Positions 1 to 64,000 of a DNA stretch of 64,000 bases are shown piece after piece. Numbering within the stretch: the first letter of the stretch is position 1; each line of letters begins with the position of its first letter. A program made the position numbers and the translations under genes. The notes beneath the pieces were generated by a model that had not been told where the DNA came from, made no database searches, and saw only the letters and a list, made by a program, of their open reading frames with translations. The stretch lies in assembly GCF_004804275.1 (NCBI RefSeq), contig NZ_STGI01000010.1, forward strand, positions 124,001 to 188,000, written 5' to 3'. The DNA is from Herbaspirillum sp. ST 5-3. GTDB lineage: Bacteria; Pseudomonadota; Gammaproteobacteria; Burkholderiales; Burkholderiaceae_D.

Positions 1-379
1 GATGCTTGCTTTCGCATTCCAGCATTTCGTCGCGTGTCATCCACACGGTGCGGAGAATGCCGTGGTCGAGCGGACGATCGTGCGCTGCGCCGAGTTCGCC
101 GGTAAATGCAAAGCGCAGATAAGTGACCTGCTGCCCGGTTCGCGAGGACAGATAGCGCGACATGTACATGCCCACCAGTGCGGTCGGCGTAAAATCGTGA
201 GCCGCTTCTTCGAGCGTCTCGCGTGCCACGGCGTCAATCAGGGACTCGTTCGGATCGAGATGTCCCGCCGGCTGGTTGAAACGAATGCCATCACTGGTCT
301 CTTCCTCGACCAGCAAAAAACGGCCGTCACGCTCGATGATGGCAGCGACCGTTACAGAAGGTTTCCAGACTTCACTCAT
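1..379 (-). CDS. NUDIX hydrolase (NudJ-like), C-terminus cut by window start
   Basis: About 126 codons of a minus-strand gene that runs off the left edge. The start is ATG at 379 and the protein opens MSEVWKPSVTVAAIIERDG. A NUDIX box lies near residues 38-60 (GHLDPNESLIDAVARETLEE), with the expected G-x5-E-x7-RE-x2-EE pattern, although the usual Gly after EE is Ala. Members of this class hydrolyse nucleoside diphosphates or thiamine pyrophosphate derivatives. The box and the N-terminal beta strand resemble NudJ-type phosphatases, but the substrate is an inference because the C-terminus is missing. The gene points away from panD. Confidence 0.85.
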   Translation of the reverse strand, partial: MSEVWKPSVTVAAIIERDGRFLLVEEETSDGIRFNQPAGHLDPNESLIDAVARETLEEAAHDFTPTALVGMYMSRYLSSRTGQQVTYLRFAFTGELGAAHDRPLDHGILRTVWMTRDEMLECESKH

Positions 380-874
380 AGTATCCCTTGAAGAGGGCGC
401 CATTTTACCGTGCATGGGCGACGCGCGCCGCGACCACATCGACTGCGCTTGGCTGCCCGTGTTGCAAATAAGACTGCCAGGAAGCGGAATAATCAGCGTC
501 GGTACGGAAAACTTCTTGATGTTGCACAATTTTTTCAAACAAGTTTCGGATGCAAGCTTAAAAAAGCCGCTAAATTCTTTTTTCGCCGCTTTTTTCATTT
601 ATCCTCTGTGGGAACCGGTGTAAATAAGAAAAAAATGCCGGTTTTGTGGCCCTGATCAACAAGAGAATAAAAAAGAACGATTGTGCTATTTTTTGGTTTC
701 CGTGTAAGATCGGTGTAAGAATTGAACATGGGAGAAGCACGTGGCGATCGACATGCCCGCCGTACACCGGGCGGGTGGACTTCATGCTGCCCTCTCCCGC
801 GTATCCATCGGAAATCAAATTGCCGCAACAAGGCTTTGTCTGCGCGGCGAGGAATTGTGTAATTAGGAGAAAAA
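380..874. other. Intergenic region between NUDIX gene and panD
   Basis: About 495 bp with an AT-rich stretch (roughly 535-720) that probably holds the panD promoter. A GC-rich inverted repeat (cccgc ... gcggg) lies near 760-775. A 37-codon plus-strand frame (753-866, MPAVHRAGGLHAALSRVSIG at its start) ends inside the panD ribosome-binding site. It could be a leader peptide, but no Shine-Dalgarno sequence of quality precedes it. No RNA gene was recognised. Confidence 0.4.
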
Positions 875-1243
875 ATGCAACGCATCATGCTTCGGTCAAA
901 GATCCATCGAGTCACCGTCACACAGGCCGACCTGCATTACGAAGGATCCTGCGGCATCGACCAGAATTTACTGGACGCCGCCGATATCAAAGAGTTTGAA
1001 AAGATCGAGCTCTACAACATCAACAACGGAGAACGTTTTTCGACCTACGCCATCAAGGGCAAGCGCGGTAGCGGCGAGATTTCGCTCAACGGCGCAGCGG
1101 CCCGCCGTGCCCATCTGGGGGACCTTTTGATCATTTGTACCTACGCGCCGATGAGCGACGCGGAGATTGAGACGTATGTGCCGAAGATTGTTTTCGTCGA
1201 TGAAAAGAATCAGATCACAGGACTCAAAAAGTCGCCTGCATGA
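875..1243 (+). CDS. panD: Aspartate 1-decarboxylase
   Basis: A 122-residue pyruvoyl enzyme that converts L-aspartate to beta-alanine for pantothenate and CoA synthesis in the cytoplasm. The N-terminus ([20 protein letters not shown]) and the self-cleavage site GSC (Gly24-Ser25) are typical; Ser25 becomes the pyruvoyl group. The catalytic region continues with the conserved [15 protein letters not shown] segment. The length matches the bacterial family (about 117-139 aa). The ribosome-binding site TAGGAG sits 5-8 bp ahead of the ATG. It is monocistronic here, with pntA starting 106 bp downstream. Confidence 0.97.
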
Positions 1244-1349
1244 GGGCACAAGAAAAACCTGCCCTGTCCAGAATAAAAGAAAAGGTGCGACAGCAGTGTC
1301 GTTCCCTCCACATGAATATCCACTTTCATAACCACCAAGGGGAAAGCGT

Positions 1350-2936
1350 ATGCCTCTGACAATCGGAGTACCACGGGAGGTTTTCCCGGGCGAAAAACGT
1401 GTTGCAACCGTTCCCGACGTTGTTGAAAAACTCATCAAGCTCGGTTTCTCCGTTGCTGTCGAGTCCGGTGCGGGCGATGCGGCGAACTTCAGCGACGACA
1501 CTTACCGCGCCGCGGGCGCGCAGATCATCGACAACGCCGCCAAGCTGTGGGCGTCGTCCGATATCGTGTTCAAGGTGCGCGGACCGAACTCTGACGAAGT
1601 CGCGATGATGCGCGAAGGCGGCACCTTGATCAGCTTCATCTGGCCGGCGCAAAACCCGGAATTGATGAAGCAGCTTGCCGCCAAAAAGACGACCGTGCTG
1701 GCCATCGACTCGCTGCCGCGCACTCTGAGCCGCGCCCAGAAGATGGACGCGTTGACCTCCCAGGCAGGCGTTGCCGGCTATCGCGCCGTCATCGAGGCTG
1801 CTAATGCATTCGGCCGCTTCTTCAGCGGCCAGGTGACGGCAGCCGGCAAGGTTCCGCCGGCCAAGGTCTTCATCGCGGGCGCAGGGGTGGCCGGCTTGGC
1901 GGCGATCGGCACCGCCGCAGGCCTGGGCGCCATCGTGCGCGCCAACGACACCCGTGCCGAAGTGGCCGACCAGGTGGTGTCGCTGGGCGGCGAATTCGTG
2001 AAGGTCGATTACGAGGAAGAGGGCTCCGGCGGCGGCGGCTACGCCAAGGTGATGAGCGAAGGCTTCCAGAAGGCCCAGCGCGAGATGTATGCCAAGCAGG
2101 CGAAGGAAGTGGACATCATCATCACTACTGCCTTGATTCCCGGCAAGCCGGCACCGAAGCTGATCACTGCCGAGATGGTGATGAGCATGAAGCCGGGCAG
2201 CGTCATCGTCGACATGGCGGCCGAGCAAGGCGGCAACTGCGAACTGACCGAGCCCGGCCAGGTGGTGGTGAAGCATGGCGTGACCATCGTCGGCTATACC
2301 GATCTGGTCAGCCGCCTGTCGAAGCAATCGTCGACGCTGTACTCGAACAACCTGCTGCGGCTGACCGAGGAGTTGTGCAAGACCAAGGACGGCGTCATCA
2401 ACGTCAACATGGAAGACGATGCCATCCGCGGCCTGACCGTCATCAAGAACGGAGAAGTCACCTGGCCGCCGCCGGCGCCCAAGCTGCCGGCCGCACCGCC
2501 GGCCGCCAAGCCGGCCGCCGTTGCTCCTGCAGCGAAAGGTCATGGCCATGGCGCTGCAAGCGAACCGGCTTCCGGCTCGCGCATCGCGGTTCTGTTCGGT
2601 GTCGCTGCCGCGCTGTTCTGGTTGATTGGCGCCTTTGCGCCGGCGGCATTCCTCGGCCACTTCACGGTGTTCGTACTGGCTTGCTTCGTCGGGTACATGG
2701 TTGTGTGGAACGTCAAGCCTTCGCTGCATACGCCGCTCATGAGCGTGACCAATGCCATCTCGAGCATCATTGCCATCGGCGCGCTGGTGCAAATCGCACC
2801 TCCGCTCTCTGCAGGCATTGAACGCCCGGGTGACTTGATCCGCTGGCTGGCCGTGGTCGGTATCGTGCTCACCTCGATCAACATGTTCGGTGGCTTTGCC
2901 GTTACGCGTCGCATGCTGGCGATGTTCCGCAAGTAA
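1350..2936 (+). CDS. pntA: NAD(P) transhydrogenase subunit alpha (fused)
   Basis: A 528-residue alpha subunit of the proton-translocating nicotinamide nucleotide transhydrogenase of the inner membrane. The N-terminal NAD(H)-binding domain I starts [20 protein letters not shown] and includes the [13 protein letters not shown] region after the GAGVAGLAA Rossmann loop (about residues 172-205). A Pro/Ala-rich linker (about 373-405) joins it to a C-terminal membrane part with three to four hydrophobic segments (about 410-525). Domains I and IIa are fused as in E. coli rather than split as in alphaproteobacteria. RBS AAGGGG precedes the ATG, and pntB follows after 21 bp. Confidence 0.96.
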
Positions 2937-2957
2937 AAATAAAGGGAGCCGATAAAA

Positions 2958-4379
2958 ATGTCTGAAAGTCTCACAACAGTCGCTTACCTGGGCGCGACCA
3001 TCCTCTTCATTCTCAGTCTTGGCGGATTGTCCAATCCGGAAACCGCTCGACGCGGCAACCTCTACGGCATGATCGGCATGGCAATCGCCGTGTTCGCGAC
3101 GGTCTTCGGGACGCATGTCACGACGGCCGGCATTCCGTGGATCATTGGCGCCATGGTTGTTGGCGGCGCGATCGGCCTGTACGCAGCGCGGACGGTGCAG
3201 ATGACCCAAATGCCGGAACTGGTGGCGTTGATGCACAGCCTGGTCGGTCTTGCCGCAACGCTGGTGGGTTATGCGAGCTATGTCGATCCTGCCGCAAGCG
3301 CAAGTTTCAGCGGTGCGGAAAAGGCCATCCACGAGGTCGAGATCTACGTCGGTGTGCTGATCGGCGCGGTGACCTTCTCCGGTTCGATCATCGCTTTCGG
3401 CAAACTGTCCGGCCGCATCGGCGGCAAGCCCTTGCTGCTGCCCGGGCGGCACTTTCTCAATCTCGCGGCCCTGCTGATCGTGATTTATTTCGGCAGGCAA
3501 TTCCTGCATGCCGAGACGGTCGGCGCAGGCATGACTCCGCTTATCGTCATGACCGTGATTGCCTTGCTGTTCGGCATTCACATGGTGATGGCAATCGGCG
3601 GCGCCGACATGCCGGTGGTAGTGTCGATGCTCAACAGCTACTCGGGTTGGGCGGCGGCGGCAACCGGTTTCATGCTGTCGAACGATTTGCTGATCGTTAC
3701 CGGCGCATTGGTGGGTTCGAGCGGTGCCATCCTCTCCTACATCATGTGTCGCGCGATGAACCGCAACTTCATCAGCGTGATTGCCGGCGGTTTCGGCACG
3801 GAAGGCGGCAAGCCCGCACCGGCAGGCGGCGCGGCACAACCGGCTGGCGAAGTGTCGCCGGTCACGGCGGCCGAGACCAGCGAACTGCTGCGTGAAGCGA
3901 AGAACGTCATCATTGTGCCGGGTTACGGCATGGCAGTGGCACAAGCACAGCATACTGTCTATGAGATCACCAAGTTCCTGCGCGAGAAGGGAGTGAACGT
4001 GCGCTTCGGCATTCACCCGGTCGCGGGTCGCATGCCTGGTCACATGAACGTGCTGCTGGCAGAGGCGAAGGTGCCTTACGACATCGTGCAGGAAATGGAC
4101 GAGCTCAATGATGACTTCGGCGATACGGATGTTGCAATGGTGATTGGCGCCAATGACATCGTCAATCCGGCCGCGCAGGAAGATCCGTCCAGCCCGATCG
4201 CCGGCATGCCTGTCCTGGAAGTGTGGAAGGCCAAGACCTCGATCGTCATGAAGCGCAGCATGGCTTCCGGCTACGCAGGTGTCGACAATCCGCTGTTCTA
4301 CAAGGAAAACAACCGCATGCTGTTCGGTGATGCAAAGAAGATGCTGGACGAGGTGCTGGTTTCCCTGAAAGCAGCCTGA
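2958..4379 (+). CDS. pntB: NAD(P) transhydrogenase subunit beta
   Basis: A 473-residue beta subunit and partner of PntA. The N-terminal half contains about eight hydrophobic helices forming the proton channel (residues about 5-270). The C-terminal domain III binds NADP(H) and carries [12 protein letters not shown] (about 322-333) and [12 protein letters not shown] (about 396-407), both typical. The enzyme uses the proton gradient to drive hydride transfer from NADH to NADP+. It forms an operon with pntA and ends just ahead of a strong terminator. Confidence 0.96.
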
Positions 4380-4402
4380 TCGAAAGACCGCATCGTTGTG
4401 TG

Positions 4403-4430
4403 AAAAAGCCGCGCATTGCGCGGCTTTTTT
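4403..4430. terminator. Bidirectional intrinsic terminator
   Basis: A GC-rich hairpin (aaaaagccgcgc, loop att, gcgcggctttttt) has an A-run on one side and a T-run on the other, so it can stop transcription from both pntB (plus) and the convergent UbiH-like gene (minus). It overlaps the stop codon of the latter. Confidence 0.9.
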
Positions 4431-5571
4431 ATTCTCGTTGGCCGAACAGCATTTGTTCGGCCAGCAATCGCTTCGCGGGTTGCAATGCATCCACCATCGT
4501 GAGGGAAAACCCCAGTGCTGCCTGCGACAAGGCGCCATCCGGCGCGCTGGCGAAGATGCGGGCCAGGGTGTCGGTCAAGGTGATCGTGAGCTTGCGGTCC
4601 GATTGCCGCATTTGAATGAATCGCTGCAGCATCTCCGGTGTCGCTTCGCGCGCAAGCAGGCGTGCCAGCACGGCCGCATCGCGCAAGCCGAGATTCATGC
4701 CCTGACCGGCGACTGGATGCAGGGTTTGCGCTGCATTGCCGATGGCAACCGTTCTGGGCGATATCGCTGCATGAGCATTCAGGCCAAGCGGATAGGTGAC
4801 GCGTGGCGTGATGCCGGTAAACCTGCCGAGCCGACTGCCGAATACGCGCTCCAGTTCGGCCAGGAATTCGCTGTCCGGCAATGCATAAAGGCGCGATGCC
4901 GTGGCAGGACGCGCGCACCAGACCATCGCATAACCATCATCTTGCGGCAGCAGGGCCAGCGGGCCTTCCTCGGTGAAACGCTCGAAAGCGCGATGCGCAA
5001 TCGGTTGGCTGCAGCTCACGTGCGCGATGATCGCTGTCTGCTGGTAATCGCGGCTGATCGATTTGGTGCTTTGTTCGGAGAATACGCCGCCTTCGGCTTG
5101 CACCATGATCTCCGTGGTGAGGGACCGGCCGTTCGAACATTTCAGTTCGACGGAATCGGCGCGTTCCAGCGAGGAAGTGACATGGATCGGACGCAGTGTC
5201 GTGACCCCGTTTCGTTCCGCAAGCGCGGCCAATGTCGACACCAGGGCGCCGTAACGCGCCACGTAACCCAGCGCAGGAATGTCATAGTCTTCGCGATCGA
5301 TGACCGTGCGGCCAAAGTGCCCGCGCCGCGAAACATGGATCTGATGAATCGCATTGGCAGGGATGGGCCATGCCCCGACACCTTCCAGGATTTGTCGGCT
5401 GCCATAGGAGAGGGCGATGGAACGCGGATCTCGCGACACCGCTTCCAGTGGCTTGGCATCGATCAAGGCGACGCGAGCCGCCGGAGTGCCTCGCTTGACG
5501 AGGTGCAGTGCGAGCGCCAGGCCGACTGGGCCGGCGCCGCAAATGGCGATATCAAAATCCGTTGTTGCCAT
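4429..5571 (-). CDS. FAD-dependent UbiH/Coq6-family hydroxylase
   Basis: A 380-residue flavoprotein monooxygenase of the UbiH/UbiF/VisC family that hydroxylates the aromatic ring during ubiquinone synthesis. The FAD dinucleotide motif GAGPVG is at residues 11-16, and the second FAD motif GNAAQTLHPVAGQGMNLGLR is near 293-312. It lies 4 bp downstream of pepP on the same strand, the familiar pepP-ubiH pairing of proteobacteria. Which ring position it attacks cannot be decided from this sequence, so no symbol is given. Family assignment is secure. Confidence 0.9.
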   Translation of the reverse strand: MATTDFDIAICGAGPVGLALALHLVKRGTPAARVALIDAKPLEAVSRDPRSIALSYGSRQILEGVGAWPIPANAIHQIHVSRRGHFGRTVIDREDYDIPALGYVARYGALVSTLAALAERNGVTTLRPIHVTSSLERADSVELKCSNGRSLTTEIMVQAEGGVFSEQSTKSISRDYQQTAIIAHVSCSQPIAHRAFERFTEEGPLALLPQDDGYAMVWCARPATASRLYALPDSEFLAELERVFGSRLGRFTGITPRVTYPLGLNAHAAISPRTVAIGNAAQTLHPVAGQGMNLGLRDAAVLARLLAREATPEMLQRFIQMRQSDRKLTITLTDTLARIFASAPDGALSQAALGFSLTMVDALQPAKRLLAEQMLFGQRE

Positions 5572-5575
5572 TGCC

Positions 5576-6907
5576 TCAGCGTTTCATCACGGCTTCAATG
5601 TCCGCGACGGTCTTGGGCGCTGCTTCAGTGATGATGTCGCAACCGTTTTCCGTCACCAGCGCATCGTCTTCAATGCGAATGCCGATATTCCAGAATGCTT
5701 CCGGCACACCGGGTTCCGGGCGCACATAAATGCCGGGTTCGACGGTCAGCACCATGCCGGGTTGCAAGGCACGCCATGGTTTTTCTCCGGCGAGCACAGT
5801 CGCCTCGCGGTATTCGCCGACGTCATGTACGTCCATGCCCAGCCAGTGGCCGGTACGATGCATATAGAACTGGCGATACGCCCCTTTTTCAATGGCATCA
5901 TCCAGGCTGCCGACCTTGTTCTTGTCCAGCAAGCCGGTGTCGAGCATGCCTTGCGCCAGCACGCGAACCGCAGCGTCGTGGCCGTCCATGAAGCGCTTGC
6001 CGGGGCAGATTTCGGCGATCGCCGCGGCTTGGGACGCGAGCACAATTTCGTACAGTGTCTTTTGCGGTCCGGTGAATTTCCCGCTCGCGGGGAAGGTGCG
6101 GGTGATGTCGGACGCGTAGCTGTCGAGCTCGCAGCCGGCATCGATCAGGACCAGGTCGCCGTCCCTGATTTCCGCGTCGCTGGCGCGGTAGTGCAGCACG
6201 CAGGCATTGGCGCCGGTGGCGACGATGGATCCATAAGCCGGATATTGCGAACCGTTGCGCCGGAATTCATGAAGCAGTTCGGCTTCCAGATGATATTCTC
6301 GCAAGCCGGGTCGGCAGGTCTGCATCGCGCGGCGATGCGCTTCGGCGGAAATGGCGGCGGCGCGCTTCATGATGGCGATTTCGGCGTCATCCTTGATCAG
6401 GCGCATCTCATCCAGCAGCACATGCACGTCGTGGACGACCGACGGCGCGACAATGCCTGCGCGCGATTGCATGCGCACTGCCTGCAACCAGTCCTGTACT
6501 TGCCTGTCGAGTTTGCTGTCGCTGCCCAGTGCATAGAACAGGGCCGGTGCATTGGCGAGCAATTTCGGCATTTCGGCGTCGAGCGCGCTGACAGCATGCG
6601 CCACATCGAATCCAAAGGCTTCGCGCGCCGCCTCCGGGCCATAGCGATAGCCGTCCCAGATCTCACGTTCGAGATTCTTTTCGCGGCAGAATAGAATCGA
6701 TTGATTCTTCTCGCCCGCGATCAGCACGATCACGGCTTCCGGTTCGTCGAAACCCGAGAGGTAGTAGAAATAGCTGTCGTGCCGATAGGGATAGTCGGAA
6801 TCGCGATTGCGCATGACTTCCGGTGCGGTCGGGATGATAGCGACACCGCCGCCTTTGGCCTGCATTTGTTTCATCAATGCCGCACGTCGGGCTGCGTACG
6901 ATTTCAT
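5576..6907 (-). CDS. pepP: Xaa-Pro aminopeptidase P
   Basis: A 443-residue cytoplasmic metallopeptidase that removes N-terminal residues preceding proline. An N-terminal AMP_N domain (start MKSYAARRAALMKQMQAKG) precedes the pita-bread catalytic domain. The dinuclear metal ligands are visible: Asp in LIDAGCELDSYASDITRTF, His in HRTGHWLGMDVHDVGEY, and Glu in TVEPGIYVRP and RIEDDALVTE. An open frame continues upstream of the ATG at 6907, but the homologous N-terminus and a Shine-Dalgarno GGAGCG (minus strand) support 6907. It sits 20 bp after murU. Confidence 0.95.
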   Translation of the reverse strand: MKSYAARRAALMKQMQAKGGGVAIIPTAPEVMRNRDSDYPYRHDSYFYYLSGFDEPEAVIVLIAGEKNQSILFCREKNLEREIWDGYRYGPEAAREAFGFDVAHAVSALDAEMPKLLANAPALFYALGSDSKLDRQVQDWLQAVRMQSRAGIVAPSVVHDVHVLLDEMRLIKDDAEIAIMKRAAAISAEAHRRAMQTCRPGLREYHLEAELLHEFRRNGSQYPAYGSIVATGANACVLHYRASDAEIRDGDLVLIDAGCELDSYASDITRTFPASGKFTGPQKTLYEIVLASQAAAIAEICPGKRFMDGHDAAVRVLAQGMLDTGLLDKNKVGSLDDAIEKGAYRQFYMHRTGHWLGMDVHDVGEYREATVLAGEKPWRALQPGMVLTVEPGIYVRPEPGVPEAFWNIGIRIEDDALVTENGCDIITEAAPKTVADIEAVMKR

Positions 6908-6927
6908 TTGCGCTCCTTTGCGTTCTT

Positions 6928-7623
6928 CTAGCCGTTCAGTTGCGCCAGGCGTTCCGGTGTGCCGACATCGGTCCAGTCGCCGCGAAACACTTCGCCGCCG
7001 ACCTGCCCGCGTGACGCGTATTCGCGCAGGATGGGGGCAATCTGCGCCGATTGGCCGGGCTCGACGGAATCGAAGATCTCCGTACGGTATACACCAATGC
7101 CGGAAAACGTGAAACGCGGCTCGCCCTCGTTGACCACCGAAAAGCTGTGCAATCCGAAATCGCCTTTCGGATGATGCGGCGGATTTTTCACCAGGTAGAG
7201 CCAGGCGACATCGCGCTTGTCGCGCGGGTGCGGATTGCCCCACATGTCATTGTCTTTCAGCGCATCCTTGACCTGCTCGAAATCGAAATGCGGGCAATAG
7301 ATGTCGGCGGCAATCGCGACAAAGGGCTCTTCGCCGAGAAGATGGCGCGCCTTGGCTACCCCGCCGGCCGTTTCCAGCGCTGTACCTTCGGCGGAATAGG
7401 CGATGCGTGCACCGAAGCGGGAACCATCGCCCAGCGCTTCTTCGATCATGTGGCCGAGATGCGCGTGATTGATCACGATATCGGTGATGCCGGCACGTAC
7501 AAGATTCAGAATGTGCCAGACGATCAAGGGCCGGCCGCGTACTTTCAACAGCGGCTTCGGGCAATCATCGGTCAGCGGACGCATCCGCTCGCCGCGTCCG
7601 GCGGCGAAAATCATGGCTTTCAT
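6928..7623 (-). CDS. murU: N-acetylmuramate alpha-1-phosphate uridylyltransferase
   Basis: A 231-residue sugar-1-phosphate nucleotidyltransferase with the signature MKAMIFAAGRGERMRPLTDD followed by PKPLLKVRG. With AmgK it makes UDP-MurNAc from recycled MurNAc, bypassing the fosfomycin-sensitive MurA/MurB steps, as described in Pseudomonas. The functional call rests on the family motif and on the neighbouring kinase gene 30 bp upstream in the same operon. The amgK-murU pair divergent from lptD is a known arrangement. Confidence 0.9.
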   Translation of the reverse strand: MKAMIFAAGRGERMRPLTDDCPKPLLKVRGRPLIVWHILNLVRAGITDIVINHAHLGHMIEEALGDGSRFGARIAYSAEGTALETAGGVAKARHLLGEEPFVAIAADIYCPHFDFEQVKDALKDNDMWGNPHPRDKRDVAWLYLVKNPPHHPKGDFGLHSFSVVNEGEPRFTFSGIGVYRTEIFDSVEPGQSAQIAPILREYASRGQVGGEVFRGDWTDVGTPERLAQLNG

Positions 7624-7653
7624 GCTTGCGAAATTCCGTTCATCCTTGCAGTC

Positions 7654-8679
7654 TCAGAAAGTGTAGCCGACCGATGGCGCCTTTTCTTCCAGCTCATCCA
7701 GCAATCTGATCAATGGCGCCAGCGCGTTGTAGCGGCCGGCTGCCTTGCGGGTGTATTCCATCACCAGCGGCAGGTCTTTCAGATAGCCATCCTTGCCGTC
7801 GCGATGATAGAGCCGAGCAAAAATGCCGAGTACTTTCAGATGCCGTTGCAGGCCCATGAACTCGAAGTCGCGATAGAAGGCGTCAACGTCCGGATTGACC
7901 GGCAATCCGGCGCGGCGTGCGCGTTCCCAGTAGCGGATCGCCCAGTCCAGCACCATTTCTTCATCCCACTGGATATAGGCATCGCGCAACAGCGACACCA
8001 AGTCATAGGTAATCGGGCCGTAGACCGCATCCTGGAAATCCAGAATGCCGGGATTACCCTGTCCCAGGACCATCAGATTGCGCGAGTGATAGTCGCGATG
8101 CACATAAACCTGCGGTTGGGCGAGATTGTTTGCAAGCAGGGTTTCGAAGACCTTGTTCAGCACTTCGGATTGCTTGTCTGTCATCGTGACGCCAAGATGC
8201 TTGCCGACATACCATTCCGGAAACAGCATCAGCTCGCGGTGCAGCAGTGCGCGGTCGTATTCCGGCAGGACGTCAGGCTTGCTTTGCGCCTGGATCAGCA
8301 CCAGTGCATCGATCGCATCCAGATAAAGCTTGTGGGCGGTATCGTGGTTGAGTTGATTCAGGTACGTGGTCGAACCGAGATCGGACAGCAGCAAAAAGCC
8401 GCGCGCGATGTCCTGCGCGAGCACTTTGGGAACGGAAACGCCGGCATCGCCGAACACCTCGGCGACGTGGATAAACGGACGCACGTCCTCCTGCGGCGGC
8501 GGAGCATCCATCACGATATAGGTGGCGCCATCGCTTGCATCGGCGCGGAAATAACGGCGGAAACTGGCGTCGGAAGAAGCCGGTCGGATCGATTCCGGAA
8601 GGGCTTTGATGTCTGGCACGGTAGCCAGCCATTCTTTCAGTTGAATTAGACGGAGATCAGCGGGAGTATTTACAGACAT
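7654..8679 (-). CDS. amgK: Anomeric MurNAc/GlcNAc kinase (APH-fold)
   Basis: A 341-residue kinase of the aminoglycoside phosphotransferase fold. The catalytic loop HRDYHSRNLMVLG (about residues 195-207) and the metal-binding DFQDAVYGP are both intact. It phosphorylates C1 of N-acetylmuramate and N-acetylglucosamine released during peptidoglycan turnover. Context supports this over an antibiotic-resistance role: murU follows directly and lptD is divergent, with starts 84 bp apart. Confidence 0.9.
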   Translation of the reverse strand: MSVNTPADLRLIQLKEWLATVPDIKALPESIRPASSDASFRRYFRADASDGATYIVMDAPPPQEDVRPFIHVAEVFGDAGVSVPKVLAQDIARGFLLLSDLGSTTYLNQLNHDTAHKLYLDAIDALVLIQAQSKPDVLPEYDRALLHRELMLFPEWYVGKHLGVTMTDKQSEVLNKVFETLLANNLAQPQVYVHRDYHSRNLMVLGQGNPGILDFQDAVYGPITYDLVSLLRDAYIQWDEEMVLDWAIRYWERARRAGLPVNPDVDAFYRDFEFMGLQRHLKVLGIFARLYHRDGKDGYLKDLPLVMEYTRKAAGRYNALAPLIRLLDELEEKAPSVGYTF

Positions 8680-8763
8680 GAAACTACCTGAGGCCTATAG
8701 ACGGGGAGTTCCCATATAATAAGGGATTCAACTCAAAAAAGCGCCAGTCAATCCTCTCTTTTC

Positions 8764-10965
8764 ATGAACCGGCTCCCAGCATTTCCTCCATCGCAACGTT
8801 TGCTTCGCCTCCTGACCGCCGCTCTCACGGTGGCGTCGGCGCCGACGCTCGTTTCAGCGCAAGCAACGGCGAAATCCTCGCTGGCGAAAGACAAGGACGA
8901 ACCGGCAACTATCAGCGCCGAACAGATGACCGGCCGGCCCGACCGGGAAATCAACCTGGAGCGCAATGTCGAAATCACGCGCGGCCCGACAGTCATCAAT
9001 GCCGACAAGGCGACGTACCGGATTCCGGAAGATGAGGTCGAGGCGAGCGGCAACATCCGCATGCGCCGCCTTGGCGACGCCTATACCGGCGACGAGCTGA
9101 AACTCAAGATCGAGGCGCAGGAGGGATTTGTCCTGCATCCGACCTACCACCTCGAGCGCAACAATGCGCAGGGGCAGGCCGAGCGTATCAATTTCGAGGG
9201 TGAAGACCGCGCGGCCGTCATCGAAGGCTCGTACAGCACCTGTGAAGGTCCCGACCCGGACTGGTACTTGAAATCGAGCAAGCTCAACCTCGATGCCGGA
9301 CGTGACGAGGGCTATGCGCGTCGCACGACGGTGTATTTCAAGGACGTGCCGATCCTGTTCGCTCCGGCGATGTCGTTTCCGCTGTCGGACGCCCGCAAGA
9401 CGGGCCTTCTGCCGCCGACCATCGGCACCACCAACAAGGGCGGCCTGGAATTCACCCAGCCGTATTATTTTAATATTGCGCCTAATCGTGACTTCACGCT
9501 GTATCCGAAACTCTATGCGCGCCGTGGTCTGCAGCTGGGCGGGGAGGCGCGCTATCTGGGCGCCGGTTATTCAGGCGAAACAAGGGCGGAAGTCCTGAAC
9601 AACGATCACCGTACCGGAACCAACCGTTATGCGATCTCATCGACGCACTCGCAGGTACTGGCACCCGGCTGGAGCTTCGGATGGAATGTCAACAGCGCCT
9701 CCGATAACGACTATCCGAGCGATTTCTCGCGCACCATCACGACGGCTTCGCAGCGCCTGCTGTTGCGCGATGTCGCGCTCTCCTACGGCAGCAGCTTCTG
9801 GAACGCAACCTTGCGTACCTCGAATTTCCAGGTGCTGCAGGACCCGATCGTGCCGATTACCCGTCCTTATGATCGCATGCCGCAACTGTCAGTCCATGCC
9901 GGCCAGCTGGATGTGAACGGCTTTGACTGGACTGCCGATTCGGAGCTCACGCGCTTTACGCACCCGAACTCGACCTTCGTGGAAGGCGACCGCTTTCTGG
10001 TGAATCCGCGCATTGCGTATCCGCTCATTCAGCCCGGATATTTCTTTACGCCGAAGCTTTCCTTGCATGCGACCAAATATCGTTTGCAGACGCCGACGCC
10101 GGGGGCGACAAACGACCTGACGCGCGTGTTGCCTACCCTGTCGATGGACGGCGGTCTGGTGTTCGAACGCGATGCGGCGTTCTTCGGCAGCAGCATGACC
10201 CAGACGCTGGAGCCGCGCCTGTTCTACGTGTACACGCCGTATCGCGATCAGAGCGCCTATCCCAATTTCGACACGGCGGAAGCCGACCTCAGCTTCGCAC
10301 AATTGTTCAGCGAGAACCGCTTTGTCGGCAATGACCGCATCAGCGACGCCAATCAGCTGACCGCGGCCTTGATTACGCGTTACATTGAACCGACCGGTGC
10401 CGAGCGCATGCGTTTCGCGGTCGGTCAGCGCTTCTACTTCACCGAGCAGCGGGTGACCCTGGGGCCGGTGCGCAACGAAAGCCGTTCGGACTTGCTGCTC
10501 TCGTTGTACGGGCAAATCAACCCGAAACTGAGCATCGAAAACAATATCCAGTACAGCCAGTCGCTGCACTCGATGAGCCGCGCCAACTACGGCGTTCGCT
10601 GGCAGCCGGCACCCAAGCGCGTGTTCAATCTGCAATACCGTCGCGACCGGGTGAATCGGCTTGAACAGGTCGATGTGGCGGCGCAATGGCCTTTTGCCAA
10701 TCGCTGGTATGGTGTGGCCCGTGTAAACTACTCGCTACCCGATAGCAAAGTGGCGGAAGGCTTGCTCGGCGTGGAATACAAGGCCGACTGCTGGGTCTTC
10801 CGCATGGTCGGCCAGCGCATCCCGACGGCGACAGGCGAGGCGACCTCAGCCTTGTTTTTCCAGCTTGAGTTGAACGGACTGACCCGCCTCGGTTCCAATC
10901 CCCTTGATGCGCTGAGGGCCAGCATCCCTGGCTACCAGTTGGTGAATCAACCCAGTAACCCATAA
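8764..10965 (+). CDS. lptD: LPS-assembly protein LptD
   Basis: A 733-residue outer-membrane beta-barrel that inserts lipopolysaccharide into the outer leaflet with LptE. A signal peptide ends near SAQ (31-33). The N-terminal OstA/LptA-like jellyroll covers about 45-190, with the barrel from about 200 to the end. Only two cysteines are present (Cys160 and Cys676), against four in E. coli LptD, so a single long-range disulfide would have to tie jellyroll to barrel. surA begins 6 bp downstream; the order lptD-surA-pdxA-rsmA is widely conserved. Confidence 0.96.
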   Translation: MNRLPAFPPSQRLLRLLTAALTVASAPTLVSAQATAKSSLAKDKDEPATISAEQMTGRPDREINLERNVEITRGPTVINADKATYRIPEDEVEASGNIRMRRLGDAYTGDELKLKIEAQEGFVLHPTYHLERNNAQGQAERINFEGEDRAAVIEGSYSTCEGPDPDWYLKSSKLNLDAGRDEGYARRTTVYFKDVPILFAPAMSFPLSDARKTGLLPPTIGTTNKGGLEFTQPYYFNIAPNRDFTLYPKLYARRGLQLGGEARYLGAGYSGETRAEVLNNDHRTGTNRYAISSTHSQVLAPGWSFGWNVNSASDNDYPSDFSRTITTASQRLLLRDVALSYGSSFWNATLRTSNFQVLQDPIVPITRPYDRMPQLSVHAGQLDVNGFDWTADSELTRFTHPNSTFVEGDRFLVNPRIAYPLIQPGYFFTPKLSLHATKYRLQTPTPGATNDLTRVLPTLSMDGGLVFERDAAFFGSSMTQTLEPRLFYVYTPYRDQSAYPNFDTAEADLSFAQLFSENRFVGNDRISDANQLTAALITRYIEPTGAERMRFAVGQRFYFTEQRVTLGPVRNESRSDLLLSLYGQINPKLSIENNIQYSQSLHSMSRANYGVRWQPAPKRVFNLQYRRDRVNRLEQVDVAAQWPFANRWYGVARVNYSLPDSKVAEGLLGVEYKADCWVFRMVGQRIPTATGEATSALFFQLELNGLTRLGSNPLDALRASIPGYQLVNQPSNP

Positions 10966-10971
10966 CGAAGC

Positions 10972-12375
10972 ATGTCAAACATGAAAATTCTCCCGACCAC
11001 GCTCAAGACCGCGAAATCCATGTCCCGCTTCCGGTTCGCGGTCGCGCTGTGCGCCGCCATCAGTGTGCTGCCGCAGGTTGGCGCGCAGGTCAAGACGACA
11101 GGCGCGCAAACCGAAAAGGCGCCGCGCATCTATCTTGCCGATGCGATCATCGCCGTGGTCAACAACGAGGTGATTACGCGCCAGGAGTTGGTTGAGCGCA
11201 TGCGCGTGGTCGAGCGCCGCATGAAGAACCAGGGCATCGCCTTGCCGCCCCAGCCCGAATTCCAGCGCCAGTTGCTGGAGCGCATGATCGTCGATCGCGC
11301 GCAAATGCAATTGGCAAAAGAGTACGGCATCCGCGTTGACGACACCATGCTCGATCGCGCCGTGGCACGCATCGCCGAACAAAACAAGATGTCGCTACAG
11401 GAGTTCCGCACCCAGCTTGAGCGTGAAGGCACGCCGTTCGCGAAATTCCGTGAAGAGATTCGCGAAGAGATCATCATGCAGCGTCTGCGCGAACGCGAAG
11501 TCGACAACAAGATCCAGATCACGGAATCGGAAGTCGACAACTACCTCGCCGCGGAACAGGGCGCGCAGGCGCAGCAGGAATACAAGCTGTCGCACATTCT
11601 GGTGCGCATTCCGGAGAATGCGACCGCCGAGCAGATCGCCGAGCGACGCAAGCGCGCGGAAGGCGTGCTCCAGCAAGTGCAGGCAGGAGGCGATTTTGCC
11701 AAGCTGGCGGCAACGTATTCCGACGCGACCGATGCATTGAACGGCGGCGATCTCGGCTGGCGCAATCCGGACCGCCTGCCGCAATTGTTCGTCGATACGA
11801 TCGCCGGCATGAAGCAAGGCGAAACTTCGCAACTCCTCAAGAGCTCCAATGGTTTCCACATCCTGAAGCTGGATGGCAAGCGCAGCCCGAGCGTGATGAA
11901 GGCCGGTGGCGCAGCGGCCGTGCAGCAGACGCATGTACGCCACATCCTGATCAAGGTGAACCAGATCGTGTCGCCCGCCGATGCCAAGCGCAAGCTGATC
12001 GAGCTCAAGCAGCGCCTGGACAACAAGGCCGCCAAGTTCGAGGATCTGGCGAAACTGTTCTCCAACGATTTGTCCGCCTCCAAGGGGGGCGATCTCGGCT
12101 GGATTTATCCGGGCGATACCGTTCCTGAATTCGAGCGCGCAATGGATGCGCTGCAGCCGGGGCAGATCAGCGAGCCGATCGAATCGCCGTTCGGCTATCA
12201 CCTGATCCAGGTGCTGGAACGCAAGAAAGATGACGTCTCGCAGGAGCGCCAGCGTCTGATCGCGCGGCAGGCGATCCGCGAGCGCAAGCTGGAAGAGGCG
12301 ACGCAGGACTGGCTGCGCCAGGTACGCGATCGCGCCTATGTCGAATATCGCTTCGACGTCAGCGATGCGCAATAA
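10972..12375 (+). CDS. surA: Periplasmic chaperone and peptidyl-prolyl isomerase SurA
   Basis: A 467-residue periplasmic chaperone that escorts outer-membrane proteins, including LptD, to the BAM complex. After a signal peptide (cleavage near residue 39, VGAQ) come the N-terminal chaperone domain (IIAVVNNEVITRQELVERM, about 58-76) and two parvulin domains (about 200-305, starting near YKLSHILVRIP, and about 318-420, starting near THVRHILIKVN). A C-terminal helix closes the chaperone core. It lies in the lptD operon, 6 bp from pdxA. Confidence 0.96.
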   Translation: MSNMKILPTTLKTAKSMSRFRFAVALCAAISVLPQVGAQVKTTGAQTEKAPRIYLADAIIAVVNNEVITRQELVERMRVVERRMKNQGIALPPQPEFQRQLLERMIVDRAQMQLAKEYGIRVDDTMLDRAVARIAEQNKMSLQEFRTQLEREGTPFAKFREEIREEIIMQRLREREVDNKIQITESEVDNYLAAEQGAQAQQEYKLSHILVRIPENATAEQIAERRKRAEGVLQQVQAGGDFAKLAATYSDATDALNGGDLGWRNPDRLPQLFVDTIAGMKQGETSQLLKSSNGFHILKLDGKRSPSVMKAGGAAAVQQTHVRHILIKVNQIVSPADAKRKLIELKQRLDNKAAKFEDLAKLFSNDLSASKGGDLGWIYPGDTVPEFERAMDALQPGQISEPIESPFGYHLIQVLERKKDDVSQERQRLIARQAIRERKLEEATQDWLRQVRDRAYVEYRFDVSDAQ

Positions 12376-12381
12376 GCGGCC

Positions 12382-13410
12382 GTGAGCACCCGACCGACCA
12401 TCGCGATCACCTGCGGCGAACCGGCAGGAATCGGCCCGGAGATTTCCATCAAGGCAGCATGGGCGCTGCGCGACAGCGTGAACAGCGTGCTGATCGGCGA
12501 CGCCGCGCTCTTGTCCATGACGGCGTCCGACATCGATCCGGCGATCCGGCTGGTTGCGATCTCGACACTTGCGTTCCGCAACAGCGGCCTGCCGCATCTT
12601 TCACGCGAGCAGATCGCTGTGATTGATTGCCCGCTGAATGAACCGGCAGTGCCGGGCAAGCTGGATGCGCGCAACGGGCGCGCCGTTCTTCAGACGCTGG
12701 ATGTCGCCATCAAGGGCGCCATGCAAAAACAGTTCGATGCCATCGTGACCGCGCCTCTACAGAAAAGCACGATCAACGATGCCGGCGTGCCGTTCACAGG
12801 TCACACTGAATACCTCGCGGAAAAGACGAACACGCAGCAGGTCGTCATGATGCTGGCCGGCGGCGAGCCCTTGCTTCGCGTCGCCCTGGCAACGACGCAT
12901 CTGCCGCTGAAAGACGTGGCTGCGGCGATCACCTTCGACAGCCTGATGCGCACGCTCGACATCGTGCATCATGATCTGCAACGCAAATTCGGATTGCCCA
13001 GTCCGCGCATCCTCGTCACCGGATTGAATCCGCATGCGGGCGAGGGCGGTTACCTCGGCCGCGAGGAAATCGATGTAATCACGCCAGTGCTGCAGGCAGC
13101 GCAGGCAAAAGGCATCGACGCGCGCGGCCCCTATCCGGCCGATACGCTGTTTCAGCCCAAGTACCTGGAGCAGGCGGACTGCGTGCTTGCGATGTATCAC
13201 GACCAGGGCCTTCCCGTGCTGAAGCATGCGAGCTTCGGGCGCGGCGTCAACATCACACTCGGCTTGCCCATCATTCGGACGTCGGTCGACCATGGTACCG
13301 CGCTCGATCTCGCTGCGGCCGGACTTGGGCATGCCGACCATGGCAGCATGCTGGAAGCAATCAAGATGGCGGCGCAGATGGCGGCCGCTTCATCCACCAA
13401 GGCGCAATGA
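12382..13410 (+). CDS. pdxA: 4-hydroxythreonine-4-phosphate dehydrogenase
   Basis: A 342-residue NAD-dependent enzyme that oxidises 4-phosphohydroxy-L-threonine in the DXP-dependent pyridoxal phosphate pathway. The start is GTG, and the protein opens [20 protein letters not shown]. Metal-binding histidines lie in [10 protein letters not shown] and in NPHAGEGG, and the C-terminal [13 protein letters not shown] segment is conserved. It overlaps rsmA by 4 bp (ATGA). Confidence 0.95.
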
Positions 13411-14177
13411 AACATATCCCACGCAAACGCTTCGGTCAGAACTTCCTGACCGATCAGTCGGTGTTGTACGACATCATCCGCGCCATCGACCCGAAAGCCG
13501 ACGACACGATGGTGGAGATCGGCCCCGGCTTGGCGGCGATGACGCGTCTACTGCTTGAGTCGCTGAAGCAGTTGCATGTGGTTGAGCTCGATCGCGATCT
13601 GGTCGCACGCTTGAAGAAAACCTTCGATCCCGCACGCCTGATCGTCCACGAGGGCGATGCATTGCAATTCGATTTCGCATCGATCCTGGTCGAACCCGGG
13701 CACAAGCTGCGCGTGGTCGGCAATCTGCCCTACAACATCTCCAGCCCACTGCTGTTTCACCTTGCGCAGATCGCGCCGCAGGTGCAAGACCAGCATTTCA
13801 TGCTGCAGAAGGAAGTGGTCGAACGCATGGTCGCCGCGCCGGGCAGCAAGACGTACGGCCGCTTGTCGGTCATGCTGCAGTGGCGCTATTACATGGAATT
13901 GCTGTTTGTCGTGCCGCCGAGCGCTTTCGATCCTCCGCCCCAGGTCGACTCGGCCATCGTGCGCATGATTCCGCTTGCACAACCTCTGCCATGCGATGCA
14001 TCGAAGCTGGAGCAGGTGGTGGCGAAGGCTTTCTCGCAACGGCGCAAGGTGATTCGCAATTGCCTCGCCGGCATGTTCACCGAGGCCGATTTGATTGACG
14101 TCGGCATCGACCCGCAGGCACGCCCGGAAGCGGTGCCGGTCGAGCAGTTCGTGGCATTGGCAAACAGCTTATCCTGA
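13407..14177 (+). CDS. rsmA: 16S rRNA dimethyladenosine transferase
   Basis: A 256-residue SAM-dependent methyltransferase (KsgA) that dimethylates two adjacent adenosines in helix 45 of 16S rRNA late in 30S assembly. The N-terminus [11 protein letters not shown], the SAM-binding [15 protein letters not shown] (here Ala replaces the more usual Gly-Leu-Thr) and the catalytic [13 protein letters not shown] motif are visible. Last gene of the lptD operon, ending ahead of a long terminator hairpin. Confidence 0.95.
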
Positions 14178-14193
14178 CGCCGAGAGCGATTCA

Positions 14194-14261
14194 TCCACGG
14201 AAAACACAAAAGGCACGGAAGAATCCAAAGTGATTTCCGTGCCTTTTGTGTTTTCTGTGGA
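14194..14261. terminator. Long hairpin between convergent rsmA and chrA
   Basis: Arms of 27 bp (14194-14220 and 14235-14261) pair with one mismatch around a 14-nt loop. The gene to the right is convergent, so the element probably terminates both strands. It is unusually long for an intrinsic terminator and lacks a long T-run immediately after the stem. Confidence 0.75.
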
Positions 14262-14276
14262 CCGGGCCTGTCAGGC

Positions 14277-14858
14277 TTAAACCAGTCCGAACCACCCGAG
14301 CAGTGCGCCGACGCCCAGCATCCACAGCAGAGGCATTCTGGTGCGCCAGATCAGCAAGGCCGCCGCCAGCGTCAACAGCCACAGCCGCCAATCCCTCGCC
14401 GGGTTGTTGTGGGCGCTGGTCAGAATCCAGCCGGTGGAAATCAGCAGCGCAATCACGATCGGTGCCAGGCCCTGCTTGAACGCGCGCACAGCGCGCAAGC
14501 TGCGGTTGCGATGGCCCCATTGCGCGGCCAGGTAGGTGAGGGACGTGCTGGGCAACATGATGCCGACCATGGTGAGCAGCACGCCGACCAGGCCCATCCA
14601 GAGACTGCCGGTATTGATGCCGACATGCCAGCCCATCAGGGCCACGAACAGGACATTCGGTCCGGGCGCTGCCTGTGCGATGGCAATCGATGCATTGAAC
14701 TGCGGGTCCGTCAGCCAGTGGTGCTCATCCACGAGGTAGCGGTGCATGTCTGGCGCCGTCGTGATTGCGCCACCGACGGACAGCAGGGACAGCGCCAGGT
14801 AATGCACGAAGAGCTGAGCCCAGTCGCTCCATTGCAGGGAAATCAAGGTGCCACTCAC
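14277..14858 (-). CDS. chrA: Short-chain chromate transporter ChrA, second half
   Basis: A 193-residue membrane protein with one CHR domain. The APGPNVLFVALMGWHVG motif (about residues 63-79) and about five hydrophobic helices are typical. A GTG start at 14858 overlaps the stop of the preceding chrA half by 4 bp. Short-chain ChrA proteins act as pairs and export chromate, or in many chromosomal cases an unidentified anion. The physiological substrate here is inferred from the family only. Confidence 0.88.
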   Translation of the reverse strand: MSGTLISLQWSDWAQLFVHYLALSLLSVGGAITTAPDMHRYLVDEHHWLTDPQFNASIAIAQAAPGPNVLFVALMGWHVGINTGSLWMGLVGVLLTMVGIMLPSTSLTYLAAQWGHRNRSLRAVRAFKQGLAPIVIALLISTGWILTSAHNNPARDWRLWLLTLAAALLIWRTRMPLLWMLGVGALLGWFGLV

Positions 14859-15430
14859 GGCTTGAGCTTTCGATAGGCCAGCACGTACGCAATCCCGCCG
14901 AGCCCCGGCAGCACATAGGTGAGCGGCCAGTGGAGCAGCGCGACCGCGATGAAGCAGGCGACGCTGAGGGCGATACAGAGTGGCATGCCAAGCGGGCTTG
15001 TCCTGAGCGCGGTGAGCAGCTTCAGTCCGGCCGCCGTGATCAGGCCGGCAGCAACAGCGCCCATGCCGCGCAAGGCGCCGGCAAGCGCGGGATGGTCCGC
15101 GAACTGTGCGTAGATGAAGGTCAGCAGCAAGACGATGATCAGCGGTGCGGTCAGCATACCCGCCAAGGCCGCGAGCGCACCCGGCAGGCCGAAATAGCGG
15201 CCGCCGATCATCAGTGACAGGTTCACCACGTTGGGGCCAGGCATGATCTGCGCGACGGCCCACTCCTCCACGAATTCTTCCCTTGTCATCCAGCGCTTCT
15301 TTTCCACGATTTCGTGCTGGACGATGGCAAGCACGCCGCCAAAGCCTTGCAGCGCCAGCAGGGAAAAGGAAATGAACAGGTCGCTCAGAGACTGAGGGCG
15401 CGGGTGGTCGCTTGTGGCAGGTGCTTCCAT
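14855..15430 (-). CDS. chrA: Short-chain chromate transporter ChrA, first half
   Basis: A 191-residue membrane protein with one CHR domain. It has an FGGVLAIVQHEIVE segment near residues 30-43 and MPGPNVVNLSLMIGGRY near 63-79. It is followed with a 4-bp overlap by the second half, so the two are translated together and probably form a heterodimer with antiparallel topology, as shown for other short ChrA pairs. It starts 16 bp after gloA on the same strand. Confidence 0.88.
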   Translation of the reverse strand: MEAPATSDHPRPQSLSDLFISFSLLALQGFGGVLAIVQHEIVEKKRWMTREEFVEEWAVAQIMPGPNVVNLSLMIGGRYFGLPGALAALAGMLTAPLIIVLLLTFIYAQFADHPALAGALRGMGAVAAGLITAAGLKLLTALRTSPLGMPLCIALSVACFIAVALLHWPLTYVLPGLGGIAYVLAYRKLKP

Positions 15431-15446
15431 GAGTCGATCGAAGCCT

Positions 15447-15836
15447 CTATGCGGGCTTGCGCTCGATCAGCTCGATCTTGTACCCGTCCGGATCCTGCAC
15501 GAAGGCGATCACCGTCGATCCGCCTTTGACCGGACCTGCGTCGCGCGTGACGGTGCCGCCTTGCGCTTTCACGTTCTCGCAGGTCTTGTATGCGTCTTCC
15601 ACTGCAATCGCGATATGGCCGTAGGCGTTGCCGAGATCGTACTTCTCGACGCCGTAGTTGTAGGTCAGTTCGAGTTCGGCATGCTCGGGATTCTTGCCGT
15701 AGCCGACGAAGGCCAGCGTGTATTTCTGCTCCGGCCGGTCGGTCGTGCGCAGCAGATTCATGCCGAGTACCTTGGTATAGAAATCGATGGAGCGCTGCAG
15801 GTCGCCGACCCGCAACATGGTGTGAAGAATACGCAT
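15447..15836 (-). CDS. gloA: Lactoylglutathione lyase (glyoxalase I)
   Basis: A 129-residue metalloenzyme that converts the hemithioacetal of methylglyoxal and glutathione to S-lactoylglutathione. It begins [20 protein letters not shown]. Metal ligands include His5 in the first strand and His near residue 74 in [12 protein letters not shown], with Glu in HAELELTYN and IELIERKPA. The length matches the short Ni-dependent bacterial enzymes. Confidence 0.95.
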
Positions 15837-15855
15837 GATGATTTCCTGTTGTTGT

Positions 15856-16779
15856 TCAGAAGATGGGCAGCGTTTCCGGCCCGCTCTCGCGCAATACCCG
15901 CTTGGCCGCCTGAAATTCCGGAAACACGGATTGCACCGTGGCCCAGAAGCGCGGGCTGTGATTCATCTCGCGCAGATGCGACAACTCGTGTGCAACGACA
16001 TAGTCGATCATCGGCATGGCAAAGTGGATCAGCCGCCAGTTCAATCGAATCTTGCCCTCGGCGGTGCAGGAGCCCCATTGCGTCGCCGCGGATGACAAGG
16101 CAAACGACCGATAGCTGACGCCGAGTTTTTCCGCATAGAGCGGCAGGCGCTCGGCGAAAATGCGTTTTGCTTCGGCCTGCAACCATCCTTGGACACGGTC
16201 TTTCAACTGTTGTTCGCTGGCGTCCGGCGGCAGGCAAACCGTCAGTTCGCGCGTGCTTGCATCGTAAGCAATGCCCGCCGACTGCGCGGCGAGTATGCGC
16301 AAGTTCACGTCATTCCCAAGATAGGGCAGGATTGCGCCATCGCACCACTGCATATGTGGCTGCAGGCGGCGCGCCGAACGTTCGCGGCGTTCGCTCAGCT
16401 TGGCAAGAATCCAGCGCTGCTTTTCACGGATCGCGCTTTCGATTTCCGCAACGGTGACCCAGCGCGGCGCGGTGATCCGCAAGCCGTCGTCATCAATCAG
16501 GAATCCGATCGAACGGCGCTTGGAACGCAGCAGGCGGTAATCGAGGATATGCTGATCGACCTGAATGCGTCGTCTGCCCGTTGGGGGCGTGTTCGGAGGA
16601 GGTGTTCCCGGTATCGGGGACAATTCCAGCGGTTCGCGTTGCGGAACCAGTGCCGATCCCGGCGCCTGTTTCGGCGCCGGCTGATCGACCTTGGGCTGGG
16701 AAGAAAATTCTGGAGAAAAAAAGTCTAGTTGCAGCGCAAGCTGCTGTGGATCAGGCGGAGTCTGGCGTAGCAGCTTCAA
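15856..16779 (-). CDS. YgjP-like (DUF45/M48) zinc metallopeptidase
   Basis: A 307-residue protein with the zinc motif [14 protein letters not shown] near residues 261-274, characteristic of the DUF45/YgjP family of WLM-type metallopeptidases. The first 70 residues are Pro-rich and look disordered. The conserved [13 protein letters not shown] region follows. The physiological substrate of the family is unknown. The start overlaps the 3' end of the plsC-like gene by 29 bp, so the two are probably translationally coupled. Confidence 0.85.
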
Positions 16780-17536
16780 GGGAGTCTGAGAGATTGTCTT
16801 TTGAATAAATTCCGGGCGAGGAAATGACTCGCATCTCAGATTCTATCCAATTTTCAACTTGTTGCATTAACTCAGGTGCAGTCAGCCCTTTGGGCGAGAT
16901 CGGTTTGCCGATCGACACGGTGATGAGACCAGGCTTTTTGATGAAGGAATTCTTGGGCCAGCATTCACCCGCATTCATCGCAATCGGCACTGCGACGGTG
17001 TTGGTTTCCACGGCGAGTCGTGCGCCGCCGCCCTTGTACTTGCCCTTCTTGCCGACATGCGAACGCGTACCTTCCGGGAACATGATGATCCATTGGCCAT
17101 CCGCCAACCGCTTCCTTCCGCGCTCGACAACCTGTGCAAAAGCATCCCGCGCATTGCCGCGATCAATCGGGATCATGCGCAGCAGCGCGATGCCCCATCC
17201 AAAGAACGGGATGTACAGCAGCTCTTTCTTGAATACGTAGACCAGCGGGCGCGGCATCGCATAGAGAAAGAAAATCGTCTCCCAGGCCGACTGGTGTTTC
17301 GACAATAGGATGGCTGGCGAATCCGGCAGATTCTCGTAGCCCTTGAACTGATACCGGATACCGCAAATGGTCTTGGCGGCCCAGATCACGAAACGGTTCC
17401 AGAAGGAAGTCAGGAAGTAGCGCTTGTTATAGGGCAGTGGCGCGAACAGAAAGCACATCGGCGCCCAGATCAGCGTTGCGAGAATCATCAGCAACGTGAA
17501 CAGGAGCGAGCGCAGGAACAGATTGAAGTTGGACAT
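16751..17536 (-). CDS. plsC: 1-acyl-sn-glycerol-3-phosphate acyltransferase
   Basis: A 261-residue inner-membrane acyltransferase that makes phosphatidic acid from lysophosphatidic acid. Motif I is KHQSAWET (the HX4D position has Glu, common in this subgroup) and motif III is FPEGTRSHVG. An N-terminal hydrophobic segment is present. The ATG at 17536 was preferred over upstream in-frame starts because GGAG lies 5 bp ahead of it. It lies downstream of gmhB on the same strand. Confidence 0.9.
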   Translation of the reverse strand: MSNFNLFLRSLLFTLLMILATLIWAPMCFLFAPLPYNKRYFLTSFWNRFVIWAAKTICGIRYQFKGYENLPDSPAILLSKHQSAWETIFFLYAMPRPLVYVFKKELLYIPFFGWGIALLRMIPIDRGNARDAFAQVVERGRKRLADGQWIIMFPEGTRSHVGKKGKYKGGGARLAVETNTVAVPIAMNAGECWPKNSFIKKPGLITVSIGKPISPKGLTAPELMQQVENWIESEMRVISSPGIYSKDNLSDSLEAATPDSA

Positions 17537-17574
17537 CGAGTCTCCAGTCATGGGATACATTCCAGCGGCGCGAA

Positions 17575-18135
17575 TCACGCGGCGGCAGGAACATCCACAT
17601 TCGTTTTTAATAGATGGTCGACCACGGCGGCCAGATCGGGATAGACGGTTGTGCCCGGAGGCAGGCCGCCGGTGGCTTGCGTCTTTTTCCCTTTTCCGGT
17701 CAGGACCAGATAGGGCGTGCAGCCCGACACAAAGCCGGATTGCAGATCGCGCAGCGAATCGCCGACGGTCGGCACGCCTTTCAAGCTGACGTTGAACCGT
17801 TTTGCGATTTCCTGCAGCATGCCGGGCTTGGGTTTGCGGCAGTCGCAGTTGTCGTCAGCCGCATGCGGGCAAAAGAAGACGGCGTCGATCGTGGCGCCGA
17901 CCTGCTTTGCCGTCGTGTGCATTTTTTGATGGATGGCGTTCAGCGTCACGATGTTGAACAGGCCACGTGCAATGCCGGACTGGTTGCTGGCCACGATGAC
18001 GCGATAGCCGGACTGGTTCAGGCGTGCGATGGCTTCCAGAGAACCGGGAATCGGAACCCATTCGTCCGGCGACTTGATGAACTTGTCCGAGTCGTAGTTG
18101 ATGACGCCGTCACGGTCCAGGATGATCAGTTTCAT
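17575..18135 (-). CDS. gmhB: D-glycero-beta-D-manno-heptose-1,7-bisphosphate 7-phosphatase
   Basis: A 186-residue HAD phosphatase in ADP-heptose synthesis for the LPS inner core. It starts MKLIILDRDGVINYDSD (nucleophile and acid/base aspartates in DRDG). The zinc-binding loop CPHAADDNCDCRKPKPG is intact, and GDSLRDLQSG provides the Mg-binding Asp. A longer frame extends upstream, but the HAD start at 18135 fits the family. It lies 35 bp downstream of glyS. Confidence 0.93.
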   Translation of the reverse strand: MKLIILDRDGVINYDSDKFIKSPDEWVPIPGSLEAIARLNQSGYRVIVASNQSGIARGLFNIVTLNAIHQKMHTTAKQVGATIDAVFFCPHAADDNCDCRKPKPGMLQEIAKRFNVSLKGVPTVGDSLRDLQSGFVSGCTPYLVLTGKGKKTQATGGLPPGTTVYPDLAAVVDHLLKTNVDVPAAA

Positions 18136-18170
18136 GCTCGCGTGCTCTGTATGTATGCTCAGTCTGGTGC

Positions 18171-20255
18171 TCACGCTGCCAGCTTTGAAATATCCGCCAC
18201 CTGATTCATCATGCCATGCAGATCAGACAGCAGCGCAAGGCGGTTATTGCGCAGCTGCTCGTCTTCGGCCATCACCATCACGTCGTTGAAGAAGGCGTCC
18301 ACATCATTGCGCAAATGTGCGAGAGCCTTCAAGGTGCCGGTGTAATCGCCTTTGGCGAAGGCGGTATCGACGCGCGGCTTCAGCTCGACAATCGCGGAAT
18401 ACAAACCGGCCTCCGCCGCTTCTTTCAGCAAGCCGCGCTGTACCGCGCCGGCACCGACTTCGGTTTTCTTGAGGATATTGGTGATGCGCTTGTTGGCCGC
18501 AGCAAGCGATTCGGCTTCCGGCAATGCCGCGAAGGCATGCACGGCATCCAGGCGCTCGACTATGTTGTCGAGGCGGTCGGGATTCTGCGCAACCACAGCT
18601 TCGATTTCGTTCTGTGCATAGCCGCGTTCGCGCAGCAAGCCGCGCAGGCGGTCCAGCATGAAATTGAAGACGTCAGTGGTGGAATTCTTGAAGTTGGCGT
18701 TGCCGGCAAACTGTTGTGCGGCATCCTGCAGCAAGGTGCCGAGTGACAATGGCAAGCGCTTTTCGACCAGCATGCGCAACACGCCGAGGGCGTGACGACG
18801 CAATGCAAACGGATCCTTGTCGCCGGTCGGTTGCAGGCCGATGCCCCAGATGCCCACCAGTGTTTCCAGTTTGTCTGCCAGCGCGACCACAGTGCCGGTT
18901 TGCGTCGAGGGCAATGCATCCCCTGCAAAACGCGGCTGGTAGTGTTCAGAGGCCGCCAGGGCCACTTCCTCGTGCTCACCGTCGTGGCGTGCATAGTAGG
19001 TGCCCATGATGCCTTGCAGTTCCGGGAATTCACCGACCATATCGGTCAGCAGGTCGGTCTTTGCCAGCAATGCGCCGCGTTCGGCCAGCGCGACATCCGC
19101 ATTCAGCGCGTGGGCGATCTTGCCGGCCAGCGCTTTGACGCGCTCCGTGCGTTGCGCCTGGGTACCGAGTTTGTTGTGATAGACCACATTGGCCAGACCG
19201 GGCAAGCGGTCTGCCAGTTTCTTTTTCTTGTCCTGCTCGAAAAAGAATTTTGCATCGGACAGGCGCGGGCGCACGACGCGCTCATTGCCGCCGATGATGT
19301 GTTGCGGATCCGTCGTTTCCAGATTCGACACGATCAGGAAGCGCGAACGCAGCCGGCCGTTCGCGTCGGTCAGTGCGAAATATTTCTGGTTGGTCTGCAT
19401 CGTCAGGATCAGGCACTCCTGCGGCACGGCGAGGAAGCTTTCTTCGAAGTTGCACGGGTAGACCACCGGCCATTCCACCAGTGCGGCGACTTCATCGAGC
19501 AAGGCCTCGGGCATCAGCACCTTGTCGTGACCGGCTTTCTCGAGCAGAGCGGCACGGATCTTTTCCTTGCGCGCGCCGACGGACGGGATCACTTTGCCTT
19601 GCACTTCCAGCGTCGTCTCGTACGATTCCGCGTTCGCGACAGCCAGTTCGCCTTGCGACAGGAAACGATGTCCGAGTGTCGACCGGCCGGCGGACAGGCC
19701 GAGGATCGCGACCGGCACGACTTCGCTGCCGTGCAGCGCGATCAGTTTGTGCGCCGGGCGCACGAACTGCACCGTGGAGCCGTCGGGGCGCTGATAACTC
19801 ATCACTTTCGGAATCGGCAATTTGCCGACGGTTTCTTCCAGCGCCGCCTCAAGGCCGCTGTGCAAGGTGGAGCCCGGTGCGGTGTAGGTATGGAAAAAGC
19901 TTTCTGCCTTGCCGTCCTGTGCGCGCTCAAGGTCGCTCAGCTTGAGGTCGGGGAATCCGAGGGCGGCCAGTTTCTTCGCCAGCGGCGGCGTCGGATTGCC
20001 ATCCTTGTCGAGCGCAACCGCGACCGGCAGCACTTTTTCGCGAATCGATTTGTCGGGCGAGCTTGCGCGCACCCTGGTAATCGAGACAGCAAGGCGGCGC
20101 GGCGTCGCATAGGAGGTCACGACGGAATCGGCTTCGACGAAATCACGCGATTTCAAGCCATTGAAAATGCCGGCGGCAAATGCCTCTCCCAGCCTGGCCA
20201 ATGCCTTGGGCGGAAGTTCTTCGGTAAGCAGTTCGACTAACAGTGTCTGGTTCAT
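18171..20255 (-). CDS. glyS: Glycine--tRNA ligase beta subunit
   Basis: A 694-residue beta subunit of the alpha2beta2 bacterial glycyl-tRNA synthetase. It begins [20 protein letters not shown] and ends with an anticodon-binding DALR-like region. It carries tRNA recognition while GlyQ provides the aminoacylation site. The glyQ gene lies 158 bp upstream on the same strand. Confidence 0.96.
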
Positions 20256-20413
20256 GTTTATTCTGCGTTCTTTCCGTTCTCACCCTCTCGCACAAGGGGA
20301 GGGTGACATGGGTTTGGGTTGATCAATCAGAAAACCCAGCCTTCGCCCAAGCGCCTCGTTGAAGAGGAGGAACCCCGGCGGAGCTTATCGTTGTTCGATA
20401 AATTGCCGGCAGC
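20256..20413. other. glyQ-glyS spacer with small hairpins
   Basis: 158 bp between two genes that usually abut. It contains a short inverted repeat (accctc ... gagggt, near 20281-20306) and another (ttatcg ... cgataa, near 20385-20401). No coding capacity was recognised. It may be a dispersed palindromic repeat inserted in the operon. Confidence 0.4.
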
Positions 20414-21325
20414 TCAAGCTGCCTTGCGACCGTCCCCGCACATCGGGAAGCCCAGCTTCTCGCGGGAATCGTAATACGCTTGCGCAACCGCACGCGACAG
20501 GTTACGGATACGTCCAATGTACGCCGCACGCTCTGTGACCGATATCGCGCCACGCGCATCGAGCAGGTTGAAGGTATGCGCGGCTTTCAGGATCATCTCG
20601 TAGGCCGGCAAGGCCAGCGGCACTTCCAGCAGGCGCTTGGCTTCGGCTTCGTAATTGGAGAACAGCGAGAACAGGAATTCGGTGTTCGAATGCTCGAAGT
20701 TGAAGGTCGATTGCTCGACTTCATTCTGATGGAACACGTCGCCGTAGGTCAGGCGCTTGGTCACGCCATGCTCTTCCCACTCGGTCCAGACAAGGTCGTA
20801 GACATTTTCCACGCCTTGCAGATACATGGCGAGGCGCTCGATGCCGTAGGTGATTTCGCCCAGCACCGGTTTGCAGTCGAGGCCGCCGACCTGCTGGAAA
20901 TACGTGAACTGCGTGACTTCCATGCCATTAAGCCAGACTTCCCAGCCCAGACCCCATGCGCCCAGCGTCGGGTTTTCCCAGTCGTCTTCCACGAAGCGCA
21001 CGTCGTTCTGCTTCAGGTTCAGCCCCAATGCTTCGAGCGAACCGAGATACAAGTCGAGAATGTTTTCCGGCGCCGGTTTCAACACCACCTGGTATTGATA
21101 GTAGTGCTGCATGCGGTTCGGGTTTTCACCATAGCGCCCGTCTTTCGGACGGCGCGAAGGTTGCACGTAAGCGGCACGCCATGGCTCCGGACCGATGGCG
21201 CGCAGGAAGGTCGCGGTATGCGAAGTGCCTGCGCCGACTTCCATGTCGTAAGGCTGGAGCAGTGCGCAGCCCTGCGCGTCCCAGTACTCCTGCAGCTTCA
21301 GAATGACTTGTTGAAATGTTAGCAT
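20414..21325 (-). CDS. glyQ: Glycine--tRNA ligase alpha subunit
   Basis: A 303-residue class II aminoacyl-tRNA synthetase alpha subunit. The N-terminus [20 protein letters not shown] and the following [12 protein letters not shown] are highly conserved, as is the [16 protein letters not shown] motif 2 region. It charges tRNA-Gly together with GlyS. Confidence 0.97.
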
Positions 21326-21395
21326 CGTATGGTTGCCCTCCTGCGCAACTGCCCAGGATGAGGTGAATGGTGGAAACTCGCTAAAACCCTAGATT

Positions 21396-22955
21396 TTAGC
21401 GGTTTTTAGGGGGCTTATGCGCATTGTTGCGCTTGGCGCGCCCCAATAAACGGGCGGCTGCGAGCAGCAAAACCGCAGCTGCGATGGGGATGATATTGCC
21501 GTACCGGATATACGGTGTCAGTCCCTGATAGCCCTGCACGCTGGCCGACAATACGCCGCGCTCGAAGGGCGGGAGGCGGGCGATGACTTCACCCTTCTGA
21601 TTGATCACCGCCGTTGCGCCGGTATTCGTTGCACGCAGCATCGGGCGGCCGGTTTCCAGCGCGCGCATCTGCGATATCTGCAGATGCTGGGGCAAGGCGA
21701 TCGAGTCGCCGAACCAGGCAATATTCGACAGGTTCAGCAGGATGCTCGCCTGCGGCATGGCGGCCGTTCCGCCCGCGGCGACCTGCGCTGCGATTTCCTC
21801 GCCAAACAAGTCTTCATAACAGATGTTCGGCAAGATCCATTGATCGCCGACCGCATAGGGCGCTTGCAACAGTTTGCCGCGGGTGAAATCGCCAAGCGGA
21901 ATGTTCATCATCTCCACAAACCAGCGCGCGCCGAGCGGAATGAATTCACCGAAAGGCACCAGATGATGCTTGTCATAGCGATATGCCGGCGTGGCGGCTT
22001 GTGGCGACAAGCCGATCATGCTGTTGGCATATTGTCCTGACCCATCGCTGACCGGAATGCCGAGCGCGACATGGCTTTTCGACTTGCCGGCAAATTTCGA
22101 CAGCAAATCGAGGTAGTCCGGCGGCAGTTGGCTTGACAGCAGAGGGATGGCCGTTTCGGGTGTAGCGATCAGATCCGCGGGTTGCGCGGAAATCATGTCG
22201 TAATACATGGAAAGCGTGGCTTCGATCTGCTCGGGCGCAAACTTCATTTCCTGCGGCACGTTGCCTTGCAATAGTCGTACTGAAATCGGATGTCCGTGTG
22301 CGGCGGTCCAATCCACCGATTTCAATCCGAAGCCGGCGGCAAGCAGCATCGCGGCCAGTCCGAGCGGAAGCTTTTTCTCGGGCAGCAAGGCGATACACCC
22401 TGCAATCAGACCGGAAATCCAGGCCAGCCCATAGACCCCGACGATGGGCGCGAAACCGGCCAGCGGACCGTTTGTGTGTGCATAGCCGGAACTGATCCAG
22501 GGGAATCCGGTGAAGATCCAGCCGCGCATCCACTCGGCCAAGGTCCAGAGCGAAGGGAAGACAAACAACAACGCCACCCAATCCGGCAGGGACCAGCGTT
22601 GTTTGAGACGCGTGCCGCCACCCATTGCGAGCGCAGCGAACAGGCTCAATGCAAAAGCAAGCAGGGCCACCGCGAGGACGGCCATCCATGCGGGCAAGCC
22701 GCCATAGCGGTGCATGCTGATGTAGAGCCAATGAAAACCTGCCGCCAGCCAGCCGAAACTGTAGGCCCACCCGATCAACTGGCCTTGTCTGAATGAGCCG
22801 GCGCGCGCCGCCAGCCGAAACACCAGCGCCAGCGTTGCAATCTGCAACGGCCAGATGCCGAATGGGGCGAAAGCCAGTACGTTGACGGCGCCGGCAATCA
22901 GGGCAAGGAGGGGGATCAGCGGCGAAGAAGGGACGAATGAGAAGGGCTTGTTCAC
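21396..22955 (-). CDS. lnt: Apolipoprotein N-acyltransferase
   Basis: A 519-residue inner-membrane enzyme that N-acylates the diacylglyceryl-cysteine of lipoproteins. About six to eight membrane helices precede a nitrilase-fold periplasmic domain (about residues 225-480). The Glu-Lys-Cys triad is visible in ATPETAIPLL, YDKHHLVPFGEF and PNICYEDLF. A final helix closes the protein. corC lies upstream on the same strand, the usual corC-lnt arrangement. Confidence 0.95.
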   Translation of the reverse strand: MNKPFSFVPSSPLIPLLALIAGAVNVLAFAPFGIWPLQIATLALVFRLAARAGSFRQGQLIGWAYSFGWLAAGFHWLYISMHRYGGLPAWMAVLAVALLAFALSLFAALAMGGGTRLKQRWSLPDWVALLFVFPSLWTLAEWMRGWIFTGFPWISSGYAHTNGPLAGFAPIVGVYGLAWISGLIAGCIALLPEKKLPLGLAAMLLAAGFGLKSVDWTAAHGHPISVRLLQGNVPQEMKFAPEQIEATLSMYYDMISAQPADLIATPETAIPLLSSQLPPDYLDLLSKFAGKSKSHVALGIPVSDGSGQYANSMIGLSPQAATPAYRYDKHHLVPFGEFIPLGARWFVEMMNIPLGDFTRGKLLQAPYAVGDQWILPNICYEDLFGEEIAAQVAAGGTAAMPQASILLNLSNIAWFGDSIALPQHLQISQMRALETGRPMLRATNTGATAVINQKGEVIARLPPFERGVLSASVQGYQGLTPYIRYGNIIPIAAAVLLLAAARLLGRAKRNNAHKPPKNR

Positions 22956-23056
22956 GCGGTCGGGAGCGAATGCTTTTGTATTGTTATTGATTGGTCAGAC
23001 GTTGGCGGGCCGGCCAATCCGCGCGCCGAATCAATCGGCACGCGCACCGCCCCACG

Positions 23057-23944
23057 TCAGGAAGCAGCTTCCGCTTCCTGCTCCGGAATTTTTTCCACGA
23101 GCAGCACATGCACCTGCCGCGCATCGGCGCGCAGCACTTCGAAGCGCAAGCCGTCGATATCGAACACATCACCTTTGCGCGGCACGCGGCCGAGATGATT
23201 GGCGACCAGTCCGCCTATCGTGTCGACATCCTCATCCGAAAAATGCGTGCCGAGCGATTCATTGAACTGCCCGATTTCGGTCAGCGCCTTGATACGCCAG
23301 CGCAGTCCGCGTGCACCGTCGCGGACCGGAAGAATGTTGTCCTCTTCCTCGTCGAAATCATACTCGTCTTCGATATCGCCGACGATTTGCTCCAGCACGT
23401 CTTCGATCGTGATCAGGCCGGCAACGCCGCCATATTCATCGACCACGATGGCCATGTGGTTGCGATTGGCACGAAAGTCGCGCAGCAGCACATTCAGTTG
23501 CTTGGACTCCGGAATGAACACCGCCGGACGCAGCATGTCGCGCACCTCGAAGGATTCCTCCGCATAGTAGCGCAGCAGATCCTTCGCCAGCAAAATGCCG
23601 ACCACCTTGTCGCGATCACCATCAATCGCCGGAAAGCGCGAGTGTGCGGTCTCCAGCACCGATGGCAGCCATTCCTCGATGGGCTTGGTGATATCGATGA
23701 CGTCCATCTGCGGGCGCGGCACCATGATGTCGCGTGCGGACAAGTCGGATACCTGGAACACGCCTTCGATCATCGACAGTGCGTCGGCGTCGATCAGATT
23801 GCGTTCATGCGCCTCGTGCAGAATCTCGAGAAGCTCGGCGCGATTTTCAGGTTCGGGGGAAATGAGTGCGGTCAGGCGTTCAAACAATGACCGGTGCGGT
23901 TTGGTGTCAATGAACTTGTTGGCACCACTAGGGTGATCTTGCAT
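23057..23944 (-). CDS. corC: CBS-domain protein CorC (HlyC/CorC family)
   Basis: A 295-residue cytosolic protein with tandem CBS domains (about 70-195, containing RDIMVPRPQMD and VVDEYGGVAGLITIEDVLEQ) and a C-terminal CorC_HlyC domain. There is no DUF21 membrane domain, so this is the soluble form linked to Mg/Co efflux. ATG at 23944 (MQDHPSGANKFIDTKPHRSL) was chosen over a start 12 codons upstream. It lies between ybeY and lnt on the same strand. Confidence 0.9.
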   Translation of the reverse strand: MQDHPSGANKFIDTKPHRSLFERLTALISPEPENRAELLEILHEAHERNLIDADALSMIEGVFQVSDLSARDIMVPRPQMDVIDITKPIEEWLPSVLETAHSRFPAIDGDRDKVVGILLAKDLLRYYAEESFEVRDMLRPAVFIPESKQLNVLLRDFRANRNHMAIVVDEYGGVAGLITIEDVLEQIVGDIEDEYDFDEEEDNILPVRDGARGLRWRIKALTEIGQFNESLGTHFSDEDVDTIGGLVANHLGRVPRKGDVFDIDGLRFEVLRADARQVHVLLVEKIPEQEAEAAS

Positions 23945-24040
23945 ATGGCGGGAAGCCGTCGTTGGAGTTGGGTATAGCATACAACAAATGCGCGTCGAAA
24001 CTCAAAAAAGCCGGACGCGCATCTTGTTCAAGATCCAATA

Positions 24041-24493
24041 TCAATTGTAGGGATTGGCTTCGCCAAGGCTTGCCAGAATTTCAATCTCGAGCTGCTCCAT
24101 TTCGGCAGCTTCTTCTTCTGTCTCGTGATCATATCCTTGCGCGTGCAGCACGCCATGCACCACGAGATGCGCGGTGTGTGCTTCCACGGACTTCTTTTGT
24201 TCCGCGGCTTCGCGCTGCAACACATCGGTGCATAAAATGATGTCGGCCTGCGTTACCTCGCTGTCTTCGTCTTCCGTGTAGGCAAAGGTGAGCACATTGG
24301 TGGCGTAATCCTTTTCCCGATAATCGCGATTAAGGACTCTGCCTTCCTCGGCATCCACAAAACGAATCGTCAGTTCCGCAGGCGCAAACAATGCGGCCTG
24401 CACCCATTGCCGAAGCTTGTTGCGTGGAACGATTTCTTTCAGACGTGGATCCGGATACTGGACGGACAAGGAAAGTTTATTTTTGGGCGGCAT
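24041..24493 (-). CDS. ybeY: Endoribonuclease YbeY
   Basis: A 150-residue zinc-dependent RNase for rRNA maturation and 70S ribosome quality control. The zinc site [16 protein letters not shown] (H-x3-H-x5-H) lies near residues 113-128. The ATG at 24493 ([16 protein letters not shown]) lies inside the 3' end of phoH (17-bp overlap); a longer frame upstream would overlap phoH further and is not supported. Confidence 0.94.
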
Positions 24494-25493
24494 TTCTTGT
24501 GGATGCGCTTTTGGGGGAAGTGGCGGCCTCGTAGGCGTCAACGATGCGCGCAACCAAGGGATGACGCACGACATCGGCGCTTGTAAAGTGAGTGAAGGCA
24601 ATGCCGCGCACGTTCTTGAGAATCTGAACAGCGTCGACCAGGCCGCTCTTCTGCGTGCGCTGCAGATCGATCTGCGTCACGTCGCCGGTCACGACGGCCT
24701 TGCTGCCAAAACCAATGCGGGTCAAAAACATCTTCATTTGTTCCGGCGTCGTATTCTGCGCTTCGTCGAGAATGATGAATGCATGGTTCAAGGTACGCCC
24801 GCGCATGTAGGCCAGCGGCGCGATTTCAATCACTTGCTTCTCGAACATCTTCTGCGTCCGATCGAAGCCAAGCAAATCGTACAGCGCGTCATACAGGGGG
24901 CGCAGGTAGGGATCGACTTTCTGGGTCAGGTCGCCTGGCAAAAAGCCGAGTCGTTCGCCGGCTTCCACCGCTGGCCGTGTCAGGACAATACGCTTGACTG
25001 CATCGCGCTCCAGCGCATCGACTGCGCATGCCACGGCAAGATAGGTCTTGCCCGTACCCGCAGGACCGACGCCAAAGGTGACATCGTGTTCAAGGATGGA
25101 TTTGAGGTACTGATTCTGATGCGGAGTGCGGCCGCGCAAATCATGCTTGCGGGTCTTCAGCGCCGGGCCGACTTCCTCGAGCTCTTCTTCGTTTTTTGCT
25201 TCAGCATCGCTTTCCTGGCTTACCGCGCGTTGTTCCACCAGCGCCAGTTGAACGTCTTCAACCGAAATTGTCTTATCGGCAATTTGATAAAAATTTTCCA
25301 GCAATTCGACCGCGCGTGGCGCGTTGCTGCCGCTGATGATGAATTTTTCACCGCGGCGAAAGATGGTGACGTCAAGTGCCGCAGAAATCTGGCGAAGATT
25401 TTCATCCATCGGTCCGCACAAGTGTGCAAGCCGCTTGTTATCCAGCGGTTCCGGAATGAAATGTTGTGGCTGGGCAGGAATTTTGGTTTTCAA
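24477..25493 (-). CDS. phoH: PhoH-like ATPase
   Basis: A 338-residue P-loop ATPase (PhoL/YbeZ type) with a short N-terminal KH-like RNA-binding region and Walker [14 protein letters not shown] near residues 140-152. Walker B is in [10 protein letters not shown]. It works with YbeY in ribosome-associated RNA metabolism. It sits between miaB and ybeY, the standard operon order. Confidence 0.94.
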
Positions 25494-25517
25494 AAGTTGA
25501 GTCGACTCTCTTCAGAT

Positions 25518-26858
25518 TCACTGTTTGATGACAAGTTCTCCGCGCAGGGAGTGCGGATAGGCGTGCACGATGCTCACGTCGAGCAACTGGCCGATGAGGC
25601 GTTTCGCATTCGGCCCACCGTCGAAATTGACGACGCGATTGTTTTCCGTGCGACCCTGCAACTCTTGCGGGTTTTTCTTTGCAGGACCTTCCACCAGGAT
25701 GCGCTGCACGCTGCCGACCATCTGCTGGCTGATTGCCAGCGTGTTGGCTTCGATGACCTCCTGCAGACGTTGCAGGCGCTTGAGCTTCACTTCATGCGGT
25801 GTGTCGTCCGGCAGGTTTGCTGCCGGCGTACCCGGGCGCGGACTGAATATGAAACTGAAGCTGTGGTCGTAGCCGATATCGTTCACCAGCTTCATCAATG
25901 ATTCGAAATCCGCTTCCGTTTCACCAGGGAATCCGATAATGAAATCGCTTGTGACAGAAATGTTCGGACGGATTTCACGCAGGCGCCGAATCACCGATTT
26001 GTATTCCAGCACGGTGTAGCCGCGTTTCATCGCCATCAGGATGCGATCCGAGCCATGCTGCACTGGCAGGTATAGATGGTTGACCAGTTTCGGCACTTTC
26101 GCGTATGTGTCGATCAGGCGCTGCGTAAATTCCTTGGGATGGCTTGTGACGAAGCGGATGCGTTCGATGCCCGGGATCTCCGCGACGTACTCGATCAGCA
26201 GTGCGAAATCCGCGATTTCTCCGTCCGCCATTGCGCCGCGGTAGGCATTGACGTTCTGGCCAAGAAGCGTGATTTCCTTCACCCCTTGCTCTGCCAGGCC
26301 GGCCACTTCCGCCAGCACGTCGTCGAAGCGCCGCGAGACTTCCTCGCCACGGGTATACGGCACCACGCAATAGCTGCAGTACTTGCTGCAGCCTTCCATG
26401 ATCGAAACGAACGCAGTTGCACCTTCCACCTTCGCGGGTGGCAGATGGTCGAATTTTTCGATTTCCGGAAAACTGATATCAACCTGTGCATGGCCGGTGG
26501 CCTTGCGTTGATGAATCAACTCCGGCAGACGATGCAATGTCTGCGGACCGAACACCACGTCCACATAAGGCGCGCGCTTGATGATGGCTTCGCCTTCCTG
26601 CGAGGCCACGCAACCGCCGACGCCGATCACCAGCCCAGGCTTGGTCAGCTTCAGTTCGCGCAGGCGGCCGAGATCGGAAAACACCTTCTCCTGCGCTTTT
26701 TCGCGCACGGAACAGGTGTTCAGCAGGATCACGTCAGCCTCTTCCGGCGTTTCGGCCTTGACGACGCCTTCGGCGGCATTCAGCACGTCTGCCATCTTTT
26801 CCGAGTCGTACTCGTTCATCTGGCAGCCGAAGGTTTTGATAAATACTTTTTTCGGCAT
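25518..26858 (-). CDS. miaB: tRNA-2-methylthio-N6-dimethylallyladenosine synthase
   Basis: A 446-residue radical SAM methylthiotransferase acting at A37 of tRNAs that read UNN codons. The N-terminal UPF0004 domain starts [19 protein letters not shown]. The radical SAM cluster motif [15 protein letters not shown] (C-x3-C-x2-C) is near residues 155-169. A C-terminal TRAM domain follows. First clear gene of the minus-strand miaB-phoH-ybeY-corC-lnt run. Confidence 0.96.
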
Positions 26859-26861
26859 GAA

Positions 26862-27200
26862 TTATCGGGGCGGGCTATTCGTTTGTTTGGCGAGCGGCTG
26901 GCGCACTTCGTCAGTAGTCAGGATCCAGACACGATCGATTTCGCCCTGGTCATTCTCGGTGTAATTGACAACAAAATTGCTGCCGCGAAGCGATGCAGGC
27001 ATCTGGATCAGGTTGTCCTCGTTCCAGATCCTCGCACCGGGGGATAGCCGCCGTGCTTTACCCTCGATTTCGATTTGAGGATATGGGGCGGGACTCATCG
27101 TGCCTCGCTTGGTGTTGGTCGGAAACGGTCGGTCAAACGCGAGCGCCGGGAGCGCCATGACAGCAGATAAAAATAACATGAGCAAGCGTCGATGCCGCAT
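26862..27200 (-). CDS. Hypothetical exported protein
   Basis: A 112-residue protein of unknown function. ATG at 27200 opens a classical signal peptide (MRHRRLLMLFLSAVMALPAL, cleavage after ALA near residue 22). The mature part is short, polar and lacks cysteines, with ARIWNEDNLIQMPASLRG and IDRVWILTTDE as notable segments. It lies 3 bp upstream of miaB and may share its transcript. I know no function for this family. Confidence 0.7.
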   Translation of the reverse strand: MRHRRLLMLFLSAVMALPALAFDRPFPTNTKRGTMSPAPYPQIEIEGKARRLSPGARIWNEDNLIQMPASLRGSNFVVNYTENDQGEIDRVWILTTDEVRQPLAKQTNSPPR

Positions 27201-27370
27201 CTCACACCCTGTTTCGTTGCAGACGGGGCGGCCATTATAGCACCGGCACCCACCAAGCTTTCGGCGAAGGCGCGGAACCGGGCAGACGAAAACTTTCATT
27301 CAAGCAAGCTGCTTGATACGCATCCACGACGTCTTGTAGCGAGAAAAAGTTCGTACAAAGAATTAATCAA

Positions 27371-27399
27371 TTGACAATTATCAAAAACAAAACTATCTT
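27371..27399 (+). promoter_or_regulatory. Predicted csg promoter
   Basis: A -35 box TTGACA (27371-27376), a 17-bp spacer and TATCTT (27394-27399) lie 83 bp ahead of csgE in an AT-rich stretch that stands out from the GC-rich surroundings. This is a near-consensus sigma70 promoter. No csgD-like gene is visible in the window. Confidence 0.7.
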
Positions 27400-27481
27400 T
27401 GCTGCTACTTTCGTTGTTCATTTTGCAATTTATTGCAACGTACCACGCCGCCGCACCATATCCCCCCGATGGAGCAATTTG

Positions 27482-27928
27482 ATGAAGCTGTTGCATCTAC
27501 TCCTGCTGGTGTCACTGTCATTTCTGGGCGTCGCTCAAGTCGTGGCAGAACCGCAGGCGCTGTCTAGTAGCGACACGCAGACCGAGAGGCGCGCATTGCA
27601 GGAAATGTATGGCGGTGTGGTCGTGAACCAGACGGTTACCGTTGCCGGCCAGGACTTTTACCAGCAGTTTGTCGCGGGATGGCGCGACCGGGCGCTCAGC
27701 GAGCGTTATGCGATTTCCATCCACGAACGGCCCTCGGCACGGTGGGGAGCCCGGATTTGGATCGAATACGCGCAACGCCGGATATTTCAGGCCCAGCTTC
27801 CGACCGGGCGCGCCGGCATCCGAGCCTTGAGCGATCAAGCAGTGGAAATTGCATATCAGCAAGTGACTGACATCGATGTCGAGCGTCTGTTATTCCGCGA
27901 CGCGGATCTCGGCGCCGATGAAATATAA
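27482..27928 (+). CDS. csgE: Curli assembly protein CsgE
   Basis: A 148-residue periplasmic adaptor that caps the CsgG secretion channel and delivers curlin subunits. A signal peptide (MKLLHLLLLVSLSFLGVAQV) precedes the conserved core GGVVVNQTVTVAGQDFYQQF. The C-terminal half has the typical ERYAISIHERPSARWGARIW segment. The first gene of the curli operon, 14 bp from csgF. Confidence 0.93.
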   Translation: MKLLHLLLLVSLSFLGVAQVVAEPQALSSSDTQTERRALQEMYGGVVVNQTVTVAGQDFYQQFVAGWRDRALSERYAISIHERPSARWGARIWIEYAQRRIFQAQLPTGRAGIRALSDQAVEIAYQQVTDIDVERLLFRDADLGADEI

Positions 27929-27942
27929 AAAGCGAGGGAGAC

Positions 27943-28395
27943 ATGAAGGGTAAGAAAATCGCATTGCCGATGGCGATGCATTCCATGTTGCTTGCGTCAA
28001 TGTTGTTGACAGTTGGCTGTGCGCAGGCCGGTGAATTGGTCTATACACCGGTCAATCCGAGTTTCGGGGGCAGTCCCCTCAACGGCTCGGTGCTTCTTAA
28101 TGCGGCACAGGCACAGAACAAGACGAAAGACCCGGACGCACCTCCGCCGCCAAAGAGCACGCAGCAAGACTCACTGCAACAATTCAACGATATTCTCGAG
28201 CGTTCTGTCCTAAGCCGGCTGGCATCTGCGGCAACTTCGAACATTATCGGCCCCAACGGTCAACTCGTCCCGGGAACGATTAACACCGGAAATTTCTCGA
28301 TTGAGATTTCCGATCTGGGCGGTGGACTGTTGCAGGTCACGACGACCGATCGGGTAACCGGTGCAACGACTTCCTTCCAAGTGGGGCAGCAATGA
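27943..28395 (+). CDS. csgF: Curli assembly protein CsgF
   Basis: A 150-residue exported protein that plugs into the CsgG pore and couples nucleator and fibre to the cell surface. After the signal peptide the mature N-terminus reads GELVYTPVNPSFGGSPLNGS, which matches the pore-inserting segment of CsgF. It overlaps csgG by 4 bp (ATGA). Confidence 0.93.
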   Translation: MKGKKIALPMAMHSMLLASMLLTVGCAQAGELVYTPVNPSFGGSPLNGSVLLNAAQAQNKTKDPDAPPPPKSTQQDSLQQFNDILERSVLSRLASAATSNIIGPNGQLVPGTINTGNFSIEISDLGGGLLQVTTTDRVTGATTSFQVGQQ

Positions 28396-29312
28396 CGGCT
28401 CTTCCCGCGAAGCGAAGCAGCAAATCGTGTCTGGTGGCACTGCTGATGACGGTGTTTTTTTCCGGTTGCACCACCATGCAGCCTCCCTCCAATCCGGTAG
28501 CCAACGCACAACTGGCGCCGGCGACCAAAATCACACGTGACCTGTCGCGGCTGCCCGAGCCGAAAGGCAAGGTCGTTGCCGCGGTGTATGGCTTCCGCGA
28601 TCAGACCGGGCAATACAAGCCTTCACCTGACAGCTCGTTTTCGACAGCGGTCACGCAGGGCGCGGCATCGTTGCTGGTAAAGGCGTTGAAGGACTCCGGC
28701 TGGTTCACGCCGGTGGAGCGCGAGAATCTGCAGAACCTGCTCACCGAGCGCAAGATCGTTCGTGCCCTGGAAACCCCGCAGGACAAGGGCAGTCCGGCGG
28801 TGCACCTGCCACCTCTCATGCCAGCCACTGTTCTGATCGAAGGCGGCATCGTCGCATACGAAACCAACGTTCGTACCGGAGGTGCCGGCGCACGCTATCT
28901 CGGCGTGGGGGGGAAGACACAGTACCGGGTTGACCAGGTCACGGTCAACCTGCGGGCCGTCGACATTCGGACCGGCCAGATTCTCAACAGCATTTCTACA
29001 ACCAAGACGATCTATTCCTACGAGCTTTCCACTGGTGTATTCCGGTTTGTGAATTTCAAGGAATTGCTTGAACTCGAGGCCGGATACACCCGCAATGAGC
29101 CTTCCCAACTGTGCGTAAGAGAAGCGATCGAGGCAGCTGTTGTGCACCTTACTGTGCAAGGTCTGAAAGACAAGGTATGGGCTCTGAAAGATGAGAAGGA
29201 TTGGAATTCACCAGTCCTGCAGGCTTATCTCAAGCAAAACAACGACTACCTGAATCAGGTTGAAGATGCGGGGCATGAACAGAGCGCTACAGACAGGGAG
29301 GGCAAATCATGA
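28392..29312 (+). CDS. csgG: Curli secretion channel CsgG
   Basis: A 306-residue outer-membrane lipoprotein that forms the nonameric curlin secretion pore. The lipobox lies in VFFSGCTTMQ (Cys at about residue 26). The conserved VAAVYGFRDQTGQYKP and the transmembrane-hairpin region GGKTQYRVDQVTVNLRAVD are visible. It overlaps csgB by 4 bp. Confidence 0.95.
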   Translation: MTALPAKRSSKSCLVALLMTVFFSGCTTMQPPSNPVANAQLAPATKITRDLSRLPEPKGKVVAAVYGFRDQTGQYKPSPDSSFSTAVTQGAASLLVKALKDSGWFTPVERENLQNLLTERKIVRALETPQDKGSPAVHLPPLMPATVLIEGGIVAYETNVRTGGAGARYLGVGGKTQYRVDQVTVNLRAVDIRTGQILNSISTTKTIYSYELSTGVFRFVNFKELLELEAGYTRNEPSQLCVREAIEAAVVHLTVQGLKDKVWALKDEKDWNSPVLQAYLKQNNDYLNQVEDAGHEQSATDREGKS

Positions 29313-29815
29313 AAACACAATGTGTGGCGACGATTCGATCACATATTTTCGCTGCGGCGTTCTTGCTGATGTGCGCGCACACCGGCGCAATCGCGGGGGA
29401 TCTCGCCCCAGGATCAGAACTGGGCGTCTCGGAGCTCGCTGTAGCCGGCGCCAACGGCATGCAAGCGCGGATCGCACAGACCGGCGAGCAGAATGAAGCG
29501 GCCATCAGGCAGCAGGGAGTTTCACATTCCGGCCAGATTAGTCAAACCGGGGTCGCCAATGAGGCGAGCACCGTGCAGCTTGGTCACGCGAACCAATTCG
29601 TCCTCACTCAATCGGGCAGCGGCAACGAGTTTGAACTGACGCAGGCCGGCCGAGCAAATCAGGCCGTCGTGTCACAAGGCGGCGATGGAAATCGCGCCTC
29701 CGTCGAACAGCTCGGAAATTCCAATCTCGTGAATGTCCAGCAAGGTGCACTCAGCCCCAATCTCGCTATCCAGCAGCGCGGCAACGGTCTTGCAGCAAGA
29801 GTGATCCAGTATTAA
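29309..29815 (+). CDS. csgB: Minor curlin (CsgB-like nucleator)
   Basis: A 168-residue exported protein with a signal peptide and about five curlin repeats of the QxGxxN type (for example IAQTGEQNEAAIRQQG and LTQSGSGNEFELTQAG). It probably nucleates polymerisation of the major subunit on the cell surface. The assignment as CsgB rather than CsgA rests on its size, its place directly after csgG and the presence of a longer curlin next door. An intergenic T-rich stretch follows. Confidence 0.82.
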   Translation: MKTQCVATIRSHIFAAAFLLMCAHTGAIAGDLAPGSELGVSELAVAGANGMQARIAQTGEQNEAAIRQQGVSHSGQISQTGVANEASTVQLGHANQFVLTQSGSGNEFELTQAGRANQAVVSQGGDGNRASVEQLGNSNLVNVQQGALSPNLAIQQRGNGLAARVIQY

Positions 29816-29867
29816 GGGCACTGGATCGCACCAGTTTTTCCGCCCTTTTCTTTAGAGGAGAAAGCAA

Positions 29868-31577
29868 TTGAAAACAAAACTGACAGCATTGGCATTGGCC
29901 ATCGGTATGGCTTATGCTGCTTCACCGGCATTCGGGCAAGCGGTCATCTCGTCGACCGGCACGGGCAATGAGGCCTACATCGAGCAAAACGCCTCTGCGG
30001 GCGCATTCGCATCGATCACGCAAACCGGCAACGGCAATATCGCCGGCGTTCCCGGCGCAACACCGAGCGATCCGGCTGTCGCAACCGGCATCCTGCAAAC
30101 GAACAGCACCGCCGTGAATGCCGTCGTTGAGCAAAGCGGCAACGCCAATACTGCGAGCATCACTCAAGACACAGCCACAAACAGCAACGCAGCTTCCAGC
30201 CAATCCGGCAACAATAACCTGGCAACGACGTCGCAAACCGGCGCCACGCAGAGCTCTCTGGTTATCCAGTCCGGCAATGGCAACAACGCCTCCGTGAACC
30301 AAAGCGGCGCGAATCAGACCGCATCGGTGAGTACCACCAATTCGACCAACGGCAGCGCGACAATCAACCAGACGGATGGTCTGACCACCGGCAACGCCGC
30401 TGCCATCGCGCAGGACTCGGTATTGAATCAAGCCGCCACGATCAACCAGTCCGGCAACGACCAAAACGCAACCATTACGCAAAATATCGGATCAAAAGAA
30501 GGCAGCGCGACTGTGGCGCAGTCCGGCGAAGGTCATACCGCGAACGTTGTGCAAACCAACACCTGGTTCAGCCATGCGTCGGTGACTCAAGTCGATTCCC
30601 AGAACACCGCCAGCGTGACGCAGGGGCCTCTGGCTGATGCCAGCACGGCGACTGTTTTCCAATCCGGTAATAGCCAAAATGCAACGATCGACCAGTCCGG
30701 CGGCACGGTTTTCCCGGGCGGCGGCTCTGTCCAGGGTAACTATCAGGCCACGATCACGCAGTCGGGTGGTTACAATAACACTGCAACCGTTGCTCAATCC
30801 AATGGCTACCACGACATCGCGACGATCAATCAAATCGGAACGCACGACCAGGTCGCCACCGTGACCCAGTCGGGCAACGATAACAATGCAAATGTCACGC
30901 AAAACAACGGTTCGCATGACGGCAGCGCGACGGTCACCCAATCCGGCCACAGCAATACGGCAAACGTGCTGCAAACGGATACGTGGTACAGCAATGCTTA
31001 CGTAACGCAAGCTGGCTCGTTCAACAGCGCAAATCTCACGCAGGGTGGTCTTGCTGATTCCAGCACGGCGACGATCAACCAGTCCGGCAACAATAATGCC
31101 GCGACTGTCCAGCAAAGCGGCGGGACGGTATTCCCGGGTGGCGGTTCTGTTCAAGGCTTGTACCAAGCGTCTGTGACGCAAAACGGTGACAACAACACCG
31201 CTAACGTGTCGCAAACGAACGGCTATAACGATGTCGCAAGCGTGAGCCAGGATGGTATTTTGAATACTGCATCGATTACGCAAAGCAGCGCGTCCAATTC
31301 CTTGGCCCAAATCAGCCAGGGCGGGAACAACAACGATGCGCTGATCGGCCAATCCGGCGGTAATGCCCTGACAGGCAATATCACGCAGACCGGTGACTGG
31401 AGCTATGCGAACATCGCCCAAGCCGGCAATGGCAGCCTGGCCACTATCGTCCAGAACGGTGATGGCACGAGCTTCGCTGCTCGTAACACTGCAGCAATTC
31501 TGCAGACTGGTAACGGCTTTGTGGCTTCGATCAGCCAATCAGGCAATACCAATCATGCCGCTGTCTGGCAGCACTAA
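29868..31577 (+). CDS. csgA: Very long major curlin (CsgA-like amyloid subunit)
   Basis: A 569-residue secreted protein, more than three times the usual CsgA length (about 150). TTG start after AGGAGA; the signal peptide MKTKLTALALAIGMAYAASP ends near residue 23. The rest is built of more than twenty curlin-type repeats rich in Gln, Asn, Ser, Thr and Gly (for example ATVTQSGNDNNANVTQNN). A long-range repeat is also present: about 140 aa (420 bp) starting near 30430 recurs in register from about 30850, with the block SGGTVFPGGGSVQG in both copies. It should form an extended beta-solenoid amyloid. Confidence 0.9.
   Translation: MKTKLTALALAIGMAYAASPAFGQAVISSTGTGNEAYIEQNASAGAFASITQTGNGNIAGVPGATPSDPAVATGILQTNSTAVNAVVEQSGNANTASITQDTATNSNAASSQSGNNNLATTSQTGATQSSLVIQSGNGNNASVNQSGANQTASVSTTNSTNGSATINQTDGLTTGNAAAIAQDSVLNQAATINQSGNDQNATITQNIGSKEGSATVAQSGEGHTANVVQTNTWFSHASVTQVDSQNTASVTQGPLADASTATVFQSGNSQNATIDQSGGTVFPGGGSVQGNYQATITQSGGYNNTATVAQSNGYHDIATINQIGTHDQVATVTQSGNDNNANVTQNNGSHDGSATVTQSGHSNTANVLQTDTWYSNAYVTQAGSFNSANLTQGGLADSSTATINQSGNNNAATVQQSGGTVFPGGGSVQGLYQASVTQNGDNNTANVSQTNGYNDVASVSQDGILNTASITQSSASNSLAQISQGGNNNDALIGQSGGNALTGNITQTGDWSYANIAQAGNGSLATIVQNGDGTSFAARNTAAILQTGNGFVASISQSGNTNHAAVWQH
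30430..31270 (+). repeat. Two 420-bp tandem units inside csgA
   Basis: Aligning 30481-30840 with 30901-31260 at an offset of exactly 420 bp keeps the reading frame and matches at most conserved positions, including the FPGGGSV block and the NTWFS/DTWYS pair. The copies have diverged at many synonymous and some non-synonymous sites, so the duplication is old. Confidence 0.85.
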
Positions 31578-31653
31578 TCTTTTCTAACGCAGGAAAAGAG
31601 AAAGGCGGGCGAACTTTCGCTCGCCTTTCAATATCATTGAGTTCAAGGAGGGC

Positions 31654-31965
31654 ATGATGGCTGCTGACGCAAACTTGCAGGTTTGGCTCGATACACAGGC
31701 CAACATGGGGCAGACCCTTCTGGTTCCCTATGTAAAGACTGTGACCGACAGGCAAATTAATTTCCGTCTTGACGTGATTCAGCGAGGTAGCGGCGGAACG
31801 TCCCGTATCAGTCAGCAGGGGCTGGTCAAGGCCATGGCGAAGGCGCCTACATCCCTGGGGCGCGTGGCACTGGGCGTGCAGGGCAATTCGGAATGCAGCA
31901 TCGAGCTTGAGCTAAAAGAGAATGGCGCAGAACTGGGCGTCTACCATTTCGATTGTCCCCGCTAA
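31654..31965 (+). CDS. csgH: CsgH/CsgC-like curli chaperone
   Basis: A 103-residue protein downstream of the major curlin. RBS AAGGAGG. The fold-size, the LDVIQRGSGGTSRISQQG segment and its place in the operon match CsgH, a functional counterpart of CsgC that prevents premature amyloid formation in the periplasm. No clear signal peptide is visible, which is odd for a periplasmic chaperone; the true start or export route may differ. Its stop overlaps the stop of the convergent TetR gene. Confidence 0.75.
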   Translation: MMAADANLQVWLDTQANMGQTLLVPYVKTVTDRQINFRLDVIQRGSGGTSRISQQGLVKAMAKAPTSLGRVALGVQGNSECSIELELKENGAELGVYHFDCPR

Positions 31966-32678
31966 GGCGTATTGCGTTTCTCCTGGTGTTCAACCGGAAT
32001 CAGATTGTCTGGCTGTAGCAACGCAGCTCGGCAAAGACGCTCCATCTCGATCGCCCATTGTGCGGCGGTCAGACCCTGCTGGTCGATGAGCAAGAGATAG
32101 CGTCTTCCTCCCCATACGGACAAGTACAGCGCCCTCACGGTATCGGGACTGGCGCGCCGCGGAAGATCGGTGCACGCATCGATTGCCGCAATCCACTTTA
32201 CAGAAAGTTCGTCATATACGCGGCGATGATGCTTTTGCTCGGCAATCTGGTTTTCAAGAGCGAGCATTTCGGAATCGAAATAGGGCAATTCGCCGACGTC
32301 GATGCCGCAGGTGAGCCGTACTAGCCGGTGTATGCGCTGCTCCCAGGACGCTGAGGGAGGCGCGATGACTTGTCTGTCGATTTCCTCCAGCAAGACATCG
32401 ATGCAGTGACGCACATAACCCGAGAGCAGCGCATGCTTGTTCGGAAAATATTCGTACAAGGTCCCCACCGATACACCGGTTTCAAGAGCGACTGCGCGCG
32501 TCGTGACGCCTTCCCATCCGTGTGTGCGCCAAATCCGAACAAAGGCGTCATAAATCGCCTGCACGGTGAACTTTGCCCGTGCCTGTAATGGTCGCTTCAG
32601 GGGCTTCACCCGAGTCTTTCGCCCGGCATTTTGATTTCCGAACCCGGAGGAAGGGCGGCGCGGATACATTGGAGACAT
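31962..32678 (-). CDS. TetR-family regulator
   Basis: A 238-residue protein with a TetR helix-turn-helix (VTTRAVALETGVSVGTLYEY, about residues 47-66) and a variable ligand-binding C-terminus. ATG at 32678 (MSPMYPRRPSSG) was chosen; a longer frame extends over the divergent gene and is unlikely. It is divergent from the DUF2855 gene with only 28 bp between the starts, so it probably controls that gene and itself. The ligand is unknown. Confidence 0.85.
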   Translation of the reverse strand: MSPMYPRRPSSGFGNQNAGRKTRVKPLKRPLQARAKFTVQAIYDAFVRIWRTHGWEGVTTRAVALETGVSVGTLYEYFPNKHALLSGYVRHCIDVLLEEIDRQVIAPPSASWEQRIHRLVRLTCGIDVGELPYFDSEMLALENQIAEQKHHRRVYDELSVKWIAAIDACTDLPRRASPDTVRALYLSVWGGRRYLLLIDQQGLTAAQWAIEMERLCRAALLQPDNLIPVEHQEKRNTP

Positions 32679-32706
32679 CGACCTGTGACTGAAAAAGGAG
32701 AACGAA

Positions 32707-33810
32707 ATGTCGGATGCAATGACTGTAACACGGCTGCTGACCCGCAAGGACGCCTTGAACGAAAGCCGGGTGGATTCCACCCGGATCCTCCTGCCACTGC
32801 AGGAGGGGGAGGTGGTGCTCAAGATCGACCGCGTCGCGATCACGACCAACAATATCACCTATGCGGCGTTCGGCGACGCGATGCAATATTGGGAATTTTT
32901 TCCGACTCATTGCGAGGGCTGGGGGCACATGCCTGTCTGGGGATTTGCCGAGGTGGTCCTGTCGGAAGCGGAAGGCGTGGAAGTCGGCGAGCGCTTTTAC
33001 GGCTATTTCCCGATTGCCAGCCATATCAAGATGCAGGCTGATCGAGTGAGCAAGCGCGGGTTCTATGATGTCTCGAAACATCGCCAAGCACTGGTTTCAG
33101 CCTATAACCAATACACGCGTTGCAGTAACGATCCCGCCTATGTGCGAGAAAACGAGAATTACCAGATGATTGTGCGCCCCTTGTTCATCACTTCTTTCAT
33201 GGGCGCAGATTTTCTGCAGGATAACAAGTTCTTTGGGGCCCGGCAGATTCTCATTTCCAGTGCGTCGAGCAAGACGGCGTATGGCACGGCGTTTTGCCTG
33301 CATGAGAAATACGATGTCGAGTTGATCGGACTGACTTCGCGTGGCAACCGGGCGTTTGTGGATAGCCTTGGGTGCTACCACTGCAGTGCTGTCTATGAGG
33401 AGGTGACCATGATGAACAAGGACGCGCCGACCCTGTACATGGATTTCTCCGGTGATGAAACGCTGCGCGCCACAATACATCATCATTTCGGCGACGCGCT
33501 GACTTACGACTGCTTTGCCGGCTCCGCACAGAATACGAATTTTTTGCGCGACACCGCTTTGCCCGGCCCGAAGCCGCGCTTCTACTTTGCGCCAGTGCAG
33601 ATTCGCAAGCGTAACGAGGATTGGGGGCATGATGTCGTTAATCAGCGCTTCAACGAGGCCCAGCTCGATTTCATCCGGCGCGTCAGCGATCGGCAAAATC
33701 CCTGGATGGAAGTCACCGAGACCCGCGGCTACGCAGGCGCGCAGGCACTTATCGCTGAAATGCATGCCGGCCGCATCGATCCCCGGAAAGGACATGTTGT
33801 TGTGCTTTGA
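32707..33810 (+). CDS. DUF2855 family protein
   Basis: A 367-residue protein of the DUF2855 family, a distant relative of medium-chain dehydrogenases. It carries the segment TTNNITYAAFGDAMQYWEFF near residues 47-66 and a nucleotide-binding-like ILISSASSKTAYGTAF near 177-192. No zinc-binding cysteine pattern is evident. It is paired with a divergent TetR regulator. The catalytic role is unknown. Confidence 0.8.
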   Translation: MSDAMTVTRLLTRKDALNESRVDSTRILLPLQEGEVVLKIDRVAITTNNITYAAFGDAMQYWEFFPTHCEGWGHMPVWGFAEVVLSEAEGVEVGERFYGYFPIASHIKMQADRVSKRGFYDVSKHRQALVSAYNQYTRCSNDPAYVRENENYQMIVRPLFITSFMGADFLQDNKFFGARQILISSASSKTAYGTAFCLHEKYDVELIGLTSRGNRAFVDSLGCYHCSAVYEEVTMMNKDAPTLYMDFSGDETLRATIHHHFGDALTYDCFAGSAQNTNFLRDTALPGPKPRFYFAPVQIRKRNEDWGHDVVNQRFNEAQLDFIRRVSDRQNPWMEVTETRGYAGAQALIAEMHAGRIDPRKGHVVVL

Positions 33811-33928
33811 TTGACTTGCCGGGGCGGCGGATGGCTCCACGTAAACCGCCGGAAGGATCGCGTTCTGCCTGGCTGGTGACAACGTCATTCTTGTTTTTTT
33901 GGCATGCCCCCAAGCCGGCCCTAAAAAT

Positions 33929-35242
33929 AGGTTCTTCACGGATTAACGTGAACGAATAGAAACAAGGAGGGCAGTGAAACGTCGATAAACTGGTTGTGCG
34001 ACCAATCAGGAAATGACGAGACACTGCCCTCATGACCGATCTTACGCATGACCTCCCGTTCTGGGAAGGTTTTTCCATTTCTTCGCTGGATGTGCAGGAC
34101 GATATCGTCCGGATCAGGCTGGAGCCGCGGCCGGACGCGGCGATGGTGTGTTCGGGTTGCGGGCACAACTGCGCCTATGTGCATGAGACGTCCTGGCGCC
34201 AGATACGCGACATGCCGCTGTTTGGCCGGGCGGTCTGGCTCAAGGTCAGGCTGCGACGGTTGCGCTGCCCGGAGTGCGGGCCGCGTACCGAGCGCCTTTC
34301 CTGGCTGGGCCGGCATGCCCGCATTACCAATCGTCTGGCCGAGTTTGCCGCCCATTGGTGCGCGCGGCTGCCGATTGCGCATGTGTGCGAACTGACCGGA
34401 CTGCACTGGGAAACGGTGCGCCGGATCGACCGTGCGCGCCTGCAGGAGAAAGTGGATGCGCTGCCGATACCGGAACCGACGCGCTTGGTAATGGACGAAT
34501 TTGCGCTGTACAAGGGGCACCGCTATGCCACAGTGGTGCTCGATGCTGCTACCCGGCGCGTGCTGTGGATTGGCGAAGGCCGCAGCCGGGAAGCGATCCG
34601 GCCATTTTTCGAGTGGCTGGGCAAGGAGCGTTGCGGCAAGATCGAAGCGGTGGCCATGGACATGAACACGGCCTTCGACCTGGAAGTGCAGCAGCATTGC
34701 CCCAAGGCGCGCGTGGTCTACGACCTGTTTCATGTGATTGCCAAATATGGCCGCGAGGTGATCGACCGGGTGCGCGTTGATGAAGCCAATCGGCTCAGGC
34801 AGGACCGGCCGCAGAGCAAGGTCATCAAGCAGGCGCGCTGGCTACTGCTACGCAATCAGGAGAATCTGCAAGCCGATGGTAAGGCCCGCCTGCAAGAGTT
34901 GTTGAATGCCAATCAGGCACTCATGACTGTGTATGTAATGAAAGCGGCCCTCAAGGACCTGTGGGAGCCGGTTGGCGGAAAGCCTTGGCGTCATGCCTGG
35001 CGCACCTGGCACGCACAGGCGCGCGAGAGCGGCATCGAACCATTACGACGATTCGCCGATCGACTGGCCCCTTATTGGCGCGGCATCCTTGCACGCATGC
35101 GCTGACTGATGCATACCGGCCAGCTTGAAGGTATCAATAACCGCATCAAGGTCATGAAACGCATGGCTTACGGATACCGTGATAGCAGCTACTTCTTCCT
35201 CAAGATCAAGGCCTCGTTCTCCGGAAATCCGTGAAGAACCTA
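33929..35242 (+). mobile_element. ISL3-type insertion sequence with 17-bp terminal inverted repeats
   Basis: Perfect 17-bp inverted repeats bound the element: TAGGTTCTTCACGGATT at 33929-33945 and its complement at 35226-35242. It is about 1314 bp long and holds one transposase reading frame. No clear 8-bp target duplication could be read at the junctions (flanks cctaaaaa and aagtttga). The right end abuts another transposase remnant, so it inserted into or beside an older element. Confidence 0.9.
34032..35234 (+). pseudogene. ISL3-family transposase interrupted by an in-frame TGA
   Basis: 357 codons of an ISL3 transposase read from 34032. It has the N-terminal zinc-finger cysteines (MVCSGCGHNCAYVHE and LRCPECGPRTERL) and the DDE region VVLDAATRRVLWIGEGRS. 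A TGA at 35103-35105 stops the frame, but the same frame resumes with TGQLEGINNRIKVMKRMAYG and ends at 35234 (DSSYFFLKIKASFSGNP). That tail contains the conserved ISL3 catalytic Glu region. The element is therefore probably immobile unless the stop is read through. Confidence 0.88.
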
Positions 35243-35710
35243 AAGTTTGAACGTGCCACAAATAGCGGCGCACCAAGGCGAGCGTATAGGAGAAGGTCAC
35301 GCATCGCTTGTCGTACCAGCCCGCCGCGCGTATAGCCGTGATGCCTTGTTCGAACAAGGGTTTGGTCGAAAGTGTCACCATCGAATACAGTGTCAGAATC
35401 GCCGGGGTCATGCGGGCAATCGCCGCTGGCGACCATTGCCGCTGCGTTTCCATGCCCAGATGCGCCCGCACTTCTTCAAACGTCACCTATCAGCACCCAG
35501 TGTATCGGCACGACGGGCAAGCCGCTGCTATGCCAAACCGCAGTAGCGGTGGCAACGGCAATGCTTCCTTTGTCCTGGCTGTATCATCGCTCAAGCGTCA
35601 CGTATGCCAAAAAGTAGTGGCATCGGCCAATCTGGCTTGCAGGGTCGGCTGCCGGCTTCCCTTGCAACGAGGCTGGCCTTTGGCGTCGGGCTCGCGTTCC
35701 CGCTGATAAA
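35243..35710 (-). pseudogene. DDE transposase remnant
   Basis: Minus-strand fragments of one transposase in shifted frames: GQPRCKGSRQPTL (near 35670), HSSGLPVVPIHWVLIGD (near 35490-35540), then VTFEEVRAHLGMETQRQW and following C-terminal sequence down to 35243. A central part is deleted and the end is cut by the ISL3 element. The IS family is not certain (IS4-like superfamily). Confidence 0.7.
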
Positions 35711-35715
35711 CAAAA

Positions 35716-36194
35716 ATGGGCGGGTAGCAGCAGCGCATCCCTGCGCCACCGCCCCCTCAGAGCCGTGCGTGCGACTTTCACCGCGCACGGCTCAAGCACA
35801 ACAAAAGTCTCGATGCCGAGACCGATTTCGTGGATGAGTTTCCCCCTCCATTCGTCTTCGCCAGCGACACTGCCTGACTCTCATCGCAGGGACGCCGAAC
35901 CATCTACGTCGCCGATGGTTACTCTCTTGCTGAACCCTGGATAACCGCTCCGCGAACGCTACCAGAATCGTCGCAGCCGTCTGGCGACTGCGGCACCCGG
36001 TGAACGTGGGCATCCTTTCGGATCGGGACAAATCTTGAATCCCTGTCCGGTTTATTACCAACTGGCCTTCGGTTTTTCCACCATCCTTTGCCCGCTCCAC
36101 CCACAGCGTCCTTTACAAGTCGCCTGCCGCCTTTCGGTATTCTGGAAGGATAGGCGGTGAATCGAGTTTGCCGTGTTCCGCGTCATTGACACAC
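35716..36194 (-). mobile_element. ORF-less group II intron (or intron remnant)
   Basis: On the minus strand a GTGTG 5' end (36194) is followed by structured sequence typical of intron domain I, and near the 3' end by a 34-nt domain V hairpin at 35760-35793 (GAGCCGTGCGCGGTGAAAGT onward) with its GAAA tetraloop and AGC triad. A domain VI-like stem follows to about 35716. At about 480 nt there is no room for the maturase ORF. The boundaries are approximate. Confidence 0.72.
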
Positions 36195-36376
36195 GTGGGG
36201 TAGATTCATTCTGCCGTCTTTGCCGACGGTCATTTGTCCGTGTATTTTCATTTATCACGGGAATAACCAACGGCATGCCTTTTGGCCCAAGCCTCTCAGC
36301 GTCTTTGGCTTGTTGCTCGTAACGACAATTTATTCACCAGTTCGCATATGCTAACTTTGCCACGCAGCCTGGCACC
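36195..36376. other. Unassigned spacer downstream of fdsA
   Basis: About 180 bp between the intron and the fdsA stop. No FdsC- or FdsD-like sequence could be read in any minus-strand frame. Short frames only. Confidence 0.5.
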
Positions 36377-39232
36377 TCATCCGCCTTGAGTGGTGGACGC
36401 TGCATCGAACAAGGCAAGTTGTGTCTGATTGAATCGCGAGTATTCCTGCTGCCACGCTGAAGGTTGTTGAGCCGGCATCACCTGCACCGCGGTCACCTTG
36501 TATTCCGGACAACTGGTGGCCCAGTCGGCGTTGTCAGTGGTGACCACATTGGCGCCGCATTCGGGGAAATGGAAGGTGGTGTACACCACCCCAGGCTGCA
36601 TCCGTTCGGATACCCGTGCTCGCAGTACCGTTTGCCCAGCACGACTCTGAACGCTGACCCAATCATGGTTCGTGATGCCACGATCCTCTGCATCATGCGG
36701 ATGAATTTCGAGGAGATCTTCCGCATACCAGCGCACGTTCTCGGTGCGACGTGTCTGTGCGCCGACGTTGTACTGGGTGAGGGTGCGTCCGGTGGTAAGG
36801 ATTAACGGATACTTGCGCGTGACTTTTTCATCGGTGGCCACGTACTTCGTTATCATGAAACGCCCCTTGCCGCGTACGAACTGCCCCACGTGCATGAACG
36901 GCGTGCCTTCCGGCGCCTCGTCGTTGCAGGGCCACTGGAGGCTGCCCAGGCGATCCAACTTGTCGTAGCTGACACCGCTGAAGGTCGGCGTCAGACTGGC
37001 GATTTCATCCATGACTTCGGAAGGATGGCTATAGTGCATGTCATAGCCGAGACGTCTGGCGAGCTGGATTGTCACTTCCCAGTCGGCATAGCCCGCCTTG
37101 GGAGGCATCACTTTGCGGACCCGAGAAATGCGACGTTCAGAGTTGGTGAAGGTGCCGTCCTTTTCCAGAAAAGAGGAGCCCGGCAGCAAGACATGCGCAT
37201 ACTTGGCCGTTTCGTTAAGGAAGATATCCTGCACGACGATGCATTCCATCGATTGCAGTGCAGCCGCGACATGCTTAGTGTTGGGGTCCGACTGCACGAT
37301 ATCCTCACCCTGGCAATAGAGGCCCTTGAAGCTGCCATCCAGCGCCGCGTCAAACATGTTGTTGATGCGCAGGCCTGGTTCCGGCTGGATGGATACGCCC
37401 CAGGCCGCTTCAAATTCCGCGCGGACCGTGGTGTCCGACACATGACGATAGCCCGGAAGCTCATGCGGGAAGGAACCCATATCGCAGGAACCCTGCACGT
37501 TGTTCTGGCCGCGCAAAGGATTGACGCCGACACCTTCACGGCCGACATTGCCTGTGGCCATCGCGAGATTCGCAATTCCCATTACCGCCGTGGAGCCCTG
37601 CGCATGTTCGGTCACGCCGAGACCATAGTAAATCGTCGCATTGCCGCCGGTCGCATACAAGCGGGCGGTATCGCGCATCAGGGATGCCGGAACACCGGTC
37701 ACTGCTTCCATCGCCTCCGGCGAGTTCTCCGGCAGCGATACGAAGTCCTTCCACTGGCTGAACGACTTTCCCTCGCAACGTTCGACGATGAACGCTTCAT
37801 TCAGCAAACCTTCGGTCACGATCACATGCGCCATCGCGCTGATGATCGCGACGTTGGTGCCGGGTTTCAACTGCAAATGATATTCGGCCTTGACGTGCGG
37901 TGATTTCACCAGGTCGATGCGACGCGGGTCGATCACGATCAACTTGGCGCCCTGACGCAGACGTTTTTTCAGACGCGACCCGAAGACCGGATGGCCGTCA
38001 GTGGGATTGGCGCCAATCACCATGATCACATCCGATTGCTCGATCGACTTGAAGGGTTGTGTGCCGGCTGATTCGCCCAGCGTCTGTTTCAGGCCGTAGC
38101 CCGTGGGCGAATGGCAGACGCGGGCGCAGGTATCGACATTGTTGTTGCTGAAGGCGGCGCGTACCAGTTTCTGCACCAGGTAACCTTCTTCGTTCGTGCA
38201 ACGGGAGGACACGATGCCACCGATTGAATCTGTGCCATATTTTGCCTGGATGCGCTTGAATTCCGACGCGGCGTAATCGAGCGCGTCTTCCCATGACACT
38301 TCGCGCCACGGATCGGTGATTTTCTTGCGGATCATCGGTGTGGTGACACGGTCCTTGTGTGTCGCGTAACCCCATGCGAATCGACCTTTCACACAGGCAT
38401 GTCCCTCGTTCGCCTTGCCGTCTCTGGTCGGCACCATGCGAACCACTTCAGTACCTTTCATCTCCGCAGTGAGCGAGCAGCCGACGCCGCAGTAGGCGCA
38501 AGTGGTGACTGTCTTGTGTTCCGGCTGGCCCAGCCAGATCACAGACTTTTCCTGCAAGGTCGAAGTCGGGCAGGCTTCGACACAGGCGCCGCAGGACACG
38601 CATTCGGATTCCATGAACGGTTGGTCCTGGCCGGGCGATACGCGTGAGTCGAAGCCACGGCCAGAGATCGTCAGCGCAAGCGTGCCTTGGATTTCGTCAC
38701 AGGCGCGTACGCAGCGGTTGCAGACGATGCACTTGGCCGGATCGAAGGAAAAATACGGGTTCGATTCATCCTTTTTGCTGTCAAAATGATTCGCACCACC
38801 TTGGCCATAACGTACTTCGCGCAGACCCACCACGCCGGCCATGTCCTGCAGTTCGCAGTTGCCGTTGGCGGGGCAGGTGAGGCAGTCGAGCGGATGATCA
38901 GAAACGTACAATTCCATCACGCCCTTGCGCAGGGCTTGCAGCGTGCCTGATTGGGTCCGTACTTTCATGCCGGGTTCAACCGGTGTCGTACAGGATGCCG
39001 GATACCCCTTGTATCCTGCGATCTCAACCAGACACAGGCGGCAAGAACCGAAAGGTTCGAGCGTGTCTGTTGCGCAAAGTTTGGGGATGCCGATGCCGCT
39101 TTCGGCAGCAGCGCGCATTACAGAGGTTCCTGCCGGAACGGTGACCTGCACGCCGTCAATCTCCAGCGTGACTTGCTTGAGCGCTCCGCGCCGAGGTGTG
39201 CCGTGATCCCTGGTGACGATGGTCTCGATCAT
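36377..39232 (-). CDS. fdsA: NAD-dependent formate dehydrogenase alpha subunit
   Basis: A 951-residue molybdenum (or tungsten) catalytic subunit that oxidises formate to CO2. The N-terminus has a [2Fe-2S] ferredoxin domain (Cys in GIPKLCATDTLEPFGSCRLC), then a His/Cys-ligated cluster (CLTCPANGNCELQ) and two 4Fe-4S motifs (CIVCNRCVRACDE, CVSCGACVEACPT). A further cluster (CAYCGVGCSL) and the metal-ligating Cys near residue 373 in ARVCHSPTGYG follow. The C-terminal bis-MGD domain is complete. It overlaps fdsB by 4 bp. The usual fdsC and fdsD genes are not found downstream. Confidence 0.95.
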   Translation of the reverse strand: MIETIVTRDHGTPRRGALKQVTLEIDGVQVTVPAGTSVMRAAAESGIGIPKLCATDTLEPFGSCRLCLVEIAGYKGYPASCTTPVEPGMKVRTQSGTLQALRKGVMELYVSDHPLDCLTCPANGNCELQDMAGVVGLREVRYGQGGANHFDSKKDESNPYFSFDPAKCIVCNRCVRACDEIQGTLALTISGRGFDSRVSPGQDQPFMESECVSCGACVEACPTSTLQEKSVIWLGQPEHKTVTTCAYCGVGCSLTAEMKGTEVVRMVPTRDGKANEGHACVKGRFAWGYATHKDRVTTPMIRKKITDPWREVSWEDALDYAASEFKRIQAKYGTDSIGGIVSSRCTNEEGYLVQKLVRAAFSNNNVDTCARVCHSPTGYGLKQTLGESAGTQPFKSIEQSDVIMVIGANPTDGHPVFGSRLKKRLRQGAKLIVIDPRRIDLVKSPHVKAEYHLQLKPGTNVAIISAMAHVIVTEGLLNEAFIVERCEGKSFSQWKDFVSLPENSPEAMEAVTGVPASLMRDTARLYATGGNATIYYGLGVTEHAQGSTAVMGIANLAMATGNVGREGVGVNPLRGQNNVQGSCDMGSFPHELPGYRHVSDTTVRAEFEAAWGVSIQPEPGLRINNMFDAALDGSFKGLYCQGEDIVQSDPNTKHVAAALQSMECIVVQDIFLNETAKYAHVLLPGSSFLEKDGTFTNSERRISRVRKVMPPKAGYADWEVTIQLARRLGYDMHYSHPSEVMDEIASLTPTFSGVSYDKLDRLGSLQWPCNDEAPEGTPFMHVGQFVRGKGRFMITKYVATDEKVTRKYPLILTTGRTLTQYNVGAQTRRTENVRWYAEDLLEIHPHDAEDRGITNHDWVSVQSRAGQTVLRARVSERMQPGVVYTTFHFPECGANVVTTDNADWATSCPEYKVTAVQVMPAQQPSAWQQEYSRFNQTQLALFDAASTTQGG

Positions 39233-40776
39233 CGGGACCTCCCTTGCCTGAAATCCTGGGGAAAATTGTCAAGTGCGGACAGCACGGGGTAGGGTGTCAT
39301 TCCTCCCATCGCGCAAAGCGAGCCATGCAGCATGGTGTCGCACAGGTCGCGCAGAATTGCAGTTTGCCCAGCGCGGTCCTTATTCGCGATGATCCTGTCG
39401 ATGACTTCGACACCGCGTGTCGATCCGATGCGGCAAGGCGTGCATTTTCCGCAGGATTCGACGGCGCAGAAATGCATCGCGTAGCGCGCGAGCTTCGCCA
39501 TGTTCGCGCTATCGTCGTGGACGACGATGCCGCCATGCCCCAGCACCGCGCCGATGGCAGCAAACGCTTCATAATCGAGTGGCGTATGCCATTGCGACGA
39601 GGGGAGGTACGCGCCCAACGGTCCGCCGACCTGCACTGCCTTGATGGGCCTGCCGGATGCGGACCCGCCGCCGTAATCGCTGAGTATGTCGCTTAAAGTA
39701 ATACCAAATGCCTTTTCGATCAGCCCTCCACGCTTGATGTTGCCAGCCAGCTGGATTGGCAGCGTGCCGCGCGAGCGTCCCATTCCGAAATCACGATAGT
39801 AGGCGGCGCCTTTATCGAGAATCAGAGGCACCGTCGCCAGAGACAGGACGTTGTTGACCACAGTGGGTTTTCCGAACAATCCTGCGAGCGCTGGCAGCGG
39901 CGGTTTCGCGCGCACTACGCCGCGCTTGCCTTCCAAACTTTCCAACAAGGCTGTTTCCTCGCCACAGATGTAGGCACCGGCACCTTTTCTGACTTCAAGA
40001 TCGAAGGCAATGCCTGACCCCAGAACGCTTGTGCCAAGGAAGCCTCGTTTGTATGCGGCGGCGATGGCGGCGTTGAGCGTCGCAATGGCATGCGGATATT
40101 CACTTCGCACGTAGATATAGCCCTTCGATGCGCCGACCGCAATGGCGGCGATTGTCATGCCCTCGATTAGCACGAAAGGATCGCCCTCCATGATCATGCG
40201 ATCAGCAAAGGTGCCAGAATCGCCCTCATCCGCATTGCAAACTACGTACTTCTGCAATGCCTGCGCGTCGCGCACAGTCTTCCATTTGATGCCAGTAGGA
40301 AAGGCTGCGCCGCCGCGTCCGCGTAGACCGGAATCGATGGCCGCCTGCACGATAGCATCCGTATCCAGAGTCAGCGCCTTGCGCAATCCGCGATAGCCGC
40401 CGTGCACTTCATAATCGGACAGAGATAGCGGATCGATGATGCCGACACGCGCAAAGGTCAGGCGCTCCTGTTTTTTCAAATAGGGAATTTCTTCCGTAGG
40501 TCCGAGGGAGCGCGGATGGCCGCAATTCCCATATTGGAAATTCGCATCGAAAAGCGCGGTCACATCATCCGCGCCGACCGGGCCGTATGCAACGCGCCCG
40601 GTAGCCGTCTGCACTTCGACCAGCGGCTCCAACCAGAACAGCCCACGCGAGCCGTTGCGCACGACCCGAATGTCGATGACACGTCGCGATGCCTCCTTTG
40701 CAATGGCAGCGGCGACGTCATCCGCACCAAGTGCGATGGCGGTCGAATCGCGCGGAACGAAAATTGTGATGGTCAC
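39229..40776 (-). CDS. fdsB: NAD-dependent formate dehydrogenase beta subunit
   Basis: A 515-residue NuoF-like subunit that binds FMN and NADH and passes electrons from FdsA to NAD+. The glycine-rich SGLRGRGGAAFPTGIKW is the NADH/FMN site, and ESCGKCTPCRIG carries the 4Fe-4S cysteines. The N-terminal ~110 residues are thioredoxin-like. A GTG start at 40776 with GGAG upstream was chosen; a longer frame exists but overlaps fdsG. Fds enzymes are soluble and reversible. Confidence 0.95.
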   Translation of the reverse strand: MTITIFVPRDSTAIALGADDVAAAIAKEASRRVIDIRVVRNGSRGLFWLEPLVEVQTATGRVAYGPVGADDVTALFDANFQYGNCGHPRSLGPTEEIPYLKKQERLTFARVGIIDPLSLSDYEVHGGYRGLRKALTLDTDAIVQAAIDSGLRGRGGAAFPTGIKWKTVRDAQALQKYVVCNADEGDSGTFADRMIMEGDPFVLIEGMTIAAIAVGASKGYIYVRSEYPHAIATLNAAIAAAYKRGFLGTSVLGSGIAFDLEVRKGAGAYICGEETALLESLEGKRGVVRAKPPLPALAGLFGKPTVVNNVLSLATVPLILDKGAAYYRDFGMGRSRGTLPIQLAGNIKRGGLIEKAFGITLSDILSDYGGGSASGRPIKAVQVGGPLGAYLPSSQWHTPLDYEAFAAIGAVLGHGGIVVHDDSANMAKLARYAMHFCAVESCGKCTPCRIGSTRGVEVIDRIIANKDRAGQTAILRDLCDTMLHGSLCAMGGMTPYPVLSALDNFPQDFRQGRSR

Positions 40777-41225
40777 GTCGACTCCTTGAGATTGTTGATC
40801 AGCTTGTCCAACCTGTCGCACGTCATATGTGCATATGGCGTGTTGTCGATCATGACCGATGGTGGCACTGCACAATGGCCGAGGCAGTAAACCTGTTCGA
40901 CCGCAATATCTTTGTTTGTACCTTTCTCTGCGCGGGCCAGCAAACGGTCGCTACCCATACTCTGGCATGCCTCCGCGCAGCAGACGCGGACGACGTGTTT
41001 CGCAGAAGGTGCAGTGCAGAAGTCGTGATAAAAGCTGATCACGCCATGCACTTCGGCGCGCGACAGATTGAACGCTTCGGCGAGCATGATCACTGCATCG
41101 GAAGGAATATAGCTAAGCTCATCCTGGATCGCATGCAAAGCCGGAAGGAGATGACCTGGGGTAGAGGTATGGGCCTCAATAACGGCGCGGACTGTGCGGT
41201 TGATATCGATGTCGTCATGACGCAT
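40773..41225 (-). CDS. fdsG: NAD-dependent formate dehydrogenase gamma subunit
   Basis: A 150-residue NuoE-like subunit with one [2Fe-2S] cluster in a thioredoxin fold. The cysteines are in VCCAEACQSMG and YCLGHCAVPPS. Start ATG at 41225 (MRHDDIDINRTVRAVIEAHT). First gene of fdsGBA, divergent from a ModE-like regulator. Confidence 0.94.
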   Translation of the reverse strand: MRHDDIDINRTVRAVIEAHTSTPGHLLPALHAIQDELSYIPSDAVIMLAEAFNLSRAEVHGVISFYHDFCTAPSAKHVVRVCCAEACQSMGSDRLLARAEKGTNKDIAVEQVYCLGHCAVPPSVMIDNTPYAHMTCDRLDKLINNLKEST

Positions 41226-41274
41226 GATCGTGGAATGTCGTCCTTGGTTGAGCTGCGAAATATGAAGCAAAATG

Positions 41275-41291
41275 CATATATGTTGTATATG
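41275..41291. promoter_or_regulatory. Inverted repeat in the fdsG/regulator intergenic region
   Basis: CATATA-N5-TATATG in the 132 bp between the divergent fdsG and ModE-like gene. It resembles the TATATA-spaced half sites bound by ModE in E. coli, so it is a candidate operator for the adjacent regulator. Inference only. Confidence 0.45.
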
Positions 41292-41357
41292 ATTTTTGTA
41301 TACTACGAGGCTAACATGCGGAGAATTGCTACTCAATATGATACGAATTACATAAAT

Positions 41358-42419
41358 ATGAAGATCGAAATCCGACCAGTCTGGATGCTCAAGAAAGCCG
41401 ATGGTGTGGCCATCGCGTTGCCCGCGCTCTTGCAGCTGCTGTCCGAAATTCGCGACGAGGGCAGCATCAGCAATGCCGCGCGGACCATCGGCCTGTCGTA
41501 TCGCCATGCGTGGGGACTGCTAAAGGAATTCGAAGCGCAATTCGGCACACCATTGGTGCAGAAGGTGCGCGGCAAAGGGACGGCGATTTCGCCGCTGGCT
41601 GAGAAGCTGATCTGGGCCGACAAGCGTATCGCGGCACGCCTGTCGCCATCGCTCGATAGCCTCGCATCCGAACTGGAGCGCGAGCTGGAAGCCCTGATCA
41701 CCAACCATGCGCCGGCATTGCGGATTACCGCATCACACGGATTCGCGGTCGATGCCTTGATCAAGCAGCTTGCCGGCAGGGAGGTTTCGGTCGACCTGAA
41801 ATACCGCAGTAGCACCGAAGCGGTCGCAGCACTGGCGCGGTCGGAATGTGATCTGGCCGGATTTCATCTGCCGCTCGGCGAATTCAAACAGGCGGCTGCC
41901 AATCCATATCTGAAATGGCTCGATGCGAAACAGCACGCGCTCATTCACCTCGCCTACCGCACGCAGGGCTTATTTGTCGCCAAAGGCAACCCGAAGAAGG
42001 TCCATGCAATCGCGGACTTGGCGCGCAGAGATCTGCGTTTCGTTAATCGGCAGGCGGGCTCTGGCACGCGAGCGCTGCTCGAACTACTGCTGGGTAAGTA
42101 TGGCGTGAGTCCTGGAGAGATCGATGGTTATGAAAGCGCCGAACTGACGCACGCCGCAGTGGCTGCCTATGTAGCAAGTGGCATGGCCGACGTCGGCTTC
42201 GGTGTCGAGGCCGCCGCACGCCATTTCGGTTTGGACTTCCTTCCGGTTGCACGCGAGCGGTATTTCTTTGCCTGCAACCGAAACAGTCTCGAGCAGCCGC
42301 TGCTGGCTGAAGCATTAAAGGTCATATGTAGTGCGCGTTTTCGCACAATTGTTAATGAACTCCCTGGCTATGACGGCAGGTTATCCGGGTCGATAGGCTC
42401 ACTCGGCGACGTCGCATGA
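41358..42419 (+). CDS. ModE-like HTH regulator with periplasmic-binding-protein-like domain
   Basis: A 353-residue regulator. The N-terminal winged helix is ModE/LysR-like (SISNAARTIGLSYRHAWGLL, about residues 35-54). The C-terminal half is a PBP-like ligand domain (TASHGFAVDALIKQLAG onward; GSGTRALLELLLGKYG near 236-251). Such proteins sense molybdate or an anion and are often found divergent from molybdoenzymes. ATG at 41358 was chosen; an in-frame ATG at 41316 would add 14 residues. Its likely target is fdsGBA. Confidence 0.82.
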   Translation: MKIEIRPVWMLKKADGVAIALPALLQLLSEIRDEGSISNAARTIGLSYRHAWGLLKEFEAQFGTPLVQKVRGKGTAISPLAEKLIWADKRIAARLSPSLDSLASELERELEALITNHAPALRITASHGFAVDALIKQLAGREVSVDLKYRSSTEAVAALARSECDLAGFHLPLGEFKQAAANPYLKWLDAKQHALIHLAYRTQGLFVAKGNPKKVHAIADLARRDLRFVNRQAGSGTRALLELLLGKYGVSPGEIDGYESAELTHAAVAAYVASGMADVGFGVEAAARHFGLDFLPVARERYFFACNRNSLEQPLLAEALKVICSARFRTIVNELPGYDGRLSGSIGSLGDVA

Positions 42420-42662
42420 TTTGAGTGTCTCAGTGGTTTCCGGGGCTTTTTGTGGCTGGTCTACGGGGCGGAAACTACGCGCAGAATCTGCAAGGTGCCT
42501 CGGAGCGACCGCCTACTTTTCTCGCCTCTCTGCCCGCCTCAAAGCGCCATCACGTCTATTCGTCAATTTATTGAACTCCCGACTTATGTGTGATTGCCCC
42601 GGCCGTTTCGATGGCCTTCGTGCGGAGGCAATGAGGCGCAGAAGAATCCATTTGAAACGAGG

Positions 42663-42678
42663 CTGCATACGAATGCAG
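42663..42678. promoter_or_regulatory. LacI-type operator O1 (upstream copy, unit A)
   Basis: Perfect palindrome CTGCATAC|GAATGCAG in its 6-bp arms with a central CpG, the hallmark of LacI/GalR-family operators. Its centre lies 123 bp upstream of O2. Confidence 0.75.
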
Positions 42679-42757
42679 CTGGAATTAATTAGTTTCGCTC
42701 TTCAACTAAAGCTTCTCGCATAAGCTTGTAAATCGAAAAACAACGTCGAAAAAATGG

Positions 42758-42786
42758 TTGACACAAAAAAACTCGAGGAGCAGAAT
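42758..42786 (+). promoter_or_regulatory. Predicted promoter of unit A
   Basis: TTGACA (42758-42763), 17-bp spacer, CAGAAT (42781-42786). The -10 is weak but its position and the overlap with operator O2 match the second promoter at 51011. Confidence 0.65.
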
Positions 42787-42802
42787 TGCATACGTCTGCA
42801 AT
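42785..42802. promoter_or_regulatory. LacI-type operator O2 (over the promoter, unit A)
   Basis: ATTGCATACGTCTGCAAT has perfect 6-bp arms ATTGCA/TGCAAT. It covers the -10 to +1 region, so binding should block transcription. Confidence 0.78.
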
Positions 42803-43024
42803 GAAATAAAAACGCCGCAGCCGAATGAAATTTCAGTTGATTTCAGACAAAAAATGCAAATACATCGCCACGAAGCAAGCGAGAGCCTGAGCCACGCGTT
42901 CCGTGGCCTTTTCCAACAAGGGCGACCATGTGGGGTTCACTCTCAGCGAGGGTGCGATCACAACGCTAGCTGTATGTGAACTTCTTCGTTCCGCGCAACC
43001 AATCTCAACATTCTGATTCAGCAC

Positions 43025-43909
43025 ATGGCCTTCGAAAATTTGAAAATTATCGGCGAACGTATCAATCCGGGATTTAAGAGCAGCAAGCTCTTATTCGATA
43101 GCGAGAATGTCGCCGGAATTCAAGCTCTCGCTGCCGAGCAGGTGCGAAACGGCGCCAGCTACATCAACATCAATATCGGCGACAAAGCCGTCACCAGGCC
43201 AGAGTTCATGACTGAGGTGATCAAGGCTGTGCAGCAGGTCGTATCGGTGCCGCTGTCTTTTGATTTTCCAAATGCCGACGTGCAGGCGCGCTGCTTGAAG
43301 GCGTACGACCGAGAGAAAGCAGTCGGGCAGCTTCCGATCGTTAACTCGATATCGGAATTGCGATGGGAAATGCTGGATCTGTTGAAGATTGCTCCATGTC
43401 GCTTTGTATTGATGGCATCCGAGCGCGAACAGAATGGCAAAAGAATTGCGAACAAGACAGCACAAGAAGTGCATGAAACGGCAAGGCGTATGGCCCGAAA
43501 AATTCTAGACACTAACGCCGGCCTTACTATTGATGATTTGTTCGTCGATGTTTCTGTCGGGCCGATCGGTGCTGATATGGAAGGCTTGACTCGCATGGCC
43601 GTCGACGCCATCCGCGCCATCGGAAGCGACAAGGAGTTGAAGGGAGTTCACATGTCAGTAGGTCTGTCGAACATTAGCATCATGCTCCCGACGAAAGCTA
43701 TCGATGGAAGTCCTCTTAAGTCGCAAATTGAGTCGGCATTCCTTACGTTGACGACGCCATTTGGTCTAGATACCGTGCTTGGGACACCGGGGAGGGACTA
43801 TGAGCGTCTACCAGACGACAACCTGGTGATGCGTGGTGTTTGCGAGTCGCTTGAGCTGGACGGAATCGATGCAATTCTGCGAATTCAACAGCTTTACCGC
43901 GGTGATTGA
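43025..43909 (+). CDS. Methyltetrahydrofolate:corrinoid methyltransferase (MeTr family)
   Basis: A 294-residue pterin-binding TIM barrel of the MeTr/AcsE-MtgA-CmuB group. It starts with the conserved IGERINPGFKSSKLLF and continues GASYININIGDKAV. DLFVDVSVGPIGAD and GVHMSVGLSNISIMLP are further pterin-barrel segments. The enzyme moves a methyl group between a methyl-Co(III) corrinoid protein and tetrahydrofolate. It is too short to be methionine synthase and sits 56 bp ahead of a corrinoid protein gene. Direction (to THF) is inferred from the FolD gene downstream and the nearby formate dehydrogenase. Confidence 0.88.
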   Translation: MAFENLKIIGERINPGFKSSKLLFDSENVAGIQALAAEQVRNGASYININIGDKAVTRPEFMTEVIKAVQQVVSVPLSFDFPNADVQARCLKAYDREKAVGQLPIVNSISELRWEMLDLLKIAPCRFVLMASEREQNGKRIANKTAQEVHETARRMARKILDTNAGLTIDDLFVDVSVGPIGADMEGLTRMAVDAIRAIGSDKELKGVHMSVGLSNISIMLPTKAIDGSPLKSQIESAFLTLTTPFGLDTVLGTPGRDYERLPDDNLVMRGVCESLELDGIDAILRIQQLYRGD

Positions 43910-43931
43910 GGATCAATGCTGCGGGGCTGTC

Positions 43932-44641
43932 CTGGCAAGCTGAATATCTGCGAAAGGAAGAGGACGTGATTGATAGAGATGCGCTGTTCAACGCGATCTG
44001 TAAGGGTGATCGCAAGACGGTGATTGCGATTGTCCAGGGTGCGGTTGACGCGGACGGGGACGTGGTCTCGCTTCTGAACGAAGTGATGATTCCGGCCATG
44101 CGCGAAGTAGGCGAGCGCTTTTCGCGCAATGACATTTTCGTGCCGGAGATGCTGGTGGCAGCGCGCGCCATGCAGGGTGGAATCGACATCATTGAGCCGA
44201 TCCTTGCGAATGCGGGCTACGAACCGATCGCCAAAGTGTGCATCGGGTCAGTCAAGGGCGACCTGCATGATATCGGGAAGAACCTGGTGGTGATGATGCT
44301 TAAAGGGGCTGGTTTCGAAGTCGAGGACCTGGGTGTTGACGTCGAAGTGGAGCAGTTCGATGACGCGGTACAGCGCGGCGCACGAGTGGTATGCCTGAGT
44401 GCATTGCTGACGACGACCAAAGACGAAATGCGAACGGTGATCGAACATTTCCGCGCCCGTGAAGACGTGAAGGTTGTGGTGGGCGGGGCGGTGATCACGC
44501 AGGACTATGCCGATGAGATTGGTGCGGCGGGATTCGGGCGGGATGCCACCGACGCCGTACGCGCCGTGAAAGATTGTATTGGCATCGCCGCCTAACGTGG
44601 CCTGCCGTCAACAGCGCTGATACTGCGAGGCCATAGCCATG
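43932..44641 (+). repeat. 710-bp direct repeat, copy 1
   Basis: Identical to 51208-51917 except for three single-base differences that I could see (44433 a/c, 44544 t/c, 44616 g/a). It contains the RBS and whole corrinoid protein gene and ends exactly at the ATG of the activator gene. Confidence 0.95.
43966..44595 (+). CDS. Corrinoid protein, copy 1
   Basis: A 209-residue methyl-carrier protein with an N-terminal helical cap (B12-binding 2, about residues 1-85) and a Rossmann-type cobalamin domain. The base-off/His-on signature is complete: GDLHDIGKNLV with axial His101, then CLSAL (Ser145/Leu147) and VVVGGAV (Gly173-Gly174). A GTG start after AGGAAGAGG is shared with copy 2; an earlier in-frame TTG at 43906 is outside the duplicated block and is not used. 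It shuttles methyl groups between the UroD-family and MeTr enzymes. Confidence 0.92.
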   Translation: MIDRDALFNAICKGDRKTVIAIVQGAVDADGDVVSLLNEVMIPAMREVGERFSRNDIFVPEMLVAARAMQGGIDIIEPILANAGYEPIAKVCIGSVKGDLHDIGKNLVVMMLKGAGFEVEDLGVDVEVEQFDDAVQRGARVVCLSALLTTTKDEMRTVIEHFRAREDVKVVVGGAVITQDYADEIGAAGFGRDATDAVRAVKDCIGIAA

Positions 44642-46555
44642 GAACTGACCGTTAAGACATTCGATAGCGAGCTGGTGATCGACGAAGTCAACCGCCTCGA
44701 GCTTGACCAGATATTGCATGACCACGGATATTTCCTAAATAAGCGATGCGGCGGCGAGGGGACGTGCGGCGGCTGCAAGGTCGTTCTTGAGGAAGGAGAG
44801 GTGACGGTTGCAGGCAAGCCGATATCCACCTCGGCCTCTCATCCACGTAACGTGCTTGCCTGCTGCACGAAGCTGGTTGGACCTCGCTCAGTCGTTCGCA
44901 TACCGTCACGTTCTTTGATCGAGGTTGGCGGCGCGATCGAGCACGAGTTTTATCTGCCGGCGAACCTGGTAGTGAATCCGCCGATCAGAAAGATTTGTGT
45001 TGCCATACGGGCAGCATCGCTGACTGATCATCGTTCCGACCAGGAACGAATGGTTGATGAAATTCAGCGATTGAGCGGCTTGCATTCCATCGTGGTTCCC
45101 TTGAGCATGACGAAACGCCTGTGTCGCTTGCTTGGTGCTGGCGCTCAGATGTTAAACGTTACCCTGGCGGCGTTCGGGGAACATTGGAAGGTATTTGACC
45201 TTGAAGGCGGCGACAGCCAGGGGTGTTCCTACGGAATGGCAATTGATATCGGCACGACGACAGTGGTTGGTTTGCTGATCAATTTGGAAACAGGGGCCAT
45301 ACTGCAGAATGCAGCACGTTACAACCAACAGGTAGAAATGGCCGACGATGTGGCTTCACGTATCTCGGCAGCCAAGTCCGTGCAAAATGTCGAGCGTCTG
45401 CAACGCCTTGTCGTGCTTGATACGATCAATCCTATTATCGACAGCGTGTGCCATGCCGAAGGTATCACCCGGGATGAGATCAAGTCTTTTGTCATCGCCG
45501 GTAATACGGTCATGGCTCACCTGTTACTCGGCCTTGATGTATCAAACATTGGAAAGCTGCCCTTCAATCCATGTGTCCGTCACGCAGAGATGGTGACCGC
45601 ACGTCAGTTGCACATGCACGGACATCCCGACGCTCATGTTGAGGTAATCCCGGCGATAAGTGGGTATATCGGTGGTGATATTACCGCAGACATCTGCGTT
45701 GCCGATTTGGAGTCGCACCCGGACGGGACCTTGCTTGTCGATATCGGGACCAATGCCGAAATGGTGCTCAAGGATCGAAATGGTCTTATTTGCTGCGCCA
45801 CACCAGCCGGGCCTGCTTTCGAGGGTGCGGGACTCTTGCATGGCTGTCGTGCGTCAAAAGGGGCAATTGCGCACGTCGAAATCGGTCCGGATCTTGAGTT
45901 TACAATTGAGTGCATCGAGGCCGCGCCACCCAAAGGCGTCTGCGGCTCCGCAATCATCGATTTTATCGCGGAAGGCTTCAAGCGGGGGCTAATCAACCGG
46001 GCTGGTCGCTTCGATGTTGCCCGCCTCAAGGAATGCGATAGACATGTGAAACTCGATATCGCTGGTCAATCAGTGCACGCCTGTGCGCTCACCAGGCGCA
46101 CGACGAGCAGCGAAGATTCGCAGATTCTAGTCACCGAGGCAGATATTGCACAGATCTTGCAGGCGAAGGCAGCAATTTTCTCCGGCATCAAGACATTACT
46201 CGAACAGGAGGGCCGGTCTTTCGGTAATGTCCGTAGCATCCTTCTTGCCGGAGGGTTTGCACGGCATATAAATCTTGAGAACGCAATGTGCATAGGAATG
46301 CTGCCCAGGCTGCCGACGGAGCGCTTTGTGGTGATGGGAAATAGTGCACTAGCCGGCGCATATCTATCTTTAGTGGACTATGGGCGGGCGAAAGTAATGC
46401 ATGAGATACATCTGCGTCCTCGCATCGTTGAACTAAATCTCGTTGATTCATTTGAGGGTAATTTCATCGAGGCGTTGTACTTGCCTGAGGTGATTGAAGA
46501 TGCGCCCGACGAGCAGGCGCACAGTTATATGGAGGCAGACGAGAATGTACATTGA
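44639..46555 (+). CDS. Corrinoid activation protein (RACo/RamA-like, DUF4445)
   Basis: A 638-residue ATP-dependent reductive activator that returns inactive Co(II) corrinoid to Co(I). The N-terminal plant-type [2Fe-2S] domain has Cys37, Cys43, Cys46 (RCGGEGTCGGC) and Cys75 or 76. A linker leads to an ASKHA-type ATPase core starting near YGMAIDIGTTTVVGLLINLE (about residue 200), with LLVDIGTNAEMVL and ILLAGGFARHINLE typical of DUF4445. It lies 43 bp after the corrinoid protein and overlaps the next gene by 11 bp. Confidence 0.9.
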   Translation: MELTVKTFDSELVIDEVNRLELDQILHDHGYFLNKRCGGEGTCGGCKVVLEEGEVTVAGKPISTSASHPRNVLACCTKLVGPRSVVRIPSRSLIEVGGAIEHEFYLPANLVVNPPIRKICVAIRAASLTDHRSDQERMVDEIQRLSGLHSIVVPLSMTKRLCRLLGAGAQMLNVTLAAFGEHWKVFDLEGGDSQGCSYGMAIDIGTTTVVGLLINLETGAILQNAARYNQQVEMADDVASRISAAKSVQNVERLQRLVVLDTINPIIDSVCHAEGITRDEIKSFVIAGNTVMAHLLLGLDVSNIGKLPFNPCVRHAEMVTARQLHMHGHPDAHVEVIPAISGYIGGDITADICVADLESHPDGTLLVDIGTNAEMVLKDRNGLICCATPAGPAFEGAGLLHGCRASKGAIAHVEIGPDLEFTIECIEAAPPKGVCGSAIIDFIAEGFKRGLINRAGRFDVARLKECDRHVKLDIAGQSVHACALTRRTTSSEDSQILVTEADIAQILQAKAAIFSGIKTLLEQEGRSFGNVRSILLAGGFARHINLENAMCIGMLPRLPTERFVVMGNSALAGAYLSLVDYGRAKVMHEIHLRPRIVELNLVDSFEGNFIEALYLPEVIEDAPDEQAHSYMEADENVH

Positions 46556-47258
46556 TTTCGATCGAGACGACATCTTGACACAGGCTCATGATCGCGTGGC
46601 GCATCGCCGCGACGTCGAGCGTGTCCGCAAGGGAGCGGATGCCGCGTATGAGCAACTGTCAGAATGCCTCGCATTGGCATTGCGCTGTGTGCGAACGCTA
46701 TCGAAGCCGGCCGCTGCTGTCATCGAAGTCAATGCTGCTGAAATTTTGCGTGACCTGATGCACGGCGATGAACCACTGCTGCTGACACCCCATGTAGAGC
46801 CATCGACTGCAGGAGATGTTAAAGCATACCTGTATCTCGTGACATGTGGGCTCGACTCACGCGAGGCTATGCGATGGCTCGAAAATGACTACGCCGCGTA
46901 TCATTTTCAGAATGAGATTGCACGCGAGCTGGTCTTTGCCGTGGCGCGCCATACGCATCGCAACGTCTGCGCCAATCATCCCGGCTATAGATTTGTTCGA
47001 CATGCGATTCGCACCGAAATGCCTACGCCGCACGGAGCTGTGAAAGGCAACGGTGGCGCAGCCCGTCTATGGGACCCGCGCGGGGTCGGGCGTTTGCTAC
47101 AGCGATTCGGGAGTGATGCTCTTGCCGTCTCTACAACGAGTGCCGGCTGTCTGACGCCGCTCCACTCGCTCGTGGGTTTGATGATCGGTACGCCAATCTG
47201 CAATGACGAGCATGCTGCATATCCTGTGCACACCGACGCTGAGCCAGCATGCGCATAG
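46545..47258 (+). CDS. Stand-alone MetH-activation-domain-like protein
   Basis: A 237-residue protein that I assign tentatively to the family of B12-dependent methionine synthase activation domains. Two segments fit: YLVTCGLDSREAMRWLEND (helical region), then HPGYRFVR and a C-terminal SAGCLTPLHSLVGLMIGT that resembles the SAM-binding end of the MetH activation domain. GGAGG precedes ATG 46545, which overlaps the activator gene. Such proteins occur in corrinoid demethylase clusters and may help SAM-dependent or structural reactivation of the corrinoid protein. Confidence 0.6.
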   Translation: MYIDFDRDDILTQAHDRVAHRRDVERVRKGADAAYEQLSECLALALRCVRTLSKPAAAVIEVNAAEILRDLMHGDEPLLLTPHVEPSTAGDVKAYLYLVTCGLDSREAMRWLENDYAAYHFQNEIARELVFAVARHTHRNVCANHPGYRFVRHAIRTEMPTPHGAVKGNGGAARLWDPRGVGRLLQRFGSDALAVSTTSAGCLTPLHSLVGLMIGTPICNDEHAAYPVHTDAEPACA

Positions 47259-47488
47259 CTCGCTGAGCGACAAGGGACGGCGAAGCGGAGCGATTCGCCA
47301 GCAAGATAATCGACACCACCCAAAGGCAAATCAAAAACGCAACCGTATGCAAGAGCGACATATCGATCTTTCCCATCGCTTACGCCAGCGGGCATGACGA
47401 GTGAGGCGAAAATTTAAACACACCATCTGACGAGCTGGGCTACCTTTTGCAGTCCGGTATCGAGAGAAATTGCCAGGAGAATTTCAAG

Positions 47489-48280
47489 ATGCATCAGTTC
47501 CATCCAATTGACACACGTCTGCCTGCTATGCTGCGTAGCGGAAAACGCTTGCGTGGTGTTTTCAACGGCCTTCCGTCACCCGCCATCGTCGAGATGTGTG
47601 CCTATGCCGGTTTCGACTTTATTGTCATCGACAACGAGCATGGAAGCTCTGATCTCCAAATCACCGAGCACATGCTGCGTGCAGCAAGAGCAAGCGGGAT
47701 CCCACCGCTTGTGCGGTGCTTCGAGCAGGATATTGCGCGCATTCTCGACATGGGCGCCAGCGGTGTGCAAATACCAATGGTTGATACCGCAAAACAGGCT
47801 GCTAGCATTGTGCAGAAAATTCGTTATCCGCAACGGAGCGGCGTTAGCGGCCTACGCGGCAGCGCCTTTAGTACGCGTGCAGCCGGCTATGGCGCTTTTG
47901 GTGGCCCTGCGCACACAAAATTGAGCAACGAGCATATCGCGCTTGTCGTAATGATCGAAACCCCCGAAGGCGTCGCCAATGCCTCAGAGATTGCCGCCGT
48001 AGACGGTGTCGACGCTGTTTTTGTGGGCCCGAATGATCTGGCCCATAACATGGGGCACGAAAATCGCTGGAGCGAGCCCGAGGTGCAGCAGGCGATCGAA
48101 CATGCGCTGCGTGCCGTGGCTGCGGCCGGAAAATGCCCAGGCGTGCTGGCGCTCGGCGAAGAAGAAGAGAATAAGTACGCAGTCTGGGGAGGGAGATATT
48201 TTGCTAGCACCACGACAGGACTAATGACGCATGCGTTTCGCCAAGCGGCCCAAAGTGGTGCCCGTGGTGCCGGTTATTGA
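47489..48280 (+). CDS. HpcH/HpaI-family aldolase
   Basis: A 263-residue class II (metal-dependent) aldolase that cleaves 4-hydroxy-2-oxo acids to pyruvate or a related 2-oxo acid and an aldehyde. Family marks are GFDFIVIDNEHGSSD near residues 41-55, VMIETPEGVANASEIA (metal-binding Glu) and VFVGPNDLAHNMG. RBS AGGAGA precedes ATG 47489. It follows the activator genes after 230 bp and precedes folD. Its true substrate is unknown; the location suggests it processes what remains after demethylation. Confidence 0.82.
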   Translation: MHQFHPIDTRLPAMLRSGKRLRGVFNGLPSPAIVEMCAYAGFDFIVIDNEHGSSDLQITEHMLRAARASGIPPLVRCFEQDIARILDMGASGVQIPMVDTAKQAASIVQKIRYPQRSGVSGLRGSAFSTRAAGYGAFGGPAHTKLSNEHIALVVMIETPEGVANASEIAAVDGVDAVFVGPNDLAHNMGHENRWSEPEVQQAIEHALRAVAAAGKCPGVLALGEEEENKYAVWGGRYFASTTTGLMTHAFRQAAQSGARGAGY

Positions 48281-48385
48281 CGCAAATGTTCGCGGCGTAA
48301 ACGCACGATGGACGCGCCCACCCAAAGCAACACGGATTGATTTGAACCGGTGGACAAAACAATTGGCACGGAGAAGATACTGAAT

Positions 48386-49264
48386 ATGAGTAGAGCATTT
48401 ATCATCGACGGTAAGGCGTTTGCCGAAAACTTGACCCGAGAGATGGCCGAGGAGGTCACGTCAGTCCGCGAAGCACATGGGTTAGTTCCTGGACTGGCAG
48501 TGGTGCTTGTCGGCGATGATCCAGCAAGCCAGGTCTACGTACGAAATAAAGCGCGACAAACGGAAGCGATTGGAATGCGCTCATTTGAGTATCGCCTCCC
48601 TTCCGACACCTCGCAGAATGACTTGCTTGCGCTGATTGGCCAGCTCAATGCCAATCCGGAGGTTCACGGAATACTCGTGCAATTGCCACTGCCACGTCAT
48701 CTTGACAGCGCGTTGGTGATTGATTCGATCGATCCGGCGAAGGACGTGGATGGATTCCATGTCACTAACGTCGGACGACTCAACGCCGGTCTGCAATCAC
48801 TCATTCCCTGCACCCCCAAGGGTTGTTTGATGCTTCTGAAGAATCATCTCGGGGACTTGTCGGGAAAACATGCGGTGATTATCGGACGGTCCAACATCGT
48901 CGGAAAGCCGATGGCAGCGCTACTGCTAGCCGAGCATTGCACCGTGACCGTCGTTCATTCGCGCACCCGGGATGTTGCAAGTGAGTGTCGTCGTGCAGAT
49001 ATTCTCGTCGCTGCGGTTGGCCAACCTGAATTTGTACGGGGCGATTGGATTAAGCCAGGCGCGACGGTAATCGATGTGGGTATCAATCGTGTGACCGCAC
49101 CCAATGGTAGTACGCGCCTTGTAGGCGATGTCAATTTACTGGAAACGCAGGAAATTGCTGGAGCAATTACCCCGGTGCCCGGCGGCGTCGGGCCCATGAC
49201 TATCGCATGCCTGCTACAAAATACGCTCGAAGCTGCGCGATGTCAGATTGGTGTTAGCAGATAG
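48386..49264 (+). CDS. folD: Methylenetetrahydrofolate dehydrogenase/cyclohydrolase
   Basis: A 292-residue bifunctional enzyme that interconverts methylene-, methenyl- and 10-formyl-THF with NADP. Motifs: [17 protein letters not shown] (with catalytic Tyr/Lys region), [25 protein letters not shown] and [13 protein letters not shown]. This FolD lies inside a corrinoid cluster and could be a second, pathway-specific copy; a housekeeping copy elsewhere is assumed. It supplies the oxidative branch from methylene-THF toward formate. folD also accompanies the chloromethane gene cluster cmu in methylotrophs. Confidence 0.94.
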
Positions 49265-49358
49265 GTTCTTGAACGACTTGGCAGCGTTGCCGAGCGCGGC
49301 GCGCAGCCAGGACGCTCTTTGGTACATTGAAGCGAGGTACAACACAGCCACGCGCGAC

Positions 49359-50381
49359 TTATTCGGGTGGCTTCCTTGCCGATTCGCGAACCACCAGGCG
49401 CACGGGCAAGACAATAGTTTCACTCCGCGGACCGGTATCTTCATCAGCCAGCGAGCGGTGCACTAATTTAATAGTAGCTTCGATCATCAGATTTAACGGC
49501 TGTTCGACTGTTGTCAAAAGATAGGATTGCCAGCTTGCCTGGGGTACATTATCAAATCCGACGACGGAGACATCCTCCGGAACACGTAACTTAAGTTCGT
49601 GACGTAGTGTGTCCATTACCGCGAACGCCATATGATCGCTTGCGACAAAAACTGCATCCGGACGATCGTCTGAAGAACTGAACAGTTCCCGAGTCGCCTG
49701 GCGAGCGGTCTCGAAATCATAGTTCCCAATGGCGCGAGCATAGACACGCATTCCATGCTCGGCGAGTCCCTCGCGGAATCCGCGTTCACGTTCCATACTG
49801 GTCGAAGACTCTTCGTAACCGGTAATGTAGGCAATGCGGCGATTGCCTGCAGCAGCCATGAAACGGGCCACTTCTTGGCCACCGCTAATATTGTCGGACC
49901 GGACCGAGCTTACTGCGCCGGTGTCGTCTTTCGACATCACGCGATTAAACAGGACTACCGGGATGTTGGCGTCAGCGCAATGCTGTGCCAAACCCGATGA
50001 TAACGTCGTCGACGCCAGCACGATACCGTCGACGTTATATTGCAATAGTTCGCCAATAAGGCTGTCCGAATTGTTGTTTTCAGTAATGAACAGCAGCACG
50101 TGGAAGCCGTCGGCTTGCAGGCATTTAGCCAGTCTCTCCAGCGCAAGCGGGTAAAACAGATTGTCAAGGTCCGAGAGGACCAGTCCAATTATGTTCGAAC
50201 GACCAGTGATGAGACTGCGCGCATGGGCATTCGGGCGATAGCCAAGTTTGCGGGCCGCCTCAAGGACTTTTTCCCGCGTTGCTTTCGACACGCTGGCGCC
50301 CGGTGTAAATGTGCGACTGACAGCTGATTGCGAGACGTCCGCAAGGCGGGCCACATCAAAGGAAGTTACAGGTGTCTTCAT
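49359..50381 (-). CDS. LacI-family regulator of the methyl-transfer units
   Basis: A 340-residue LacI/GalR repressor. The HTH (SFDVARLADVSQSAVSRTF, about residues 6-24) and hinge helix (ARSLITGRSNIIGLVL) are followed by a PBP-like ligand domain (GIVLASTTLSSGLA, DAVFVASDHMAFAV, VPEDVSVVGFDNVP). It lies between the two units and is antisense to them. The four palindromes with central CpG at 42663, 42785, 50917 and 51038 are its likely binding sites. The inducer is unknown. Confidence 0.88.
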   Translation of the reverse strand: MKTPVTSFDVARLADVSQSAVSRTFTPGASVSKATREKVLEAARKLGYRPNAHARSLITGRSNIIGLVLSDLDNLFYPLALERLAKCLQADGFHVLLFITENNNSDSLIGELLQYNVDGIVLASTTLSSGLAQHCADANIPVVLFNRVMSKDDTGAVSSVRSDNISGGQEVARFMAAAGNRRIAYITGYEESSTSMERERGFREGLAEHGMRVYARAIGNYDFETARQATRELFSSSDDRPDAVFVASDHMAFAVMDTLRHELKLRVPEDVSVVGFDNVPQASWQSYLLTTVEQPLNLMIEATIKLVHRSLADEDTGPRSETIVLPVRLVVRESARKPPE

Positions 50382-50916
50382 CTCTTGTCCATTAAGCGTG
50401 AGCTTCCTCGACACAACTGGCAATCCTTACACCAGCGCTACCGGATTGAAGCACAACCAAACCCCTACCGTCCTCGACTTGATGGAAGTGAGCGACAACA
50501 ACTTCGGAAGCCGCATGCGCGCTATTCAGCAAGTCGGCAAAAATTTGTTGGTTCATTGGAGTGTTCTAATGGCCTTGTTGTGTGCTGAGCGTCGAGAGCT
50601 CTTGTGCGATGACTTTTTATCGAGGAGTGGTCGTTTTTTCACTCGCCAGCAAGAGAGCAGTGTACCTGATATGCGTGGAATGCATGAAGCAGTGAGCTCG
50701 TCTATTGCACGTACCAGCATGTCTAGCTAACGCGTCGATATACCGCGATAGGCCAGGTCGCGCCACCTTCCAATTAGAGTGAACTCTGTGAATTAAGCCC
50801 TCATGGAGGCTTCCCTAGTGCCGCAGTAATCGACCCATCAGGCACGCCAATTGATTGGCTATGTAGGATATCTGCGAACCCATAGAAATATAACAGATCG
50901 GGAAAAAGCATGCCAG

Positions 50917-50932
50917 TGGCATGCGTATGCAA
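50917..50932. promoter_or_regulatory. LacI-type operator O3 (upstream copy, unit B)
   Basis: TGGCATGC|GTATGCAA, which read on the other strand is TTGCATAC|GCATGCCA and matches O2 and O4. Its centre lies 121 bp upstream of O4. It overlaps an additional 17-bp palindrome at 50908-50924 (gcatgcca-g-tggcatgc). Confidence 0.72.
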
Positions 50933-51010
50933 TAAACACAATTTATTTTATCCGTTCCAATAAATAGGAAAATGCAGGAGAAAAAACCGAGAAAAATTGC
51001 CAAAAACCGG

Positions 51011-51039
51011 TTGACACAGGATTTCAATCGAGACACAAT
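51011..51039 (+). promoter_or_regulatory. Predicted promoter of unit B
   Basis: TTGACA (51011-51016), 17-bp spacer, CACAAT (51034-51039), with operator O4 over the -10. It mirrors the unit A promoter although the surrounding sequences are not otherwise alike. Confidence 0.68.
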
Positions 51040-51053
51040 GCATACGCATGCAA
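51038..51053. promoter_or_regulatory. LacI-type operator O4 (over the promoter, unit B)
   Basis: ATGCATAC|GCATGCAA with central CpG, sharing TGCATACG with O1 and O2. It covers the -10 to +1 region of the unit B promoter. Confidence 0.78.
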
Positions 51054-51207
51054 TCGAGACGGCCTCTTCGCATGACTCTGGGTGCGGCCGTCAAACCACT
51101 GCGGTAAAGCAAGCCTTTATCTAATGTGAACCAAGCTGTCAGAGCTCTATAGTTTTACTGCCTTGCAGTCCGCACAAGTGATGGTACTGATGCCAGCCCT
51201 GTGCTAA

Positions 51208-51917
51208 CTGGCAAGCTGAATATCTGCGAAAGGAAGAGGACGTGATTGATAGAGATGCGCTGTTCAACGCGATCTGTAAGGGTGATCGCAAGACGGTGAT
51301 TGCGATTGTCCAGGGTGCGGTTGACGCGGACGGGGACGTGGTCTCGCTTCTGAACGAAGTGATGATTCCGGCCATGCGCGAAGTAGGCGAGCGCTTTTCG
51401 CGCAATGACATTTTCGTGCCGGAGATGCTGGTGGCAGCGCGCGCCATGCAGGGTGGAATCGACATCATTGAGCCGATCCTTGCGAATGCGGGCTACGAAC
51501 CGATCGCCAAAGTGTGCATCGGGTCAGTCAAGGGCGACCTGCATGATATCGGGAAGAACCTGGTGGTGATGATGCTTAAAGGGGCTGGTTTCGAAGTCGA
51601 GGACCTGGGTGTTGACGTCGAAGTGGAGCAGTTCGATGACGCGGTACAGCGCGGCGCACGAGTGGTATGCCTGAGTGCATTGCTGACGACGACCAAAGAC
51701 GAAATGCGCACGGTGATCGAACATTTCCGCGCCCGTGAAGACGTGAAGGTTGTGGTGGGCGGGGCGGTGATCACGCAGGACTATGCCGATGAGATTGGTG
51801 CGGCGGGATTCGGGCGGGACGCCACCGACGCCGTACGCGCCGTGAAAGATTGTATTGGCATCGCCGCCTAACGTGGCCTGCCGTCAACAGCACTGATACT
51901 GCGAGGCCATAGCCATG
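51208..51917 (+). repeat. 710-bp direct repeat, copy 2
   Basis: Second copy of 43932-44641. Its right end carries the ATG that starts the activator gene in copy 1; here that ATG opens a frame of only seven residues (51915-51938). This makes copy 1 the probable donor. Confidence 0.95.
51242..51871 (+). CDS. Corrinoid protein, copy 2
   Basis: A 209-residue protein identical to copy 1; the two coding differences are synonymous. GDLHDIGKNLV (axial His101), CLSAL and VVVGGAV are all intact. It is the first gene of unit B, directly upstream of the UroD-family methyltransferase that presumably methylates it. See copy 1 for domain layout. Confidence 0.92.
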   Translation: MIDRDALFNAICKGDRKTVIAIVQGAVDADGDVVSLLNEVMIPAMREVGERFSRNDIFVPEMLVAARAMQGGIDIIEPILANAGYEPIAKVCIGSVKGDLHDIGKNLVVMMLKGAGFEVEDLGVDVEVEQFDDAVQRGARVVCLSALLTTTKDEMRTVIEHFRAREDVKVVVGGAVITQDYADEIGAAGFGRDATDAVRAVKDCIGIAA

Positions 51918-51993
51918 ATTCTGATGAGCGAAGAATGAGCGCCGGGCCCGTAATAACCGTTTAATCCTGATTACCGCACCAAGTGAGTAAAGA

Positions 51994-53181
51994 ATGACAC
52001 CACGAGAAATATTCAAAACGGCAATGAATCACCAGCAGCCGGAACGTATGCTTGTTGATATGGGCAAGCATATCGGCTCAATCCATAAAAGGGCATACCC
52101 CGGGATCCGCGAGTACCTCGGAAATGTTCCGATGAAAAACGAACGTTTGATTCTCGATCGCATGGCACAAACAGTGGTGCCGGATGAGGAGTTATTGCAG
52201 CGCTTCGGCGTTGACTTCCGCTGGGTCGTTCCACACTACGTTCAAGTAAAAGAGCGTGAGGATGTCGACGGTTACATTGACATGTGGGGCGTCCCCTATC
52301 GTGCAACCGCCGACAAGGACCACTTCGCGGTTGACGGCGCGCCGTTGAAGAAGGCCACCCTTAAGGATATCGACAAATTCCAGTGGCCGCAGGTCGATGA
52401 CCCTAAGCAATTTGAAGGGCTTGGCGTGCGAGCAAAGCATTTGTTCGAAAACACCGGCTATGTGATTGGTGCTGATGCGATCAAGGCTGGTCCGTTAATG
52501 ACAGCGCTGCAAATGCGTGGTTACGAGCAGTTTTTCATGGATCTCGTAATTGATACTGACTTTGCTGATGCGTTGCTCGAGCGGATTACCTGGACCTTGA
52601 AGGAAATGTGGACCAGATATATGCGAGACGTCGGCCCATACGTGCAGATTGCCTATGTGACCGATGACCTGGGCACGCAAACGTCAATGCTCATGTCGCC
52701 CCAGTTGTTCCGTGAGCGAATCAAGCCATGGATGACACAGCTGCATAACCACATCAAAAGCCTTGCTGACGTCAAGCTAATGATGCACACAGATGGCGCA
52801 GTCTTGCCTGTCATTGAGGACATCATCGAGATGAACGTGGATATCCTTAACCCGGTGCAAACGTCGACAAAAGGTATGGAAGATACCGCAAATTTGAAAG
52901 AGCGTTTTGGTGATCGCCTTTCATTTCACGGCGCAATCGACGTCCAGCAATTGTTGCCGAATGCGTCTTATGACGAGCTTCGCTGGGAAGTCGCAAAACG
53001 AATTCATGACCTCGGGCGTAATGGCGGCTACATCATCGCGCCTTGCCACAACATTAGCCATGACACGCCGCCGGAAAACGTGGTTGCGCTGTTCGACCTG
53101 GTCAAGGAGTTCGGTCAATATCCACTCAATCTAGACGCCGAAATTGCCAAGAACAATTCGTATTTTGCGCGATTCAAGTAA
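51994..53181 (+). CDS. UroD/MtaA-family methyltransferase (substrate:corrinoid)
   Basis: A 395-residue TIM-barrel protein of the uroporphyrinogen decarboxylase superfamily. It is not HemE: it sits with a corrinoid protein and lacks the HemE N-terminal signature. In MtaA/CmuA relatives a zinc site binds the methyl donor or thiol; here the equivalent strand reads KLMMHTDGAVLPVIEDI (His265, with Asp267 where MtaA has Cys), and Cys351 lies in YIIAPCHNISHDTPPENV. FHGAIDVQQLLP is a typical UroD-family segment. It is the best candidate for the enzyme that takes the methyl group from the unknown growth substrate. Confidence 0.82.
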   Translation: MTPREIFKTAMNHQQPERMLVDMGKHIGSIHKRAYPGIREYLGNVPMKNERLILDRMAQTVVPDEELLQRFGVDFRWVVPHYVQVKEREDVDGYIDMWGVPYRATADKDHFAVDGAPLKKATLKDIDKFQWPQVDDPKQFEGLGVRAKHLFENTGYVIGADAIKAGPLMTALQMRGYEQFFMDLVIDTDFADALLERITWTLKEMWTRYMRDVGPYVQIAYVTDDLGTQTSMLMSPQLFRERIKPWMTQLHNHIKSLADVKLMMHTDGAVLPVIEDIIEMNVDILNPVQTSTKGMEDTANLKERFGDRLSFHGAIDVQQLLPNASYDELRWEVAKRIHDLGRNGGYIIAPCHNISHDTPPENVVALFDLVKEFGQYPLNLDAEIAKNNSYFARFK

Positions 53182-53274
53182 TTAATCAGCGGTGCGCATA
53201 CTTACTGCCTCGTCGGCTTAATTGTACTGCCGCACCAGAAAAAACTACCAAATGCAATTTTGAAGGGGGCTTTT

Positions 53275-54525
53275 ATGTCAATGCTTGAGCGTCTGAAGCC
53301 AGACTATGCACGTAACATGCGAATCGTTGGACACTCCGACCAAGGGGGGCGCAGCGATGGTGTGCAGGTGATGGTGAGCGGCGGTTATGCGTATATCGGT
53401 CACGTCTTCTCCGGTGGCTTCTCCGTGGTGGACGTGCGTGATCCGGCAAACCCAAAGTTCGTACAGCATGTTCCCCAGCCGGCCGGGACGTGGAGCCAGC
53501 ATTTGCAGACGAATGGCGACCTGCTTCTTGTGGTCAACATGAAAGACATGCTGCGTGATGAAAACGTTAACGCTGGCCAGTATTATTCCGGCTCCATAGC
53601 GGGCAAGGTAGATGTCTCCGCTTCCAATCGCGGTTACTCAGCTGGTATGCGAGTTTTCGACATTAAGGACCGCGCAAACCCGCGTGAAATCGGTTTCATG
53701 CCGTTAGATGGTCTAGGTGTGCATCGCATCTGGTACGAGGGTGGAAGATGGGCCTACGTGTCGGCGTTGCCTCCGGGATTTACAGACGATATTTTTATTG
53801 TCGTCGACATGGCAGATCCGACGAATCCCGTTCCGGTAAGTCGTCTATGGTTGCCGGGCATGAATACTGCCGCTGGCGAGACACCGAGCTGGGATCCCAA
53901 GTATCGCTACGCGCTGCATCACGCCATTATCAAAGGAGACCTCGCATGCGGGGCATGGCGTGACGGTGGTATGACGACCATCGATATCAGCGACCGGTAT
54001 AACCCGAAGCTGCTTGCGCACCGAAACTTCGCGCCGCCTTTCGCCGGCGGGACGCACAACACGCTACCGTTAATCGACAGAGGTCTTCTTGTCGTTGTCG
54101 AAGAGGCCGTGTTCGATAACTGCGAGGATGGCATTAAGCGCAACTGGGTTTTTGATATCCGAAACCCAGCCAATCCTATCAGTATTTCGACCCTGCCGAT
54201 TCCTGGCGAGATTGACTATGCGACGAAGGGCGGCCAATTTGGGCCGCACAACATACACGAGAACCGGGCAGAGAGTTTCCAAAGTTCCGAGATACTTTTT
54301 GTCACCTATCAGAACGCGGGCTTGCGTGTCTATGACATTCGCGATCCGTTCCGGCCGCAAGAGATTGCCGCGCTTGTGCCGCCAGCGCCAACCAAAATGA
54401 TGGACTATCGTCCAAACCGGCCCAAAGTTATCGATACCACCGATGTATTTGTTGACGAAAAAGGACTGATCTATTGCACAGACTCCAATGCAGGGCTCTA
54501 CATCCTTGAGATGGACAAGTTGTAA
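53275..54525 (+). CDS. LVIVD-repeat beta-propeller protein
   Basis: A 416-residue protein built of LVIVD-type repeats (for example GGFSVVDVRDPANPKFV, GMRVFDIKDRANPREIG, GMTTIDISDRYNPKLLA, GLRVYDIRDPFRPQEIA), expected to fold as a beta-propeller. Histidines recur at repeat edges (SQHLQTNG, VHRIWYEGG, ALHHAIIKGD, THNTLPL, PHNIHENR), which may form a metal site in the central channel. No signal peptide is seen, so it is probably cytoplasmic. GAAGGGGG precedes ATG 53275. The function of this family is unknown; its place in unit B suggests a role in substrate conversion. Confidence 0.78.
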   Translation: MSMLERLKPDYARNMRIVGHSDQGGRSDGVQVMVSGGYAYIGHVFSGGFSVVDVRDPANPKFVQHVPQPAGTWSQHLQTNGDLLLVVNMKDMLRDENVNAGQYYSGSIAGKVDVSASNRGYSAGMRVFDIKDRANPREIGFMPLDGLGVHRIWYEGGRWAYVSALPPGFTDDIFIVVDMADPTNPVPVSRLWLPGMNTAAGETPSWDPKYRYALHHAIIKGDLACGAWRDGGMTTIDISDRYNPKLLAHRNFAPPFAGGTHNTLPLIDRGLLVVVEEAVFDNCEDGIKRNWVFDIRNPANPISISTLPIPGEIDYATKGGQFGPHNIHENRAESFQSSEILFVTYQNAGLRVYDIRDPFRPQEIAALVPPAPTKMMDYRPNRPKVIDTTDVFVDEKGLIYCTDSNAGLYILEMDKL

Positions 54526-54594
54526 TAAGTCGATGGTTTTTTTGACGGCGCGCTAGCCTGCAGCGCCAGTGCGTCATCCCGTACAAGGTATTGC

Positions 54595-55578
54595 ATGAAT
54601 ACACAGATAAAGACAGTGCTCGTAGTTGGGCAGATCCATCCTGCGGGCATGGAGGTACTCCAAGCAAATGCAAGCTTGAAGATTGAGGTGATCTCGGATC
54701 CCGGCGCCGCCATCCCGGTAAGTAGTGTCGAGGCGGCGGACGCGGTGCTGATCCGTTATGGTGTCATGACGGAGGCGCATATCGCTAACGCCACCAAGCT
54801 CCGAGTTGTTTCACGCCATGGCGTAGGCTGTGACAATCTGCCCGTGGACGCACTCTCTGAGCGCAACATTCCCGTCACCGTCGTTGGGCCAGTCAACGCC
54901 GTTTCGGTTGCCGAGCAGGCAATGGCCATGATGTTGGCACTTTCGAAGAAATTGGTCGGATACGACCAGTCCGTGCGCAAGGGGGCATGGGGAATCCGTG
55001 ACAGCCTGGCCGCTACCGAGCTTTCTGGCAAGACGCTGTTGCTCCTTGGCTTTGGGCGTATTGGGCGAGAGGTGGCAAAACGTGCACGCGCGTTTGATAT
55101 GAACGTCTTGGTCTTTGACCCCATGATTTCCGCCGAGCGTGCTGCGGCAGAAGGCGTCGTTAAGGTCGAGGACTGGCGTGGCGAACTCGGGCGAGTCGAT
55201 GTTCTGAGTCTGCATTTGCCGCTGACGAAGGAAACCCGCGGTATTGTCAACGACGAGGTTCTCGGCGCAATGAGGGCAACTGCGATTATCTTGAATACCG
55301 CACGCGGAGGTTTGATTGACGAGCACGCGTTGCACCGGGCGCTGACAGGACGTATGGCGTTTGGGGGCGCAGGTATCGATACATTCGAAAAAGAGCCGCC
55401 GACGCTGGATCACCCATTTATGGCTTTGCCGAATGTAATTCTCAGCCCGCATAGTGCCGCGCTCACCGAAGAGGCGGCCAAGAGAATGGGAATGGTTGCG
55501 GCTCAAAACGTGGTTGCAGGACTGGAGAACCGTCTCAATCCCGATCTGATATTCAATCGCCACGCACTCAAGATGTAG
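54595..55578 (+). CDS. D-2-hydroxyacid dehydrogenase (SerA-like)
   Basis: A 327-residue NAD-dependent dehydrogenase. The Rossmann motif is LLGFGRIGREVAKRARAF (about residues 150-167). Catalytic Arg lies in ILNTARGGLIDE, Glu in TFEKEPP and His in ILSPHSAAL. The regulatory domains of true SerA are absent. Members oxidise or reduce 2-hydroxy/2-oxo acids or phosphoglycerate; the substrate here is not determinable. Confidence 0.85.
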   Translation: MNTQIKTVLVVGQIHPAGMEVLQANASLKIEVISDPGAAIPVSSVEAADAVLIRYGVMTEAHIANATKLRVVSRHGVGCDNLPVDALSERNIPVTVVGPVNAVSVAEQAMAMMLALSKKLVGYDQSVRKGAWGIRDSLAATELSGKTLLLLGFGRIGREVAKRARAFDMNVLVFDPMISAERAAAEGVVKVEDWRGELGRVDVLSLHLPLTKETRGIVNDEVLGAMRATAIILNTARGGLIDEHALHRALTGRMAFGGAGIDTFEKEPPTLDHPFMALPNVILSPHSAALTEEAAKRMGMVAAQNVVAGLENRLNPDLIFNRHALKM

Positions 55579-55582
55579 TCAA

Positions 55583-55598
55583 TATAGGCGCGCCTATA
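55583..55598. promoter_or_regulatory. Perfect 16-bp palindrome
   Basis: TATAGGCG|CGCCTATA begins 4 bp after the dehydrogenase stop and lies 40 bp ahead of the cytochrome gene. There is no T-run, so it is not an obvious terminator; it may be a regulator site. Confidence 0.5.
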
Positions 55599-55637
55599 CC
55601 GCACGGAGCCGCTGATGAAGAACGAAGAGTCGTCAAG

Positions 55638-56345
55638 ATGAAAACCCAGATACCTACTGAAGTTTACTTAGCCTTCCTCGGAAGAACCATTGATATTCAC
55701 TGGGATAGGCACGCTATCCTGATGCTAACAGCCTGGTTCGTACTGGTGCCTGCTGGCGTAATTGCCATTCGATTCTTCAAGCCGTTGCCAGCGCCCTATG
55801 GAATTGCAAGAGGAACTGGACGCTTCGATCGCAATCTGCTTTGGTGGACGATTCATTGGACGTTTCTCTATACGGCGATCGCGCTGTCACTTGCAGGTAT
55901 GACGGTGGCACTCGTTGTTAGCAAGGGCTTCAGTGGCTCGCTGCATGCGGTATTCGGGGTTGCTACTGTTATTTTTGGCTGCATACAGATTGTGTCCGCT
56001 TGGCTTCGAGGTACGCATGGCGGCAAGCACGGTGCTCATTCCGATCCGTCGGATCAGTCCACATGGCATGGCGATCACTACGATATGACGCCGAGGAGGC
56101 GGTGGTTCGAGGCCTATCACAAAACTGGCGGTTATTTTACCTTGGCCATGGCGATCGCAACGGCAACAACAGGCTTACAGCAGCTGTGGATAGATGCAGT
56201 TGCATTTTTCATCGTCGCAATATTGGGTGCACTGCTGGTGGTTGCGGTCGTTCTCGAGGGGTTGGGATACCGGCAGGATACGTATCGCTCGGTGTACGGC
56301 AACCATCCTGATCATCCGTTCAATAAAGCGCGCGAGCATCTTTAA
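55638..56345 (+). CDS. Cytochrome b561-like membrane protein
   Basis: A 235-residue protein with about five hydrophobic helices (near residues 25-47, 65-90, 95-117, 155-175 and 180-203). Histidines suited to haem ligation lie in DIHWDRHAILML, WWTIHWTFLYT, SGSLHAVFG and EAYHKTGGYF. It resembles the cytochrome b561/ferric reductase-like transmembrane group. As a membrane electron carrier inside unit B it might couple a redox step of the pathway (dehydrogenase, LVIVD protein or corrinoid reduction) to the quinone pool. That link is inference. Confidence 0.7.
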   Translation: MKTQIPTEVYLAFLGRTIDIHWDRHAILMLTAWFVLVPAGVIAIRFFKPLPAPYGIARGTGRFDRNLLWWTIHWTFLYTAIALSLAGMTVALVVSKGFSGSLHAVFGVATVIFGCIQIVSAWLRGTHGGKHGAHSDPSDQSTWHGDHYDMTPRRRWFEAYHKTGGYFTLAMAIATATTGLQQLWIDAVAFFIVAILGALLVVAVVLEGLGYRQDTYRSVYGNHPDHPFNKAREHL

Positions 56346-56383
56346 CTTTCATGCATGCCAGGTAAGTGCGATGCTTTTGAGCG

Positions 56384-56419
56384 GCTAATCAAAAGACGCA
56401 TGCTAATCAAAAAACGCAT
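56384..56419 (+). repeat. Tandem 18-bp repeat upstream of folB
   Basis: gctaatcaaaagacgcat followed directly by the same 18 bases with one change (g to a). It lies 45 bp ahead of folB and may bind a regulator or be a slippage product. Confidence 0.7.
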
Positions 56420-56463
56420 ATCACCAGGCACAGTGCATATCATTTATTCCGGGTTGAATCATC

Positions 56464-56943
56464 GTGTCCTCACTGTTGCAGGTTGAAACTGGGGTGGCTC
56501 CTAGTGAGCTAATACCTTCTGCTCCGTTACAAATGGCTCTTCCAAGGATGGCGCTCATTCCAATAAATGAAGATCGCGTGTTTCTAAGGGGGTTAAGGAC
56601 TGAGGCGCTTATCGGAGTCTACGCTCATGAGCGCCAAGCACCTCAGCCACTCGTAGTAGATCTCGAAATCGGACTGGCTAACTTTCGAAGCTGCTTTAGT
56701 GACGATCTTGCGGATGCAGTAGATTACGACAAGGTGGCAGAAATGGTCCATAGCATAGCGGGCGAGAGCAGAACGCAGTTGCTGGAAGCCTTGGCGCAAC
56801 GAATCGCGTCTGCAGTTCTCGCCAATTTTGATGCTAAATGGGTCCAGGTTGATATCGTTAAACCCGCTGTCATATCTGAGGCCAAGGTTGTGGGCGTGTC
56901 AATCAAACGTGCACGATCGCACCCTCGCCGAGAGATACGCTGA
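56464..56943 (+). CDS. folB: Dihydroneopterin aldolase-like protein
   Basis: A 159-residue FolB-family protein, about 35 residues longer at the N-terminus than usual. The core reads VFLRGLRTEALIGVYAHERQ and VDYDKVAEMVHSIAGESRTQ, with LLEALAQRIASAVLANF and VDIVKPAVISEAKVVGVSIK typical of the family. It makes 6-hydroxymethyl-dihydropterin for folate (or epimerises dihydroneopterin). Start GTG at 56464. As last gene of unit B it could boost tetrahydrofolate supply for MeTr. Confidence 0.85.
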   Translation: MSSLLQVETGVAPSELIPSAPLQMALPRMALIPINEDRVFLRGLRTEALIGVYAHERQAPQPLVVDLEIGLANFRSCFSDDLADAVDYDKVAEMVHSIAGESRTQLLEALAQRIASAVLANFDAKWVQVDIVKPAVISEAKVVGVSIKRARSHPRREIR

Positions 56944-57059
56944 TAGTGTGACGTCGATGTTAATAGATTGTCTTAACGGTACACCTAAAATCGTGCCGGA
57001 TTATTCGACTTATTCAAGATGCTGCCGGTATCCGTAATCATCTGGAATAACACTATTAA

Positions 57060-57377
57060 ATCGTACACTTTGCCACTACTTGGACACTGGTGAACGCCCA
57101 TCGGGATTCCATATTCATGCGCTTGCGCTTGGGCGACGTATTTCATCGTCGAACCAGCGGTCCAATTGCGTCAGCGCAGTAGCGGTTCCGCGCGGTCCTG
57201 AACGTACACGTAATCGCGTGTAAACGTCGTCTCGAACAACTTCGCAATTCCATCCGATTCCGTACTGTGCACCGGCGCAAATCCGAGAGAGTGATCAAAG
57301 GCGATGATTTTTCTAGCCGTGTAGCAGTTGCGATTATCCGTCAACTGTTGAAAGCCACTTTTTAGGTCATATCGCAC
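57060..57377 (-). pseudogene. IS3-type transposase C-terminal remnant
   Basis: Minus-strand sequence reads GFAPVHSTESDGIAKLFETT and TFTRDYVYVQDRAEP, then in another frame LTQLDRWFDDEIRRPSA. This matches the end of IS3-family OrfB (the SNGMAEAF and WFDDYN regions) with frameshifts. The remaining intergenic sequence around it (56944-57452) holds nothing else recognised. Confidence 0.7.
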
Positions 57378-57452
57378 ACGTTTGACCCTCCGCCGGAAAA
57401 GCAGGCAGACAAGACAAACGCACGTGCCAAGCTCGATCGTCGTCCGCTGAAA

Positions 57453-58061
57453 TCAGTTTTTCGCGGACGCTTCATCAATCGCATTAAGCAGTTGATTGTA
57501 GCTACGCTTTACGCGGAACTGAGGAAAGTCTGCAATTACATTAGCTGGCGGACAAAAAAAGATGCCGGTATGCGCTTCGCTTAGCATGCTAATGTCGTTA
57601 TAGGAGTCGCCGACCGCAATAGTGTTGAAGTTGAGTGTATTAAAAGCCGCGACTGAGGCGCGCTTATGATCCGGTATGCGTAAGTGATAGTCGGCTATAT
57701 ACCCGCTTGCGTTCACCTCAAGGTGATGGCAAAAAAGTGTCGGCCAATCGAGCTGAGCCATTAAAGGCGAGGCAAACTCATAAAACGTATCAGATAGGAT
57801 GACTACTTGCATTCGTTTTCTTAACTCATTCAAGAATTCTCTGGCGCCAGGGATTGGACACATACCGCCTATAACGTTTTGAATATCGGAGAGCCCAAGT
57901 CGGTGCCGATTTAGGATCTCCGTGCGTTCGCGCATCAGCTTGTCATAATTCGGTTCATCTCTTGTCGTTTTCGACAGTTCGGGAATCTGTGTTCGTTGGG
58001 AGAACTCGATCCAGATTTCTGGCACGAGTACGCCTTCGAGATCAAGGCAGACTATTTGCAT
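57453..58061 (-). CDS. thrH: Phosphoserine phosphatase/homoserine phosphotransferase
   Basis: A 202-residue HAD enzyme closely resembling ThrH of Pseudomonas. It starts MQIVCLDLEGVLVPEIWIEF, with the nucleophile Asp in DLEG (Glu in place of the second Asp, as in ThrH). VVILSDTFYEFASPLMAQL and AVGDSYNDISMLSEAHTGI complete the HAD motifs. ThrH dephosphorylates phosphoserine and can pass the phosphate to homoserine. It is on the opposite strand to its neighbours and is bracketed by two IS3 remnants. Confidence 0.9.
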   Translation of the reverse strand: MQIVCLDLEGVLVPEIWIEFSQRTQIPELSKTTRDEPNYDKLMRERTEILNRHRLGLSDIQNVIGGMCPIPGAREFLNELRKRMQVVILSDTFYEFASPLMAQLDWPTLFCHHLEVNASGYIADYHLRIPDHKRASVAAFNTLNFNTIAVGDSYNDISMLSEAHTGIFFCPPANVIADFPQFRVKRSYNQLLNAIDEASAKN

Positions 58062-58229
58062 CGATTACCTGTAAGTATTGATATGTTTGGTAGGAAGGAA
58101 AATGCGGTGCATCGCACGATGATCAGAAGTGGCGCCGTTCGTTAAGACAGTTTCCGGCGAGAGATAAGTGGAATCTTTTGCGGATTAGTCTGCACGCATA
58201 GAAGTGGCAGCGAATGGAAGTAGACATCA

Positions 58230-58620
58230 TCCGGCGTCTTGGCGTCAAGACTGAAATGCAGATGCTCTCATTATAAAAGTCGAAGTTCCTAGCCAGTGAC
58301 TGGTGGCCTGGGTGCCGGTGTCATAGGCGCGCAAATAGATATTTTTGAATTTCACCGATTTCCATAGCTGCTCAACGAACACATTGTTGCGCCAGCAGCC
58401 CTTGCCATCCATGCTGAACCGAATACTATTTTCCTGCAGCAGTCCAGTGCAGGTGATGCTGGTGAACTGGCTTCCTTGACCGGTATTGAAGATATCGGGC
58501 GCGCCATATTTGACGACCGCTTCGTTGACCGCATCGATGCAGATATCGGCCGCCACGGTATTCGGCGATCGGCATGCCAGCCAGAGCTATCGAACCGACT
58601 GCGTAGATCTGATTGCATCG
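58230..58620 (-). pseudogene. IS3-family transposase fragment
   Basis: A 103-residue open frame (58245-58556) reads AADICIDAVNEAVVKYGAPD, FNTGQGSQFTSITCTGLL and SMDGKGCWRNNVFVEQLWKS, the DDE core of IS3-family OrfB. Its N-terminal part (LACRSPNTV) continues upstream without a start, and the C-terminus after SHWLGTSTF loses homology through a frameshift. No terminal repeats were seen. The rest of 58062-58744 has no gene. Confidence 0.8.
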
Positions 58621-58744
58621 CTAGCGTTTCCTTGGGCCTTCTTCTTCAGCTCGCCATGAGCGGAGCGTTGAGGGCCAATGTTCAACTAAGCTGGTGGAGA
58701 TCTTCTCGCGATCTAAATTAATTCAAGTTGTAGGCGTGTAAAGC

Positions 58745-58773
58745 TTGACGCTGTTATATCTGCAAACTATGAT
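58745..58773 (+). promoter_or_regulatory. Promoter of the bluB-cob riboswitch transcript
   Basis: TTGACG (58745-58750), 17-bp spacer, TATGAT (58768-58773). The start would be near 58780, at the riboswitch 5' end. Confidence 0.75.
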
Positions 58774-58779
58774 TCCACG

Positions 58780-58946
58780 AGATGTCAGCATCCAGGAACA
58801 CGGTGAAATTCCGTGGCGGGCCCGCCGCTGTAATCGGGGACGGATGCCGCAAGACCATAATTTTTATGATCAGCCACTGTCGAGATTTAACTCGACGGGA
58901 AGGCGCGGCAAATCCGGTTGATCCGAGAGCCAGAAGACCTGCTGAA
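58780..58946 (+). ncRNA. Cobalamin riboswitch upstream of bluB
   Basis: Conserved cobalamin aptamer blocks in order: aacacggtgaaattccgtgg, the gccgctgtaatcggggacgg core with atgccgcaagacc, gccactgtcgagat ... gggaaggc, and the B12 box gagccagaagacctgct ending near 58944. An intrinsic terminator follows, so adenosyl/methylcobalamin binding should end transcription before bluB-cobTSC. Confidence 0.93.
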
Positions 58947-58974
58947 ATCGAACACAAGTAATGAAGCCAATGGC

Positions 58975-59027
58975 AAGGGTTTCACCGCTACGCATGGTCG
59001 CGTCGCGGTGAGACCCTTTTTCTTTTT
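58975..59027 (+). terminator. Riboswitch expression-platform terminator
   Basis: 14-bp arms (58975-58988 and 59005-59018) with one mismatch, followed by ttttctttttc. Position directly after the aptamer supports transcription attenuation. Confidence 0.85.
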
Positions 59028-59049
59028 CGGACTTGAAAGGAACATTCTC

Positions 59050-59100
59050 ATGACAATCAAACCCTTCCGGCTAAACAAAAGCCAAATCCAGGCTGCCTAA
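59050..59100 (+). CDS. 16-residue ORF after the riboswitch
   Basis: ATG at 59050 with GAAAGGA 7 bp upstream encodes MTIKPFRLNKSQIQAA and stops. It may be a leader peptide or the start of a gene lost by deletion. No longer frame continues it. The following 300 bp (59101-59404) hold no recognised feature. Confidence 0.45.
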   Translation: MTIKPFRLNKSQIQAA

Positions 59101-59404
59101 GAACCTGCGTGCTAATCCCACCGGTTTGCGGCTTTTCCCAATTGTGCAATTCACCACTTCTGCTGTTCATCTTTACCGGCTGAAGCGCACGGGCCGAATA
59201 GCGGCATGACTAGAGTCAGCGCCATTTGCAGCCCTTACGAGAATCAGGTGCGTGATGGATTGCGATCGGTTGCGGATAGCGACGCAAACAACTTTCTATG
59301 AGATGGGTAAAGCCAGGGAACCGAAACCACATTCGATGCGATCTTGCCGTAGCGCGGCGCGAGTGTCGGTTGCTAATGACGTATTAAAAAATTATAGGAG
59401 TGCC

Positions 59405-60175
59405 ATGAAGACAGCATCAATGCCTGCAATTCAGGATGTGCACGCGTTCACTGCGGAAGCGCGTGAAGCAATTTATACAGCGATCTTTTCGCGGCGCGAC
59501 GTGCGCGGCCAATTTCTGCCGGACCGCGTTTCTGATGAGGTGCTTAGCCGGATATTAACTGCCGCGCACTTCGCGCCGTCAGTTGGCTTTATGCAGCCTT
59601 GGAATTTTCTCCTCGTGCAGTCCGATGCGGTCAAGCGCCAGGTCCATGACGCGTTTGCGGTGGCACATGCCGAAGCAGCCGACATGTTTGACGGAGACAA
59701 ACGCAACGTCTACAGGACGTTAAAGCTGGAAGGCATTTTGGAAGCACCGATAGGAATTTGCATCACTTGTGACCGAGAGCGTACCGGGCCAGTGGTGGTC
59801 GGCCGCACGCACATGAAGACCATGGATCTGTACAGTAGTGTCTGTGCCGTACAGAACCTATGGTTGGCCGCTCGCACCGAGGGAGTAGGGGTTGGCTGGG
59901 TGAGCATCTTCAACCAATCTGAGTTGCAGCAAGCTTTAGGTATTCCCGAGCGGATTGTCCCCATCGCCTATCTATGTGTCGGTTATGTGAGTCATTTCTA
60001 TTCCAGGCCGGAATTGGAAACGGGCGGTTGGTTGCCGCGACTACCAATCGAAGATCTCGTATATTTCGATCAATGGGGCAACAGTGACAACACGCACCCG
60101 CTGATTGACCACCTACGCCGAGACCAGGTTGCCGCGCAGGAGTGCCGTACGCCGGCATCGATGCAACCAGCATAG
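59405..60175 (+). CDS. bluB: 5,6-dimethylbenzimidazole synthase
   Basis: A 256-residue flavin-destructase that cannibalises FMNH2 with O2 to make the lower ligand of cobalamin. RRDVRGQF holds Asp32 and GVGVGWVSIF holds Ser167; with the start at 59405 these positions coincide with the catalytic Asp32 and Ser167 reported for the Sinorhizobium enzyme. TAGGAG precedes the ATG. A longer in-frame extension to 59252 is not supported. O2 use implies an aerobic host. bluB also accompanies chloromethane (cmu) gene clusters. Confidence 0.94.
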   Translation: MKTASMPAIQDVHAFTAEAREAIYTAIFSRRDVRGQFLPDRVSDEVLSRILTAAHFAPSVGFMQPWNFLLVQSDAVKRQVHDAFAVAHAEAADMFDGDKRNVYRTLKLEGILEAPIGICITCDRERTGPVVVGRTHMKTMDLYSSVCAVQNLWLAARTEGVGVGWVSIFNQSELQQALGIPERIVPIAYLCVGYVSHFYSRPELETGGWLPRLPIEDLVYFDQWGNSDNTHPLIDHLRRDQVAAQECRTPASMQPA

Positions 60176-60242
60176 TAGAAAAAACACCCATCACGATTAC
60201 TGACATAAAAAGGGCATAGCCATTACGGCATGGATACGATAA

Positions 60243-61274
60243 ATGCATATACCTCATATTGAAACAACAATGAATTCAGCGCTTTCGGCGCTTCTTGACA
60301 CAGCTATCAACAGCAAAACCAAACCGATTGGTAGTTTGGGCATGTTGGAGATACTCGCTAAACAAATCGGCTTGATTCAGAAAACAACCCGACCAAGGCT
60401 TGATCGGCCGGCAATTTTTGTATTTGCTGGCGACCATGGTGTCGTCGCCGAAAACATATCGGTTTTTCCGCAAAGCGTCACTTGGCAGATGGTTGAAAAC
60501 TTTCTGGCCAAGGGTGCAGCCATCAACGTTTTTTCACGACACAGTCAGTGTGCGTTACATGTCGTCGATGCGGGTGTTAATTATGACTTTGGTGATCGTG
60601 TCGGACTAATTAACCGGAAGGTTGCCCATGGTACTCGCAATTTTGCAGTCGAGCCCGCCATGAGCCGGGACGAATGCAAGCGGGCGATTGAGCATGGCAT
60701 GGCTCTGGTTGACACGCTGGAAGGCAACGTGCTGGGGTTCGGCGAAATGGGAATCGGCAATACCACGGCCGCTGCGGCCATTATGCATAAATTAACTGGT
60801 GTGCCGGTAATCAATTGCGTTGGTGCTGGAACCGGTCTCTCTGACGACGGCATATTGCGCAAGCGTAATGTTGTTGAGCAAGCCGTCCAACGTCATGGGG
60901 CGGACGACCCGTTGGACATCTTGGCGACCTTTGGCGGGTTTGAAATTGCGATGATGGCTGGTGCTATGTTCGCCGCAGCCGAGAGACGCATGGTATTGCT
61001 AATCGATGGTTTTATCGTGACGAGTGCCTTGTTGGTGGCTGCACGCTTGCAGCCGGCCATTCTTGACTACTGCGTGTTTTCCCATTGTTCTGACGAGAGC
61101 GGGCACCGGCGCATGCTGGACCATTTTCACGCGCAGCCGCTGCTGCATCTTGGTTTGCGGCTAGGCGAGGGGAGCGGATGTGCCCTGGCCTTGCCGCTAG
61201 TTCATGCGGCAACGAATTTTCTTTGTGACATGGCTACTTTCGACTCGGCGCAGGTCAGTGAAATGGTGGACTAA
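60243..61274 (+). CDS. cobT: Nicotinate-nucleotide--dimethylbenzimidazole phosphoribosyltransferase
   Basis: A 343-residue enzyme that activates dimethylbenzimidazole to alpha-ribazole-5'-phosphate. VFAGDHGVVAENISVFPQ (about 60-77) and GFGEMGIGNTTAAAAI (about 165-180) are hallmark motifs, and LRLGEGSGCALALPL holds the catalytic Glu region. Length matches the family. It follows bluB after 67 bp, so lower-ligand synthesis and activation are encoded together. Confidence 0.95.
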   Translation: MHIPHIETTMNSALSALLDTAINSKTKPIGSLGMLEILAKQIGLIQKTTRPRLDRPAIFVFAGDHGVVAENISVFPQSVTWQMVENFLAKGAAINVFSRHSQCALHVVDAGVNYDFGDRVGLINRKVAHGTRNFAVEPAMSRDECKRAIEHGMALVDTLEGNVLGFGEMGIGNTTAAAAIMHKLTGVPVINCVGAGTGLSDDGILRKRNVVEQAVQRHGADDPLDILATFGGFEIAMMAGAMFAAAERRMVLLIDGFIVTSALLVAARLQPAILDYCVFSHCSDESGHRRMLDHFHAQPLLHLGLRLGEGSGCALALPLVHAATNFLCDMATFDSAQVSEMVD

Positions 61275-61277
61275 GAC

Positions 61278-62066
61278 ATGCAATGCCTACTTGCCCGCAG
61301 TTTGCACCAACTTCGCCTGCTCTTCATTGCGCTGCAATTTTTTACACGATTGCCGGTCCCGCGCTGGGTAGGCTTTGAACAGGAGTGGTTGCATCATGCG
61401 AGTCGCTATTTCACCGCCGTTGGCATCATCGTCGGGGCGATCGTCGCAACGGTATATGCGGTGGCGAGTTGGATGTTGCCGCAAGTCGTTGCCGTACTCT
61501 TGTCGACCGCCGCAGGCATCTATCTGACCGGTGCGTTTCACGAGGACGGATTTGCCGATACCTGCGATGGACTGGGTGGTGGTGTGAACAAGGCGCGTGT
61601 GCTGGAAATTATGGTCGATTCACGTATCGGCGCTTACGGCGCCATCGGAATCGGCCTGTTGCTAGCGCTAAAGGTCGCAGCGCTTGCCAGCCTGCCATCG
61701 CATGCGGTGGCGGCAGTGCTGCTGGCTGCGCATCCGCTTTCACGGTTGGCATCGGTGGCTTTGATCTGGCGACTCGAGTATGTGAAGGTGGAGGGAAAGG
61801 CAAAGCCGCTTGCACAGGAAATTTCGACGGCAGAACTCGTTATTGCTGTAGCGGCTGTTGTGCTGCTACTTGCGGCGTTGCTGTTTGCCGAGGCGATAAG
61901 CTGGCGAGCAATTGTTGCAGGTGCTATGGCGTCGACAATCACTGCGATGTGGATGGCTCGGAAGATTGTGCAGCGTATTGGAGGATATACCGGTGATTGT
62001 CTCGGCGCAGTGCAGCAGATGGCCGAGGTCACGTTTTATGTTGCGGTTCTTGCTGTGGCACATTAG
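61278..62066 (+). CDS. cobS: Adenosylcobinamide-GDP ribazoletransferase
   Basis: A 262-residue inner-membrane enzyme that joins alpha-ribazole (phosphate) to AdoCbi-GDP in the last step of nucleotide-loop assembly. The motif LTGAFHEDGFADTCDGLGGG (about residues 77-96) is diagnostic. About six hydrophobic helices are seen. It begins 3 bp after the cobT stop. Confidence 0.94.
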   Translation: MQCLLARSLHQLRLLFIALQFFTRLPVPRWVGFEQEWLHHASRYFTAVGIIVGAIVATVYAVASWMLPQVVAVLLSTAAGIYLTGAFHEDGFADTCDGLGGGVNKARVLEIMVDSRIGAYGAIGIGLLLALKVAALASLPSHAVAAVLLAAHPLSRLASVALIWRLEYVKVEGKAKPLAQEISTAELVIAVAAVVLLLAALLFAEAISWRAIVAGAMASTITAMWMARKIVQRIGGYTGDCLGAVQQMAEVTFYVAVLAVAH

Positions 62067-62069
62067 GTC

Positions 62070-62624
62070 ATGCGACTTTTTCTAATTCGGCATGCACGGC
62101 CGGACGTCACGGATGGAATCTGCTACGGCAGAACCGACCTGCCGGTGCGTCCGGAGGAGCACAGGACAGTATTGACGCAATTGATGCAGGCATTACCAAG
62201 GCGTGTGCCGATTTTTTCCAGTCCATTAAAGCGTTGCAGTGAATTGGCAGCACTGTTGGTCGAACCGCTTGGATCGAAGGCTGTTATTCATGATACCCGC
62301 CTTGCTGAAATGGATTTCGGCGCATGGGAAATGCGCGCGTGGACTGACATTCCACGTGCGGAAATCGATGCATGGGCCGCCGGTTTGCATTCGTATCGGC
62401 CAGGTGGCGGAGAATCTGTGTTGGGCGTGGCATACCGTGTACGACAGTTACTGAATGAACTGCAAGCGCAGCAGCCTGATAGTGTGATCGTTGTCTGCCA
62501 TGCCGGGACCATTCGCGTATTGTTGGCTTGCCTGTCTCATTCGACACTGATGGATGTCGCGAGAGCGGCAGCGCAAGTCCCGCATTCGATCGGGTATGGC
62601 GAATTGATCGCACTCGATTGTTGA
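62070..62624 (+). CDS. cobC: Alpha-ribazole phosphatase
   Basis: A 184-residue histidine phosphatase (phosphoglycerate mutase-like) with the catalytic RHA motif in MRLFLIRHARPDVTDGICYG, EMDFGAWEMRAW and the second histidine in VIVVCHAGTIRVLL. It removes phosphate from alpha-ribazole-5-phosphate or cobalamin-5-phosphate. It starts 3 bp after cobS. A hairpin (62629-62669) follows. Confidence 0.9.
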   Translation: MRLFLIRHARPDVTDGICYGRTDLPVRPEEHRTVLTQLMQALPRRVPIFSSPLKRCSELAALLVEPLGSKAVIHDTRLAEMDFGAWEMRAWTDIPRAEIDAWAAGLHSYRPGGGESVLGVAYRVRQLLNELQAQQPDSVIVVCHAGTIRVLLACLSHSTLMDVARAAAQVPHSIGYGELIALDC

Positions 62625-62628
62625 GCAG

Positions 62629-62669
62629 TGAAACACTTAATATGAGCGAAAAAATTCGCATTTAGTGTT
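62629..62669. terminator. Hairpin after cobC
   Basis: Nested inverted repeats (aacactta ... ttagtgtt around gcgaa ... ttcgc) between cobC and the next promoter. A likely terminator, although the T-run is short. Confidence 0.5.
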
Positions 62670-62696
62670 GTCGCCTTTTACTTCAAGCCTTATACT
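62668..62696 (+). promoter_or_regulatory. Promoter of the btuB riboswitch transcript
   Basis: TTGTCG (62668-62673), 17-bp spacer, TATACT (62691-62696), just upstream of the second cobalamin aptamer. Confidence 0.68.
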
Positions 62697-62701
62697 TTAT
62701 C

Positions 62702-62908
62702 AAGTTTTGGTGCCCGCGCGCATGTCCATGCGTGCAGTTAAACGGGAAACACGACGCGTTTCATCACGCTAACGTGTGCTGCCCCCGCAACGGTAAACAA
62801 GCGTCATCGAGAATCTGTTGTAACGATTCTCGATGACAGACGGTCTGTCTCAGCCACTGTGCGATTCGCATGGGAAGGTCGACCGCTTAGCCTTGTTAGC
62901 CCGGATAC
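62702..62908 (+). ncRNA. Cobalamin riboswitch upstream of btuB
   Basis: Aptamer blocks in order: ggtgcccgcgcgc, gttaaacgggaaacac, tgctgcccccgcaacggtaa, a long variable stem (atcgagaatctgt ... gattctcgat), agccactgtgcg ... atgggaaggtcg, and cccggataccggcc at the 3' end. This is the classical btuB-type arrangement. A hairpin (62957-62976, tgggat ... atccca) followed by a short T-run may be the terminator. Confidence 0.92.
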
Positions 62909-63068
62909 CGGCCAGAACAGGTGGAAGTGTACGAACGGGGATCTTCGCAGCGCGAGTGGGATGATGGCATATCCCATTTTTCGATTGTTATATCCAGTCT
63001 GAACGCTTTTGTTTCATCCAGCCTGCGGGGAAGCAGGCCGGTTGTAAATTCATTGGATATTCTTCTTA

Positions 63069-64000
63069 ATGGCATCACCCATTTTCCGGCGTGTTCAGGC
63101 GGTCGGCCAACCGCTTGCGATAGCCGTCGTCGCTCCCACAGTATTCGTCGTTTCCGCATTCGCTCAGGAAAAAACGCTTGAACCCGTTGTCGTTACGGCG
63201 TCGCGCACCCAGCAAATTGCGAAAGAGGTTCTTGCGGATCACATCACCATTACCAGTGAAGAGATCGTGAAATCCGGTCACACGTCGCTTGTCGATCTGC
63301 TGCAGCGTCAGCGCGGCATTGAAATTACGCGCAATGGCGGACCAGGAACTCAATCCGCGGTATTCATGCGCGGCACTGACTCCCGCCAGAACATTGTGCT
63401 CGTGGATGGCGTGCGCGTTGGTTCCTCGACCAGCGGCGGTGCAAGCTGGAATGCGATTCCACTATCGCAGATCGAGCGTGTCGAAATCGTGTATGGGCCG
63501 CTTAGTACCATGTATGGTGCAGACGCCGTCGGCGGCGTCGTACAGATTTTTACCAAGCAGGGGGACGGTCCCACGGCACTTTCCGCTTCTGCAGGCGCAG
63601 GCAGTTTTGGCGCGCGCAGTCTGGACGCCGGCGTATCTGGCGAGAGCGGAGGTTTTCGTTATGCAATTCGCGCGGCCCATGAGCGCTCGGACGATTTTTC
63701 CGCGACCAAAAAGGGGGCGTCCGGATTCAACCCTGACAAGGACGGCCATGACAGTACCAGCGCGAGCGGCCAATTCGGACTACGGCTAGCCAAGGGGCAT
63801 GAAGTTGGCGTGAACTTCTTGCATAACAAACTCGAGTCGCAATATGACCAGAGCGCCCGCTTTGATGATCGTACGCGGCAGAAGCTGGCTACTTACGGTG
63901 TCTACCTGAAGAACCAGATCTCATCGCGCTGGAACAGTCATCTGCAGGTTGCACAATCGCAGGACGAGGGCGCATTTACTACCGCGCCAAGCGCGTCCAG
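63069..64000 (+). CDS. btuB: TonB-dependent vitamin B12 receptor, C-terminus beyond window
   Basis: About 310 codons of an outer-membrane receptor that imports cobalamin with energy from TonB. ATG at 63069 opens a signal peptide (MASPIFRRVQAVGQPLAIAV, cleavage near AFA), followed by the TonB box TLEPVVVTASR. The plug domain is complete (VFMRGTDSRQNIVLVDGVRV and YGPLSTMYGADAVGGVVQIF) and the barrel begins. The riboswitch upstream supports BtuB rather than a siderophore receptor. Confidence 0.9.
   Translation, partial: MASPIFRRVQAVGQPLAIAVVAPTVFVVSAFAQEKTLEPVVVTASRTQQIAKEVLADHITITSEEIVKSGHTSLVDLLQRQRGIEITRNGGPGTQSAVFMRGTDSRQNIVLVDGVRVGSSTSGGASWNAIPLSQIERVEIVYGPLSTMYGADAVGGVVQIFTKQGDGPTALSASAGAGSFGARSLDAGVSGESGGFRYAIRAAHERSDDFSATKKGASGFNPDKDGHDSTSASGQFGLRLAKGHEVGVNFLHNKLESQYDQSARFDDRTRQKLATYGVYLKNQISSRWNSHLQVAQSQDEGAFTTAPSAS

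Follow-up and report, generated by a model that had tools for sequence, protein, structure and literature searches.

A stretch of 64,000 nucleotides from Herbaspirillum sp. ST 5-3 (contig NZ_STGI01000010.1, positions 124,001 to 188,000, forward strand), here called the window, carries two adjacent gene units that probably belong to a horizontally shared set for the B12-dependent removal of a methyl group from an imported compound, the methyl group then being burned for energy. As read from the sequence, import, demethylation and oxidation of the methyl group via tetrahydrofolate (THF) and formate look like parts of one regulon, and the imported donor is perhaps a sugar- or polyol-like compound. 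The best explanation, to which we give nearly even credence, is that a catabolic regulon under LacI control has its demethylation core in this locus and that its donor would be a small polyhydroxylated O-methyl compound. It is based on the genes, on their conservation and linkage, on a common operator sequence and on predicted folds.

Gene content and predicted control of the two units

Unit A consists of genes for a MeTr-type methyltransferase, a corrinoid protein, RACo, a MetH-activation-fold protein (P254), an HpcH-like aldolase and FolD, and unit B of genes for a second corrinoid protein, a UroD-superfamily protein, an LVIVD beta-propeller, a D-2-hydroxyacid dehydrogenase and a b561-like protein. 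A LacI gene is situated between them. The features are as follows.

36377..41507, minus strand: formate dehydrogenase gene set upstream of the units, with molybdopterin alpha, NuoF-like beta and NuoE-like gamma (Pfam Molybdopterin/Fer2_4, Complex1_51K, 2Fe-2S_thioredx)
42663..42678, no strand: predicted LacI-type operator CTGCATACGAATGCAG, upstream of unit A
42786..42801, no strand: predicted LacI-type operator TTGCATACGTCTGCAA, upstream of unit A
43025..43909, plus strand: predicted MeTr-type methyltransferase (methyltransferase II, methyl-corrinoid to THF; Pterin_bind 59.6 bits)
43966..44595, plus strand: corrinoid protein copy 1 (B12-binding and B12-binding_2; DLHDIG motif)
44639..46555, plus strand: RACo-like reductive activator with N-terminal 2Fe-2S domain (RACo_C_ter 247.5, Raco_middle 174.7, Fer2 26.2 bits)
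46494..47258, plus strand: P254, stand-alone MetH-activation-fold protein (longest frame; the real start may be later)
47447..48280, plus strand: HpcH/HpaI-type aldolase (HpcH_HpaI 123.8 bits; longest frame with TTG start; the real start may be later)
48350..49264, plus strand: FolD, methylene-THF dehydrogenase/cyclohydrolase (domain and family matches)
49359..50423, minus strand: LacI-family regulator, predicted binder of the shared operator (LacI helix-turn-helix and periplasmic-binding domains)
50917..50932, no strand: predicted LacI-type operator, upstream of unit B
51038..51053, no strand: predicted LacI-type operator ATGCATACGCATGCAA, upstream of unit B
51242..51871, plus strand: corrinoid protein copy 2 (domain matches)
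51994..53181, plus strand: UroD-superfamily methyltransferase, predicted donor-specific methyltransferase I
53275..54525, plus strand: LVIVD beta-propeller-type protein, putative enzyme of substrate catabolism (LVIVD 53.2 bits)
54595..55578, plus strand: D-2-hydroxyacid dehydrogenase (2-Hacid_dh_C 183.5 bits)
55638..56345, plus strand: cytochrome b561-like membrane protein (Cytochrom_B561 23.3 bits against a cut-off of 23, borderline)
56464..56943, plus strand: FolB-like dihydroneopterin aldolase of uncertain membership (FolB 102.9 bits)
58769..62930, plus strand: region with two cobalamin riboswitches at 58769-58960 and 62691-62930 (Rfam)

The original prediction of a complete corrinoid methyl-transfer gene set is borne out by the MeTr-type protein, the two corrinoid proteins, RACo and the UroD-type protein. 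Within NCBIfam the MeTr-type protein agrees best with the MeTr model (105.7 bits, under the cut-off of 259); its solved relatives are MeTr and the folate domains of MetH, and a 76% orthologue occurs in locus L004. The two corrinoid genes differ by 2 nt, and the genome contains six B12-binding matches in all, the other four of which lie in open frames of 514-1250 aa. The activator is assigned to RACo by RACo domains scoring over their cut-offs together with the 2Fe-2S domain. The frame of P254 overlaps the end of the RACo gene by 62 nt, and comparison of its predicted fold matches the MetH activation fold. Sequence comparison of P254 with the activation domain of MetH from the same genome is not significant, a profile search of PDB sequences yields nothing convincing, and, as regards AdoMet binding, the RPAPGY stretch of this MetH finds by eye no counterpart in P254. 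A 20-nt inverted repeat (42940-42959 and 56915-56934, 95%) brackets both units.

In unit B, the LVIVD protein has orthologues of 66-85% in eight of nine relatives and the b561-like protein has orthologues of 50-61% in relatives, and for FolB no tblastn match is listed in the related loci. Judged by title, none of the literature found on LVIVD proteins concerns methyl transfer by such a protein. Downstream, genes for a BluB-type nitroreductase, CobT and CobS (Pfam), which concern cobalamin assembly, lie between the two riboswitches, and this stretch shares a low-GC3 region with the units, as seen from the GC3 of BluB and CobT. The upstream Fds-type formate dehydrogenase is a candidate member of the system, in which it is likely to catalyse the final step of methyl oxidation.

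The predicted target sequence of the LacI protein is TTGCATNCGNATGCAA. Chance co-location of the genes is rejected, since the cassette is conserved in relatives and all ten loci (the window included) have the operator upstream of the UroD unit, within 350 nt (255 in L007) and with 11-14 of 14 positions in agreement; when each locus is shuffled 200 times, the observed score is attained in 0-2 of the shuffles. The window, L005, L008 and L009 provide no independent test of the operator because the consensus was written after their sites had been seen. No site with 12 of 14 positions is found in L134, a locus that contains importer genes. Scanning the genome, with near-palindromes counted on both strands, detects five perfect core sites, three in the window and two before a remote gene run on contig C17 (below simply C17) encoding a sugar-type ABC importer, a methylene-THF reductase, an HpsN-like dehydrogenase, an SDR and a bicupin. 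"Run" here denotes genes on a common strand and thus candidates for co-transcription. The operator common to units A, B and C17, together with the linkage of HpsN, suggests that they form one regulon.

Several products of C17 point to carbohydrate-like substrates. The solute-binding protein matches binders of sugar, maltose, trehalose and sorbitol, and the HpsN-like protein is closer by sequence to sulfopropanediol 3-dehydrogenase (397.1 bits) than to the best histidinol dehydrogenase (260.1 bits). The bicupin matches nothing in the PDB at 1e-3. The genome encodes two copies of PurU that score above the family cut-off, and SnoaL-like genes, as found in relatives, were detected neither in 20 kb of C17 nor among the window proteins scanned.

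The UroD-type protein and its cassette in related genomes

The UroD-type protein consists of 395 aa and comprises a URO-D domain only, the corrinoid proteins being separate, so that it is no CmuA-like fusion. It had been proposed as the candidate donor enzyme, with the reservation that a position within HemE would speak against this. Membership in HemE is rejected by score (27.4 bits against the hemE cut-off of 302.95) and by phylogeny, in which four HemE sequences form a separate clade (100/99) that excludes the protein, and it stands as the best candidate. Assignment to the MtaA/CmuA family (TIGR01463) is likewise rejected (50.9 bits against a cut-off of 235.4). A CmuA-like origin is rejected as well, CmuA being placed on a long branch outside the 29-sequence clade (100/99) that holds the window protein, whereas CmuC falls within it. 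Zinc in the MtaA/CmuA family is bound by a His-x-Cys ... Cys motif, which the window protein does not possess; its possible metal-site columns read His265-x-Asp267 ... His352, as compared with His-Cys-Cys in CmuA. The special link to CmuA once suggested is thus not upheld. Six polar residues (D224, D225, H265, D267, D316, H352) do not vary among the 20 aligned sequences and are found at the ends of predicted strands or next to them. Searching the PDB sequences with a UroD profile retrieves HemE chains and beyond them only non-significant ones.

Together with nine full-length relatives from β-, γ-, and α-proteobacteria, the window protein forms one clade (100/99), whose sister is a protein from Eubacterium aggregans encoded in an operon with FucI-like, SMP-30, sugar-binding/kinase-type and TRAP genes. 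The tree was built without labelled MtvB, OdmB, VdmB, MtoB, CdmB, MecC and MecE and includes unlabelled E. aggregans paralogues; the partial gene of L016 (69% over 127 residues) was excluded from it and from all tallies. A distant clade sits in polysaccharide loci and, among the Pfam families listed (the 25 commonest of 87, from 75 of 103 neighbour ORFs), adjoins sulfatases and glycoside hydrolases; its members are only about 30% identical to the window protein and therefore this context may not transfer. In L010 and the distant clade, no corrinoid protein match is found within the flanks examined.

Among the nine proximal relatives, CP, LVIVD, hydroxyacid dehydrogenase and b561 are present in eight each, LacI and HpcH in six, parts of the ABC importer, SnoaL-like proteins and P254 in five, HpsN and the bicupin in three, and the window-type MeTr and RACo in one each, in a tally made by hand with several contigs ending within the cassette. 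L006 shows no LVIVD match after UroD. Ruegeria lacuscaerulensis HKCCD5857 is one of the relatives that possess the cassette. The HpsN relatives (60-66%) are found near the cassette in the α-proteobacterial loci L080, L131 and L133, the bicupin relatives (53-55%) in L005, L080 and L131, and MetV-type proteins (PF12225) in 5 of 10 related genomes. At the genome level, RACo is encoded in all 10 tested genomes with a UroD relative (10 of 17 loci), as compared with 25 of 369 genomes of the class, among them the genome of the window. The absence of an MttB-type enzyme, as originally predicted, holds for the genome (PF06253, 0/1). Spread on plasmids at the DNA level is rejected, no megablast match being found in the plasmid set searched.

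Proposed pathway and possible donors

We propose that the CUT1-type ABC transporter of C17 would import a methylated sugar, polyol, sugar acid or mycosporine-like ring, whose methyl group the UroD-type protein would transfer to the Co(I) of the corrinoid protein; a metal bound by His265, Asp267 and His352 may assist in this. MeTr would pass the methyl group from the corrinoid to THF, and methylene-THF reductase, FolD, PurU and formate dehydrogenase, whose genes are all present, would oxidise it to CO2. These genes lend support to the oxidation route via THF and formate dehydrogenase of the original prediction. RACo would re-reduce cobalt after accidental oxidation, which should be frequent in air, and P254 probably assists in the re-reduction by docking onto the corrinoid protein. 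The LVIVD protein, the aldolase and two dehydrogenases, the HpsN-like one and the one for D-2-hydroxyacids, may process the demethylated skeleton.

The common LacI-type operator and the gene linkage to a carbohydrate-type ABC importer narrow the range of donors, and among the candidates a polyhydroxylated O-methyl compound seems to fit best, followed by methoxyaromatics. Algal and plant polymers commonly contain O-methyl sugars and other methylated polyols. What speaks against such a donor is that the sugar of an alkyl ether leaves far less readily than the leaving groups of methoxyaromatics or haloalkanes. A donor of the mycosporine type is a conjecture drawn from chemistry rather than from genes. 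The literature searched yielded no paper on methylated sugars with cobalamin, none on mycosporine degradation with corrinoids, and no account of the UroD clade or the regulon. In a wider and more speculative version, for which we would claim about one chance in three, the UroD-type proteins would constitute a family of O-demethylases that depend on B12, have a His-x-Asp...His metal site and act on unactivated alkyl methyl ethers, whether of sugars, polyols or mycosporine-type rings, a family spread horizontally in marine and freshwater proteobacteria, and occurring in acetogens and in polysaccharide-degrading Bacteroidota, Planctomycetota and Verrucomicrobiota that use O-methyl sugars of algal or plant glycans. 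The well-described aerobic route of sugar O-demethylation employs an oxygenase (P450). If true, a B12 route without an oxygenase, returning the methyl group to folate and served by a sugar-type importer, would explain the reuse of such carbon and imply an extra cobalamin demand by heterotrophs of oxic waters, and it would name concrete enzymes and substrates for direct testing.

Among the other readings, the strongest, although we consider it rather unlikely, is that the UroD-type protein is an O-demethylase of lignin-type methoxyaromatics, an aerobic counterpart of VdmB, OdmB or MtvB, and that its neighbours degrade the ring and a glycerol-like side chain. The best solved relative of corrinoid protein copy 2 is 1y80, which we take to be a Moorella protein linked to aromatic O-demethylation, and a trimethylamine methyltransferase corrinoid protein is also among the best. 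HpcH, RraA-like, amidohydrolase_2 and glyoxalase/dioxygenase-superfamily neighbours, which occur across the loci, would fit such a role, as would the bicupin and an alpha/beta hydrolase, and on both plasmids looked at HpsN-like relatives with an SDR lie amid aromatic ring-cleavage genes. According to the available part of PMC13222342, characterised UroD-type methyltransferases I act on methoxyaromatics (MtvB, OdmB, VdmB, MtoB) or haloalkanes. However, among the neighbours scanned with Pfam, which covered part of the frames, the only candidates for ring cleavage are the glyoxalase/dioxygenase-superfamily protein of L005 and the bicupin, the importer and the LacI-type control are of the carbohydrate kind, and the sister operon of the acetogen contains sugar-type enzymes.

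An N- or S-methylated osmolyte of the betaine or sulfonium type as donor, with the UroD-type protein standing in for MttB-type enzymes, seems improbable. To our knowledge, the known quaternary-amine demethylases belong to the MttB family, which is absent from the genome, and the regulon proteins scanned include a sugar-type importer and no betaine transporter. In L008, L009 and L080 the UroD gene has beside or near it a MeTr gene of a different type (27-29% to that of the window in L008 and L009), and one might guess that the latter is MtgD; aerobic roseobacters do remove methyl from glycine betaine by means of a split corrinoid system, as described in the available part of PMC12478193. Still less probable is a UroD-type protein working in the reverse direction or as methyltransferase II, like MtaA/MtbA, with a neighbour such as the LVIVD protein as donor enzyme, since a MeTr-type methyltransferase II is already present and the His-Cys-Cys set of CmuA is missing. 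Also, relatives of LVIVD occur on 111 plasmid records as opposed to seven for UroD, and in five LVIVD neighbourhoods with annotation no UroD product is named. A halomethane donor, as in the Cmu, Mec and Cdm systems, is very improbable: the Cmu and window systems both have FolD, PurU, MTHFR and B12 genes with them, and enzymes acting on haloalkanes are dispersed over the UroD superfamily (PMC13222342, in the part available), but CmuA is placed elsewhere in the tree, the possible metal-site residues differ, and for a gaseous donor there is no need of an ABC importer, a LacI regulator, an aldolase or dehydrogenases of the sugar-acid type.

Relation to known corrinoid systems

With the O-demethylases of acetogens and archaea (MtvB/OdmB/VdmB/MtoB), as described, the window system shares a UroD-type methyltransferase I, a separate corrinoid protein, a MeTr-type methyltransferase II and a RACo-type activator, and it differs from them in its proteobacterial hosts, the MetH-activation-fold protein and the beta-propeller/dehydrogenase/LacI cassette. 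The Cmu system (CmuA/CmuB/CmuC) likewise occurs in aerobic proteobacteria with UroD-type and MeTr-like proteins and with FolD/PurU/MTHFR and B12 genes nearby. In contrast, the window system is unfused, lies outside the CmuA branch, has His-Asp-His columns, and is accompanied by a sugar-type importer and regulator.

MtgB belongs to the MttB family, of which this genome has no member. Aerobic split corrinoid systems are already known from the Mtg system of roseobacters. By its description in the available part of PMC12478193, MtgBCDE is aerobic too, with a split corrinoid protein, separate methyltransferases and an activator named ramA, and its donor enzyme is MtgB, unlike here. The argument from rarity that accompanied the original prediction is weaker because roseobacters use MtgBCDE for glycine betaine. 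CdmBCA of Acetobacterium dehalogenans, in the available part of PMC13222342, is also a three-component system with a UroD-fold methyltransferase I, but belongs to an anaerobe and is haloalkane-specific with a hydrophobic channel, whereas the window protein has an invariant polar set and a sugar-type context. The type 1 mlp clusters, by their description in the available part of PMC10418091, are proposed for methyl-sulfur/selenium metabolism in anoxic settings, unlike the window system, and similarly encode bacterial homologues of soluble CoM methyltransferases of the UroD superfamily.

Operator and a remote gene run

The palindrome TTGCATNCGNATGCAA lies ahead of both unit A, which begins with the MeTr-type gene, and unit B, which contains the UroD gene. 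Allowing at most three mismatches, the pattern TTGCATACGNNTGCAA matches the window 16 times versus 7.4 expected, and 16 matches were reached in 1 of 100 shuffles. In 5.8 Mb, the core TGCATACGNNTGCA has five sites with zero mismatches: three in the window and two on another contig of the same genome (C17:687-833). At up to one mismatch it gives 19+15 matches versus 7+5 with the reversed pattern, near-palindromes being counted twice. Ahead of the UroD unit, at a distance of at most 350 nt, all 10 proximal loci, window included, have a site agreeing at 11-14 of 14 positions, and its score is matched by 0-2 of 200 shuffles per locus. Across nine loci, 23 of 451 tiles of 350 nt score at least 11, real sites counted in. 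As the consensus was composed after sites were already known in the window, L005, L008, and L009, the other six loci provide the cleaner test. Additional sites adjoin ABC importer genes in L005, L006, L008, and L009; none was found in L134, and none upstream of the operon encoding the Eubacterium aggregans sister protein (best 8 of 14).

Downstream of the C17 sites, all on one strand, are genes for:
amidohydrolase, 43% to the amidohydrolase located between MeTr and the corrinoid protein (CP) in L004
protein with MTHFR and MTHFR-C domains
solute-binding protein, two permeases, and ATPase with MalK-type domains
porin
HisD-family, HpsN-like dehydrogenase, nearest to sulfopropanediol 3-dehydrogenase (397 bits, versus 260 for the best histidinol dehydrogenase)
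SDR, bicupin, and alpha/beta hydrolase

Relatives of the HpsN-like protein (60-66%) are encoded in the UroD cassette neighbourhood of L080, L131 (extending L009), and L133 (extending L008), and relatives of the bicupin (53-55%) in that of L005, L080, and L131, a linkage independent of the operator.

The cassette in relatives

Cassette members were tallied by hand from tblastn on the flanks of nine full-length proximal relatives (L004-L009, L079-L081).

Cassette members, number of the nine relatives
CP, LVIVD, hydroxyacid dehydrogenase, b561: 8 each
LacI, HpcH: 6 each
ABC importer parts, SnoaL-like, P254: 5 each
HpsN-like, bicupin: 3 each
window-type MeTr, RACo: 1 each

Three alphaproteobacteria (L008, L009, L080) encode an MeTr of another type close to UroD. 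RACo is present somewhere in the genome in 10 of 10 genomes tested with UroD relatives (three from the distant clade, one E. aggregans), versus 25 of 369 in the class.

Near the cassette in gamma- and alphaproteobacteria, a MetE C-terminal-like protein is encoded (L005:928-3445, L080:3-1891, L131:2-1093), accompanied in L005 and L080 by an alpha/beta hydrolase and an RraA-like aldolase; it could represent a second system for accepting methyl groups. In three genomes (L009:3400-4383, L080:8468-9394, L086:2-628), a protein of roughly 327 residues is encoded next to a MeTr-type gene, and a Pfam scan of its L009 copy gave no match. LVIVD (58-59%) and b561-like (52-53%) relatives occur together on Alisedimentitalea and Leisingera plasmids (L027, L029), alongside FAD/Fe-S dehydrogenase, TRAP, and sugar ABC genes and with no UroD gene annotated there; the LVIVD-dehydrogenase-b561 module may lead a life of its own.

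Methyl route and candidate donor

Judging from protein families, methyl groups would pass from the UroD donor enzyme to the corrinoid protein, MeTr, and THF, and onward oxidation would employ methylene-THF reductase, FolD, PurU, and formate dehydrogenase. Genes for the whole route, UroD through formate dehydrogenase, are present, PurU with two copies above the cut-off. RACo would reactivate cob(II)alamin; for P254, its MetH-activation fold suggests docking on the corrinoid protein. The two corrinoid gene copies, one per unit (43932-44641 and 51208-51917, 7276 nt apart), show 2 coding differences, and this near-identity suggests recent duplication or gene conversion. Four further B12-binding matches in the genome lie in open frames of 514-1250 residues, MetH among them, and no MttB family protein is encoded in the genome. 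A PF01208 search of the genome returned the UroD-type gene and two short matches of equal score (C4:191002, C23:552946; profile positions 2-39) and no full-length HemE, possibly owing to split contigs or a missing gene.

A carbohydrate-like donor is favoured by the sugar-type importer together with LacI-type control, by the E. aggregans operon with its fucose-isomerase-like, SMP-30, and sugar-binding/nucleotide-binding kinase-type genes, and by the neighbours of the distant clade (about 30% identity), i.e., sulfatase, GH127, GH31, ROK, TonB, and SSF. Sugar-type ABC genes near plasmid LVIVD relatives, found in 5 of 5 annotated neighbourhoods examined, count in the same direction. Against such a donor speak the difficulty of cleaving alkyl ethers, the HpsN-like genes accompanying ring-cleavage genes on both plasmids examined, and the donors of characterised UroD-type proteins, which are aryl ethers and haloalkanes in the accessible part of PMC13222342. 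More speculatively, a sub-case with a mycosporine-type donor would bring together a methoxy enol, a hydroxymethyl group, and aquatic hosts.

In the accessible parts of the sources, split corrinoid demethylation in aerobes is published for glycine betaine (PMC12478193), and Phaeobacter uses methyl groups of algal compounds (PMC11306105). No description of this UroD clade, or of the LVIVD cassette and regulon that go with it, came up in the literature searched, with subscription papers mostly outside its scope.

Distribution and genomic setting

The UroD cassette looks like a horizontally moving one. Of 150 genomes in the order, only the source genome itself carries the UroD gene, and in the family of a Ruegeria genome (G374) 5 of 345 do. 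When one genome per species was scanned, the closest matches were lake betaproteobacterium MAGs (77%), followed by marine gammaproteobacteria MAGs (73-76%), one Rhodobacteraceae and one Hyphomicrobiales MAG (67-68%), and Ruegeria lacuscaerulensis (62%). Third-position GC is 0.55-0.63 for ten cassette and B12 genes of the window and 0.69 for the corrinoid gene, versus 0.71-0.80 for five genes upstream of the cassette that look like housekeeping genes by eye and 0.69 for the formate dehydrogenase alpha gene.

Mobile DNA is found near the border of the low-GC region, just ahead of the formate dehydrogenase genes:
34032-35105, transposase-like frame (by eye)
35719-35795, group II intron match (Rfam, 55.8 bits)

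An inverted repeat of 20 nt, 95% complementary, brackets units A and B (42940-42959 / 56915-56934), its right arm lying inside the end of folB. Upstream of the locus, at 28392-31577, a CsgG-like frame is accompanied by a long repeat protein with many SQxGxxNxAxI-type motifs, which looks curli-like by eye.
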